The notes below the pieces were generated by a model. The model saw nothing but the letters and a program-made list of their open reading frames with translations, made no database searches and was not told the origin of the DNA. Positions 1-44,557 of a stretch of DNA of 44,557 nucleotides are shown here, piece by piece (the stretch's first letter is position 1; the number at the start of each line of letters is the position of its first letter). This stretch comes from a virus. Location of the stretch: the IMG/VR virus record IMGVR_UViG_3300036715_000993, positions 1 to 44,557 of that record, one strand, 5' to 3'. Made by a program: the position numbers and the translations under genes.

Positions 1-234
1 CATCTAACGAGTGATAAATTAGACATTGATAAAAAACTTCCTAATAATGTGCTAATAAATGAATTTAAAATCTATCCTTCAGTTCTAATGGATTTCTTAT
101 ATTATAATGGAGCTGTTAGTGAAAATCCTTCAGATAAATATAGACCTATGAGTAAGCCTGCTAAGAAGCCTCAGGCTGGAACCACAAAGTGGGCTAGAGA
201 CTCAATGGGATTCTGGAAGCAAGTACCTGCATAA
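1..234 (+). CDS. 3' end of an unknown phage protein (partial)
   Basis: Frame 1 is open from the left edge to the TAA at 232-234, so this is the last 77 codons of a gene that begins outside the window. The GTG at 49 is in frame but has no ribosome binding site and is probably internal. The tail is polar and basic, with a Lys/Pro-rich stretch (KPAKKPQ) followed by an aromatic end (GFWKQVPA). I do not recognise a family. It lies 16 bases before the next gene and two genes upstream of the large terminase, so a packaging or structural role is possible by position only. Confidence 0.6.
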   Translation, partial: HLTSDKLDIDKKLPNNVLINEFKIYPSVLMDFLYYNGAVSENPSDKYRPMSKPAKKPQAGTTKWARDSMGFWKQVPA

Positions 235-250
235 CTACTAGGAGAATCTA

Positions 251-979
251 ATGAAGATAAACAAAATTAAAATAGTTAAAGCTTCTAGTTTTACTATAAA
301 TGGTTTGAGGACTTTAGATAATTTATTTGATGCTAAAACTGGTTGTAATACTGTGCCTAATAGTATGGATATCCAATACTTTGGATTTACTATATACATG
401 AGGCCCTCTCAATTTTTATCTTTAGCTGCAACTAGTACAAATCTTAAACCTGATTTTTACAAAGGTCTAATTGAGCAGAATATACCTTTGGGATACCCTT
501 TTCTGTCTGTTAAATTAAGAGAAGACGTAGATGGTTCCTACTGGAAAGTAGAAGAACATGAAGGTAGGAATAGGTGTATAGCTATAAAGGAGATATATGG
601 TGATAAAGTATTAATACCAGTACATATATTTCCTTATGGTCTTCGTAATAGAAGTTTAAATTCTGACAACTTATATCTTCCTTTTGTACCAGAAAAAGGT
701 GGAGAGAAGATACAATTTAATCCACAGTATATAGATAAGAATAGCAAACACTTGAACTTAGATGTTTATGAAAGTAAACCAATAAATAAACATTCAGTTC
801 TGGCAGTTAGATGGTCTTCAGATATGCTACGTCCTTCAAGTCCATGTGAGCTTAAAGATGTTAAAAATAATGAAGACGACATTCAAGAACTTACTTTGAT
901 TAAACCTCAAGAAATGCATGTTTATAATAATCAAAGTATAGCACCAAAAGGAACAAGGTTAATGCGTAGAGTAAATTAA
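251..979 (+). CDS. Unknown protein with a ParB/sulfiredoxin-like EGRNRC motif
   Basis: A 242-residue protein starting at an ATG with a clear AGGAG site (TAGGAGAATCTA). It opens with MKINKIKIVKASS, one of the basic/beta leaders recurring on proteins of this region. Around residues 100-125 it has EEHEGRNRCIAIKEI followed by a VLIPVHIFP strand. This resembles the GRHR signature and following strand of ParB/Srx-like nuclease folds; that match is inference from the motif. It is separated by 9 bases from the large terminase gene, so a role in packaging or DNA handling during packaging is plausible. No membrane segment is visible. Confidence 0.6.
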   Translation: MKINKIKIVKASSFTINGLRTLDNLFDAKTGCNTVPNSMDIQYFGFTIYMRPSQFLSLAATSTNLKPDFYKGLIEQNIPLGYPFLSVKLREDVDGSYWKVEEHEGRNRCIAIKEIYGDKVLIPVHIFPYGLRNRSLNSDNLYLPFVPEKGGEKIQFNPQYIDKNSKHLNLDVYESKPINKHSVLAVRWSSDMLRPSSPCELKDVKNNEDDIQELTLIKPQEMHVYNNQSIAPKGTRLMRRVN

Positions 980-988
980 GGAAAATTT

Positions 989-3121
989 ATGCAATCATTA
1001 AAAAAGAAAAAAGTAAAAAAGAGTAATAAGATAGTAACTTCAGAAATAACAAAAGTTGATTTATCAATGGATTTTTCTTCTGGTTCTTTAGGACAATTTG
1101 AAGATAAGGAAACAACCACAGCGTCTTTATCTTTGAGTAAAAACATAACCAGTCTTGAAGATAACTTCAATATAAATAAACTAGTTAAGAAAATCCTTGG
1201 GAGTGAGTTAGGTGTTCCGTTGGATGTCAAAATTGATGACTCCTCGATGCCTACCGCTCCCAACTTTGTTACTTTTTTGAATAGCCCGGACTTTTTGAAT
1301 GTAAAAGGCTTTGCAAGACAAAATGAAATTGGGACAAAACTATTTTCAGAATTTTGTCCTCGTTGCACTGATATGAATTGGTTTAACAATGTTCCTGTAA
1401 ATGCATCTTATAGAAAGTTTATAAGAAAAGTAACGTTATTAGAATTTGGTGTATGTCCTAAATGCGGAATTGGTAAATCTGAACTAATAAAAAATGGAGA
1501 ACTTAATTCATATCAGGAATTGGCTGGGTGTGCTGGACAACGTTCTGCTAAGTCAGCATTAGTAGCAATGATAGCAGCGTATATAGTTCACAGGTATCTT
1601 AAACTACAAAATCCTGTTCAGCTAATGGGTTTAATTCCTGCTACTATCTTACATGGAACTTTCGTTGCTTTAACGTATGCACAGGCTAAAGATACTCTGT
1701 GGGATCCTTTCATGGAGTATCTTTCAAACAGTCCTTGGTTCTCTGGGTATCACCAGTTACTCTCAACCTATAATGAAAAGTATGGTGAAGAAATATTTAA
1801 GTTGAAGGATACGTTTATTCTCTATAGACACCGTAACTTAATCCTGTATCCTTCTGGTCCTAACAAGAAAACCTTGCGTGGTCGTACTCGTTTCTTTGGG
1901 GCAATAGACGAGATTGGTTGGTTTGATAATGATGCTCAAAAGAATAAAGTAAAAGATGATGCAAATGAAATTTATATTGCAATGGAGCGTTCCTTACTTA
2001 CCGTTCGTGCTGCTGCTAACCGCTTGCTAAAACAAGGTTATGATAACATACCAACAGCATTTTTTGCCAATGTTAGTTCTCCTTCACATGCTCGTGATAA
2101 AGTAATGGAGTTGGTTAATAAGGCAAAGATAAGTAAAAAGATATTTGCATTTCATCGGCCTACTTGGGAAATGAATCCTAACGTAACTAAAGAAGACTTA
2201 GAGGATGAATATAAGAAGGATCCAGTAGCAGCAGAACGTGACTATGGTGCTAATCCTCCTCTTGCTAATAGTCCTTTGATAAACAACATAGAGTATGTAG
2301 AACAATGTTCTGTAAATGTAGGAAATAAACTTGAGCAATTTAAGTATAAGCAGCATAAAAATAAGAAAGATGAACCTAGCAGATATGGATCTGTTATACT
2401 ACGAGAGATAATAAATCCTACAATACTTACATTGGATGCAGGTTTTAGTAATAACAGTTTTGCTTGCGTTGTATCTTCTATAGACAAGACAACTAAATTC
2501 GTATCTTATAGAACCTTTATAGAGATACAACCTAAACCTGGAGTTCCATTAAACTATAGCTTGATCTATAAACACGTTATTAAACCTATTATAGAAAAGC
2601 AGAATGTAAAATTGGTTGCAACAGATAGATGGCAAAACTTAAAGTTATTATCTGATATTGAACAGGACTATAATATTGAGACAAAACAGTATTCAGTAAA
2701 GTATTCAGATATGACCTTGTTTAAAGACTACATAATAGACAAAGAAGTAATTTTTCCTCGTTGTGAGTGGAAAACAATGGATGAGGTTATAAATTTTAAT
2801 TATGCAGATTATCCTAAGTGTTTCGCTCAAGCTCCAGTAGCTCATTTCTTTTTACAATGTGTAACTGTTCAGGATACGGGACACACAGTAACTAAAGGTG
2901 GGGGATTAACAGATGATTTATTTAGAGCAGCCGCTTTAGGTTTTGCATTATTGCAGGATGAAAAGTATATAAAGATGTTACAAGGTCCTGATGGTAGATT
3001 AGCACCTGTAGCTATGGGAGCAGCTATTACTAAGTCTGGTGGTGGAGCTAGTAGTCATGGTGCAATGTCAGGAATGACTTCAACAGGTAAAGCTCTAGGT
3101 ATAATAGGAGGAGGAAGATAA
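989..3121 (+). CDS. Large terminase subunit (packaging ATPase and nuclease)
   Basis: 710 residues. It translocates DNA into proheads and cuts concatemers. The ATPase half has a terminase-style Walker A variant near residues 182-189 (GQRSAKS) and Walker B near 303-309 (FFGAIDEIGW). The RNase H-like nuclease half has acidic positions in LTLDAGFSNN (about 484), LVATDRW (about 546) and GLTDDLFRAA (about 643). Two cysteine pairs, CPRC near 122 and CPKC near 155, lie before the ATPase and look like an inserted zinc ribbon, which is unusual for the canonical enzyme. The C-terminus is Gly/Ser/Ala rich. The start is the ATG preceded by AAGGAAAAT. Confidence 0.93.
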   Translation: MQSLKKKKVKKSNKIVTSEITKVDLSMDFSSGSLGQFEDKETTTASLSLSKNITSLEDNFNINKLVKKILGSELGVPLDVKIDDSSMPTAPNFVTFLNSPDFLNVKGFARQNEIGTKLFSEFCPRCTDMNWFNNVPVNASYRKFIRKVTLLEFGVCPKCGIGKSELIKNGELNSYQELAGCAGQRSAKSALVAMIAAYIVHRYLKLQNPVQLMGLIPATILHGTFVALTYAQAKDTLWDPFMEYLSNSPWFSGYHQLLSTYNEKYGEEIFKLKDTFILYRHRNLILYPSGPNKKTLRGRTRFFGAIDEIGWFDNDAQKNKVKDDANEIYIAMERSLLTVRAAANRLLKQGYDNIPTAFFANVSSPSHARDKVMELVNKAKISKKIFAFHRPTWEMNPNVTKEDLEDEYKKDPVAAERDYGANPPLANSPLINNIEYVEQCSVNVGNKLEQFKYKQHKNKKDEPSRYGSVILREIINPTILTLDAGFSNNSFACVVSSIDKTTKFVSYRTFIEIQPKPGVPLNYSLIYKHVIKPIIEKQNVKLVATDRWQNLKLLSDIEQDYNIETKQYSVKYSDMTLFKDYIIDKEVIFPRCEWKTMDEVINFNYADYPKCFAQAPVAHFFLQCVTVQDTGHTVTKGGGLTDDLFRAAALGFALLQDEKYIKMLQGPDGRLAPVAMGAAITKSGGGASSHGAMSGMTSTGKALGIIGGGR

Positions 3122-3123
3122 TA

Positions 3124-3279
3124 ATGACTATTTTAGATGATAAATTAGCTTTAACTAATAAACAAAAAGATAAAGATGAAGATTGTCCTGAAGATAATAC
3201 CTTCTTCTGCTTGCAAATTCTTTCGTGCCCTAATAAAGATAAATATAATTGCTCAAGAGAATCAGCAGTTTATTACTAA
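3124..3279 (+). CDS. Small cysteine-containing protein (51 residues)
   Basis: This short reading frame fills the gap between the terminase and the MmcB-like gene. It starts at an ATG two bases after the terminase stop, preceded by the purine-rich GGAGGAGGAAG at the terminase 3' end, which is a strong ribosome binding site. The product is charged in its first 20 residues and has four cysteines at about 21, 29, 35 and 43, a spacing that could bind a metal. No family is recognised. Position and ribosome binding site support real translation. Confidence 0.55.
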   Translation: MTILDDKLALTNKQKDKDEDCPEDNTFFCLQILSCPNKDKYNCSRESAVYY

Positions 3280-3296
3280 TATAGAAAGACTATATT

Positions 3297-3773
3297 ATGT
3301 CAAAAGATAGAAAGACTATAACAGAAAAATTAACTTGGGCTTGTGTAATGTATTGGGCCAAACGGAATCGTGGTGTATATACTGAATTAGGTCTAAAGCA
3401 ATGGGGACGTCGTAGAGCAGATGTTGTATGTTTAAGTCTAAAAGGTGAAATTATTATTTGTGAAGTTAAATCCTGCCTTGCTGACTTCAAATCAGACGTT
3501 AAGTATTTAGAATATTTATCTTATTGCCATAAAATGTTTTTTTGTGTAAAAGATAAAGATATATTTGATGATCTTACTTTAAGCGTCTTTGAGCAGTACG
3601 GGATAGGTATATTAGAATTGGATAAAACTACTGGTTACTTAAAAGTCGTACTTAAGGCTAAAAAACGTAAAATGAAAAAGAAAGAAAAACGAGATATTTT
3701 GTACAGAATGGCTTGGAGATCTGCTACTTATAGTAAAAGAACTGGAGTACGTAGAATGAAAACGTTTATATAA
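3297..3773 (+). CDS. MmcB-like putative nuclease (PD-(D/E)XK type)
   Basis: 158 residues. The central block RRADVVCLSLKGEIIICEVK followed by SCLADFKSD and YLEYLSYCHKMFF matches the layout of the MmcB DNA-repair/endonuclease-like family: an Asp, then a Glu-x-Lys on the next strand, then a conserved D-Y-C segment. The D...E-x-K arrangement around residues 40-58 is the expected PD-(D/E)XK active site. The C-terminus is strongly basic (KKRKMKKKEKR), suggesting DNA contact. The ribosome binding site is weak. A 14-base direct repeat (ATAGAAAGACTATA) flanks the start codon. Its place beside the terminase suggests DNA repair or end processing during packaging (inference). Confidence 0.7.
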   Translation: MSKDRKTITEKLTWACVMYWAKRNRGVYTELGLKQWGRRRADVVCLSLKGEIIICEVKSCLADFKSDVKYLEYLSYCHKMFFCVKDKDIFDDLTLSVFEQYGIGILELDKTTGYLKVVLKAKKRKMKKKEKRDILYRMAWRSATYSKRTGVRRMKTFI

Positions 3774-3777
3774 AATA

Positions 3778-3793
3778 TATAATTTATATTATA
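3778..3793. promoter_or_regulatory. AT-rich inverted repeat TATAAT-TTAT-ATTATA
   Basis: A perfect 6-base inverted repeat, TATAAT and ATTATA around TTAT, sits in the gap before the zinc-ribbon gene. A nearly identical copy lies before the gene at 15129. Each arm equals a -10 hexamer, so it could be a promoter or an operator. AT-rich background makes chance similarity likelier. Confidence 0.35.
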
Positions 3794-3866
3794 CATTTTA
3801 ATGTGTAAATATAGATATATAGATAAAGAAGAGGCATTTTTAGATAAGAAAAATAAGGAGAATGTC

Positions 3867-4088
3867 ATGAAAACAGTAGAAGTTTTAAATCCGTTATATG
3901 TAAAGAAAGCTCCTACAAAAACATCTATTAAGAAACAAGTTGTTACGGCAAGGATAGAAAATACAAAGCCTGGTATTTGTCCTAAATGTAATTCACAAAT
4001 GTCTCGTGCTAATTTAGGTCAGTGTATGGCAAACCAAATAGTGTATTTTTGCCCTGTTTGTCGTGTAGCTGAACCTATGCCAATATAA
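3867..4088 (+). CDS. Small zinc-ribbon protein
   Basis: 73 residues from the ATG preceded by AAGGAGAATGTC. The frame is open further upstream to an ATG at 3801, but that start has no ribosome binding site and would overlap the AT palindrome region, so the later start is chosen. The C-terminal half has CPKC about 25 residues before CPVC, a two-knuckle zinc ribbon. The N-terminus MKTVEVLNPLYV is basic and beta-like, similar to but weaker than the leaders on its neighbours. Function unknown; zinc ribbons of this size often bind nucleic acid or protein partners. Confidence 0.7.
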   Translation: MKTVEVLNPLYVKKAPTKTSIKKQVVTARIENTKPGICPKCNSQMSRANLGQCMANQIVYFCPVCRVAEPMPI

Positions 4089-4104
4089 AGAGGAGAATAT
4101 CATC

Positions 4105-5175
4105 ATGTCATCAACGTCTATTCCTGTAGTCACAGTACCTGACCTTGGTCCAATACCTGACCATAGTCCTATGGTAAAAGCTTCAAAGAAATACTATACT
4201 TATGAACTTAGAGAAGATCCTGATACATGGAAACCTATGTCTATGAGAGTAATAACTAAAACTTATAGGTATCCTGTAGCTACTAGCTCATATCTTAAAG
4301 CTGGAGATATAGTAGTTATTAAAGGAAACGGTAATAAACTAATAGCCCGAGTTTTTGGATTTGCTTCTAAACAAGGCAATGAAGCACGTCAAATGCTTTT
4401 AATTGCACAAGATGGTTATATTTGGCTAGACCTAGTAACTAGTGGGAATAATATCTTAAAAGTGTACAAAGATGGTAAATATGTTCCAGTTAAAAGAAAA
4501 ATAGTAAAAGATTCAACACAATCAAATTCTATGACAAAAGGAGAAACAAAAATGAAAACAATTAAAGTAAGATTTACTAGTTCTGCAAGTTCAGCAGCAA
4601 TTGCTTCTGGTGACGAATGGTTTAAAGGTTTGACCAAGAAGCAACAAGCTGATTATATAAAGCTTCATCCACGTAGTAAGTTCGCTAAGAATGCAGGTGC
4701 AACCCCTAAAGCGGATTCTACTAATAAGAAAAAATCAGCTAAAGATTTCGGTCCAAAGCAGCGTCCTTCTTGGCCTTCTGAACCAAAAAAGAACTACAAA
4801 GATGAGAAGAGACCAGAAGCTAATAAAGAGAAGGTTAAAGTAGATAAGTCACCTAAGGCTAAGAGGGCTGTAGTAAAACCTGAAGCTAAACCCGTTGTAG
4901 TAAAACCTGCACCTAAACCCAAAAAGCCTTCTTTTGCTCCATCTGATAAAGATACAAAGAGCATTAAGAAAGCTAAGGATGTTTTAAACGCTTTACGTGT
5001 AAAGCGTGATAGAATCATGGAACAATATAAAACTGCTAAAGATGCTAAAGTGAAAAATTCTTTGAGAGAAAAATTTGCTCAAGCTAAAGCAGCAATTAAA
5101 AAGCAAAAAGATCAAATTCGTATTATCCTTAAGAATGAGAAGAAAGCTATTCAAAATAAAAGAAGGAAGCCTTAA
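4105..5175 (+). CDS. Unknown N-terminal domain fused in frame to a Lys/Pro/Ala-rich basic protein
   Basis: 356 residues with an AGGAG site nine bases before the ATG. Residues 1-149 look like a compact beta-rich domain (AGDIVVIKGNGNKLIARVFGF) of unknown family. From residue 150 the sequence restarts as MKTIKVRFTSSASS, then carries a W-x3-L-T-K-x2-Q-x2-Y-I-K-x-H-P-x-S-K module. A long Lys/Ala/Pro-rich stretch with VVKPEAKPVVVKPAPKPKKP repeats follows, then a basic helical tail. The second part resembles histone H1-like or scaffold-type proteins in composition only. A strong internal ribosome binding site precedes residue 150, so two products are likely. Confidence 0.7.
   Translation: MSSTSIPVVTVPDLGPIPDHSPMVKASKKYYTYELREDPDTWKPMSMRVITKTYRYPVATSSYLKAGDIVVIKGNGNKLIARVFGFASKQGNEARQMLLIAQDGYIWLDLVTSGNNILKVYKDGKYVPVKRKIVKDSTQSNSMTKGETKMKTIKVRFTSSASSAAIASGDEWFKGLTKKQQADYIKLHPRSKFAKNAGATPKADSTNKKKSAKDFGPKQRPSWPSEPKKNYKDEKRPEANKEKVKVDKSPKAKRAVVKPEAKPVVVKPAPKPKKPSFAPSDKDTKSIKKAKDVLNALRVKRDRIMEQYKTAKDAKVKNSLREKFAQAKAAIKKQKDQIRIILKNEKKAIQNKRRKP
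4552..5175 (+). CDS. Probable internal-start product: basic Lys/Pro-rich protein with leader
   Basis: Inside the preceding gene, in the same frame, AAAGGAGAAACAAAA stands before an ATG that encodes MKTIKVRF. The same eight residues begin the separate gene at 13506. This would give a 207-residue, very basic protein with a leader, a Q-x2-Y-I-K-x-H-P module and Lys/Pro/Ala repeats. The composition suits a DNA-condensing internal head protein or a scaffold (inference). The alternative is that only the 356-residue form is made and the leader is a remnant of a gene fusion. Confidence 0.5.
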   Translation: MKTIKVRFTSSASSAAIASGDEWFKGLTKKQQADYIKLHPRSKFAKNAGATPKADSTNKKKSAKDFGPKQRPSWPSEPKKNYKDEKRPEANKEKVKVDKSPKAKRAVVKPEAKPVVVKPAPKPKKPSFAPSDKDTKSIKKAKDVLNALRVKRDRIMEQYKTAKDAKVKNSLREKFAQAKAAIKKQKDQIRIILKNEKKAIQNKRRKP

Positions 5176-5262
5176 CAGTTGAAAAAAGTTACTATAAAGA
5201 AAAGTATTAAACAATTCTAAATGTAAGTTGAAATTCGATTAATAGTAACAATAAAACTATTT

Positions 5263-5345
5263 ATAGCTGCGAAAAGGGTGACGGCCCCTGACTTGGCTGC
5301 TTCCAAGCCTAGCAGCGTTCAATCCACAATGTTCCTAAGCAGAGG
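5263..5345 (+). promoter_or_regulatory. GC-rich structured leader upstream of the portal gene
   Basis: In a very AT-rich genome this 80-base stretch is markedly GC-rich and foldable. GCTGC at 5266-5270 can pair with GCAGC at 5312-5316. Within that, AGGG 5275-5278 pairs with CCCT 5286-5289, and CTTGG 5292-5296 pairs with CCAAG 5303-5307, giving a three-way junction. A second GCTGC at 5296-5300 can also pair with the same GCAGC, so two mutually exclusive folds exist. It ends about 15 bases before the portal start, next to its GAGGAAAGGA binding site. A regulatory RNA or small ncRNA is plausible; I do not recognise a known class. Confidence 0.5.
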
Positions 5346-5359
5346 AAAGGAAGTATTAA

Positions 5360-7258
5360 ATGATTAAGCGTAGAATATATGGTAACAGTAACGCAGGTAC
5401 TAATATAAATAAAGCTGTAGCAGCTAAAGCAAATTCAAAAATAAACGTGAGTGATACAAAAGGCCGTATGGTTGAAACCTCAAGTCTTGGTGGACTTCAA
5501 AATACAGGACTTCAAAATACGGGGATGAGCAACAACGTAATAAACATAGATTTGTTTCCATTACTTAAAGGTCTTGTTCCTGATGGCTATGAAAACTTTC
5601 CACTTTTAAATAACTTGTATAGAGATATATATTATTATGATTCTGTAGCTGGTGCTGCTGCGGATTTAATGTCTTTCATGCCTTTCTCTGATCTAACCTT
5701 AGGTGGAGTAGAAGCTGCAGACGTAGATAAATTAAGTAAATTCTATGAGTCATTAGATAGAATAAATATACATAGACTTTTACCTGAATTATCTATAGAC
5801 TATCTTGTATTAGGTACGTTTATAGGTTCTTTAGTTTTTAATAAAGAACGTGGTGTATTTACTGATGTTATTCCTCAAGATATAGACCACATATCTATGA
5901 CTCCTTTACCTTTTTATTCTCAAGATCCAATAATGAAAGTTTCTATAGCTAAAGAAACTGTAGCAGCTTTAGGACAATCTAGTAAACGAGTAGATAGAAT
6001 AAAGAAGAAACTTGGTAAAGATATTGTAGATAAATTAACCTCTGGTTCTTTTGAATTAGATCCATTGACTACTTTGTATATACCACGTAAAACTTTATCT
6101 TCTAGGGAAGGTATTTCTTGGTATAAAAGAATACTACCTATATACTTATTAGAGAAAAACTTATTCAAAGGCACATTAATAGAATCTGCTAAACGTCAGC
6201 GTTCAATAATGCATATATCAGCAGGCTCTACTGAGTGGGAACCTACTATCGCAGATCTACAGTTCTTAACTGAATTATTTATGAACGCAGATGCTGATCC
6301 TATTGGAGCCATGGTTGCAACAAGATCAGATGTAAACGTTAATGATATTAGACAAGGTGGAGATTTTTGGAATATAACTAATGTTTGGTCTGATACAGTT
6401 CCGGCTAAACTTAGAGCATTAGGAATTTCTGAAGGTTTCTTATCTTCTGATTCTAACTATTCTGAAGCTCAAAATTCAATGACTGTATTTATTGAATGGT
6501 TGGCTTCTTTTAGATACATGATTGAACGAAAAGTTTTCTATGATAAACTTTTTCCATTAATTTCAGTTGTAAATGGATATTATAAATCAGAAGCTGATAA
6601 GAAAAAGTGGAAGAATGAAGATATGGATCCTGAAGACATATTATATGAACTTCAAGATAACTCAGCTTTAATGATACCTAAGATTCATTGGCACAAGCAA
6701 TTAAAAGCAGAAGGTGATTCAGACTATTTAGGTATGTTAAATACTCTTGCTGAAAATGGAGTACCTGTAACATTGAGATCAATGGCTGCCGCAGGGAACT
6801 TAAGTCTTGATCAATTGCTTGCTGAGATGGAAGATGATCTAAAAATAAGAAAACAAATTGCAGATTTAAAGGCTAAACTTGAAGGTGGTGCTGAAGAAGA
6901 AGAAGGGGGAGGTGGATATGAAGAAGGTTATGGTGAAGAATCATCCTCATCATCTTCAATTATTGGTAATACTTTTACTACTTTACAAACCGTAAGTAAA
7001 GACAATCCTTACATAAGTGGAACTTTGTCAAAGAATAAAGTAAAACATGGTCGTGGTTTAGTAAAACTATTAGATCGAGACTATGGTGTAGATTCAGAAA
7101 TAAAAGGTAAAACAAAGACAGGAAAAGATAAGTATATAGTTAATCAACATTTAGCACATAAAAAAATAAATGAATTGATTGCTAAAGCTGCTAGAGAACG
7201 TTCTGAAAATAATCCTAAGAAAAAGAAGTCTATATTTCCAACAATAAAATTGAGATGA
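5360..7258 (+). CDS. Portal protein
   Basis: 632 residues. It forms the dodecameric vertex channel through which the terminase packages DNA. The order terminase, small genes, portal is typical. The body has recognisable portal features: a DIYYYDSVAGAAADLMSFM helix, SIDYLVLGTFIGSLVFN, PQDIDHISMTPLPF, and the segment ILPIYLLEKNLFKGTLIESAKRQ, which resembles the clip/stem helices of large myovirus portals. A Glu/Gly/Ser-rich linker (EEEEGGGGYEEGYGEESSSSSS, about residues 514-535) joins an extra basic C-terminal segment of about 95 residues ending KKKKSIFPTIKLR. It lacks the short leader of its neighbours. The start follows AGAGGAAAGGA. Confidence 0.85.
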   Translation: MIKRRIYGNSNAGTNINKAVAAKANSKINVSDTKGRMVETSSLGGLQNTGLQNTGMSNNVINIDLFPLLKGLVPDGYENFPLLNNLYRDIYYYDSVAGAAADLMSFMPFSDLTLGGVEAADVDKLSKFYESLDRINIHRLLPELSIDYLVLGTFIGSLVFNKERGVFTDVIPQDIDHISMTPLPFYSQDPIMKVSIAKETVAALGQSSKRVDRIKKKLGKDIVDKLTSGSFELDPLTTLYIPRKTLSSREGISWYKRILPIYLLEKNLFKGTLIESAKRQRSIMHISAGSTEWEPTIADLQFLTELFMNADADPIGAMVATRSDVNVNDIRQGGDFWNITNVWSDTVPAKLRALGISEGFLSSDSNYSEAQNSMTVFIEWLASFRYMIERKVFYDKLFPLISVVNGYYKSEADKKKWKNEDMDPEDILYELQDNSALMIPKIHWHKQLKAEGDSDYLGMLNTLAENGVPVTLRSMAAAGNLSLDQLLAEMEDDLKIRKQIADLKAKLEGGAEEEEGGGGYEEGYGEESSSSSSIIGNTFTTLQTVSKDNPYISGTLSKNKVKHGRGLVKLLDRDYGVDSEIKGKTKTGKDKYIVNQHLAHKKINELIAKAARERSENNPKKKKSIFPTIKLR

Positions 7259-7330
7259 ACTTCCTTATTTTTATGTTAATGGTATAGCTCGTAGATTATT
7301 TGAATAGATAGAAATGTAGGAGCATCAACT

Positions 7331-8758
7331 ATGAGGATCATAAAAATAAAATTAGCTACTCTTGCTAAAGATACTGGATGGTGGGAACAACAAACTAAAG
7401 AGTTTCAAGAACAGTATTTAAAAGATCATCCTAAAAGTAAGCGTAAAGTTACTAATAATAAAATAATGACTAAAAAACAATCACCTGTTGTTACTAAGAA
7501 AGTGATTAAGCCCTATAAACCTAATGTTTTTAAATCAACTAAAATTAAAGGTATTACAGATGCAGCACGTGTAGGTATTCCAGGACATAAAGTAATACCT
7601 CCTCCAGGTGTTCCCCGTTTACCTAATTTAACAAAAGTAGAACGTAAAGTAGAAGCTAAGTTTGCTCGTGACTTTGAGAAAAATCCAGAAGTAGTAGCAA
7701 AAGATTTTCTTCAAATGGTATTAGATAGTAAAAAGCCTCCTACCTTTGGAACTGATGATGCTAAGATGCTTACTAAGGAATGGACAGGTCCAGCTGGTGA
7801 AGAACGATCTAAACGTAGAGCAACTTTAAATACTGTCTTACATCAAACTGCTAATGCAGTAGCTAAAAGAGCTTTTTTACAATACCTTGATACCTTAAAA
7901 GAAGGTGATAAAATACTTGTAACTGTTGGAGGATGTGGAGCCGGTAAAGGATATTCTCTAGGTAACGTAGATGTAGCTAGACAGAAAGCTTCTGAATGTG
8001 CCGCTGTTTGGGATTCTGCCGGTGATCAAAATGCTACAGAGAACCCATGGATTCAAAAAGAAGCAGAACAAAGAGGACTTAAAGTAGTTTATGTTTATGT
8101 CCATGCAGACCCTAAAGTTAGTTGGGCAGATCCTAATCGTGGTGTTATCAAACGTGCAAATAATCCTGAAGATGGGCGTATGGTAGACTCAGATGTATTT
8201 GCTGATAGTTATGCTATTGGTGCAAAGAACCATTACAATTTTGCTAAGTTAAATAGAAAAAATCCTAATGCAGAATTTCTCTATATTGATTCAGAAAATA
8301 AAGCACCTACGTTAGTTAAAGAAATGCCTAAATCCGCATTATCTATTGATAGACACGAATTAGCAAGTTTTGCAAAGAAAGCTGTTAAAGAAGCTGATGC
8401 ACCTGAGTATATAAAGAAGGGTGCACTAATAGGAACTAGAATTTGGGGAGATAAGGAGCATGCTGCCATGAGAAAGACCGTTATATCTGCAACTTCAGAT
8501 TTATCTGAAGGTAAAGTTAAATATAGCTGGAAGCAGTACATTAAGGATGAAGATAAAAGACTGAAAAAGTTATCAGAGCATCCTAACGCTGGTAAATACG
8601 GCGGCGGTGGTAGTAGTTCTTTAAGTCTAAAAGAAAAATTAAAAGATATGAAAAAGAAAAATATAAAACCAAGTCAAATACCTGATAAAGAACTACGCTT
8701 AAAATATGAAAAGTTTCTTAATACTGGTAAAATAAATTTAGGAGATAGACATGCGTAA
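7331..8758 (+). CDS. Zeta-toxin-like P-loop kinase with N-terminal leader and Q-x2-Y-x-K-x-HP module
   Basis: 475 residues. It begins MRIIKIKLATLAKDTGWWEQ and continues with a Q-x2-Y-L-K-D-H-P-K-S-K module shared with the basic protein at 4552. The middle carries a phosphate-binding loop GGCGAGKGYS at about 199-208, followed by WDSAGDQN, VVYVYVHADP, and NRGVIKRANN with GRMVDSDVFADS. This order of motifs is that of zeta-toxin/UDP-GlcNAc-kinase-like P-loop kinases. Substrate and toxicity cannot be judged from sequence. No antitoxin-like partner is evident. A Gly/Ser linker near residue 420 precedes a Lys-rich tail. It lies directly after the portal, so a virion-associated kinase is possible (inference). 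Confidence 0.68.
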   Translation: MRIIKIKLATLAKDTGWWEQQTKEFQEQYLKDHPKSKRKVTNNKIMTKKQSPVVTKKVIKPYKPNVFKSTKIKGITDAARVGIPGHKVIPPPGVPRLPNLTKVERKVEAKFARDFEKNPEVVAKDFLQMVLDSKKPPTFGTDDAKMLTKEWTGPAGEERSKRRATLNTVLHQTANAVAKRAFLQYLDTLKEGDKILVTVGGCGAGKGYSLGNVDVARQKASECAAVWDSAGDQNATENPWIQKEAEQRGLKVVYVYVHADPKVSWADPNRGVIKRANNPEDGRMVDSDVFADSYAIGAKNHYNFAKLNRKNPNAEFLYIDSENKAPTLVKEMPKSALSIDRHELASFAKKAVKEADAPEYIKKGALIGTRIWGDKEHAAMRKTVISATSDLSEGKVKYSWKQYIKDEDKRLKKLSEHPNAGKYGGGGSSSLSLKEKLKDMKKKNIKPSQIPDKELRLKYEKFLNTGKINLGDRHA

Positions 8759-9065
8759 ACTTAAAATATCTTTTAGAGAAACGGCTTTAGAGAGAAATGA
8801 AGACTTTAATTTCACCTCCTTTAAAGATGAGAAGAAATCGGCTTTTGCAAAAAAGATTTTAAATAAACTAAAGCCAGTTATATCTGAAGGTTTTGGGAAA
8901 GTTTCTGAAGATAATATAACTTTCCATAGCGGTTTTATGATTGTTTCTGTTCATAGTAGAAATACTAGACTTTACAAGACTGATCTAGAAGCACTATGTA
9001 AAATAAAAGAATTTGTATATGTCAGTTGTGTGGCTGAAGTCGTCGATTTTAGATTCAAATACTAG
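8751..9065 (+). CDS. Small basic protein of unknown function
   Basis: 104 residues, overlapping the preceding gene by 8 bases and preceded by TAGGAGATAGAC, so it is translationally coupled. It starts MRKLKISFRETALE, one of the recurring basic/beta leaders. The rest is an alpha/beta domain with a C-terminal strand pair (FVYVSCVAEVVDFRFKY). No family recognised. Confidence 0.65.
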   Translation: MRKLKISFRETALERNEDFNFTSFKDEKKSAFAKKILNKLKPVISEGFGKVSEDNITFHSGFMIVSVHSRNTRLYKTDLEALCKIKEFVYVSCVAEVVDFRFKY

Positions 9066-9194
9066 TTAGGTTATTGTTCATCAGTAAATGAAGTAAAGAA
9101 AATTTTGTTTAAATGGTTTGTTTCTGAATAAGATAGACAGTATGCAATTTTACTTAAGTCTTATAGGCCATAGTTTCTTTTGAAAGGACTAGTT

Positions 9195-9644
9195 ATGAGT
9201 CATAGAAGAAAAGAATCTATTGCTTCTTCTTATTTGTATGAGACAGAGGATGTGATACGAAAAGCAAAAACTGATGCTAAACATATTAGGTCTTATCAGG
9301 TTAAAGTAGACTTAGAGATATATGATCTAATGCTTAGATTAGTGAACATCCTTAAATACCATGATAATCATTTAGTAAAAGCTCTTGAAGAAGTACCTGA
9401 GTTATTTAAAACTCAGACTACGGAAGTTAAGACCACTATAACAGACAATACTCTTAAATTAACTACAAGCATGGATAACCTAAAATTCTTATTACAAGCA
9501 GAGATGCAAGCAAAAATAGAAACGTCTAAGTCTGAAACAATAAAATGGGTTATAGGAATAGGCTTATTTCAAACAAGTGCATCTCTAGTAGCTTTGATAA
9601 TAGTGGCAATTTTAGCTAAATACTTTGGAGTATCTTTTAAGTAA
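9195..9644 (+). CDS. Coiled-coil protein with C-terminal membrane anchor (CCDC90/DUF1640-like)
   Basis: 149 residues from the ATG preceded by GAAAGGACTAGTT. A TTG at 9180 lies inside that site and is rejected as a start. The N-terminus MSHRRKESIASSYLYE carries the I-A-S-S step seen in neighbouring leaders. Residues 15-115 are helical heptad-like sequence, and the C-terminus is a single hydrophobic helix (WVIGIGLFQTSASLVALIIV). The layout of coiled coil plus terminal helix beginning ETIKWVIGIG resembles DUF1640/CCDC90 proteins. Probably an inner-membrane protein or a trimeric coiled coil; function unknown. Confidence 0.65.
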   Translation: MSHRRKESIASSYLYETEDVIRKAKTDAKHIRSYQVKVDLEIYDLMLRLVNILKYHDNHLVKALEEVPELFKTQTTEVKTTITDNTLKLTTSMDNLKFLLQAEMQAKIETSKSETIKWVIGIGLFQTSASLVALIIVAILAKYFGVSFK

Positions 9645-9698
9645 ATAGTATGCTGTAGATTATGAGTAGAAACTAAAAAAAATAACAGGAGAAAAAAA

Positions 9699-10229
9699 AT
9701 GAAAAAGATGAAAAAGATGAAAAAGATAATCGCTGGTGACAAGGCAATTAGTTTAGTAGATAAATCAAAACTGAAATTTATTATTTCTAAGTTAAAGACA
9801 GCATTAGCTGATGAATGGCTAGCCCATTATCAATATTGGGTTGATTCTAAAATATTAAAAGGTTTTGCACGTAAAGCTATAGCAGAAGAATTTGAAAGTC
9901 ATGCAAATAAAGAAAAAGAACATGCAGAAAAACTAACAAAGAGAATAATAGAATTAGGTGGAACACCAATTTTAAATCCTATTAACATCTTTAAGCATGC
10001 AAGCTGTGGTTATATTGTACCTAAGTTATCTAGTACTTTAAGCTTAGTTAGGGATAATATAAAAGGTGAACAGTGTGCTATAGATTATTATAATAATTTA
10101 GCTAAAGAACTCAAAGGCGTTGATAGTATAACTTACTTACTTATAATGAGCATTCTTAAAGATGAAATTGAGCATGAAGAAGACCTAAGAATGTTTATAG
10201 ACGATGCACAAGACAGCAACAAGGATTAA
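9699..10229 (+). CDS. Ferritin-like diiron protein (bacterioferritin-type fold)
   Basis: 176 residues. After an MKKMKKMKKIIAGD leader the protein is a four-helix ferritin-like domain with the expected metal-ligand pattern: ALADEWLAHYQYW, then EEFESHANKEKEHAEKL, then GEQCAIDYYNNL, then LKDEIEHEEDLRMF. Glu and His ligands are all present. Such proteins oxidise and store iron or protect DNA (Dps, bacterioferritin). Which applies here cannot be told. AGGAG ends seven bases before the first ATG. The leader is encoded by three tandem copies of ATGAAAAAG (9699-9725), so the exact start is uncertain by up to six residues. It lies among morphogenesis genes, so it may be virion-associated (inference). 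Confidence 0.8.
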   Translation: MKKMKKMKKIIAGDKAISLVDKSKLKFIISKLKTALADEWLAHYQYWVDSKILKGFARKAIAEEFESHANKEKEHAEKLTKRIIELGGTPILNPINIFKHASCGYIVPKLSSTLSLVRDNIKGEQCAIDYYNNLAKELKGVDSITYLLIMSILKDEIEHEEDLRMFIDDAQDSNKD

Positions 10230-10263
10230 AGTAGTGTATTAGAAATAATAAAGGAGATACACA

Positions 10264-10863
10264 ATGAGGATTACAAAAATTGTAGAAGCAGCAGTGGCTG
10301 CTTCTACAACAGATACTGATAGTAAAATAGAGATTAAGTCTGGATCTGATTTGTCAAAAGCTGTAGATAAAAAGAATAAATTAGCTAGTAAAATAGTATC
10401 TGAAAAAGACTCTAAGAAAAGAGATTTTTTATATAATGAACTATATAAGTATGAACGTGCTATAAATGCATATAAAAAGATAACAAAGAAACTTGCAAAT
10501 AAAAAAGAACTAGAGGAAAAGAAAGAGTACAAGAGTAAGCTTGAATCTCAAAAAGGAAAAACATATAACTTCCCTAAGTTAGATCCTTCTAAAATTAGGT
10601 ATGATGTAAACAGGGATACTGCTGATGGTCCTACTGGTGGAGGAGCTTATTACTATATCGAGTTAAAAGGTATGCCTGCAGGTAAGAGACAGGCTCTCTT
10701 ATTAGAATTAAAGAAAACTAAAAAACGTCTTAAATCTAAAATTAGTGTATACATGATGAATAGGTCTAATACTACTCTAATATTAAGATCAGGTGATGGC
10801 GATGACAAAGTAAAAGATGTTTCAGATCTAAAAGTTTTTATTGAGAAATTCAACTCCAATTAA
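10264..10863 (+). CDS. Unknown Lys-rich helical protein with leader MRITKIVEAAVAAS
   Basis: 199 residues, start preceded by AAAGGAGATACACA. The leader EAAVAASTTDTD is encoded across a perfect 13-base-pair inverted repeat. Residues 40-100 are a charged, probably coiled helical region, and the second half is a small alpha/beta domain (GGGAYYYIELKGMP, VYMMNRSNTTLILRSGDGDD). No family recognised. It is one of several leader-bearing proteins of this block. Confidence 0.65.
   Translation: MRITKIVEAAVAASTTDTDSKIEIKSGSDLSKAVDKKNKLASKIVSEKDSKKRDFLYNELYKYERAINAYKKITKKLANKKELEEKKEYKSKLESQKGKTYNFPKLDPSKIRYDVNRDTADGPTGGGAYYYIELKGMPAGKRQALLLELKKTKKRLKSKISVYMMNRSNTTLILRSGDGDDKVKDVSDLKVFIEKFNSN
10280..10309 (+). 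repeat. Perfect 13-bp inverted repeat inside the start of a coding region
   Basis: The arm at 10280-10292 (TTGTAGAAGCAGC) and the arm at 10297-10309 (GCTGCTTCTACAA) are exact complements around the loop AGTG. It begins six codons after the start of the 199-residue gene. In this AT-rich genome so stable a hairpin is unlikely to be incidental. It could slow translation, stabilise or process the mRNA, or bind a regulator. There is no T-run, so it does not look like a terminator. Confidence 0.6.
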
Positions 10864-10894
10864 AGTGTTGTGCTAGAAAAATTATGGAGAAGGT

Positions 10895-12184
10895 ATGAAA
10901 CTCTCAGATAAAATTCAACTATATAAAGATAAAGGTTTATCAAGAGAAGTGGCCTTTACAAAGATAAAGGCCTCTGTAATCAAAGCAGGTTATGAATGGT
11001 CTACAAAGAAACAAGAAATCTTTGACTCTATATATCCTAAGTCTTCGATTAAACTACGAGAGCATTTACAAGTGTTGGAAGATAAGTTTTTAAGTTTAAG
11101 AGATAATGTAGATAAATCTGAAGCTATTTCTTTTTATTTTGATGTATGGAAGTACTTTAATACAAAGTACTTTGATAATAAACTACCTAAACCTGGATTT
11201 AGATTTACTAGAGATACCGGACAATTTTTTAAAGTTAGAGCTCATTATCGCCCTGCGACAAATGAGTTTAGTTTTAGTAAACGCTTGTTTAATACTAGTT
11301 TTAAAAATTTTTGTGTAATATTTATCCATGAGATGTGCCATCAGGCAGTACATAAAATAGATCACGCTGTTGGTTATAACCTTGAAAGTGGACGTAGGGA
11401 TGTACATGGAGAGCCATGGAAAAAATGGATGAGACACTGCAATTTAAATCCGGATATATATGATAGAACTGACTTGACTGAATATTTCAATGAAGACGAA
11501 AAACAGAGTATAAAAGAAACAAAAGACCTTATTCAGAAACATCAAGAAGAAAAGAAAATAAAAAAATGTAATGTATTTGAAATAGCTCAGTATTATAAAA
11601 CTAAGACAAAAACTTGGTGCAGAGGAATTTTATTGTGTCCTGATTTTACTAATAAGACTCGTTGGGTATTTTTAGATATTGATTCAAGAAGCGTAATGTT
11701 ACTACCTGTAAATCTTATTTTTGAACTTCAAAAAGAAGAATATGGTGGTATTGATTCACCTTTAAATATGACTCATGCTAAGTCATCTTTGATAACTTAT
11801 GTTAAAGAACATACTCCTCCTGCCTCTTCTTCAATTTCCAAGAAAGAAAATTTTATACTTACCTTAACTAACAGTTATATTGGCGTCATACCTAAAGATA
11901 GAATGATGATGCTATATAATATTCTCTATATTTTATTTTTTACTCGTGCATCTACAGGAAGTGGATCTTTTCATTTATCAGAATTAAATAAAGACCTTAA
12001 TGCTAGACCAGAGAACTTAATAAAGTCCTTACATTGGTTTGAAGAAGTAGATAGAAGAAACCATATATCTTTTAGTACAACTGCAGGTTTAAATAGTTTA
12101 AGTATAACTCCTCCTTCTGGTAGTACTAAATATACATTTGTTGAATTTTTTATAGCTTTAAACAAAATGTATCTAGAGGTATAA
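10895..12184 (+). CDS. SprT-like zinc metallopeptidase with shared N-terminal module
   Basis: 429 residues. The N-terminal ~52 residues (MKLSDKIQLYKDKGLSREVA... up to YPKSSI) form a helical module clearly homologous to the start of the unrelated protein at 15129. Next comes an SprT-like domain: YFNTKYFDNKLPKP, then the zinc-binding HEMCH at 145-149, then DVHGEPWKKWM, as in SprT/Spartan proteins that cleave DNA-bound proteins. The C-terminal ~200 residues are unrecognised. The start follows TATGGAGAAGGT. Possible roles are clearing proteins from DNA during packaging, or action after ejection (inference). Confidence 0.75.
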   Translation: MKLSDKIQLYKDKGLSREVAFTKIKASVIKAGYEWSTKKQEIFDSIYPKSSIKLREHLQVLEDKFLSLRDNVDKSEAISFYFDVWKYFNTKYFDNKLPKPGFRFTRDTGQFFKVRAHYRPATNEFSFSKRLFNTSFKNFCVIFIHEMCHQAVHKIDHAVGYNLESGRRDVHGEPWKKWMRHCNLNPDIYDRTDLTEYFNEDEKQSIKETKDLIQKHQEEKKIKKCNVFEIAQYYKTKTKTWCRGILLCPDFTNKTRWVFLDIDSRSVMLLPVNLIFELQKEEYGGIDSPLNMTHAKSSLITYVKEHTPPASSSISKKENFILTLTNSYIGVIPKDRMMMLYNILYILFFTRASTGSGSFHLSELNKDLNARPENLIKSLHWFEEVDRRNHISFSTTAGLNSLSITPPSGSTKYTFVEFFIALNKMYLEV

Positions 12185-12185
12185 A

Positions 12186-12818
12186 ATGAAGATAAAACGA
12201 GTGACAATAGAAGTAAGAGAAGCGGTTTTAAGCTCTGAAACTATTACATTACCTGCTAGAAAAACTTATATAATTACTACAGCTAAACAACAACAAAACT
12301 TTACTGATCTTCCTATCAAAGATCAGATTGCTGAAATAAGAAAAAGTGGTAAAAGAAAAGTTATATCTCTATATAAAAAGAATACAATAGAACATCCAGA
12401 AGTTATAAAAGAGATGATAAAAAGAAACGATCGACTTATTGATTACATTAGTAATCCTAAGGCTGAACATATAGCTCTAGTTTTAGAGAAGAATCCTAAA
12501 GCATTAACTAAACTTCCTGTCAGAAAAAGAACTGAAGACTTGGTATTAAAAGCCATTCTTCCAAGTAGAAAACTTTTATCTGGTCCTAAAGACCTTAAGA
12601 TAAAACACGTAATAAATAACATTACTCAAATTGGGAGTGATACGCCATTTACTACTAAAATAATTAGATGTCTTGTTAATATATGTAGAGGAATTACGCC
12701 TTCAGACTTACGTAAACTTAAACGTGTATTTGATAAGCAACGTAGAGAATTACCAGAAGAACTGTTAAAAAGAATTGCTGCTTATAGTAACAAAGATCAA
12801 AAAGAGAAACGAAGATGA
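12186..12818 (+). CDS. Unknown basic helical-repeat-like protein with leader
   Basis: 210 residues starting one base after the preceding stop, with AGAGGT as the binding site. It begins MKIKRVTIEVREAVLSSE. Residues 55-120 show a loose helical-repeat pattern (HPEVIKEMIKRNDRLIDYI, then NPKAEHIALVLEKNPKALTK), reminiscent of HEAT or DUF4116-type repeats. The C-terminus is strongly basic (KDQKEKRR). No catalytic motif seen. Confidence 0.65.
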   Translation: MKIKRVTIEVREAVLSSETITLPARKTYIITTAKQQQNFTDLPIKDQIAEIRKSGKRKVISLYKKNTIEHPEVIKEMIKRNDRLIDYISNPKAEHIALVLEKNPKALTKLPVRKRTEDLVLKAILPSRKLLSGPKDLKIKHVINNITQIGSDTPFTTKIIRCLVNICRGITPSDLRKLKRVFDKQRRELPEELLKRIAAYSNKDQKEKRR

Positions 12819-13492
12819 GAAGATCTATTATACTACATCCTATAACTGCTGTAGTATCTAGTTCTAATAGGTACTTTATATCAGATATTCACGGTTGTTA
12901 TTTAACTTTAAAAACTTTGTTACAGAAGATAAGATTTAATTCAAAAGACATGTTATATTTACTAGGAGATAATATTGATAGAGGTCCAGATAGTAAGAAA
13001 GTATTAGACTGGATTATTAAAAATGACAATGTAGTTTCAATCCTAGGAAACCATGAGAAGTTATTATTAGATAGTCTATCTAGTTTTTCTATGTTTAAGA
13101 ATTGGATGTCAAATGGTGGAGATCAAACTTTAAAAAGCTTTGATGTGCACTCTGTAAAAGACATACCTGTTAAGTACATTAATTACTTAAACAGTATGAA
13201 GACTCATCTTAAGATAGATAAAGATATTGTTGCAGTACATGGAGGAATAGACTTTACTAAGAAACGACCATATAGAAGTAAAACAGGACTAGTATGGAAT
13301 AGAGATGTAGAAGCACATCCAAATATAAAACAGATAGTTGGACATACACCAAAAGACTTACATGAAATAGTAAGTTCTTTGTATACCAATAAGATTTTTA
13401 TAGATGGTGGATGTGCTTATGGTGGTTATTTAGTTGTATATAATTTAGACAAAGATGAGATACAATATCAAAAGTGTATTGACATAGTATAA
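12815..13492 (+). CDS. PPP-family metallophosphoesterase with an 18-residue N-terminal extension
   Basis: 225 residues, ATGA overlap with the preceding gene. All the signature motifs of lambda-phosphatase-type Ser/Thr phosphatases are present in order: DIHG (24-27), GDNIDRG (about 51-57), GNHE (about 76-79), HGG (about 142) and GHTP (about 177). These bind two metal ions. Family members normally begin at or just before RYFISDIHG. Here that segment starts at residue 19 after MRRSIILHPITAVVSSSN, an extension that looks like the region's leader peptides. Targets may be phosphoproteins or small phosphorylated molecules. Confidence 0.88.
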   Translation: MRRSIILHPITAVVSSSNRYFISDIHGCYLTLKTLLQKIRFNSKDMLYLLGDNIDRGPDSKKVLDWIIKNDNVVSILGNHEKLLLDSLSSFSMFKNWMSNGGDQTLKSFDVHSVKDIPVKYINYLNSMKTHLKIDKDIVAVHGGIDFTKKRPYRSKTGLVWNRDVEAHPNIKQIVGHTPKDLHEIVSSLYTNKIFIDGGCAYGGYLVVYNLDKDEIQYQKCIDIV

Positions 13493-13505
13493 AAAAGGAG
13501 TTTAT

Positions 13506-13703
13506 ATGAAAACCATTAAAGTACGATTCAAAACAGAGTCTATGTCCAAACTTGATCTTCAAGATACAATAAAGAAGATGCTTAAAGCTATTAGATCAGC
13601 AGGCATCCCTATTAAAGATATTAATGGTGATACTGGTCATGGTATTATTACTTCTACTTTTACTGTAGATAATCATTATTTTGAAATAAAAGCTTATGAG
13701 TAA
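13506..13703 (+). CDS. Small protein with leader MKTIKVRF
   Basis: 65 residues, preceded by AAAAAAGGAGTTTAT. The first eight residues are identical to those at the internal start at 4552, but the codons differ at several third positions. The remainder is a small alpha/beta domain (LQDTIKKMLKAIRSAG, GHGIITSTFTVDNHYFEIKAYE). Family unknown. Confidence 0.65.
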   Translation: MKTIKVRFKTESMSKLDLQDTIKKMLKAIRSAGIPIKDINGDTGHGIITSTFTVDNHYFEIKAYE

Positions 13704-13722
13704 ACACTAAGAGGATAAGAGT

Positions 13723-13818
13723 ATGCTAAAGTTTATAAAATGGTTATTAGGGATAGGGATACGTCCTAAACCTAAATCAGAACTAAGACAACTACAATTT
13801 TTTACACCTAATGTATGA
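13723..13818 (+). CDS. Possible 31-residue membrane or amphipathic peptide
   Basis: ATG preceded by AGAGGATAAG and ending at TGA 13816-13818. The peptide starts MLKFIKWLLGIGIRPKPK: a hydrophobic/aromatic stretch followed by a basic proline-containing tail. It fills most of the gap between two genes. Could be a small membrane-active peptide, or chance. Confidence 0.4.
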   Translation: MLKFIKWLLGIGIRPKPKSELRQLQFFTPNV

Positions 13819-13853
13819 AATCCAAAGTTCTCCTATAAAGGATAAATAATATT

Positions 13854-14441
13854 ATGCCTTTACCACAATTAAAAAAACTAAGTTCAGAGACAGGATTGAC
13901 TATAAAGCAATTAGAAGAATATTGGGAGCAGGCGAAGAAGCAAGCTCATAAGAAATTTAAAGTTGAAGATGAAGACTTTTATCGCTATGTGTATGGAATA
14001 ACTAGCAATAGAGCACATAACAAACGTATTCAACAAGGTAAGACCAGATATAGAGAAACTTCAATTGTAAACAATACCAATAGTGCTAATATTGTATTCA
14101 AGCGTATGCAGGCAACAGTATTAGACATTGATAATGGATATGCTCCATTTACTCAAAGTTGTTACTATTTTGTATGTCGTAGGATTCACGTAAGAAGAGA
14201 TGCTAATCATGAATTATTGGGTACAGATGTTATAGTATTATTAACACGAGGCAACTCTAAAACTCCTCTTCATTCAATTCTTCTAGATAAAAATAAAAGA
14301 ATAGTAGAGGATTCTTATTTTAAATACAGAACTAACTCAGATACAGAAAAAGGTATATATGAATATGATATACCTAAATTTGGGCCAATTACTTATAAGA
14401 CATTAGCTACCATGATGGTAAAAAATTTAGCTAAATACTAA
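13854..14441 (+). CDS. Unknown 195-residue protein with N-terminal helical module
   Basis: The start is ATG with a distant AAAGGATAAATAATATT site. The first ~55 residues (LSSETGLTIKQLEEYWEQAK ... EDFYRYVYGITSN) are a helical module of a kind often found at the N-termini of phage structural proteins: a T-G-x-T/S-x3-[VIL]-E-x3-W pattern followed by a Y-x-Y-V-x-G-I step. The C-terminal half is alpha/beta with no catalytic motif I recognise. The stop TAA is followed in the same frame by the candidate spanin without an intervening ATG, GTG or TTG. Confidence 0.65.
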   Translation: MPLPQLKKLSSETGLTIKQLEEYWEQAKKQAHKKFKVEDEDFYRYVYGITSNRAHNKRIQQGKTRYRETSIVNNTNSANIVFKRMQATVLDIDNGYAPFTQSCYYFVCRRIHVRRDANHELLGTDVIVLLTRGNSKTPLHSILLDKNKRIVEDSYFKYRTNSDTEKGIYEYDIPKFGPITYKTLATMMVKNLAKY

Positions 14442-14453
14442 AGAGAGAAAGGG

Positions 14454-14813
14454 ATATGGATATTAGCTATTATCTTATCCCTTACTTCTTGTAAAAAAGG
14501 TGAAGAGCAGCCTAAAGGCACAGGAATAGGTCAGCTTAAATTGCAGCTATCAATAATCATGGGTGATAAAATAATGGCTTCAAAAGACTTATCGGTATAT
14601 ACAGAATTAGTAACTATCCAAAGTAATGCTTCAAATACTTTTTGGTACTGGGTAAAGATAAATTGGGCAGAATTGTTGGCTTTTTTGATCAGCTCCGGTA
14701 TTATCTTATATATAATAATAATGTGGTATAAGGATAGGAAACAAGATAATCCTAAAAAGAAAAAAGTAATTAATAAATCTAGTAAGCTCCTGTTAATAAA
14801 ATTAAATATATAA
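14454..14813 (+). CDS. Candidate unimolecular spanin (lipoprotein with C-terminal membrane helix)
   Basis: The frame reads IWILAIILSLTSC-KKGEE from 14454, a hydrophobic run ending in a good lipobox (L-T-S-C, Cys codon 14490-14492). A polar stretch follows, then one membrane helix (WAELLAFLISSGIILYIIIM) and a basic tail (KKKKVINKSSK). This outer-membrane lipid anchor plus inner-membrane helix is the topology of u-spanins, which fuse the two membranes at lysis. No standard start codon lies before the signal; ATA at 14454 is assumed after AGAGAGAAAGGG. Codons 14442-14453 (R-E-R-K) would improve the signal peptide. The shortest standard start is the TTG at 14541, which would lack the signal. Confidence 0.5.
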   Translation: MWILAIILSLTSCKKGEEQPKGTGIGQLKLQLSIIMGDKIMASKDLSVYTELVTIQSNASNTFWYWVKINWAELLAFLISSGIILYIIIMWYKDRKQDNPKKKKVINKSSKLLLIKLNI

Positions 14814-14824
14814 AAGAGCTTAAT

Positions 14825-15013
14825 ATGTCTAATACTAAACAAGAAATAAAAGACTTGCTATTTGCTTCTGATCATAGAATAAGTAGAGTCTTAGAAGATT
14901 TTTTACGAGTATTAGTTAAGAAACAGATAGTACAATATAAGGATCTTCCAGATGATGCTTTGGAAGTCTTAAACTATCGAGCTAATCTAAGGAAGAATCT
15001 TAAAGAATTATAA
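14825..15013 (+). CDS. Small helical protein of unknown function
   Basis: 62 residues, charged and helical (SNTKQEIKDLLFASDHRISR, LEDFLRVLVKKQ). The ribosome binding site is weak (AAGAGC). It sits twelve bases after the candidate spanin. No membrane segment or motif is visible. Not recognised. Confidence 0.5.
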   Translation: MSNTKQEIKDLLFASDHRISRVLEDFLRVLVKKQIVQYKDLPDDALEVLNYRANLRKNLKEL

Positions 15014-15081
15014 GAACTTTATAAGATAGAATACTTATTCCAATCTAGAAATACTAATTTAATTAAATAAGAAATTAATTA

Positions 15082-15097
15082 TATAATTTATATTATG
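15082..15097. promoter_or_regulatory. AT-rich inverted repeat, second copy
   Basis: TATAATTTATATTATG shares 15 of 16 bases with the element at 3778. It lies 32 bases before the 15129 gene, in one of the few longer gaps of the morphogenesis half. It may be a promoter or operator shared by the two loci. Confidence 0.35.
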
Positions 15098-15128
15098 ATA
15101 AAAATATACAAACATGGATGGATAAACT

Positions 15129-16202
15129 ATGAAGCTATCTACTGCAATAAGCAAATGGAAAGATAAAAATATATCAAAAGATATTGCTTTAAAGAAAGCC
15201 AAAGAATCTGTAAAAAGTGTAGGTGAACGTTGGACTAAATCAAAACAGGAATTCTTTGATAAGATATGGAATAAGAAATCTATTCCCGTTTCTTCTACAG
15301 TAAAAACTTCTTCACCTCTATCTGGTTCTTTAACCTCAAAGATAAAGTATTTAAAGTCACTTCTGAAAGGTTTATTTCCTGATAATGCATGGGGAACTTA
15401 TGGTTTACACTATGTTAAAGAAACTTCAGATAAAAGACCAGGTAATGTAAAGAAGGCATTAGATCTATTGGATAAAGAAGGATTTAAAAAAGTAAATAGA
15501 CAACCAATGAACTCAGACTTTGCAGATAGAGGTTCAGAACGTGCTATAACATGGTATAAAGACATGTTCGGAAATACTGCTAATACTGTTAGTCAAAAGT
15601 CCAGTAACGGTAAAACAGATTTTTATATTTTTAATATTACTTTTTCTACAACAGAAAAAGATAGGTCTAAAATTGGTGGCTATCAAGCTGAGTTAGACTC
15701 TAAACTAAAAATTGCCTTAGATAAAGCAGAACGTGGAGAATATAAAAACATACATAAATCAAAAAAATCTCATGAACTTACTTTTCGTGACTTTGTTAAA
15801 CGAGCTAAAGGTACAAGTGGATATAGGGATGAAATTAAACAAAATGGTTCGGATAAACTAAAAGAACAATGGATAGAAGAAATAGAAAAAGCACTTAGCT
15901 TAGGTAAAACTGTACCTAAGGAAGTTCTAGAAGAATATAACTTATATTCTAAGAACTCAGGTTCTATATATAAGCTAATGATAAATAACAAACAATATAA
16001 AACTGTGAGCTTAAATCCTCAAGATCTAAATAAAATAAAGAAGTCTTTATTATCAAAAGGAAAGTATTTAATAAAATCTGATGACGGAGATTTATTTACT
16101 TTATTACTAGATTATTCTAATCCTAAAGTGTGGGCATGTGATAAAGTACTAAAGAAAGCGATTGGAATAAATTATATCTATATATTTCATGGAAGAATAT
16201 AG
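15129..16202 (+). CDS. Unknown 357-residue protein sharing its N-terminal module with the SprT-like protein
   Basis: The first ~52 residues (MKLSTAISKWKDKNISKDIA ... IWNKKSI) align along their whole length with the start of the SprT-like protein at 10895: MKLS, the K-D-K turn, the W-x-K-x-K-Q-E-x-F-D segment and a final K-S-I. A Ser/Thr-rich linker follows, then about 300 residues of unrecognised alpha/beta sequence, including a charged helical part (EIEKALSLGKTVPKEVLEEY) and a beta-rich end (YIYIFHGRI). The binding site is weak (GGATGG). No nuclease or protease motif is evident. Confidence 0.7.
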   Translation: MKLSTAISKWKDKNISKDIALKKAKESVKSVGERWTKSKQEFFDKIWNKKSIPVSSTVKTSSPLSGSLTSKIKYLKSLLKGLFPDNAWGTYGLHYVKETSDKRPGNVKKALDLLDKEGFKKVNRQPMNSDFADRGSERAITWYKDMFGNTANTVSQKSSNGKTDFYIFNITFSTTEKDRSKIGGYQAELDSKLKIALDKAERGEYKNIHKSKKSHELTFRDFVKRAKGTSGYRDEIKQNGSDKLKEQWIEEIEKALSLGKTVPKEVLEEYNLYSKNSGSIYKLMINNKQYKTVSLNPQDLNKIKKSLLSKGKYLIKSDDGDLFTLLLDYSNPKVWACDKVLKKAIGINYIYIFHGRI

Positions 16203-16223
16203 TTGCAGTAAAGGAGAATGAAA

Positions 16224-16982
16224 ATGATTAATGTAGATCTATGGTTTGGATATAGGAACAACAGAAAAGTGGTTTATAGTTCTAATGCAGTAAGATCTAT
16301 GAAACCTCTAGATGCTCACAAAGAAAAATTTAAGGCAAATATGGAAATAGCTTCTTCTATCTCCGGTGAATCTGGTCATAGGTTAGATGCAGATTCATGG
16401 TTGCCTGAAGCTGCGAAACATTATTGTTTGTCTAAAGATATAAAAGATTATGTTATTATTCCTGTACCTGCCATTATGTCAGATATACCTAACACCAACG
16501 GCGTAGCAATGCCTCGCAATGAGCTTCTTGCTTTTAGACCAGACTCTGGTCGTACAAGTTATAAGACTTGGAAGGGTAAGCCTTGTTTTAGAGAACATGC
16601 AAACCAAGATATAACACAAGCTAAAGGTGTTATTTTAGATACCTATGTTAGTCCTGTACGTGGATATGGAAAAGGATTAGTTAAAGTTATGATGTTGGCT
16701 GCGTATGACCGATCTAAAGATCCTGTGCTAACACAGTCTATACTTACAGGACAAGATAATGCCTATAGTATGGGCGCTTATTTTGAAGGTTATAAATGCT
16801 CCGTGTGCGGTTCTGATAAAGGACGCTGTAAACATACAGATTCAAGATCACCTTTAAAACTAGATCCCGTTTCAAAAACTTTGGCTTATAGGAATATCTA
16901 TGGTATAGAAGGCTTTGAGTTGTCCAGCGTAGAAAATCCTGCCTACATAGTTGCGGTATCAGATATTCTTTTAGGAGCATAA
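16224..16982 (+). CDS. Prohead (capsid maturation) protease with zinc-knuckle insertion
   Basis: Start chosen at the ATG seven bases after AAGGAG; an ATG at 16218 lies too close to that site. The protein resembles phage prohead proteases: PVPAIMSDIPNTNG, GKPCFREHAN (candidate catalytic His near 125), ILDTYV, then DNAYSMGAYFEG (candidate nucleophile Ser near 182 in an S-M-G context). Such proteases remove scaffold and cut N-terminal propeptides of head proteins. A C-x2-C-x6-C-x-H cluster (CSVCGSDKGRCKH) just after the Ser motif looks like a zinc knuckle. The N-terminal segment ending KVVYSSNAV again has an S-S step and may be self-processed (inference). Confidence 0.75.
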   Translation: MINVDLWFGYRNNRKVVYSSNAVRSMKPLDAHKEKFKANMEIASSISGESGHRLDADSWLPEAAKHYCLSKDIKDYVIIPVPAIMSDIPNTNGVAMPRNELLAFRPDSGRTSYKTWKGKPCFREHANQDITQAKGVILDTYVSPVRGYGKGLVKVMMLAAYDRSKDPVLTQSILTGQDNAYSMGAYFEGYKCSVCGSDKGRCKHTDSRSPLKLDPVSKTLAYRNIYGIEGFELSSVENPAYIVAVSDILLGA

Positions 16983-17003
16983 TTTTTAATATAGGAGTAT
17001 ACA

Positions 17004-17237
17004 ATGAGAAAAGTTATTATTGCTAGTTCGGCTGTAGATTGGGATAAACTTATTACTAAAGGTACTAAAGTAAAACAAGCTTCTTATGAACATCAATCTT
17101 TTAATCCTTCTGGTGGTACGTTATATATTTGGACAACCACAAAATCTACCGCAGATATTAAAGTAGATATGCCTTTATCTGAGGCTAGAAAGATAGCTAA
17201 GAGATATGGGGTTAAACTTCATGTTCAGACTAGATAA
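17004..17237 (+). CDS. Small unknown protein with leader MRKVIIASS
   Basis: 77 residues, preceded by TAGGAGTATACA and 21 bases after the protease gene. It starts MRKVIIASSAVDWDK, a compact version of the leader with the I-A-S-S step. The rest is a small beta-rich domain ending in a helix (LSEARKIAKRYGVKLHVQTR). Its stop codon TAA is the first three bases of the promoter-like element at 17235. Confidence 0.6.
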   Translation: MRKVIIASSAVDWDKLITKGTKVKQASYEHQSFNPSGGTLYIWTTTKSTADIKVDMPLSEARKIAKRYGVKLHVQTR

Positions 17238-17248
17238 CTGTAAATATA
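17235..17248 (+). promoter_or_regulatory. Promoter-like element TAACTGTAAATATA
   Basis: Same 14-base sequence as at 28569 and close to the TAAAACTGTTAATA elements. It begins with the stop codon of the 17004 gene. TATATT at 17247-17252 may serve as a -10 box. Its gene starts at 17271. Confidence 0.5.
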
Positions 17249-17270
17249 TATTAATAAGGAGTAGTGAAAA

Positions 17271-17753
17271 ATGCAAAAAGTATTAATAGAAATCTGCAAA
17301 GAAGATAAACAAGCAGAGCTGGCTGCTATAAGGATAGCTAAAGCACTGTCTGAAGATAGAGAGCATAATATCGTAGCTCTAGATGACATAACTAATTTAC
17401 GTCTTAAAATAAGAGATCTACAAAGAAAAAATCTTGAATTACAATTTCTAGTTGATAATCCAGATTTTGATGTAGATATGCAGATTTCAAAAGAAAGAGA
17501 TTATTTAGTAAATTCATTCATAAATAATGAATCTATTATGAATTTATATGCTAGATATAGTTATGATTATTTTTCTGATAATTATCATCCTGAGTTTATA
17601 ACTAAACTTTGTACTCTATTATATAACGTTTGCATAGATAAAAAAGCTCAACCAAACCAACTTTGGAGTGATCTTTTAATAACCTCTGGATTTATAACAA
17701 AGGATATAATTTCTAATTATGGTCCAGTAGAAACTGATAAAGGTATAATTTAA
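17271..17753 (+). CDS. Unknown 160-residue protein, first gene of the SNF2 operon
   Basis: Preceded by ATAAGGAGTAGTGAAAA. It opens MQKVLIEICKEDKQAE, then helical segments including a probable coiled coil (DDITNLRLKIRDLQRKNLEL) and an acidic, aromatic second half (MNLYARYSYDYFSDNYHPE). No motif recognised. It is 14 bases upstream of the giant helicase and may be its partner. Confidence 0.6.
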   Translation: MQKVLIEICKEDKQAELAAIRIAKALSEDREHNIVALDDITNLRLKIRDLQRKNLELQFLVDNPDFDVDMQISKERDYLVNSFINNESIMNLYARYSYDYFSDNYHPEFITKLCTLLYNVCIDKKAQPNQLWSDLLITSGFITKDIISNYGPVETDKGII

Positions 17754-17767
17754 ATATAGGAGACATC

Positions 17768-20700
17768 ATGGAAACTTCGCTTAAATTAAAGAATAAAATC
17801 ATCCCTAAACATTTTGCTGAGTTCTCAGCAAAAAGAAGAGATGTTAGTGAAAAGATATTTGATGACGTAAGGGACAAACAACTTCCAGTACCTATTAATA
17901 AGCCAGGTGAGCCATCAAAAGAGTTTAATGATGTACTCTACCGTTGTTTCGTTCCAGAAGAAAAACAAAAACGTAATAAGCGTAATGCAGAACTTAAGAT
18001 TGACATTGATAAAAACTTTGGCTGGGATAAACTGTTTTCAGACTTGTATAAAGTTCTATACACAGTTGAATGTGTCAAGCTAAGACATAAGACTTTGATA
18101 GCTGTTGTATATGATTTAGCTGCTGGTAATATTTGGCTAACTAATAGTTCACCTTTATATGAAGTTTTTGAAAATTTAAAATTGAGTACTAGTATAGTTA
18201 GTAAAGATGAATTTGTAAAACTAGTTAAACATTTAGCAGTAACCCATTATAACTACACAGTATTTAGAAATGCTGTTACTAAAACTGCTTTTGAAGAAGG
18301 AACTTCAACTCAAAGTAAAGACTTTATTACATACATAGATAGAATGAAGAAGTTTATGGCTTCTGATTCTGCTTTTGTTCTGAAGAGAGTCTCAAATGGA
18401 ATTGAGATTATTTGGACTGGTGATGGTGGAGTAGATCAACCTGCTGATATTACTCTTTCAAGTCCAGCTCCTTTTAAATTTATATCTAAAAATGATTTTA
18501 GAGAATATTTAGAGACATCTACTACATATATTCATGGAGAGCATAATAAAGCTATTGTTTTGGAAACATACAATGAACTTTATGATTCTCTATTCGGATA
18601 CCTCTCAAATTTAGTTCCAGGATTATCTTCTAATCTTCATTCAAAAGTAAGAGCTGAGTATGAACTAGATGTTTTATTTCAGCCTAAGGTCGCACCTGCT
18701 TTCTTAGACTATTTAGTACAAGACTTTGATATAATATCCTTGAGTCCTGAGTTTAAGATACAAAGAGGTAAATACATAAAGTTATTAGTTCAAAGATCAT
18801 TCAATAAGGAGTATATTGAAGTAGCTAGAGCCTTAAACTCACAGAAAACAGCGTTAGAATTAAACGATAGAGTAAGATGTTCTATCTTTGATCCAGAGAC
18901 TAATGAGTACAAAGAAGTCGTAGCGCGTATGCGTCCTTGGAGTAGAAATAAAAAGAAATTAAGTATAGATTATTTGGGTGAAGAGTATAAGATATCTGAA
19001 GTAAAAGATTTACGCCTTTATGTAAATGAAAAAATAAATGAGAAATCTAGTCAAGATAAAATGATTCATGCAGCGTTAAATTCTACTCTTCAGTTTTCTA
19101 TTAAGCAATTTATGCCAGAATTTTTTGCTAGAGCTGTAACGCAAACACCTACTGGTAAGATAGGCTTTTCTACTTTAAGAACTTGGATAATGATTTGGCA
19201 AAAATTAAAATTTGCTGGATCAAAAGACTTTAAGCGTGTACCTAAGTACGTGTTACCATATAGTCAACTTGTTAAGAACGAGATGTTTAAGTCTCCAGAA
19301 GACGAAACTGGTGATTCTTCAAGAACAGACTCTACCGGATTAACCATAGATAACAAAGGGCGTTTACTTTATATTCCTAAAATATCAGAAGACTTTCCTT
19401 TAAGATATGAATCAATCTTGGATGAATTGTTAGAAAAATCTTACTCAATTGAAGAGCCTTTTAATATTGATAGAACAACAAGTCAACCTATCTATAAAAT
19501 TAATAAAACAACAGAAGAGATTGAACAGAGAGCTGAAGCAATAGAGAAACTTCGTAAGTTCAGACTTCTTCCACTAGCTGCAAACTGGAATACAAACGTA
19601 GTGTTGTATCCAAATAAGTCTAACTTAAATAGTATGAACTCTATATCATTAGATGGTGCAATGACACCTGATGTAAGAACATTAGCTGATTGGTTAGGAA
19701 TGCCTACCGTAGCAGGTGGTAGATATCCTAATGGTAAATCTGCTTTAAAAGCTTATGGAGAAATCCTTGGTGTAAATAAACCAAGAAATTTTGATGAATT
19801 TTGTAATTATCTAATTCCTGTAGAAGTGTTTTACTATTGGCTGATGCTTAATGGTAAAGTACCAACTTATGAACAACTTCTTGAAAAATCACGTTCAGTA
19901 ATTGCAAGTCTAGATCGTCCTGATATAATTTCTGAGTTAGATACTGAGGAGTCTTATAGGAAAATCTTTTCTGGATCTAATTTTAACCGTAATGATTTAG
20001 GTTATATAAGAGAACCTAAGCCTAATGGCGTAGAGATGCTTAGACATGTATTTGAACTTACTGACAAGTATTCACCTAAAATAAATGCAGTATCAAAATC
20101 ACACGATTTACCAGTAACAGATCATCCCTGTTATTTAGATTTTGATAAGGCTACTTTTACTGGATCGAATAGCATCCAACAGGTTTCATCTGTTATGCTA
20201 GGTGGTGTATTCTGGATGGAACTCTGTAAGAGCATATCTAAATTTATTAATAACCAAAGAGAGCTTGAAGATCTTGCTTTTGATTCAGTTTCAATTGACC
20301 CTGAAGATTTCATGGCTTATATAAACTTTGAAGACTTCTCTAGGTTTATTGTACCTCAAGTTAAGATGTGGTCAAGTTATATAAATAATGCCGATGACAT
20401 CTTATTAGAAGCACACGAATATAAAAAGAGTCTACAAAGAACAGATGGATATGTTCCAGTCATTCCTGGAGTAAAAGAAATTGATCCCAATAATCCTGAT
20501 AAAGGTGGATTTGCATTACAACCTCATCAGGCTGATGTTATGCAGTATAGTGCAAGTCATCCTAAGTACATGATTCTTGATGTAGCTCCTGGCGGTGGTA
20601 AAACGATTTTAGGATTATCTGAAATCTTGGTATACTTATCAGAGGGAAGAATAAAACGTCCTTTAGTTATAGCTCCTATAAACCTGATAAAGAACTGGAT

Positions 20701-23700
20701 AAATGATTGTGTCAATAATCTTCAAGCTCCAGTAAACTTTATAGTTCTAACTAGTGAAACCGTTAATGAATGGGGTAAGGATCATTTAGCTGAGAAGATA
20801 AAAAATGCTCCACCAAATACCATTGTATGCACTAGTTATAACTGGTTATACAATCCATCTGATACCAATATTGTAATGTATGGAATTAAGCCAGTTAAAT
20901 TGTTTGGTAACATAGAATTTTTAAAGCAGTTTGCTTTTGATTACATTGCAGCAGATGAAGCACACCGCTTAAAAAATGCAGGATTATCTTCTGGTAAAAC
21001 TGTAAGAAAACCAACTTCTACTCATTTGTCAGTTCTTAGATTGGTTTCTAGTAAACATGTTAAGTATGTAAGACTTTTAACTGGAACATTGATTAAGAAT
21101 ACATTGTTAGACCTAGTTGGTCAGGTGCGTTTGTTGAATCCAGCTATTTTTAGAACAATAGATGAATTTAAAGCTGAATATGGAGATCCAAACGTAGCAC
21201 TTAATAGTGAGGCAGGACGTTCCGTTCAACAAGAAATGAGAAATTATTTACAAGAATTTGTTACCGTTGTACAAAAGAAGAAACGTCATTGGGCTTTTGT
21301 TATGCCTGAGTTCGAAGATCAATTTGACTTTGTTGATCCGGATGATGCAGCTATAGGATACTATGAATGGGTTCTTGGTAAAACTTTGGAAGAAATTGAA
21401 TCTACTTTAGGTAGTGATTCTAAAAGCTGGAAACTATTAACTGAAGGTGTAAAAATAGAAAAAGAAAATGATGGTGAAAATGATGGTGAAGGAGAAGATG
21501 TAGATTTAGACGATGAAGATGATAGTGAAGAATCATTAGATAGTGATTCAGATACTGAATCCGAGGATAGTGACCCAGGTGAATCAGCCTCTGTTAGAAA
21601 AATAGAGGCTTTGTTGAAACCACATTTATCAAGGTTAGAGCAAGCTCTAACTGATCCTGAAGGTGACCCTGAATTTGAAGAGTTTGAAGAGGCTATGGCA
21701 CGAGAAGGAAGAAAACTAAAACTTAGTCCTTCAAGAAAATTGTTAAAGATTTATGAGTTATTAGATGTTCACTTTGAGGGTAAAGCCTCTTATGTAGATG
21801 GGAGTGGTGAAAAACATGAAGCTGTAGAAGCAATGGGCAAATTAGACAGTATGGATAATAAAGATAAGGTCTTAATTTTCGGTAAGTATCATAGATCGGT
21901 AGATTCTATTTTTAAGCATATGCCTGAGAAGTATAAGAAACACGCTAGGGTGTATAATGCTGGTGTAAAAGAAGCATTAGAAGATTTCTTAACAAGACCT
22001 GACTTAAAGATACTGGTAGCTTTGGAAGATAGTATTCAAGAAGGTCACAATATTCAGATTGCAAGTCGTTTGATTCGTTCAGAACAAGTATGGACTCCTG
22101 GAGAAATGGATCAGGCTGTATCTCGTATTCACCGTCCAGATATTGGTAATAAATATGGACGTACAAAAATTATTCACAACTGGATCATAGTTAATAATAC
22201 TCTTGAAGTAGCAAAACTTGGACGTTTGATTTCTAAATTCGTATCGAAAGCAAAATTTGATGAAGCAGATGTTCGTTATCAAATGCTACCTGATCTTCCA
22301 CCAATTCGTATGAGTCTTAACGTTATTAATGGAAAGCATCCAGATAGTAAAAGAAATTTTAGTGATATAATTCCATATTTGGAAGCCTATGGTATGGATC
22401 CAGAACAAAAAGGTAATATTCGTGGTCTTGCACAATATCAACAAGAGGACTTTGAGTATCAAAGAGTAATGGCAGCTAAAGAAAATAGAGATAAAATGGT
22501 TCCAGTAAAAGCTGCACCAATGATGGAAGGTTCCAAATTTATAAAACAGTTACCGTATGTTATGGGACAGTCAGTATATGATCCAGAAGACTTAGGTTTA
22601 ATTCCATTAAAAGAATATATGGAGATAAATCCTGAATTAAAAGAAGACCCAAAAACATCACTACGTGGGTTGCCTGTACATACCTCTTATGGTGAGGGAA
22701 TAATTCAGTCCGTAAGAGAAATTCGTAAAGGTTTAAAGAAGAAACATAAAGGATCATCTGTTGACGTTTCTGAAGAAACAAATGACAAAAAATCGGTTGT
22801 AGTTGGTTTTACTTTAAAGATAAGACTTGGTAATGGTGGAGAAATTGATGGATATCATTGGACAAAGACATTCGTTATTACCAAGACTTCAGTAAGCATG
22901 AAGAAGCTCTTAAAGAAAGCAAAAGGAGATAAATCTGAAGATGCAAAACCAGTTGAGTCACCAAAGAGTACATTGATTAAAGATAAGTTAAATAAGCTTT
23001 TAAAGAAAAAGAGAATAAAAGATATTATTGATGAACAGGAAGATACTCCAGTAACTACTAAGAAAAAGAAAACAATAATTGAAGAAACACCTACTAAGAA
23101 GAAAACAACTACAATAGAAAAATTACCTTCTGGTAAAAAGCGTACAATAATCGTGGAAGAAGATCAACCTGTTGTAAAACCAAAGATTAAGAAGTCCGAA
23201 GTTCCGTTACTTAAAAAGTTAAAGCCTAAGGCACCTATTGATAAAACTGTTAAAGAGAATAATGCTCCTTTAACTCAACCTAAGTTAGCTGGGAAAAAGG
23301 TTAAGGAAAGTCTTACTCCAACAAAAGACTTTTTAGAAAACAAAAAAATAGAAGTATGGGCAGTTGATAGTAACGGTATACCAACGTTAATGTTATCTCA
23401 CGAAGATCCAGATAGTCAAGTGCTTGCAAAGAAACTGAAGTTTAATTATTTTGGATCTTATATTTTCACCGAGATAAAAACACCTCAAATATTTGAAAGT
23501 GTAGTAAAAGATTTAAAGGCACAAGGCTTCGAGCTTAGCAATAGTACGAAGAAAGTTTTTGATGCAATGTCTGAAACTTTCAGAGGTCAGAAAAATAAGA
23601 TGAGAGCTATGATGCAATTAAAGTTGATAGATAAGCGTCTTTTGTTTGATGTTACTAGAAAACGTGGTAAGTTAAGAAATCCGAATTTATTAAAGATATA

Positions 23701-23956
23701 CCCAATAGTTGAGAATGGCGATATTTTATGTTTATATGTAGATACAAGTCAAAATGATCCTGCAGCAATACGTTTAAGAAATATGAAGAAACTTCCAAAT
23801 GTACCACAAGTTAAATGGAAATCTGTTTCAGGTATATGGGTTTATCAAGGAGTAAATAAAGGATCGTTATTGAAGAAACTAGATGAATTTGCTAAGGTTG
23901 GTCTAACTGTAGAAAATCTTGCTAAGGTTAAGCAGGACATTAACAAACTATTCTAA
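17768..23956 (+). CDS. Giant SNF2-family helicase-like protein with possible HARP-like C-terminal repeats
   Basis: 2062 residues, start preceded by ATAGGAGACATC. About 900 N-terminal residues are unrecognised. The motor follows: LQPHQADVMQYS (Q motif), Walker A GGGKT near 943, DEAH near 1062, LTGTLIKN (motif III), and a C-terminal RecA lobe (KVLIFGKYHRS; EDSIQEGHNIQIASRLI; DQAVSRIHRPD near 1455). A very acidic linker near 1235-1275 lies between the lobes. Residues about 1720-1830 are Lys-rich. Two C-terminal segments, one ending in NVPQVKWKSVSGIWVYQG, fit the pattern of HARP domains of annealing helicases (inference). It may remodel protein-DNA complexes; the role in infection is unknown. Confidence 0.8.
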   Translation: METSLKLKNKIIPKHFAEFSAKRRDVSEKIFDDVRDKQLPVPINKPGEPSKEFNDVLYRCFVPEEKQKRNKRNAELKIDIDKNFGWDKLFSDLYKVLYTVECVKLRHKTLIAVVYDLAAGNIWLTNSSPLYEVFENLKLSTSIVSKDEFVKLVKHLAVTHYNYTVFRNAVTKTAFEEGTSTQSKDFITYIDRMKKFMASDSAFVLKRVSNGIEIIWTGDGGVDQPADITLSSPAPFKFISKNDFREYLETSTTYIHGEHNKAIVLETYNELYDSLFGYLSNLVPGLSSNLHSKVRAEYELDVLFQPKVAPAFLDYLVQDFDIISLSPEFKIQRGKYIKLLVQRSFNKEYIEVARALNSQKTALELNDRVRCSIFDPETNEYKEVVARMRPWSRNKKKLSIDYLGEEYKISEVKDLRLYVNEKINEKSSQDKMIHAALNSTLQFSIKQFMPEFFARAVTQTPTGKIGFSTLRTWIMIWQKLKFAGSKDFKRVPKYVLPYSQLVKNEMFKSPEDETGDSSRTDSTGLTIDNKGRLLYIPKISEDFPLRYESILDELLEKSYSIEEPFNIDRTTSQPIYKINKTTEEIEQRAEAIEKLRKFRLLPLAANWNTNVVLYPNKSNLNSMNSISLDGAMTPDVRTLADWLGMPTVAGGRYPNGKSALKAYGEILGVNKPRNFDEFCNYLIPVEVFYYWLMLNGKVPTYEQLLEKSRSVIASLDRPDIISELDTEESYRKIFSGSNFNRNDLGYIREPKPNGVEMLRHVFELTDKYSPKINAVSKSHDLPVTDHPCYLDFDKATFTGSNSIQQVSSVMLGGVFWMELCKSISKFINNQRELEDLAFDSVSIDPEDFMAYINFEDFSRFIVPQVKMWSSYINNADDILLEAHEYKKSLQRTDGYVPVIPGVKEIDPNNPDKGGFALQPHQADVMQYSASHPKYMILDVAPGGGKTILGLSEILVYLSEGRIKRPLVIAPINLIKNWINDCVNNLQAPVNFIVLTSETVNEWGKDHLAEKIKNAPPNTIVCTSYNWLYNPSDTNIVMYGIKPVKLFGNIEFLKQFAFDYIAADEAHRLKNAGLSSGKTVRKPTSTHLSVLRLVSSKHVKYVRLLTGTLIKNTLLDLVGQVRLLNPAIFRTIDEFKAEYGDPNVALNSEAGRSVQQEMRNYLQEFVTVVQKKKRHWAFVMPEFEDQFDFVDPDDAAIGYYEWVLGKTLEEIESTLGSDSKSWKLLTEGVKIEKENDGENDGEGEDVDLDDEDDSEESLDSDSDTESEDSDPGESASVRKIEALLKPHLSRLEQALTDPEGDPEFEEFEEAMAREGRKLKLSPSRKLLKIYELLDVHFEGKASYVDGSGEKHEAVEAMGKLDSMDNKDKVLIFGKYHRSVDSIFKHMPEKYKKHARVYNAGVKEALEDFLTRPDLKILVALEDSIQEGHNIQIASRLIRSEQVWTPGEMDQAVSRIHRPDIGNKYGRTKIIHNWIIVNNTLEVAKLGRLISKFVSKAKFDEADVRYQMLPDLPPIRMSLNVINGKHPDSKRNFSDIIPYLEAYGMDPEQKGNIRGLAQYQQEDFEYQRVMAAKENRDKMVPVKAAPMMEGSKFIKQLPYVMGQSVYDPEDLGLIPLKEYMEINPELKEDPKTSLRGLPVHTSYGEGIIQSVREIRKGLKKKHKGSSVDVSEETNDKKSVVVGFTLKIRLGNGGEIDGYHWTKTFVITKTSVSMKKLLKKAKGDKSEDAKPVESPKSTLIKDKLNKLLKKKRIKDIIDEQEDTPVTTKKKKTIIEETPTKKKTTTIEKLPSGKKRTIIVEEDQPVVKPKIKKSEVPLLKKLKPKAPIDKTVKENNAPLTQPKLAGKKVKESLTPTKDFLENKKIEVWAVDSNGIPTLMLSHEDPDSQVLAKKLKFNYFGSYIFTEIKTPQIFESVVKDLKAQGFELSNSTKKVFDAMSETFRGQKNKMRAMMQLKLIDKRLLFDVTRKRGKLRNPNLLKIYPIVENGDILCLYVDTSQNDPAAIRLRNMKKLPNVPQVKWKSVSGIWVYQGVNKGSLLKKLDEFAKVGLTVENLAKVKQDINKLF

Positions 23957-23971
23957 AGGAGAAAAAGAAAC

Positions 23972-24355
23972 ATGCGTAAACTAATTGAGTGTCAGCAGAA
24001 GTTGTTAAAAGAACGTGGCTTATACAATGGTAAAATTGATGGTGCATGGGAACTACAAAGTCAATCAGCAATGGCTGGGTTTCAACAAACCAGAGAGTTT
24101 GCAGGTTTAAAACCAAGACTTCAAAATGAATATTTTTCACCTTTTGAGGATCTACCTAAAGGTTGGGTTTGGTCTGAAGATGGACAAACAATAATTGATG
24201 GTAATGCGAATCCTGTTGCTGTTGAAGAACGTAAGAAGAAAATGGAATTAGAAGAAAAAGAACTTAAGACTAAAATGGAAGTTAAATTAAAAGAAACTGG
24301 AGAAATTAAGTCATCAAATTTAGATGCTCCAGTAGTAGAAGATAAAAAAGCTTAA
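23972..24355 (+). CDS. Peptidoglycan-binding-domain protein
   Basis: 127 residues, preceded by AAAGGAGAAAAAGAAAC. Residues 5-40 match a PG_binding_1 domain: CQQKLLKERGLYNGKIDG followed by Q-S-x-A-M-x-G-F-Q-Q. This is a cell-wall-binding module often found on endolysins. There is no catalytic domain. The second half is a charged Glu/Lys helix ending VVEDKKA. No signal peptide. It could be a virion or lysis accessory, or a separately encoded binding subunit. It ends the operon just before a terminator. Confidence 0.7.
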   Translation: MRKLIECQQKLLKERGLYNGKIDGAWELQSQSAMAGFQQTREFAGLKPRLQNEYFSPFEDLPKGWVWSEDGQTIIDGNANPVAVEERKKKMELEEKELKTKMEVKLKETGEIKSSNLDAPVVEDKKA

Positions 24356-24360
24356 GATAC

Positions 24361-24398
24361 AGAGCCTTGATTCAATAAAGAATCAAGGCTCTCTCTTT
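24361..24398 (+). terminator. Rho-independent terminator
   Basis: A perfect 13-base-pair stem (AGAGCCTTGATTC at 24361-24373 with GAATCAAGGCTCT at 24380-24392) around AATAAA, followed by CTCTTT. It closes the SNF2 operon. Confidence 0.85.
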
Positions 24399-24401
24399 AT
24401 C

Positions 24402-24428
24402 TAAAACTGTTAATAATAATTATAAATA
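24402..24428 (+). promoter_or_regulatory. Promoter-like element TAAAACTGTTAATA before the DNA polymerase gene
   Basis: The 14-base element at 24402-24415 also occurs exactly at 35950 and 44521. It lies directly after the terminator and 59 bases before the polymerase start, with TATAAATA at 24421-24428 downstream as a possible -10 region. Confidence 0.6.
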
Positions 24429-24460
24429 TCTACATATTATTTGTCTATAAGGAGTATTCC

Positions 24461-27421
24461 TTGAAAACAAAACCATTTGATCTAAAAAAGTCTTTTGAAC
24501 AAAGTTATAATATATCTTTACCTATAGTTGAAGATGAGTCCTCATCTAATAGAATATTATTTATCTTTGACAGACCAGATAAAGATGAAGTTGCCTCAAA
24601 AACCTTACTAACAGGTCCGCAAGGTAAATTGCTTATTAATCTTGTAAATAAAGCAAAGTCTACATACATAGTAAAACAGGAAGATAAGCAGTTTAGTTGG
24701 TCTGCTATAAACTTTGTAAATGGACCTATCTCTAAAAATAGAAATGATCAGATGGAGTATTTCTATGAAAGAGTTATGGCCTATATAAAACACTTTAAAC
24801 CAACTTCAATAATCTGCATGAGCATAAAGTTTATGCGGATGTTTTATCCAGAGAAATTTGGTAATAATACTTATGAAATCTATGGAAAGTATTTAGGTTC
24901 TAAAATAAAACATAAAGGTTTATCAGTTTTTCCATCCTTAGATTTATTGGATATAATAAATTCTATAGGTGAAGAAAGTATTGCAGGAGCTTTAGGTCTA
25001 GTTTCTAAATATATTTCAAACGGAATATCTGGACGTATTCAATTTAAAATTGATGAAGAAAGAATAAAGAAGGCTGAGATAAAGATAGTAGACTCATTAG
25101 ATAAGTTTAAAATTTTAATGACCAGGCTTAGTAAAGCTGAAGTTGTATGTATAGATACAGAAACAACTAATTTAAATAAAGTACAGAATAAGCTCTTAAC
25201 AATTCAGTTTTGTTATGACCTAGATGCAGCTTATATACTTCCTATATATCATAAAGATACACCCTTTGACGCATCTGATTTTAAGTACATTCGATCAAAA
25301 TTAAAGGAATTTTTTGAAGGTAGAAATAAAGTAAAATGGTTTGTATATCATAATGCTAACTTTGATCTTAATGTATTACGCTCAAACCTAGATATAGATT
25401 TCTTTCCAAATCCTTTATGGGATACAATAGCTGGGGAATTTGGTCTAGAAGAAAATTTAAAGTATTTAAATAGTGCTCCTGGAATTGATTTTAAACCTTA
25501 CTCATTAGAGGCTGTTTCTATTCGTAGAGGTTTCTATGAATATGGTGCTTCCACAATAGCAAAAAATGAGTCTAAGGATATTGGAAACAAATCATTGTCT
25601 GATCCTTTAGTCCAACGTTATTGCTCCTATGATGTACTAGTTCCTTTTGCTATTCATGAAGTGCAACAGAAAGAAGCTAAGTTTATTAATTATAAAAAGT
25701 ATGTATCTATAGTAACGGAACAAATGTCCGACATGATACATACTTTTAGTACAATGAATAAAAATGGTTTACCTGTAGATATAGAATATCTTATGTATTT
25801 GCACTCAAATGCTTCACCTATCATAAAAGTTCTTAAAGAAATGGAACATGATCTTTATGCGTGTAAAGAAGCAAAGGCTTTAAATACCAAGTTGGTAGCT
25901 GAAGCAAACATTCCAACCCAAGGACTATTTGGTACTACTTCAACGTGGTTATTTGATATACACAAAAGAGAACATAAGACTAGATTCTTTTTTGACATGC
26001 TTGGTTTAAAACCAATAAAGATGGGTAAACCAGATAAGAAAACTGGAAAGTGTGTAGGGAAGGTAGATAAAAGTTTTCAGGAAGCTTACTCTGATGTACC
26101 TATAATAAAGACTTTTACAGAACTTTCAAAAGCAGAAAAACTAAGAGATGCGTTTGTTAAAAGCTTTGTTAAGTTATTAAAGACCTGTCAAGATTTTAAA
26201 ACTGATTTTTCTATTAGACCATATATATCTTTTCAGAGTGTTGTTACTGGTAGAGTTTCAGAGAATAATCCTAACTGCCAACAAATTCCTAGCCGAAGTG
26301 AATTAGGAAAACATATTAAAAGACTTTTTTCTGCACCTCAAGGTTGGCTTTTTATTAAAGTTGACTACTCTGCGCATGAAGTTAGAGGGCTTGCCTTAAT
26401 AAGTGAAGACAATGTACTAGCAGATGTTTTTAGAGTAGGCTATGACTTACGAAAGAAATTCAGAAAATCACCTTCAAAAGATATTATTACTGAGATAGAA
26501 CTTAAAGGTGACGTTCATAAACTAAATGTGGCTTTCTTCTTTGGAGAAGACCTTAAAACAATAGCTAAAGATAAGTTAAAGGATTTGCGTAATGCTATTA
26601 AAGGTGTTGTTTTCGGACTTATCTATGGTAAGGGTGATAAATCTTTATCGAGGGATTTAGGTAAACCAATCGAATTTGTTACTGAGCTTGTAAATAAATT
26701 CTTTAAACGTTTTTCTAAAGGTGGTAAATGGTTGAATGATATTGAGAAACAGGCTCAAGCGAACCACTATGTTGAAAGCCCTTTAGGAAGAAGACGAAAC
26801 TTAACAGCTTATTTACTACCTAAACAACTAGGCGACATTGCTAAAAGTAAATATGCTGCTATGAATAGACGTGCAAGAAACTCACCAATACAAGGTATGG
26901 GTTCAGATTTTGGTTTTATAGCATATAGACGTATAGCAAGAGCTGCATGGAAAAGAAAATTAGAAGTAGGTAAAGAAGTATTGAAAGTATGTAACACAGT
27001 ACATGACTCATTGGAAACATTAGCTTCAATAGATAATCTAATGTTTGCTTTAAAGACTATTGAATATGAAATGACTGAAGGAGTCCAAGAGACTTGTTTA
27101 GAACGACATAACTTTAAATTTTGTGTTCCGCTTGAGATTGATCTTGAAATAGGTCCGAATTTAAGAGACTGTAAACCTTGGGATGGAACAATTCATGAAT
27201 TGTTACGTTTAGTCGCAGAGTCTTTAGCTTTTCAAAAGTATAAAAATAATTATGCAGACATAGAAATAAAGAAAACTTTAAAACATATTATGACCAAGCA
27301 AAGGTCAGATATGCCTAGTTATTTAATACACCAGCTTAAAGCTCTTAAAGAAGAAGATATTGATATAGATCTTATAACTAGCGTAGCTATAAAGAAGATA
27401 AAGGAATCAGAGTATAAATAA
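24461..27421 (+). CDS. Family A DNA polymerase with UDG-like N-terminal domain and 3'-5' exonuclease
   Basis: 986 residues from a TTG start, chosen because TAAGGAGTATTCC stands before it. Residues 25-190 keep the layout of a uracil-DNA-glycosylase fold (FDRPDKDEVASKTLLTGPQG, INFVNGPISKNR, PTSIICMSIKF) but look degenerate; the same architecture is known in SPO1-type polymerases. Exonuclease motifs: CIDTETTN near 231-238, HNANFDLNVLRS, and YCSYDVLVPF. Polymerase: TGRVSENNPNCQQIPSR, motif A VDYSAHE near 634, motif B KGVVFGLIYGKG near 713-724, motif C TVHDSLE near 846-852, where the Glu after the catalytic Asp is Ser. It copies the phage genome with the clamp at 28618. Confidence 0.93.
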   Translation: MKTKPFDLKKSFEQSYNISLPIVEDESSSNRILFIFDRPDKDEVASKTLLTGPQGKLLINLVNKAKSTYIVKQEDKQFSWSAINFVNGPISKNRNDQMEYFYERVMAYIKHFKPTSIICMSIKFMRMFYPEKFGNNTYEIYGKYLGSKIKHKGLSVFPSLDLLDIINSIGEESIAGALGLVSKYISNGISGRIQFKIDEERIKKAEIKIVDSLDKFKILMTRLSKAEVVCIDTETTNLNKVQNKLLTIQFCYDLDAAYILPIYHKDTPFDASDFKYIRSKLKEFFEGRNKVKWFVYHNANFDLNVLRSNLDIDFFPNPLWDTIAGEFGLEENLKYLNSAPGIDFKPYSLEAVSIRRGFYEYGASTIAKNESKDIGNKSLSDPLVQRYCSYDVLVPFAIHEVQQKEAKFINYKKYVSIVTEQMSDMIHTFSTMNKNGLPVDIEYLMYLHSNASPIIKVLKEMEHDLYACKEAKALNTKLVAEANIPTQGLFGTTSTWLFDIHKREHKTRFFFDMLGLKPIKMGKPDKKTGKCVGKVDKSFQEAYSDVPIIKTFTELSKAEKLRDAFVKSFVKLLKTCQDFKTDFSIRPYISFQSVVTGRVSENNPNCQQIPSRSELGKHIKRLFSAPQGWLFIKVDYSAHEVRGLALISEDNVLADVFRVGYDLRKKFRKSPSKDIITEIELKGDVHKLNVAFFFGEDLKTIAKDKLKDLRNAIKGVVFGLIYGKGDKSLSRDLGKPIEFVTELVNKFFKRFSKGGKWLNDIEKQAQANHYVESPLGRRRNLTAYLLPKQLGDIAKSKYAAMNRRARNSPIQGMGSDFGFIAYRRIARAAWKRKLEVGKEVLKVCNTVHDSLETLASIDNLMFALKTIEYEMTEGVQETCLERHNFKFCVPLEIDLEIGPNLRDCKPWDGTIHELLRLVAESLAFQKYKNNYADIEIKKTLKHIMTKQRSDMPSYLIHQLKALKEEDIDIDLITSVAIKKIKESEYK

Positions 27422-27436
27422 AGAAAGGATTTTAAA

Positions 27437-28117
27437 ATGCTTATTACATTACCAGTAGTTGAGTTATTTTCTTCATTAGAAGGAGAAGGTTTATTTATAG
27501 GAACTCCTACCATATTTCTAAGAACTGCAGGATGTAATGTAGGTTGTAGATACTGTGATAGTAAACAAACATGGGACAAGAAAAACTACTACTCCGAGAG
27601 TATAGATGAGATATGTTATAAGATACGCATTATGTCTAGTATTTTAGGTATAAAACGAATATCTATAACTGGTGGTGAACCATTGCTATATGGAAGTGAG
27701 ATTTTAGCTTTGGTTAAAAAGTTAAAGAAGAAAAATTATATATTTAATCTTGAAACAAGTGGTACTATATTTAATTTTGATGTCTTTGAATTATTTAGTT
27801 CTATATCCTTAGATATTAAAACTCCTTCTAGTGGAGTATTTTTAGACAAAGATATACTCAGAAATTTTAAAGCCACCTTAGACGTTTATTCAGATAAGAT
27901 TTATATAAAGGCTGCAGTATCAACAAAAGATGATTTAGCCTTCGTAGTAAATACTTTAAATCCTAAAAATTTAGCCAACCCGCTTATTTTTACTCCTTGT
28001 GAGATAGAAGGTAAACTTCAAATAACTTCAGAAGAAGTAATTTCTTTTATGAAAGATTATCCAAAATTTAATTGGAGATTCATAGCACAACAACATAAAC
28101 TATTGGATTACAGGTAA
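27437..28117 (+). CDS. queE: QueE, 7-carboxy-7-deazaguanine synthase
   Basis: 226 residues, with AAAGGA before the ATG. A short radical SAM enzyme: it converts 6-carboxytetrahydropterin to 7-carboxy-7-deazaguanine (CDG). The N-terminus has ELFSSLEGEGLFIGTPTIFL, typical of QueE, then the cluster-binding C-x3-C-x2-C (CNVGCRYCD, Cys 33, 37 and 40), and SITGGEPLLY as the SAM-binding step. LDIKTPSSG follows. It works with the FolE and QueD genes further downstream to supply the base used by the DpdA-like enzyme. Confidence 0.92.
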   Translation: MLITLPVVELFSSLEGEGLFIGTPTIFLRTAGCNVGCRYCDSKQTWDKKNYYSESIDEICYKIRIMSSILGIKRISITGGEPLLYGSEILALVKKLKKKNYIFNLETSGTIFNFDVFELFSSISLDIKTPSSGVFLDKDILRNFKATLDVYSDKIYIKAAVSTKDDLAFVVNTLNPKNLANPLIFTPCEIEGKLQITSEEVISFMKDYPKFNWRFIAQQHKLLDYR

Positions 28118-28124
28118 AACTAAA

Positions 28125-28571
28125 ATGGATAGTGTTTTAATTTATACTGATGGTGGTTGTGATAATAATGGTACAAAGATAGGTGGATGGGGTGTATACT
28201 TGATGTATTTGGAACACCGTAAAAAACTTAATGGCGGTCAGAAAGATACAACATCAAACAGGATGGAATTGACTGCCGCTATAAAAGCATTAAAAGCATT
28301 AAAGCATAATAAACTTAAAGTAAAATTGCACTCTGATTCTCAGTATCTTATTAAAGGCATGAATGAATGGCATAAAGCATGGTTAAAGAATAATTGGAAA
28401 AGCTCTACAGGTAAAGACGTAGTTAATAGAGATTTGTGGGAGGCTCTAGTAGCCTTGAATAAAAAGTTTGATATAGAATGGATATGGGTTAGAGGTCACA
28501 ATGGTGATATATGTCAAGAGCAAGCACATACATTAGCAGACGAGGCAATGAGGAAACTGCGAAAGTATTAA
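28125..28571 (+). CDS. rnhA: Ribonuclease HI
   Basis: 148 residues, the usual size. It removes RNA from RNA-DNA hybrids such as replication primers. Catalytic positions visible: Asp 9 in YTDGG, Glu in SNRMELTAA, Asp in LHSDSQYL. The conserved His is in VRGHNGD. The fourth acidic position, normally Asp in a D-x-L-A context (E. coli Asp134), aligns with His in EQAHTLADEA. The ribosome binding site is weak, and the gene follows queE by 7 bases, so coupling is likely. Its stop TAA is part of the promoter-like element at 28569. Confidence 0.9.
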   Translation: MDSVLIYTDGGCDNNGTKIGGWGVYLMYLEHRKKLNGGQKDTTSNRMELTAAIKALKALKHNKLKVKLHSDSQYLIKGMNEWHKAWLKNNWKSSTGKDVVNRDLWEALVALNKKFDIEWIWVRGHNGDICQEQAHTLADEAMRKLRKY

Positions 28572-28590
28572 CTGTAAATATAAATATAAT
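28569..28590 (+). promoter_or_regulatory. Promoter-like element TAACTGTAAATATA before the clamp gene
   Basis: Identical to the 17235 element and begins with the RNase H stop codon. TATAAT at 28585-28590 is a good -10 candidate. The clamp gene starts at 28618. Confidence 0.55.
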
Positions 28591-28617
28591 AAAATACCAT
28601 AACAAAAGGAGAGATAA

Positions 28618-29745
28618 ATGAAATTTGTAGTGGATACAAAGGAATTTTTAAATAGCTTAAAGTTAGTTCAAGCGGTAGTTAATAGTAAGTTATCTACAAC
28701 TTTATTTGCCTTAGAAGCTACTAAAAGTGGATTGTGGCTTTATGCATCTGATGATACTATTACTTTAAAGTGTAATTGCAAAGGTATATCAGACCTAGAA
28801 GGTAAAGGAGTTATAGGCATTGATTTATCTATAATTGATAATATTTTCAAAGGTAGAAATGATTTTAAACTTGAGACCCAAGAGAATGTTTTACGATTTG
28901 AAGGCGTAAAAAGTTCCTATAATGGAAAGATAGTAATAATTCCTATTACTGAAGATACTATAGAATCTTTGAACTCAAACCTGGCCTTTAGTAAGAAAGC
29001 AGATAGTTCAAAATTAACAGAAGATACTTTTACTAAAGTATTAGATGGATTGGACGCAGTTAAAATTGCAGCAGTACATAGTTCTGATCCTTTAGATACT
29101 TTTATGAAACTTAATAAGGGAGTATTAGAAGTTGCTAGCTCTGATAATTTTCACGTAGCTTTTAATACTACAAAATGTGAGTCAGATGCATCTTTTCAAT
29201 TGAGTACAACAAAGTCAACTTTTGAAATTTTAGCTAAATTCATGTCAGTATATCCTGGAGCAACAGAACTAGTATTTGGTGAAGAATCAATTAAAGCTAA
29301 AAATAAAGATTATCTTATTACATTACCTAATATACAGTCTAGTGATAGTGCATTTGTTAGAACTAAACAGTATATAGAAAATTTACCGAAAGCTACTTGT
29401 AGTTTTAAACTAAAGTTATCTGGACTTTCAAATATCCTATCTAACTTAATGTCTATCTACGAAGAAGGTGCGTTAATTACATTTTCTAAAAAGAAAGCAA
29501 ATAAATTAGAATTATCAATAAGTACTACTTATGGTAACATTTCAGATAACTTAGAAATAGAGGACTTTAAAGGTGAACCTTTCAAAGATACTTTTGATCC
29601 TAGAATGATTATTGATATTTTAACAGCAGCTAAAGGAGATAACACCACATTATCTTATATAAAAGATAAATGTTTTATTCTGCGTTGCCAAAGTGATGTT
29701 AATAAATCTTCAAAGTCTATATATGCTTGTACTATAGTGAGATGA
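28618..29745 (+). CDS. DNA polymerase sliding clamp (beta-clamp-like)
   Basis: 375 residues, close to bacterial DnaN length. It starts MKFVVDTKEFLNSLKLVQAV and shows the repeated three-domain rhythm of beta clamps: a helix after the first strand, then GLWLYASDDTITLKC; a middle domain with LEVASSDNFHVAF; and a last domain with FDPRMIIDILTAAKGD and a terminal strand pair. It encircles DNA and tethers the polymerase. AAAAGGAGAGATAA precedes the ATG. No clamp-loader genes are recognised in the window. Confidence 0.78.
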   Translation: MKFVVDTKEFLNSLKLVQAVVNSKLSTTLFALEATKSGLWLYASDDTITLKCNCKGISDLEGKGVIGIDLSIIDNIFKGRNDFKLETQENVLRFEGVKSSYNGKIVIIPITEDTIESLNSNLAFSKKADSSKLTEDTFTKVLDGLDAVKIAAVHSSDPLDTFMKLNKGVLEVASSDNFHVAFNTTKCESDASFQLSTTKSTFEILAKFMSVYPGATELVFGEESIKAKNKDYLITLPNIQSSDSAFVRTKQYIENLPKATCSFKLKLSGLSNILSNLMSIYEEGALITFSKKKANKLELSISTTYGNISDNLEIEDFKGEPFKDTFDPRMIIDILTAAKGDNTTLSYIKDKCFILRCQSDVNKSSKSIYACTIVR

Positions 29746-29752
29746 GACCCTA

Positions 29753-30193
29753 ATGTTGATAAATGTGGAAGATATATTGGATTTACCTATAAAAACATTT
29801 TATAGGGTTCCTTCACCTAATAAAGATCCACACCATAGATTCGTGTATTTATTAACTAAACCGATAGTTGGTATGAATCCTAGATTGTCATCTAATAAAA
29901 TATTGATTGGTGATAAAGGATTTATTTATTTTTTAAATGTATTATCTTATAGCATTGGTTATATAATTGAAGTTCCTGGAGCACAAACTTTGCATAAACC
30001 ACATCATCTAATGGTTGGTAATTTAATCTGTGAAAATAGAAAGATAGGATCAATAAAAACCTTACACTGTGATGAACATCTTACCGTATTAGAAAATAGA
30101 AAAAATTCTGTGTATTTAATAACCGCAACTTGTTGTGAAGATATTCCACAACCAAAAATTTATGATTCATCAGACGAAATAGGAGAAAACTAA
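29753..30193 (+). CDS. Unknown 146-residue protein between clamp and FolE
   Basis: It starts 7 bases after the clamp stop with little ribosome binding site and ends immediately before the FolE start. It is beta-rich, with His-containing stretches (DPHHRFVYLLTKP, TLHKPHHLMVGNL) and a C-terminal TATCCEDIPQPK. The His and Cys residues might bind a metal but form no known motif. Not recognised. Confidence 0.6.
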   Translation: MLINVEDILDLPIKTFYRVPSPNKDPHHRFVYLLTKPIVGMNPRLSSNKILIGDKGFIYFLNVLSYSIGYIIEVPGAQTLHKPHHLMVGNLICENRKIGSIKTLHCDEHLTVLENRKNSVYLITATCCEDIPQPKIYDSSDEIGEN

Positions 30194-30865
30194 ATGACAA
30201 CACAAATTTCAGAAGTTATTCTAAACAGAATAAATGAAGCCGGTGGTAGTTATTTTGCTAACGATAATATTTCAGAGTATATACAAGAAGGAGAGCTGGA
30301 TCTTCTTATATCTGAAGTAGCATCTAAAATGGATGTGGTATTAAGAGCTCTTTTAATAGATATAGACAATGATCATAACACACAAGAAACTGGTAAACGT
30401 TTAGCAAAAATGTGGATCAATGAAGTATTTTCTGGACGCTATCAACCTATGCCTGATGTAAGATATTTTCCAAATGCTAAAGAACTAAACAGTATGTATG
30501 TCACAGGGCCGATAACTATCCGGAGTTGTTGCTCTCATCATCTTGTTCCATTCATTGGAGAAGCTTTTATAGGTATAATTCCAGGTAAAGAAGTAGTAGG
30601 ATTATCAAAGTTTAATAGACTAATATCTTGGGTATTCTCCAGACCACAGATTCAAGAAGAAGCAATTATGGAGATTGCAGATATTATTGAAAGAGAACTT
30701 AAACCAGAAGGACTAGGTATTGTAGTTACAGCTAAGCACCATTGTATCGACTGGAGAGGAGTTAAAGATAAGTCAGTCTTTACTACTTGCGAGTTGCGAG
30801 GTTCTATGTTCAATCAGTCTTCAAGAGAAGAGTTTATGTCTTTAATAAATCTTAATAAAGGCTAA
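30194..30865 (+). CDS. folE: GTP cyclohydrolase I (FolE)
   Basis: 223 residues. It converts GTP to dihydroneopterin triphosphate, the first step of folate and 7-deazaguanine synthesis. Visible signatures: ITIRSCCSHHLVPFIGEAFI with Cys and His zinc ligands, GLSKFNRLISWVFSRPQIQE, and VVTAKHHCIDWRGVKD with the second zinc Cys. The start follows AGGAGAAAACTAA at the end of the preceding gene, so expression is coupled. Together with QueD, QueE and the DpdA-like enzyme it points to modified guanine in phage DNA. Confidence 0.93.
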   Translation: MTTQISEVILNRINEAGGSYFANDNISEYIQEGELDLLISEVASKMDVVLRALLIDIDNDHNTQETGKRLAKMWINEVFSGRYQPMPDVRYFPNAKELNSMYVTGPITIRSCCSHHLVPFIGEAFIGIIPGKEVVGLSKFNRLISWVFSRPQIQEEAIMEIADIIERELKPEGLGIVVTAKHHCIDWRGVKDKSVFTTCELRGSMFNQSSREEFMSLINLNKG

Positions 30866-30870
30866 ACATT

Positions 30871-31425
30871 ATGATAGTTGAACCATTAACTTTAGAAACT
30901 TTAAGAGATAAGATTCTTAGAAATAAAAAATACAAGCGTCTACTTGAATCTTTTCAGACTAATAAACTGTATAATATACCTCTTGATAAATACAAAGAGG
31001 AGATATTAACCTTACACCAATCTAGGTCCGTTAGGACGATGATTCGTTTTTGTGAAGACTCAACTTCTAAACTTGTAGATGAGATAATAAAAGCAAACAT
31101 ACAAGATCAAAGTCAGAGAAGTAGAATGTCGGAAATACATTTGCATTGTATAAGAGCTTCTTCAGCACTTACAGAAGCAATAAAGGCATTTAGAGAATAT
31201 GCTTTAATTCACTATGATCCTTATTTACGAAGAATAAAAACTAAAGGTGAAAGAAGTACCTTTATTGATACCTGTTTATCTGATATGTCTGATTATCTTT
31301 CTGACTGTGAATTAGTTATAAATTTAACTGCTATAGTTATAAAGGATATAGATGCCGCAGGATGGAGCTATGAAAGAACTATAAAAGCTCTAAGTTTATC
31401 ACAAACACCTGAGCGAAAGGTTTAG
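30871..31425 (+). CDS. Unknown 184-residue helical protein
   Basis: Five bases after folE, four before the SF2 helicase gene. Nearly all helical, with mixed charge and several Cys and His residues scattered (SRMSEIHLHCIRASSA, FIDTCLSDMSDYLSDCE). No motif recognised. Its place in the same tight run suggests a replication or nucleotide-metabolism accessory, but nothing in the sequence shows this. Confidence 0.6.
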   Translation: MIVEPLTLETLRDKILRNKKYKRLLESFQTNKLYNIPLDKYKEEILTLHQSRSVRTMIRFCEDSTSKLVDEIIKANIQDQSQRSRMSEIHLHCIRASSALTEAIKAFREYALIHYDPYLRRIKTKGERSTFIDTCLSDMSDYLSDCELVINLTAIVIKDIDAAGWSYERTIKALSLSQTPERKV

Positions 31426-31429
31426 TGTA

Positions 31430-33055
31430 ATGGGAGATAAAGTTATACTTACTAACAAAGCTTGGATACCTGAACATCTATGTGATATAGAAAAGGTAAA
31501 AAAGAATTACTTAATTAGACGTTACGAGGAAGTAGCCTGCGCCCAGTGTGAGTTTAAATCAGAAAGACACTATTATGTTTGTGATACCTGTGCAGCTTTT
31601 AAAGGTAAGTACCGATTGTATGAAAAGAAAGTAATAGATGGTAAAAATTATATAGGCTTACATATTGGTGATAAGCTTAACATGATTAAAAAAGCCGGTC
31701 TACCTAAAGATGTATTTAATAACCTTGAAGATAATAGATCAGAACCTAAGTTAAAACAAGCAATTTCTTTTGTTGGTAAATTAAGATCGTATCAAAAAGA
31801 TGCACGTGCTCAATGGCTAGAGCATAAGTATGGGCAATTGATGGCTCCTCCTAGATCAGGAAAAACAATCTTGGCTGTAAAATTAACCTTAGACTTAAAG
31901 GTTAAAACTTTAATTTTAACACATCAGGGTGATTTATTAACACAGATGTTAAATTCTTTTTATGAGTTTACAGATATAAAAGAATTAGAGTTTGATCAAA
32001 GGAAAGAATTTATAGGTATTGCCAAAAAGCCAGAAGATTTTAAGAAGTGGCCAATAGTTTTATCTACGTACCAGAAGTTTATAACCGATAAAGGAAAGAA
32101 ACGGTTATCCAAATTAGTAAGAAAATTTGGATTAGTAATAATTGATGAAGTTCATAGAGCTAATGCAGATGCTTTTAGCCAAGTATTATCTCAGTTTGAG
32201 TCTAAATACAAACTAGGCTTTACTGCAACACCTAAAAGAAAGGATAGAAAAGAATTTCTTATTGAGCATATAATAGGTCCTGTTACTTCAAAGGTAGAGC
32301 CAGAACAAATAAAACCTAAATTAGTAGTACATTACACAGGAGCTACACCTAAATACGAATATAAGACATGGGTTCCTGCTATGCAATTTTTAGCAAGAGA
32401 TAAAAAGCGTATGGAAATGATTGCTAATCTTGCGGTAAAAGATGTAATTAATGGTCACCACATAGTAATACCTGTAGTGTTTGTAAAACAAGCACAAGCC
32501 TTAACTGATTTAATAAATAAGAAATTATATGCTAAAACTGGAAAAGCAGAACTAGCTTTAGCTTTTACTAGTAAAATAAAAGATAGAGAAAAAGCTCTCG
32601 AAAAAATAAGAGCAGGAAAGATAAAAGTTACTGTTGGTATTCGTTCATTAATACAGGCAGGAATAAATGTACCACGTTGGTCTGCCTTATACGAGATAAG
32701 TCCTATTTCTAATAGACCTAATTTTCAACAAGAAACTGCGAGGGTTAGGACCCCAGCACCAGAATTAAATAAACCTCAGCCTTTGATACGTTTTTTCTTG
32801 GATGAAAACATGGGAATGTGTAAAGGTTGTTTTGGTACATGTTGGCAGGATTTAAAAGAATTTGATATGAGTGATAAAACTAGAGAAAAAGCTTTGACAA
32901 TTCTTAGTAAGTTAAATAGATTCAGAAAAGATAAAGAATATGATGTTGATGCTATAAAAGTTGATAGAATAATTGATTTTTCTAGTTCTCAAAAAGAATC
33001 AAAACCGAGAGGTGTTGGATTCATGGGACTAAATACAGCTTATAGCAAACGATGA
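31430..33055 (+). CDS. SF2 DNA helicase with N-terminal zinc ribbon (UvsW/RadD-like)
   Basis: 541 residues. A cysteine cluster near residues 36-53 (CAQC ... CDTC) forms a zinc ribbon. The helicase core has LRSYQKDARAQWLEHK (Q-motif region), Walker A APPRSGKT near 140, DEAH-type IIDEVHRANAD, GFTATPKRKD (motif III), and in the second lobe VTVGIRSLIQAGINVPRW and QQETARVRTP with the arginine finger region. This set of motifs resembles UvsW and type III restriction-type helicases used in recombination-dependent replication. A second Cys cluster (CKGCFGTC) sits near residue 463. Confidence 0.85.
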   Translation: MGDKVILTNKAWIPEHLCDIEKVKKNYLIRRYEEVACAQCEFKSERHYYVCDTCAAFKGKYRLYEKKVIDGKNYIGLHIGDKLNMIKKAGLPKDVFNNLEDNRSEPKLKQAISFVGKLRSYQKDARAQWLEHKYGQLMAPPRSGKTILAVKLTLDLKVKTLILTHQGDLLTQMLNSFYEFTDIKELEFDQRKEFIGIAKKPEDFKKWPIVLSTYQKFITDKGKKRLSKLVRKFGLVIIDEVHRANADAFSQVLSQFESKYKLGFTATPKRKDRKEFLIEHIIGPVTSKVEPEQIKPKLVVHYTGATPKYEYKTWVPAMQFLARDKKRMEMIANLAVKDVINGHHIVIPVVFVKQAQALTDLINKKLYAKTGKAELALAFTSKIKDREKALEKIRAGKIKVTVGIRSLIQAGINVPRWSALYEISPISNRPNFQQETARVRTPAPELNKPQPLIRFFLDENMGMCKGCFGTCWQDLKEFDMSDKTREKALTILSKLNRFRKDKEYDVDAIKVDRIIDFSSSQKESKPRGVGFMGLNTAYSKR

Positions 33056-33079
33056 TATTTTAGTGAGGTGATTTATATA

Positions 33080-33847
33080 ATGGCTAAGAAAAAGAAAAGA
33101 GAGAAACTCAGTGAAGAAGAACTTGAGTTATTAGATGATAGTGACTCTCCTGTTTCACCTAAGAAAAAGAATAATACAACTGTTACAGAACCTGAAGATG
33201 ATGAGTCAGATTCTGAATATAGTAAAGTATTTAAAATAAGTCATAGACATGATAGCAAAATGCTCAAGTTGATTAGATCCAGAGGTGTAAGCCCTTTGGA
33301 TATACTGCATGGAAATAAATCTTTTAATCTTGAAGATTATGTTCAACCTATGGAGTCTCAAGTATTCGGTAGAGTAAAAAAGATAAACAGAAATAAACAA
33401 CTTAATTGGTATGAGAAGTCTTATGACAAAGTTCTAAGTCAGAATTGGTTATCTGCTGGAATTGGTGGGTTTCCTTCTGATTTAAGAGCAAAGCAAATAG
33501 CCTTACATTTGTTTTTAAATGCAGTTCGTGAATATCAAGCTAGAGACCCTAGAAAAAATACAAATAGATCCTTGCCTTACTGGCACCACGTGTATGGTGG
33601 ATTTGGTGATCATATACGAGATTTAAAAGCAGACTTCCCTAGTTTCCTAGTGGTATCAAATATAACTATAGATTGTACTCATATTAAGTATGAAAAGGTC
33701 AGGGATATTTGTACTAAATATAATAATCTAAATATACCTGTGGTTGTAGTTTGTGCTGGTATAGATCCTTATACATTTTTTACCACAAAATTATATTATC
33801 CTATGCGGTGGGGCTTATATGTAGGTAATTCAACCATTAGCATTTAA
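33080..33847 (+). CDS. Possible helicase-loader-like protein lacking a P-loop
   Basis: 255 residues from the ATG giving MAKKKKREK; a GTG at 33068 lies within the GAGGTG binding site and is rejected. The first 60 residues are basic then acidic and probably disordered. The C-terminal half has FPSFLVVSNITIDCTHIKYE, IPVVVVCAGIDPYTFFTTKL and GLYVG. This succession of hydrophobic strands followed by a conserved turn is reminiscent of AAA-type helicase loaders, but I see no Walker A. The neighbourhood (helicases, primase, clamp) makes a replication role likely. The family assignment is weak. Confidence 0.55.
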   Translation: MAKKKKREKLSEEELELLDDSDSPVSPKKKNNTTVTEPEDDESDSEYSKVFKISHRHDSKMLKLIRSRGVSPLDILHGNKSFNLEDYVQPMESQVFGRVKKINRNKQLNWYEKSYDKVLSQNWLSAGIGGFPSDLRAKQIALHLFLNAVREYQARDPRKNTNRSLPYWHHVYGGFGDHIRDLKADFPSFLVVSNITIDCTHIKYEKVRDICTKYNNLNIPVVVVCAGIDPYTFFTTKLYYPMRWGLYVGNSTISI

Positions 33848-33865
33848 AAGTTAGATGAGGTTTTT

Positions 33866-34147
33866 ATGAATAGTTTATTAGAAGATAAGATAGACAAAAT
33901 ACTTAATGATTTATTAGAAATACTAGCAGCTCTTGATGGAAGAGTACGAAAGTTAGAAATAATAAATCAGGTTAAAAAGCATCCGAGTTATTTAAAACCG
34001 GTAAATAAAAATGAACAACAATCAAAAGTTTTAGACCTAGATTCTACTGATTTATCTGAAATAAAAATATTATCTTTATTAGAACATCTATCAGAACTTA
34101 CTGATAAAATATCAACAAGAATATCAAAACTAGAGGAGACTAAATAA
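33866..34147 (+). CDS. Small coiled-coil protein
   Basis: 93 residues, ATG preceded by GATGAGGTTTTT. It has two heptad-rich helices (LEDKIDKILNDLLEILAALD and LEHLSELTDKISTRISKLEE) joined by a polar loop with SYLKPVNKNEQQ. Likely oligomeric; function unknown. Confidence 0.6.
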   Translation: MNSLLEDKIDKILNDLLEILAALDGRVRKLEIINQVKKHPSYLKPVNKNEQQSKVLDLDSTDLSEIKILSLLEHLSELTDKISTRISKLEETK

Positions 34148-34148
34148 C

Positions 34149-34859
34149 ATGGCAATTCATTATTGGCTTAATACAAAAGCGGAGACTACCAACATTTATA
34201 ATCAGTTGATAAAAAAGTTTTTTCCTGAGCTTAAGATGCTAAATATTCAATTAGCCTTTAGGGATAAGGAAAAGAAAGATTCTGAAGGTCAAATAATTAT
34301 TGCTGAAGCCTATAAAATCTCCACAAGAGAACGAGACTTATATGGACCAGACTGTGGTATTTTAATGGACTATGAAATTTGGGATAAGTCAAATAAAATG
34401 GAAAAATTTAGAGTTGCTTTTCATGAACTCTGCCATTTTAGTATTGATAGAGATGATAATGGCGAAGTTAAAATGGATGACAATAATCGTATTAAAGTTA
34501 ATATAGAGAAACATGATATTATTATAAATACTTTTAAGAAGGAAGTAGAGATTTTTGGTTTTACTGGAACTGATCAAGATGTAGCTACATTTATGTCAGA
34601 TATACTAGAAAATCCTGATACTGTAAAGAAAAATAAGAAGAAGTTTATGGGAGAACTTGGCATTGAGATATATAAAGGAAAAAAGTATGATGAAGATACT
34701 GATGACTCTGATGAGGATGATGAAGTTGTAGTCAAGAAAAAGAAGAAAAAGAAAAAGAAATTATTTTCATCTTCCTCAAAAAATACTGAGGTATCTTTTT
34801 CAACTTTAAAGAAAAACAAAAAGAAGAAAATCGTTGAAGATGAGGAGGATGACGACTAA
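34149..34859 (+). CDS. Putative phage metallopeptidase (HELCH) with acidic/Lys-rich tail
   Basis: 236 residues. Residues 1-130 match the putative phage metallopeptidase family: EKFRVAFHELCHFSIDRDDN with HELCH at 92-96, then HDIIINTFKKEVEIFG with a further His. The tail alternates acidic runs (DEDTDDSDEDDE), a Lys run encoded by an A-rich tract, and a Ser patch, so it is probably disordered. The gene ends in a TAATG overlap with the Nudix gene. A second, different HExxH protein (the SprT-like one) is encoded at 10895. The substrate is unknown. Confidence 0.75.
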   Translation: MAIHYWLNTKAETTNIYNQLIKKFFPELKMLNIQLAFRDKEKKDSEGQIIIAEAYKISTRERDLYGPDCGILMDYEIWDKSNKMEKFRVAFHELCHFSIDRDDNGEVKMDDNNRIKVNIEKHDIIINTFKKEVEIFGFTGTDQDVATFMSDILENPDTVKKNKKKFMGELGIEIYKGKKYDEDTDDSDEDDEVVVKKKKKKKKKLFSSSSKNTEVSFSTLKKNKKKKIVEDEEDDD

Positions 34860-35314
34860 TGTCAACTTCAATTAAACGTGGTGCTGATGTTGTAGCAGCT
34901 TTAATAGAACATTATTTAGATAAAGAACACTTTCTTGTTCAATATAGACCATTAAATAAACCTTCAGGTTATTATCCTGGTTGGCTTGAATTTCCTGGTG
35001 GTAAGGTAGAGACTACAGATGTAACTTTAGAGGCAGCTCTTATCCGAGAAGTATTTGAAGAAGTTGGTGTGGTTGTAACTGGGATGAAAAAACTTTGTAG
35101 TATGGATTATGTATTCCCTTCTGGAATATCTCACCATATACATTTCTTTGTTATCGCCCCTAACGAGTATTTAGGTGTACCAGAGGGTAAAGAAAATCAA
35201 CGAATTGGTTATTTAACGTTGTATCAACTAATGACTTATAATAAGATGTTACCTTTGAATAGAGCAGCTGCTTTAATTTTAACAACTGAACGTCACCCTG
35301 ACATATTAGACTGA
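34859..35314 (+). CDS. Nudix hydrolase
   Basis: 151 residues, TAATG overlap with the metallopeptidase, with GAGGAGGATGACGAC as binding site. The Nudix box is LEFPGGKVE-x7-EAALIREVFEEVGV. The REVFEEVG core that binds metal is intact. There is one extra residue, and Asp at the usual first Glu position, compared with MutT. MutT-type members clean oxidised nucleotides. In this phage it might also act on products of the neighbouring FolE/QueD pathway, for instance dihydroneopterin triphosphate (inference). Confidence 0.85.
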   Translation: MSTSIKRGADVVAALIEHYLDKEHFLVQYRPLNKPSGYYPGWLEFPGGKVETTDVTLEAALIREVFEEVGVVVTGMKKLCSMDYVFPSGISHHIHFFVIAPNEYLGVPEGKENQRIGYLTLYQLMTYNKMLPLNRAAALILTTERHPDILD

Positions 35315-35328
35315 AGAGGTATAGAAAA

Positions 35329-35952
35329 ATGGAAGTTACAAAATTATTTAACTTTTGTTGTGCTCATTCTGTAAAGGACGCATACACATCTAGATGTGAT
35401 AGAGAACGAGGAGGAATACATGGGCATAACTATGTTGTAGAAGTTACTTTAACCGGAGTCATAAAACCTGATGGTATGGTTATTGATTTTACCAAATTAA
35501 AAGAACGCTTTAATTATATAATAGATTCTTTTGATCATACTTTTGTTATAAATATAGAAGATAAAGTTCTGTCTATTCTAGGACCATATTTATCTTGTCG
35601 TAGTATTTTATTCTATTCTAATCCAACTGCTGAGAATATGGCTCAGTACTTTTATGACTATTTATTTTTTAGTTTATTGAATAGTACACCTGAAATTGGA
35701 GTTAAAAAAGTTACCGTATGGGAAACACCAACTAGCTTTGCTACTTGTATATCTAACATCAACTATGTTAGAGAGAATATACCTAAATTAAGTTTAAGTG
35801 AAGAAATAGTTAAAACTTGGACTGAAGAACAACGTGAAGAATTTTATTTCAACAATGGAAATATACATAAAGTAGAGAAAGTTATATCTAAAATAGAGCA
35901 AGTTACAGATGCCTTAAACGTGGAAAATACTATTCGGTTACATTTTGCATAA
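35329..35952 (+). CDS. queD: QueD, 6-carboxytetrahydropterin synthase
   Basis: 207 residues, longer than the usual ~120 because of a C-terminal extension. It makes 6-carboxytetrahydropterin from dihydroneopterin triphosphate for QueE. Motifs: FNFCCAHS with zinc His 13, IHGHNYVVEVTLTG with zinc His 31 and 33, PDGMVIDFTKLKERF, and SFDHTFV with the catalytic His. The nearest upstream Cys (23) is seven residues before His 31, whereas E. coli QueD has three between; the canonical Cys position holds Arg. VTVWETPTSFATC supplies the substrate-binding Glu. GAAGAGG precedes the ATG. The stop overlaps the promoter-like element. Confidence 0.88.
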   Translation: MEVTKLFNFCCAHSVKDAYTSRCDRERGGIHGHNYVVEVTLTGVIKPDGMVIDFTKLKERFNYIIDSFDHTFVINIEDKVLSILGPYLSCRSILFYSNPTAENMAQYFYDYLFFSLLNSTPEIGVKKVTVWETPTSFATCISNINYVRENIPKLSLSEEIVKTWTEEQREEFYFNNGNIHKVEKVISKIEQVTDALNVENTIRLHFA

Positions 35953-35970
35953 AACTGTTAATATTATATT
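35950..35970 (+). promoter_or_regulatory. Promoter-like element TAAAACTGTTAATA before the helicase gene
   Basis: Exact copy of the 24402 and 44521 element. Its first three bases are the queD stop codon. TATATT at 35965-35970 may be the -10. The helicase gene starts 83 bases downstream. Confidence 0.6.
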
Positions 35971-35978
35971 AATATATG

Positions 35979-35994
35979 CATGATTTTTATCATG
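35979..35994 (+). promoter_or_regulatory. Small hairpin in the helicase 5' leader
   Basis: CATGAT and ATCATG pair around TTTT (6 bp). It lies between the promoter-like element and the helicase ATG. No T-run follows. Perhaps an mRNA 5' stabilising hairpin; could be incidental. Confidence 0.3.
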
Positions 35995-36032
35995 AGATTT
36001 TATATCTACACTTTATTGAAACGGTGTGAATT

Positions 36033-37385
36033 ATGCAATTATTCTCTGCTGAATTAGAGCTAAGGACACTAGCTCAGATTTGCAATTCGACACAGGACCT
36101 AGGTGTGTCTTATCTGTTATCTAGGTTGAATGAAGATCATTTTCATTATGAGCCAGTTAAAACTGCGTATAAACGAATTGTAAAGTTAATACAATCTAAA
36201 GGTGAAGTTCCAAGTTATCATGAACTTGAGGTTGATCCTGTATTAGATGAAGACTTTAGAGCGATATTATCAGCAAACGTAGATAAGAAAAAACGTTTAA
36301 AAGACGAAGCAAAAGCAAAAGCAAGTTTTGAGATTCTTGAAAACTTCCGAAAAATACGAATGTTGTACCACATGTCTAAGTCTGCTATAGAAAATCTTAA
36401 AAAACCTTCCGTAGATGTAGATAAGATTTTACAGTCTATGGGAGACTCACTAGCTGTAGCTAGATCTACAGTTCAGCACCAAGATCAGCTTGTACATATC
36501 GGATTAAATAATAATAGTTCTAAGATAGTAAAAGACGTTTTATATGGTGAACATGCTCCTACTATTCCGACAGGATTTAAGACTTTCGATGAAAAGAATG
36601 GTGGGTTTTTTAAACCTGCGGTAGCAATATTGTCTTCAAATTCTAGTGGTGGTAAATCTGTAGGTGCACTTCAAATGGCAGTAAATATGTATTGGACTAA
36701 GCATAGTACCTGTATACTATCTTTGGAAATGAGTAAAGAACAATACATGGCTAGATTTTTATCAAATATCTCTGGAGTAAATGCTTCTAAGATTTTCTTA
36801 AAAACAACTACAAAACAAGAACGACAAAAAATAAAAGATGCTTATAAGAAATTTGTTCTTTTTGGAAAAGAGAATAATGTAAGATGGACTATTTTAGCTC
36901 CAGATACAGGTATGTCATTTGACCAATTATTGATGACTGCAAAACCTTATGGTTATGACGTTATAACAGTAGACTATATTTCTCTCTTAGAGGAAGCAGA
37001 TACTGATAATCAAGCAAGAGCATTGGCCTCAATTACTCGTAAAGCAAAAGTGTTTAGTCAATCAGCTAATTGTCTTATGATTCTTTTGGCTCAGTTGAAT
37101 GAAGAAGGCTTAATAAAGTATTCAAGAGCTATAAAAGAAAATGCCGATCATGTTTGGACATGGACGTATGGAGATACTGAAAGAGAAACGCACTTGATTA
37201 CAATGCGAGTTGATAAAGGTAGAAACCAGTTATGCTTTCCTTTTGAAGTTCAAGAAGACTATTCTACCATGAGACTTATTGATAATGGACCAGTCAAAAA
37301 CTTTGATGATTCCTCTTCATCATCCTCATCTTCATCCTACTCATCAGATGATGCAAATGATTATTTAAAAGAAGACGATTTGTAG
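36033..37385 (+). CDS. DnaB-like replicative DNA helicase
   Basis: 450 residues. It unwinds the replication fork together with the primase at 39469. An N-terminal helical domain (LELRTLAQICNS ... HYEPVKTAYKRIV) resembles DnaB-N. The RecA-like core has GFKTFDEKNGGF, Walker A SNSSGGKSVG near 203-211, LSLEMSKEQYMARF, DVITVDYISLL (Walker B), MILLAQLN and TMRVDKGRNQ (DnaB motif 4 region). The tail is DD followed by a run of nine Ser, then an acidic end (DANDYLKEDDL). It starts the operon downstream of the 35950 promoter-like element. Confidence 0.9.
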   Translation: MQLFSAELELRTLAQICNSTQDLGVSYLLSRLNEDHFHYEPVKTAYKRIVKLIQSKGEVPSYHELEVDPVLDEDFRAILSANVDKKKRLKDEAKAKASFEILENFRKIRMLYHMSKSAIENLKKPSVDVDKILQSMGDSLAVARSTVQHQDQLVHIGLNNNSSKIVKDVLYGEHAPTIPTGFKTFDEKNGGFFKPAVAILSSNSSGGKSVGALQMAVNMYWTKHSTCILSLEMSKEQYMARFLSNISGVNASKIFLKTTTKQERQKIKDAYKKFVLFGKENNVRWTILAPDTGMSFDQLLMTAKPYGYDVITVDYISLLEEADTDNQARALASITRKAKVFSQSANCLMILLAQLNEEGLIKYSRAIKENADHVWTWTYGDTERETHLITMRVDKGRNQLCFPFEVQEDYSTMRLIDNGPVKNFDDSSSSSSSSSYSSDDANDYLKEDDL

Positions 37386-37394
37386 GAGTACTTT

Positions 37395-38213
37395 ATGTCT
37401 ACTAAGTTAAAAAATAAAGATATAGAATCACCTTTTGGCGATGTTCAAGTAGAAGACTTGATACGTTTACCAAAATCTGCTAGGAAGAAAGCTATAGTAA
37501 AGGCCAAGCTGATTAAATTAGCCAATAAGAAAAAAGAAAAATCAGAAGTTGTATATCTTCCAGAAAAGATAACATCTGATACACCGAAAAGATCTAAATT
37601 AACTCGTCTTCCAAAAGAAGCTGAGAATATTAAATCTAAACTAGATAATATCATAAAAGTTCCTAAAGACCAATTGGATACTTTTATGAAAAGTTTTAAT
37701 ACTTCTAGTAAATTCATATCTTCTGAATTTTTGAAGAATATCGCTCCAGTATTTTTATCTTTTGAAGATGCTATGAACTATAGCACTGTAGCATTAAGAG
37801 ATGGTCTATCTTATGATGGAGAGATAGACTTAGAACTAATGCCAATATTGGAGTGGGCTGCAAGATTAGCAACATTGGATGTATTTATGTCTAAATTAAA
37901 AATGACTGAATCTTTAAAAACGAGATTTTTAAATCTTTGTGTAAATAGAATAGTAGAAAAAGCATTTACTATAAAATATACTCCTAGTTATAGTGTTAGA
38001 GGTTCAGATACTAAGATAGCAGGTATAGTAAAATCTTTAGATACTACTAAAAGGAACAAGACTCAAGATAATTCACGACAGAGCAATACTGTTAATAATA
38101 AACAACAGCAACAATATTATCAGCCTCCTCAACAGCAACAACAAACTACTAAGCATGATTTCTCTATTCTACCTAATTCACCAGGTTTCATTCTAAAAAA
38201 GAAAAAGTTATGA
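37395..38213 (+). CDS. Unknown protein with Gln-rich C-terminus
   Basis: 272 residues, ATG after TAGGAGTACTTT. The N-terminal ~80 residues are basic, with LPKSARKKAIVKAKLIKLAN. The middle is helical (MPILEWAARLATLDVFMSKL), and the end is a Gln-rich low-complexity stretch (KQQQQYYQPPQQQQQ) followed by PNSPGFILKKKKL. Placed directly after the DnaB-like helicase, it may be its loader or a primosome partner, but I recognise no domain. Confidence 0.65.
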   Translation: MSTKLKNKDIESPFGDVQVEDLIRLPKSARKKAIVKAKLIKLANKKKEKSEVVYLPEKITSDTPKRSKLTRLPKEAENIKSKLDNIIKVPKDQLDTFMKSFNTSSKFISSEFLKNIAPVFLSFEDAMNYSTVALRDGLSYDGEIDLELMPILEWAARLATLDVFMSKLKMTESLKTRFLNLCVNRIVEKAFTIKYTPSYSVRGSDTKIAGIVKSLDTTKRNKTQDNSRQSNTVNNKQQQQYYQPPQQQQQTTKHDFSILPNSPGFILKKKKL

Positions 38214-38815
38214 TAAAACCTAGACCTCTATTAGAATTATCTACTTGTAGTTTAGAACCTAACTATCATTTTTACGGGAATTGTATTGTTTCAACTTGTT
38301 TATACTATAGTGAGAAGTGTAAATTTCATTGCATAAAATTAGGAACTAATGCATTATCAAATACTGACAATAAAAGTTTATCTGTATCAGAGATAGTATA
38401 TTATAAGTATAATTCATTGAATAGAGCTTTAATAAAAGCTATTACACAAGAGAAAAAGGAGTCTATAAATAGAATACAACATTTATATTTATTTTATAGT
38501 TATTTAGATTATCTTAGGCAAGAATATTTTGATTATAGAATTATATTACATTCAAAGATACAACTTAAAAGTAAATTTATAATGTCTTTATTATCCAAGT
38601 ATCCTTTTAACCTAAAAGTTTTATATTTAGTTCCTGCAGATTTAGTTTTATTATTTAGTGAAAATAATTATTATGCCTATTGTAAAAGTAAGAAAGTGAA
38701 ATTAAAAATGGATTTTATAACTTTTTTAAACCTGTCTGAAAATGAGCTTATTAAAGCTCGGAGAATCCTAAAAAAGCATCTACTAAAAAAGGAGATTAAC
38801 CATGAGTTCGATTAA
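38210..38815 (+). CDS. Unknown protein with N-terminal cysteine cluster
   Basis: 201 residues, ATGA overlap with the preceding gene. Five cysteines within the first 42 residues, plus His (CSLEPNYHFYGNCIV, CLYYSEKCKFHCIKLG), suggest a zinc or iron-sulfur site. The rest is Tyr/Leu/Lys-rich and helical. It overlaps the next gene by 14 bases. Not recognised. Confidence 0.65.
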   Translation: MIKPRPLLELSTCSLEPNYHFYGNCIVSTCLYYSEKCKFHCIKLGTNALSNTDNKSLSVSEIVYYKYNSLNRALIKAITQEKKESINRIQHLYLFYSYLDYLRQEYFDYRIILHSKIQLKSKFIMSLLSKYPFNLKVLYLVPADLVLLFSENNYYAYCKSKKVKLKMDFITFLNLSENELIKARRILKKHLLKKEINHEFD

Positions 38816-39392
38816 AAAGAAGATTAAGTCTTTACCATTACTAAGAATTAGCCAGTTGGAAGATAAGTCCATAAAAGAAGTATGGATCTTAAATGAAACA
38901 TCACCTAAAGGTGACATTATTCTTGATGTTAAGAATAAAGCTGATGGTTCAACTTCACTTGTTAAAATACCACCTACTTGGATTCCGGTGTGTCTTACAG
39001 ACCAAGTTCCTAAATCTATGATTAGTGAAAGTCCAAAGTTTAGATCAATTTTATCCAGTGGTCATATAAAACTGTTGGATCCAAAAGGAGTACATGAACT
39101 TCTTCAAGACGATGAAATTAGAGCAGAGTTTGAAGAAGTCAGAAGTAAAACAATGGAGTCATATAAAGAAACATTTCCTGACGAATTGAAGACAGATTCA
39201 GTTTCTGCTGTTATTTTAGACATTCTTGCTAGAGAAGCAAGTAGTTCAATCACTGAGAATGAAGCAAAAGATATTCTGAATACTAAAGAAGATGATCTTA
39301 CTGATGATGATATAGAGTATCTATTAAAGAATACTGGATTATCTAAAGTTAAAAAGTGGGCTACTGATGCATTAGCTGACAGAGCCGTATAA
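38802..39392 (+). CDS. Unknown 196-residue acidic protein
   Basis: The start is inside the preceding gene's end and has a good AAAAAAGGAGATTAACC site. It has a compact N-terminal beta domain (EVWILNETSPKGDIILDVKN, PPTWIPVCLTD) and an acidic helical C-terminal half (EDDLTDDDIEYLLKNTGL). Short proteins with this W-I-P-V step after a beta hairpin occur in phage replication regions, but I cannot name the family. The gene ends before a terminator. Confidence 0.6.
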   Translation: MSSIKKKIKSLPLLRISQLEDKSIKEVWILNETSPKGDIILDVKNKADGSTSLVKIPPTWIPVCLTDQVPKSMISESPKFRSILSSGHIKLLDPKGVHELLQDDEIRAEFEEVRSKTMESYKETFPDELKTDSVSAVILDILAREASSSITENEAKDILNTKEDDLTDDDIEYLLKNTGLSKVKKWATDALADRAV

Positions 39393-39421
39393 AATAGTAT
39401 TACTAGATTATTCTACACAAT

Positions 39422-39450
39422 AAAGGGGAGTACACACTCCCCTTTGTTTT
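39422..39450 (+). terminator. Rho-independent terminator
   Basis: A perfect 10-base-pair stem (AAAGGGGAGT at 39422-39431 with ACTCCCCTTT at 39436-39445), loop ACAC, then GTTTT. It separates the helicase gene group from the primase gene group. Confidence 0.85.
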
Positions 39451-39468
39451 AATAAAACAGGTATCGCT

Positions 39469-40443
39469 ATGAATGAAAGTTTTTATAATTCCGCAAAGGA
39501 TATAGTGTTATCAAGTCTTGCTGCCTATGGTGGTAAGCAGAAAAATGGAACAACCTACAAATTAATTATATGTCCTTTTCATGATGATAATAATCCTAGT
39601 TTAAGTGTTAATATTTCAAAGCCAGGTTTAGCAGTAGGAACGTTTAATTGTTGGGGATGTTCTGCTAGTGGGAATTGGAATAAGCTTGCTGAGAAATGTG
39701 GTTTTCCAAAAATCAAATCATGGCAGAATAAAGAACAAAGCATCTTAGAATTGACTGAAATAGATGAAATAGAGATGATGGGTAATAAATCAGAAAAAGA
39801 TTTTGCTAAGTTGTTAAACGTAGAGATTATAACTGATTGGAACCCTAATAAACGTTGGAGGGGATTTTCAGGATCTCTTATGAAGAAGTTAGGTGCAAAG
39901 TTAGCAATAGATAAAAGGGATGATACACCTGTTTTATTATGTCCGGTATCTGTTGGTGGCGTTGTAGTTGGTTATGTTAAAGCTTTGATGCATAAAAAGA
40001 AAGGTAAATTTTCTTATATCTCCAGTAAAGGTCCATGGATAAAAGATAAAGGATTATTTCCTTATGATTATATAAAAAAGAAAGCTAAGAAAAAAGGCTA
40101 CTTGGTATTAGTTGAAGGGCCTAGAGATGCATTACGATTAATAACAGAAGGTATACCTGCTTTAGCTGTTTTCGGCGTCCAGGCTTTTGGTAAAACCAAA
40201 GCCACATATGTATCTGCTTTAGGTGATATTACAATTTATATAATGCCAGATAATGATGAAGCTGGTGATGTTTTATATATGAAAGCAAAAGAGGCTTTTA
40301 AAGAATTAGATATAAAGATAAAAAGGATTAAACTTCCTAGACGCAGAGATAAAGAAGGAAAGATAATAAAACTTGATCCTTGTTCTGCACCTATAGAACT
40401 TATAGAAAATTTAAGAGATACATTAAGGGAAAATCATGAGTGA
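39469..40443 (+). CDS. DnaG-type DNA primase
   Basis: 324 residues. It makes RNA primers. The zinc-binding domain has CPFHDDNNPSLSVN (Cys 35, His 38) and FNCWGCSASGNW (Cys about 61 and 64). The TOPRIM domain has LVLVEGPRDALRL with Glu near 216 and IYIMPDNDEAGD with the D-x-D near 261. It is shorter than bacterial DnaG and lacks the C-terminal helicase-binding domain, as is common in phages. The ribosome binding site is modest. It lies just after a terminator, so it either has its own promoter or depends on read-through; none is obvious. Confidence 0.9.
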   Translation: MNESFYNSAKDIVLSSLAAYGGKQKNGTTYKLIICPFHDDNNPSLSVNISKPGLAVGTFNCWGCSASGNWNKLAEKCGFPKIKSWQNKEQSILELTEIDEIEMMGNKSEKDFAKLLNVEIITDWNPNKRWRGFSGSLMKKLGAKLAIDKRDDTPVLLCPVSVGGVVVGYVKALMHKKKGKFSYISSKGPWIKDKGLFPYDYIKKKAKKKGYLVLVEGPRDALRLITEGIPALAVFGVQAFGKTKATYVSALGDITIYIMPDNDEAGDVLYMKAKEAFKELDIKIKRIKLPRRRDKEGKIIKLDPCSAPIELIENLRDTLRENHE

Positions 40444-41422
40444 AAAATTAGATGGAGTTTTTATACATAAAAAGATTAAAGAAGTTTTTGATGAAGTTTA
40501 TCAGATGAAACGTTCTCATTTTACTAATAAAGAACCATACATTCGGCCATCTATGGCTCCTGCTTGTTCTATAAAGATGTTCATGAAAATTTGTAAAGGA
40601 CTTGCTGATGGTGGTAGATGGGAGGTAGAAGAGAACTTTATGATGGACTACTACACTTCAGTAGGCACAACAACTCATGAAGTCTTTCAGAAATGGTTTG
40701 GATATACTGGAAAATTGTTAGGTGACTGGTCTTGTACTTGTCGTGGAACTAAGAAGATTAAAAAGATTCTAGGTAGGCAAGAATACGAGATAGAAGTACC
40801 TAAAGTAATATCCAGAATGACCTTTAATAGTATGTGTCCTAAATGCGGAAAACAAATGAAGTATGAAGAACTAGAAATTGATGTAAAAGGATTGACAGGA
40901 CATGTAGATGGTGTTTTAGAATTTATTGTAAATAAAAAGAAATGTCATATAGTTATTGATTATAAGGGAACTACTGCGGAGAAAATAAAGAATTATAAGC
41001 CTGGAAATCCATACACTGTTTTTCCTGATCCTAAACATACTAAACAAATCGGTTTGTATGCTTATGCACTTAATAACTATTATGGCTTAAATGTAATTGG
41101 TCATGCGTTATTATACACTTCGAGAGATACACCAATTCCTAAAAATAAGATTTGCGCTCATTTCTTAACAGAAGAGGAATGGGAAAAAGCTGAGGAAATT
41201 TTTAAAGGTCAACTAAAACAAATACGTGTTTTGAATAAAACCTTAGAAGATGGACGAATAGAGAGGTTGATGAGAAATAAGTTATGTCCAGATTATAAAT
41301 ATTATAGCAAGAATGTTAAAAGTAGATTTAGTGAATGTGATTATTGCGATATTTGTTTTTCTGCACCAAAACAAATGTCTGAAATGTTAAAAGATGCATC
41401 AAAAAGTTTGAAGATTAAATAG
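40436..41422 (+). CDS. Cas4/RecB-like PD-(D/E)XK nuclease with cysteine cluster
   Basis: 328 residues, overlapping the primase by 8 bases. The nuclease core is visible: GLTGHVDGVLEF (Asp near 157), CHIVIDYKGT (D-x-K near 174-176) and KQIGLYAYALN (Q-x3-Y motif near 204-212) with a preceding His. A Cys near residue 44 (PACSIK) and a late cluster (CDYCDIC near 301-307) resemble the four-Cys iron-sulfur site of Cas4/AddB-type nucleases. A separate C-P-K-C pair near 135 suggests an extra zinc knuckle. Likely a replication or recombination exonuclease. Confidence 0.8.
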   Translation: MSEKLDGVFIHKKIKEVFDEVYQMKRSHFTNKEPYIRPSMAPACSIKMFMKICKGLADGGRWEVEENFMMDYYTSVGTTTHEVFQKWFGYTGKLLGDWSCTCRGTKKIKKILGRQEYEIEVPKVISRMTFNSMCPKCGKQMKYEELEIDVKGLTGHVDGVLEFIVNKKKCHIVIDYKGTTAEKIKNYKPGNPYTVFPDPKHTKQIGLYAYALNNYYGLNVIGHALLYTSRDTPIPKNKICAHFLTEEEWEKAEEIFKGQLKQIRVLNKTLEDGRIERLMRNKLCPDYKYYSKNVKSRFSECDYCDICFSAPKQMSEMLKDASKSLKIK

Positions 41423-41431
41423 GGGTGATAT

Positions 41432-43015
41432 ATGTATTCTTTTGTTCCAGCAGCAGTAAACTATCTTGATAAACATGGTATTGGAATCTATATAAAGTAT
41501 ACTAAAAGTGGTAATGATAAGATAGTAGTAAAAGAAGATAATATTAGATATACATGGATAAAGACTCCAGACAGAGAATTAATTCTAGTAAAGAATAGAG
41601 ATTTAATTTTTCATCCGATGGGTGAAAACTTTGATGAGTATGTAGATTTAAACATCTACAGTGAAGCTGTAACCTCAGCTATCGGAACAGATATTTATAT
41701 GCTTAACTATACTGCATATGGAGCTGACTCTGATGTGTCACCTTGTGCAAGACGTAATGGGAGAAATCCTAATATTGAGCAGCCTTATATACTTGCAGAC
41801 TCTGGTGGGTTTCAAGTGTATAGTGGAGTAAGAGATTATATTGATCCCAAAGCTGTAGTAGAGTGGTATAATGAAAATGTCGATTGGGGAATGGTATTGG
41901 ATATACCACCCATATTTTTTGATGCAGAATATTTAGATAGAAGTGCTAATATTCAAAAAGCAAACATAAAAGTGATGTTAGAGAATAAAGCTCCTAATGT
42001 AGAACTTATAAATGTTATTCATGGTAGAACTTATGATCAACGTATGGAGTTTCTGAAGAAAATAGATACACCAGATATAGATAGGGTTGCATTTGGTGGA
42101 TACAGAGGTTCTGTAGTTAGTTGTACTGCCGACGCTTTACAAATTTTTAGTGGAAAGAGAAAATTCAAGCATTATCACATTCTAGGTGTATATAACCTTT
42201 TAAAACTAATTCCAATTATTAAAATGGCTAATACTAAGATGCTTAAAAAGACTTTGATAACTTCGGATGCTACCACACCAATACAAAGTGCAGTAAATAA
42301 GATGTATCATCATCAGCAAAGTATTTTTGAACCTGCTAAGAGAATACCTATTGGACATAAGATAGCAGTGTATAATCCGTATACCTATCTACCATGTCAA
42401 TGTCCAGTATGCTCCTCAATAAAGTACCTTAACATTCTTGGATTCTTAGATGGTCAGTTAGCTGCATCTTTGATTAGTTTACATAATATCTATGAGATAA
42501 ATAGATATACTAAGATGATGGAGGATTTAGCTAAAAATGCAGATGATAAAGAATACAAGACTATAGTAAAACATCAGTTAAAGTCACGAGCTTCAGAAAC
42601 TTTAGCTGCATTAGATTTAATATCAGCTTATATTGATAATCCAGACAAAGCTTTGAAAAAATATTCTCTATACTTTACTAAAACTAAAGGTCTTTTTGAA
42701 GGTGTTCCTGTAGCTAAAACTGATAAGTCTAAAGCTAAAGCAGAACAAACAATCACAGCTATAGCAGAAGCAAAAGGATTATTCAAACGAGAAAACTTAA
42801 GTTGTGCCTTAAACTCAGATTTAGCACAAGATGCAAATCTTTTTGTTAATAAAAGAGAGGAAGTATCAGAAGAACAAACTCAAGATCGTTATGATAAGAT
42901 GTTAGAGAAATACGAAAAAGTGCATGGTATAAAAGTAAATGAGAGTTTGCGTTCAGGCAAAACACAAAAAGACACTAGAAAGAAACAACTAAAAAGAGCA
43001 TCTAAAACTAAATAG
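41432..43015 (+). CDS. dpdA: DpdA-like tRNA-guanine-transglycosylase-family DNA modification enzyme
   Basis: 527 residues. Members exchange guanine in DNA for a 7-deazaguanine base. TGT-type motifs: ILADSGGFQVYSG near 121-132, GMVLDIPPIFFD with the conserved Asp near 155, VIHGRTYDQRM, RVAFGGYRGS, HYHILGVYNLL. The TGT zinc site is C-Q-C-P-V-C at about 322-327, with a following His near 349. The C-terminal ~120 residues are basic. The presence of FolE, QueD and QueE supports a DNA rather than tRNA role, because phages with DpdA carry these genes together. GGGGTG precedes the ATG. Confidence 0.85.
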   Translation: MYSFVPAAVNYLDKHGIGIYIKYTKSGNDKIVVKEDNIRYTWIKTPDRELILVKNRDLIFHPMGENFDEYVDLNIYSEAVTSAIGTDIYMLNYTAYGADSDVSPCARRNGRNPNIEQPYILADSGGFQVYSGVRDYIDPKAVVEWYNENVDWGMVLDIPPIFFDAEYLDRSANIQKANIKVMLENKAPNVELINVIHGRTYDQRMEFLKKIDTPDIDRVAFGGYRGSVVSCTADALQIFSGKRKFKHYHILGVYNLLKLIPIIKMANTKMLKKTLITSDATTPIQSAVNKMYHHQQSIFEPAKRIPIGHKIAVYNPYTYLPCQCPVCSSIKYLNILGFLDGQLAASLISLHNIYEINRYTKMMEDLAKNADDKEYKTIVKHQLKSRASETLAALDLISAYIDNPDKALKKYSLYFTKTKGLFEGVPVAKTDKSKAKAEQTITAIAEAKGLFKRENLSCALNSDLAQDANLFVNKREEVSEEQTQDRYDKMLEKYEKVHGIKVNESLRSGKTQKDTRKKQLKRASKTK

Positions 43016-43033
43016 AATGAGGAGGATATATCA

Positions 43034-43474
43034 ATGGCTCCTGTAATTAAGAAGCAAGGCTTACTATTAAAAAAGATGTTAGATGAATCGCTTATAATTG
43101 ATTTGAATAATTCAAAACAAGTTAAACTATCAAACATAAAATTTACGGTTTCAGCAAAAGGCAGGAAAGCTGTTTTGGCTACTTGTCAAACTGTAACTGA
43201 AGATAAGGCCGGAAATGTAAAGATGGGTGATAAACATAAATGTTCTATAATAGGTTTAGAAAACGATGGACTGTTATCTAAACAACGGTGCATGGTATCC
43301 TGTTCTTGCTCTAGATTCTTGTATTACTTTGAAGTTGCGTTGGCTGCAAAAGGTGCGGCGAAGATAAAGTATTCGGATGGTAGTCCACCACATGTAACTA
43401 ATCCCAATATGATTACAGGAATGTGTAAACACCTAATAGCTTTATCAAAGTATCTTATAAAGAATAAACAATGA
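43034..43474 (+). CDS. SWIM-type zinc-finger protein
   Basis: 146 residues, preceded by GAGGAGGATATATCA. A beta domain is followed by CMVSCSCSRF (Cys near 90-92) and, about 40 residues later, GMCKHLIAL (C-K-H near 132-134). C-x-C...C-x-H is the SWIM finger signature used for DNA or protein binding. The spacing is longer than usual. The gene overlaps the sigma-factor gene by ATGA, so the two are probably made together and may act together in late transcription (inference). Confidence 0.7.
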   Translation: MAPVIKKQGLLLKKMLDESLIIDLNNSKQVKLSNIKFTVSAKGRKAVLATCQTVTEDKAGNVKMGDKHKCSIIGLENDGLLSKQRCMVSCSCSRFLYYFEVALAAKGAAKIKYSDGSPPHVTNPNMITGMCKHLIALSKYLIKNKQ

Positions 43475-44523
43475 TAAAACCGTTTGTAACTAATAAGATA
43501 AATATTTCGCTAACTGGTCATCAGATAGCTAAAATATTTGATTCTATTACTAATCAAATTTTGTATTCTTTGAACTTGTATACTAATGTATTAGAATCTA
43601 ATATAATTAATTTAATTAGTTGGGTATCTAATAATAGAAGAAAAAAGATAAGTTCTTTAAATAGAGAACTTCAATTGCAGTATCTTTTCTATTATTTATT
43701 TACCTTTGATTCTAATGAGCGATATACTGTTTTAAGGAAGCTTAAACTAGATAGATTTTATGTAAGGAAATTAGCTACCGTATTTATACAGTGTAGTGCT
43801 AATTACGAGGAACTATATAAAAAATATCTGACAGGTAGTATAACTGAGGAGGAGTTATTACAGTTATCTATGTTAGAACATAGATGCCAATGCTCTAGGG
43901 AGTATTTATATCCTCTGATCGTTAATCTTAAGGATTATCTAAAAGTTTATAAAGAAATTACTGATTTGATTATAAGTAAGTATTATAAATTTTTATATAC
44001 ATTGGTAATGAAAAGAATACATGGAACTACTCGTCATTTTGATGCAGAAGATTTATATCAAAATTATATAGGTGCTGCTCTTAAAGCATTAGACAGATAT
44101 GATCCTGATAAAGGTGCATTAACCTCATATATTCAGTTATGGATAAAAAATAATCAACAAAGTGCTGAAGAGAATCCTGAATATGGTATAGCATACGAGT
44201 TACCAACTATTCAAATTGCAAAAAACGTAAGGGAAGATTCATATAATCCAACTAATATACATGAAGATAACTTCTCAGTGTCATTAGAAACTTTGTTGGA
44301 AGAAGGAGAACTGTCTGAAGATACGTTAGGTATAGATACTTATAATCCAGATAAAATAAAGGAAGAGAAAGATAAAGCTCAAGTTTTGTTATATCTAGCT
44401 AAGGAAGCAGACCCAACTGGAGTAGCAAGATTATCATTAGGAATAGACGAGTATGTAGACATGGATATGAAAAAGCTCATGATTAAAAATATGCAAATGC
44501 AAAATTTTAACTGTTCAAACTAA
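43471..44523 (+). CDS. RNA polymerase sigma factor (gp55/sigma-70 region 2-like)
   Basis: 350 residues. The first ~160 residues are unrecognised helical sequence. From about 165 to 245 comes a sigma region 2: YYKFLYTLVMKRIHG, FDAEDLYQNYIGAALKALDR and KGALTSYIQLWIKNNQQS. This core-binding and -10-recognising domain is that of T4 gp55-type late sigma factors. No clear region 4 follows; instead there is an acidic tail (LLEEGELSEDTLGID). It probably redirects host RNA polymerase to phage promoters. Its stop TAA opens the promoter-like element at 44521. Confidence 0.78.
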   Translation: MIKPFVTNKINISLTGHQIAKIFDSITNQILYSLNLYTNVLESNIINLISWVSNNRRKKISSLNRELQLQYLFYYLFTFDSNERYTVLRKLKLDRFYVRKLATVFIQCSANYEELYKKYLTGSITEEELLQLSMLEHRCQCSREYLYPLIVNLKDYLKVYKEITDLIISKYYKFLYTLVMKRIHGTTRHFDAEDLYQNYIGAALKALDRYDPDKGALTSYIQLWIKNNQQSAEENPEYGIAYELPTIQIAKNVREDSYNPTNIHEDNFSVSLETLLEEGELSEDTLGIDTYNPDKIKEEKDKAQVLLYLAKEADPTGVARLSLGIDEYVDMDMKKLMIKNMQMQNFNCSN

Positions 44524-44541
44524 AACTGTTAATACTAAAAT
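44521..44541 (+). promoter_or_regulatory. Promoter-like element TAAAACTGTTAATA at the right edge
   Basis: Third exact copy of the element, beginning with the sigma-factor stop codon. TAAAAT at 44536-44541 may be a -10. CAAAGGA follows near 44545, so a gene should begin just beyond the window. Confidence 0.55.
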
Positions 44542-44557
44542 AACAAAGGATATATAT

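Follow-up and report, generated by a model that had tools for sequence, protein, structure and literature searches.

Middle and late promoters of phage T4 and a predicted promoter of phage Lu11 are the described systems compared here. MotA-dependent T4 middle promoters serve replication genes, and the MotA boxes sit near −30, paired with a sigma-70 −10 element. T4 late RNA starts at a YR step located 6 nt after TATAAATA. The late promoters (TATAAATA; gp55/gp33/gp45) have no −35 element (PMC2988020). Most jumbo phages have no RNA polymerase of their own and are thought to redirect that of the host by means of phage sigma factors (PMC13282480). In the Lu11 record (GenBank JQ768459) the word studied in this work is marked as 'putative middle/late promoter'. 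All 11 annotated 16-mers that we inspected start with CTGTAAAT, and eight of them end with GTA, the patch containing the inferred start. Many copies are left unmarked in the same record, and it says nothing about geometry, conservation, a reader or a second class.

The window analyzed here, 44,557 bp of a genome with 32% GC, is an entire IMG/VR contig. Its terminase is 45% identical to that of phage NCTB and 43% to that of PaBG, its sigma factor is 32% identical to that of HRDY3 and 33% to Lu11_0170 of Lu11, and the nearest relative found is G001 (294,944 bp; portal identity 72%). These identities mark the window as a piece of a jumbo phage genome of the Lu11/PaBG/NCTB type; phages of this type form the 'Lupandier' group of PMC7412058. 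It should be mentioned that a 2062-aa protein of unknown function (17768-23956), with orthologs in seven of the seven large relatives compared, is encoded just upstream of the DNA polymerase gene. The window also contains genes for QueE-like (27437-28117), GTP cyclohydrolase (30194-30865) and QueD-like (35329-35952) proteins and a distant TGT-domain protein (41432-43015, with a TGT match just under the Pfam cutoff), a set which points to 7-deazaguanine modification, of either phage DNA or tRNA.

The sequence-only reading of the window reported a promoter-like box in five exact copies (17235, 24402, 28569, 35950 and 44521), and we found all of them at these positions and on the gene strand. The copies, referred to as box 1, have the sequence CTGTAAATA or CTGTTAATA. 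They and the associated features are as follows.

17234-17246, + strand: box 1, core ACTGTAAATA at 17237-17246, before ORF 17271-17753 and overlapping the stop of ORF 17004-17237
24361-24392, + strand: hairpin, an intrinsic-terminator-like site directly upstream of the next box (−21.5 kcal/mol, z −6.8)
24402-24415, + strand: box 1 TAAAACTGTTAATA, before the DNA polymerase ORF 24461-27421
24461-27421, + strand: DNA polymerase gene (phrog_17, E 1e-107)
28568-28580, + strand: box 1 TTAACTGTAAATA, before the sliding clamp ORF 28618-29745
28618-29745, + strand: DNA polymerase processivity factor, the sliding clamp (phrog_947, E 1e-15)
35950-35963, + strand: box 1 TAAAACTGTTAATA, before the DnaB-like helicase ORF 36033-37385
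36033-37385, + strand: DnaB-like replicative helicase (phrog_19, E 1e-48)
38088-38097, + strand: exact copy of the core, ACTGTTAATA, that lies within ORF 37395-38213 and is probably due to chance
43471-44523, + strand: phage sigma-70-family factor with region 2 (phrog_17569, E 1e-58; Sigma70_r2, E 1.5e-9)
44521-44534, + strand: box 1 TAAAACTGTTAATA, directly after the sigma gene; the downstream gene, cut by the contig end, is expected from synteny to be ssb

Where the downstream gene is complete, the distance from the box start to the start codon is 36, 59, 49 and 83 nt (boxes at 17235, 24402, 28569 and 35950, respectively). The window boxes thus share the layout of the Lu11 annotations, a sense-strand CTGTAAAT word shortly before a gene, at 36-83 nt from the starts. 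As had been noticed, the TAA of the box is the stop codon of the upstream gene in four cases (ORFs 17004-17237, 28125-28571, 35329-35952 and 43471-44523), and the morphogenesis half contains no exact copy (0 in 1-17 kb). The core ACTGTWAATA occurs six times on the + strand and never on the − strand, while 200 dinucleotide shuffles of the window gave a mean of 0.44 and a maximum of three on the + strand. The signal weakens once mismatches are allowed: TAAAACTGTTAATA with up to three mismatches was found 47 times vs 29 expected, and ACTGTWAATA with one mismatch was at chance level (17 vs 19 expected). The window by itself holds a real but small signal; strong support comes from the relatives.

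In nine Lu11/PaBG/NCTB-type genomes the consensus of box 1 is wAA[A/T]CTGTAAATA; its first position is A in Pseudomonas-type sites and T in the majority of Erwinia/Dickeya sites. A box scattered through coding regions at equal density had been named as the result that would speak against a promoter; the density per 10 kb is 4.39 in gene leaders, 0.32 in sense coding DNA (a 14-fold difference) and 0.16 in antisense. ACTGTWAATA greatly exceeded its reversed control in G001 (25 vs 1), Lu11 (29 vs 0) and HRDY3 (17 vs 0) and was above it in seven further sigma-bearing records, some of these counts being small (2-3 vs 0). PaBG has no exact ACTGTWAATA and carries ACTGTAAA. In T4, whose base composition is roughly similar, the counts were 2 vs 3 in the control, and box 1 was absent from the leaders. 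An unbiased count of 8-mers in leaders, performed without prior knowledge of the box, ranked CTGTAAA words first or nearly first on the sense strand in G001, Lu11, NCTB, HRDY3, JA13 and Alexandra, with a weaker signal in PaBG. The same count on T4 leaders returned terminator-like loops and GTTTAC words, which we take to be T4 early promoters.

The location of box 1 is also conserved. Among reciprocal-best ortholog groups, 56 ortholog pairs share the box, compared with a mean of 9.6 and a maximum of 26 in 1000 permutations. Aligned leaders revealed it before the genes for DNA polymerase, sliding clamp, ssb, primase and phrog_20094; in particular, it precedes orthologous polymerase genes in G001, HRDY3, PaBG and Alexandra and the clamp gene in G001, NCTB and, as the variant TCTGTAAA, JA13. 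All five window sites are found at matching G001 junctions (e.g., the 17234 box at 276139 and the 35950 box at 5748, after the QueD-like gene) despite diverged flanks, with the W base swapping between A and T. In many IMG/VR lineages the box stands directly after the sigma stop as TAAAACTGTAAA, TAACTGTAAA or TAATACTGTAAA; it is missing there in several lineages, PaBG included. Some other orthologs are also without the box (e.g., ssb in PaBG), partly as a result of start-calling errors. The primase orthologs of Lu11, NCTB, JA13 and Alexandra have box 1; the window primase gene is preceded, without box 1, by a strong hairpin with a T-run (39419-39448; −20.2 kcal/mol, z −4.8). Box-1 genes of known role belong mostly to replication and nucleotide metabolism, a baseplate-hub relative being the exception, and the majority of box-1 genes have no known function.

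The upstream stop codon, almost always TAA, overlaps or abuts box 1 at 41 of 125 sites, where 4.0 would be expected. This overlap is partly mechanical, because the box contains TAA and an ORF entering in that frame must end. With its internal TAA and A-rich left side, box 1 would often serve in these compact genomes as the end of the upstream gene as well. Together with the excess in leaders, the fusions bear out the proposal of a phage-specific promoter-like box at transcription boundaries, and it is almost certain that box 1 is a phage-specific signal for the start of transcription.

The geometry of the box was studied in 123 pooled sites. Information around the core spans positions −2 to 9, with neither a −35-like element upstream nor a conserved element at −10 distance downstream. 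A YR step is located 7 nt after the last A of the box in 57% of these sites vs about 23% elsewhere, as a single isolated step; the same test on T4 late promoters gave a YR step 6 nt after TATAAATA in 43%. The Shine-Dalgarno sequence begins less than 20 nt from box 1 in 38% of sites, from the T4 late −10 element in 88% and from the T4 GTTTAC word in 0% (minimum 37 nt). Judged by the Shine-Dalgarno distances and the YR step, box 1 is best taken as −10-like. The predicted start of transcription lies about 7 nt past its last A. Individual start positions are approximate, because a YR step lies exactly at the predicted +1 in only two of the five window sites (cores 17237 and 24406). The −10 element that had been expected downstream of the box, in a −35-like layout, gives way to a box with −10 geometry of its own.

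Our preferred reading, to which we assign a probability of about 0.7, is that box 1 represents the −10 element of a phage-specific, −35-less, middle-type promoter class, probably read by a phage sigma factor. It would mainly drive the genes for polymerase, clamp, ssb, helicase, primase, topoisomerase and thymidylate synthase; 'middle' is the label for the majority of box-1 genes, and the Lu11 authors wrote 'middle/late'. The sequences show motif, conservation, strand, position, geometry and sigma anatomy; start sites, timing and reader are inferred.

The likeliest reader would be the core RNA polymerase of the host together with the phage sigma factor encoded by ORF 43471-44523. This factor keeps region 2, the part used for core binding and −10 recognition: its Sigma70_r2 match scores 37.9 bits vs a cutoff of 24, PDB profile matches (including SigA) align region 2, and the AlphaFold model (pLDDT 80.6) matches E. 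coli sigma-70 (Foldseek sigma70 E 6e-4). Region 4.2, the part that recognises the −35, was not found, with no Sigma70_r4 match up to E 0.1; the PDB alignments do not extend past region 2, apart from a weak 3.2-like stretch at most. In the family alignment the C-terminus is short, and what follows the SLD... stretch can be read as a region 3.2 that leads into a truncated end. Comparison of T4 gp55 with a profile of 25 sigma sequences (hhalign) gave a probability of 0.2%, a value with which very divergent homology is compatible. A single-sequence sigma query returned no match in IMG/VR, and a query with the sigma alignment returned 52 loci. The role of this sigma factor as the box-1 reader is plausible, and it is only through co-occurrence that the factor is tied to box 1 rather than to box 2 (see below). 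A small protein encoded directly upstream of the sigma gene (43034-43474) is conserved in G001, HRDY3, JA13 and NCTB. It shows a CxC...CxH (SWIM-like) pattern by eye and no Pfam match, and is possibly a co-regulator.

Alternatively, host sigma-70 could read the box as a strong extended −10 element, making a phage sigma factor unnecessary. Aligned on the inferred start, the box presents CTG followed by TAAATA at −12 to −7, and the TG before the −10 resembles an extended −10 element. However, TAAATA agrees with TATAAT at only three of six positions, and the G adjoins the hexamer, whereas in TGn one base lies between. Moreover, the word is family-specific, being absent from T4 leaders, and is kept in phages of widely different hosts (Pseudomonas, Erwinia and Dickeya). 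We consider reading by host sigma-70 unlikely.

Much less probable is that the box is a −35-like element or a MotA-like activator site at about −30 with an AT-rich −10 element downstream. The DNA after the box is indeed AT-rich, as the sequence-only reading had pointed out, but in a genome of 32% GC this proved to be AT-richness only: one sigma-70-like pairing, at 28568, scores 9/12, while such pairs are at chance level overall (85 in the window vs 102 in shuffles). In the 38% of sites with a Shine-Dalgarno sequence less than 20 nt from the box, that sequence would be lost from the mRNA, and the −35-like T4 control never has one so near. This geometry and the missing second element led us to drop the −35/activator reading. 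Least probable of all is that the box works at the RNA level, where it would be a processing site or an element of the leader: it is a sense-strand leader word with many copies at junctions within collinear gene runs, but the leader tested at 28575 has no structure, the YR start step agrees with promoter geometry, and terminator-like sequence directly before several boxes (T-rich in the relatives) means that a new start is needed there.

Besides box 1, a second word, NTAATTTA (box 2), is over-represented in leaders, and the relatives with higher GC show this most clearly. In 64% of 83 pooled sites a YR step lies 6 nt past the final A of box 2, and the word is common to 30 ortholog pairs vs 5.4 expected (permutation maximum 16). 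Box 2 precedes the tail sheath genes of Lu11, HRDY3, PaBG and G001 and genes for PAAR proteins and a virion structural protein, as well as endonucleases and many unknown genes. It seems to be a second −10-like box marking virion genes, and a split between replication genes (box 1) and virion genes (box 2) is a candidate drawn from small, hand-picked gene sets. The absence of box 1 from the morphogenesis half of the window fits such a division of labour. In the stretches of the Lu11 record that were read, the box-2 sites before the tail sheath and two other genes bear no promoter annotation. The window itself contains one weak candidate in addition to a position near 3782, and neither is above background:

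15051-15069, + strand: weak box 2 candidate CTAATTTA, in the gap before ORF 15129-16202; alone not significant

The PaBG authors weakly suggested gp112 as a second sigma-like protein (PMC7412058). Members of the gp112 family (PaBG L062:17635-18768, Lu11 L031:42299-43408 and G001 L042:15918-17045) share about 20% identity between the more distant phages and are encoded near the DnaB helicase gene in PaBG and Lu11; the Lu11 ortholog of gp112 is Lu11_0178. Searches of gp112 against Pfam and PDB sequences gave no sigma match, its model is poor (pLDDT 61) and without a fold match, and comparing its profile with that of the sigma family gave an alignment over region 2, though without significance. 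The gp112 family is possibly a second divergent sigma. A two-class −10-only code unrelated to that of T4, in which box 1 would serve replication genes and box 2 virion genes, each with its own sigma-like reader (PaBG gp118 and gp112 families) on the host core polymerase, is a tentative and rather doubtful extension.

Compared with the known systems, box 1 resembles the T4 late promoter in having a single −10 element, no −35, a start 6-7 nt downstream (predicted for box 1) and a putative sigma partner without a −35 domain. It differs in the word itself (TGTAAATA and not TATAAATA), in the conserved AA[A/T]C on its left, in the longer leaders, in preceding replication instead of virion genes and in a sigma without detectable gp55 similarity. 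Box 1 is like MotA middle promoters in serving replication genes, but it lies itself at −10, in place of a box near −30 paired with a downstream sigma-70 −10 element. As far as we have searched, the box is annotated in the Lu11 record only. A phage literature search for CTGTAAATA, whose scope did not include the Lu11 genome paper, found no relevant publication, and the passages found in the PaBG and Dickeya papers contain no description of it. Box 1 is thus a real promoter-like class predicted once before, in the Lu11 record. Beyond that record, this work adds the family-wide conservation, the start-site geometry, the bias to replication genes, the link to a sigma without detectable region 4.2 and the candidate second box.

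A −10-only class recognisable by eye, together with a conserved sigma without a detectable −35-binding domain, makes the question testable in cultured Lu11 and PaBG. The box lets operons be called in uncultured relatives, and box 2 is a candidate explanation for the separate timing of replication and virion genes.
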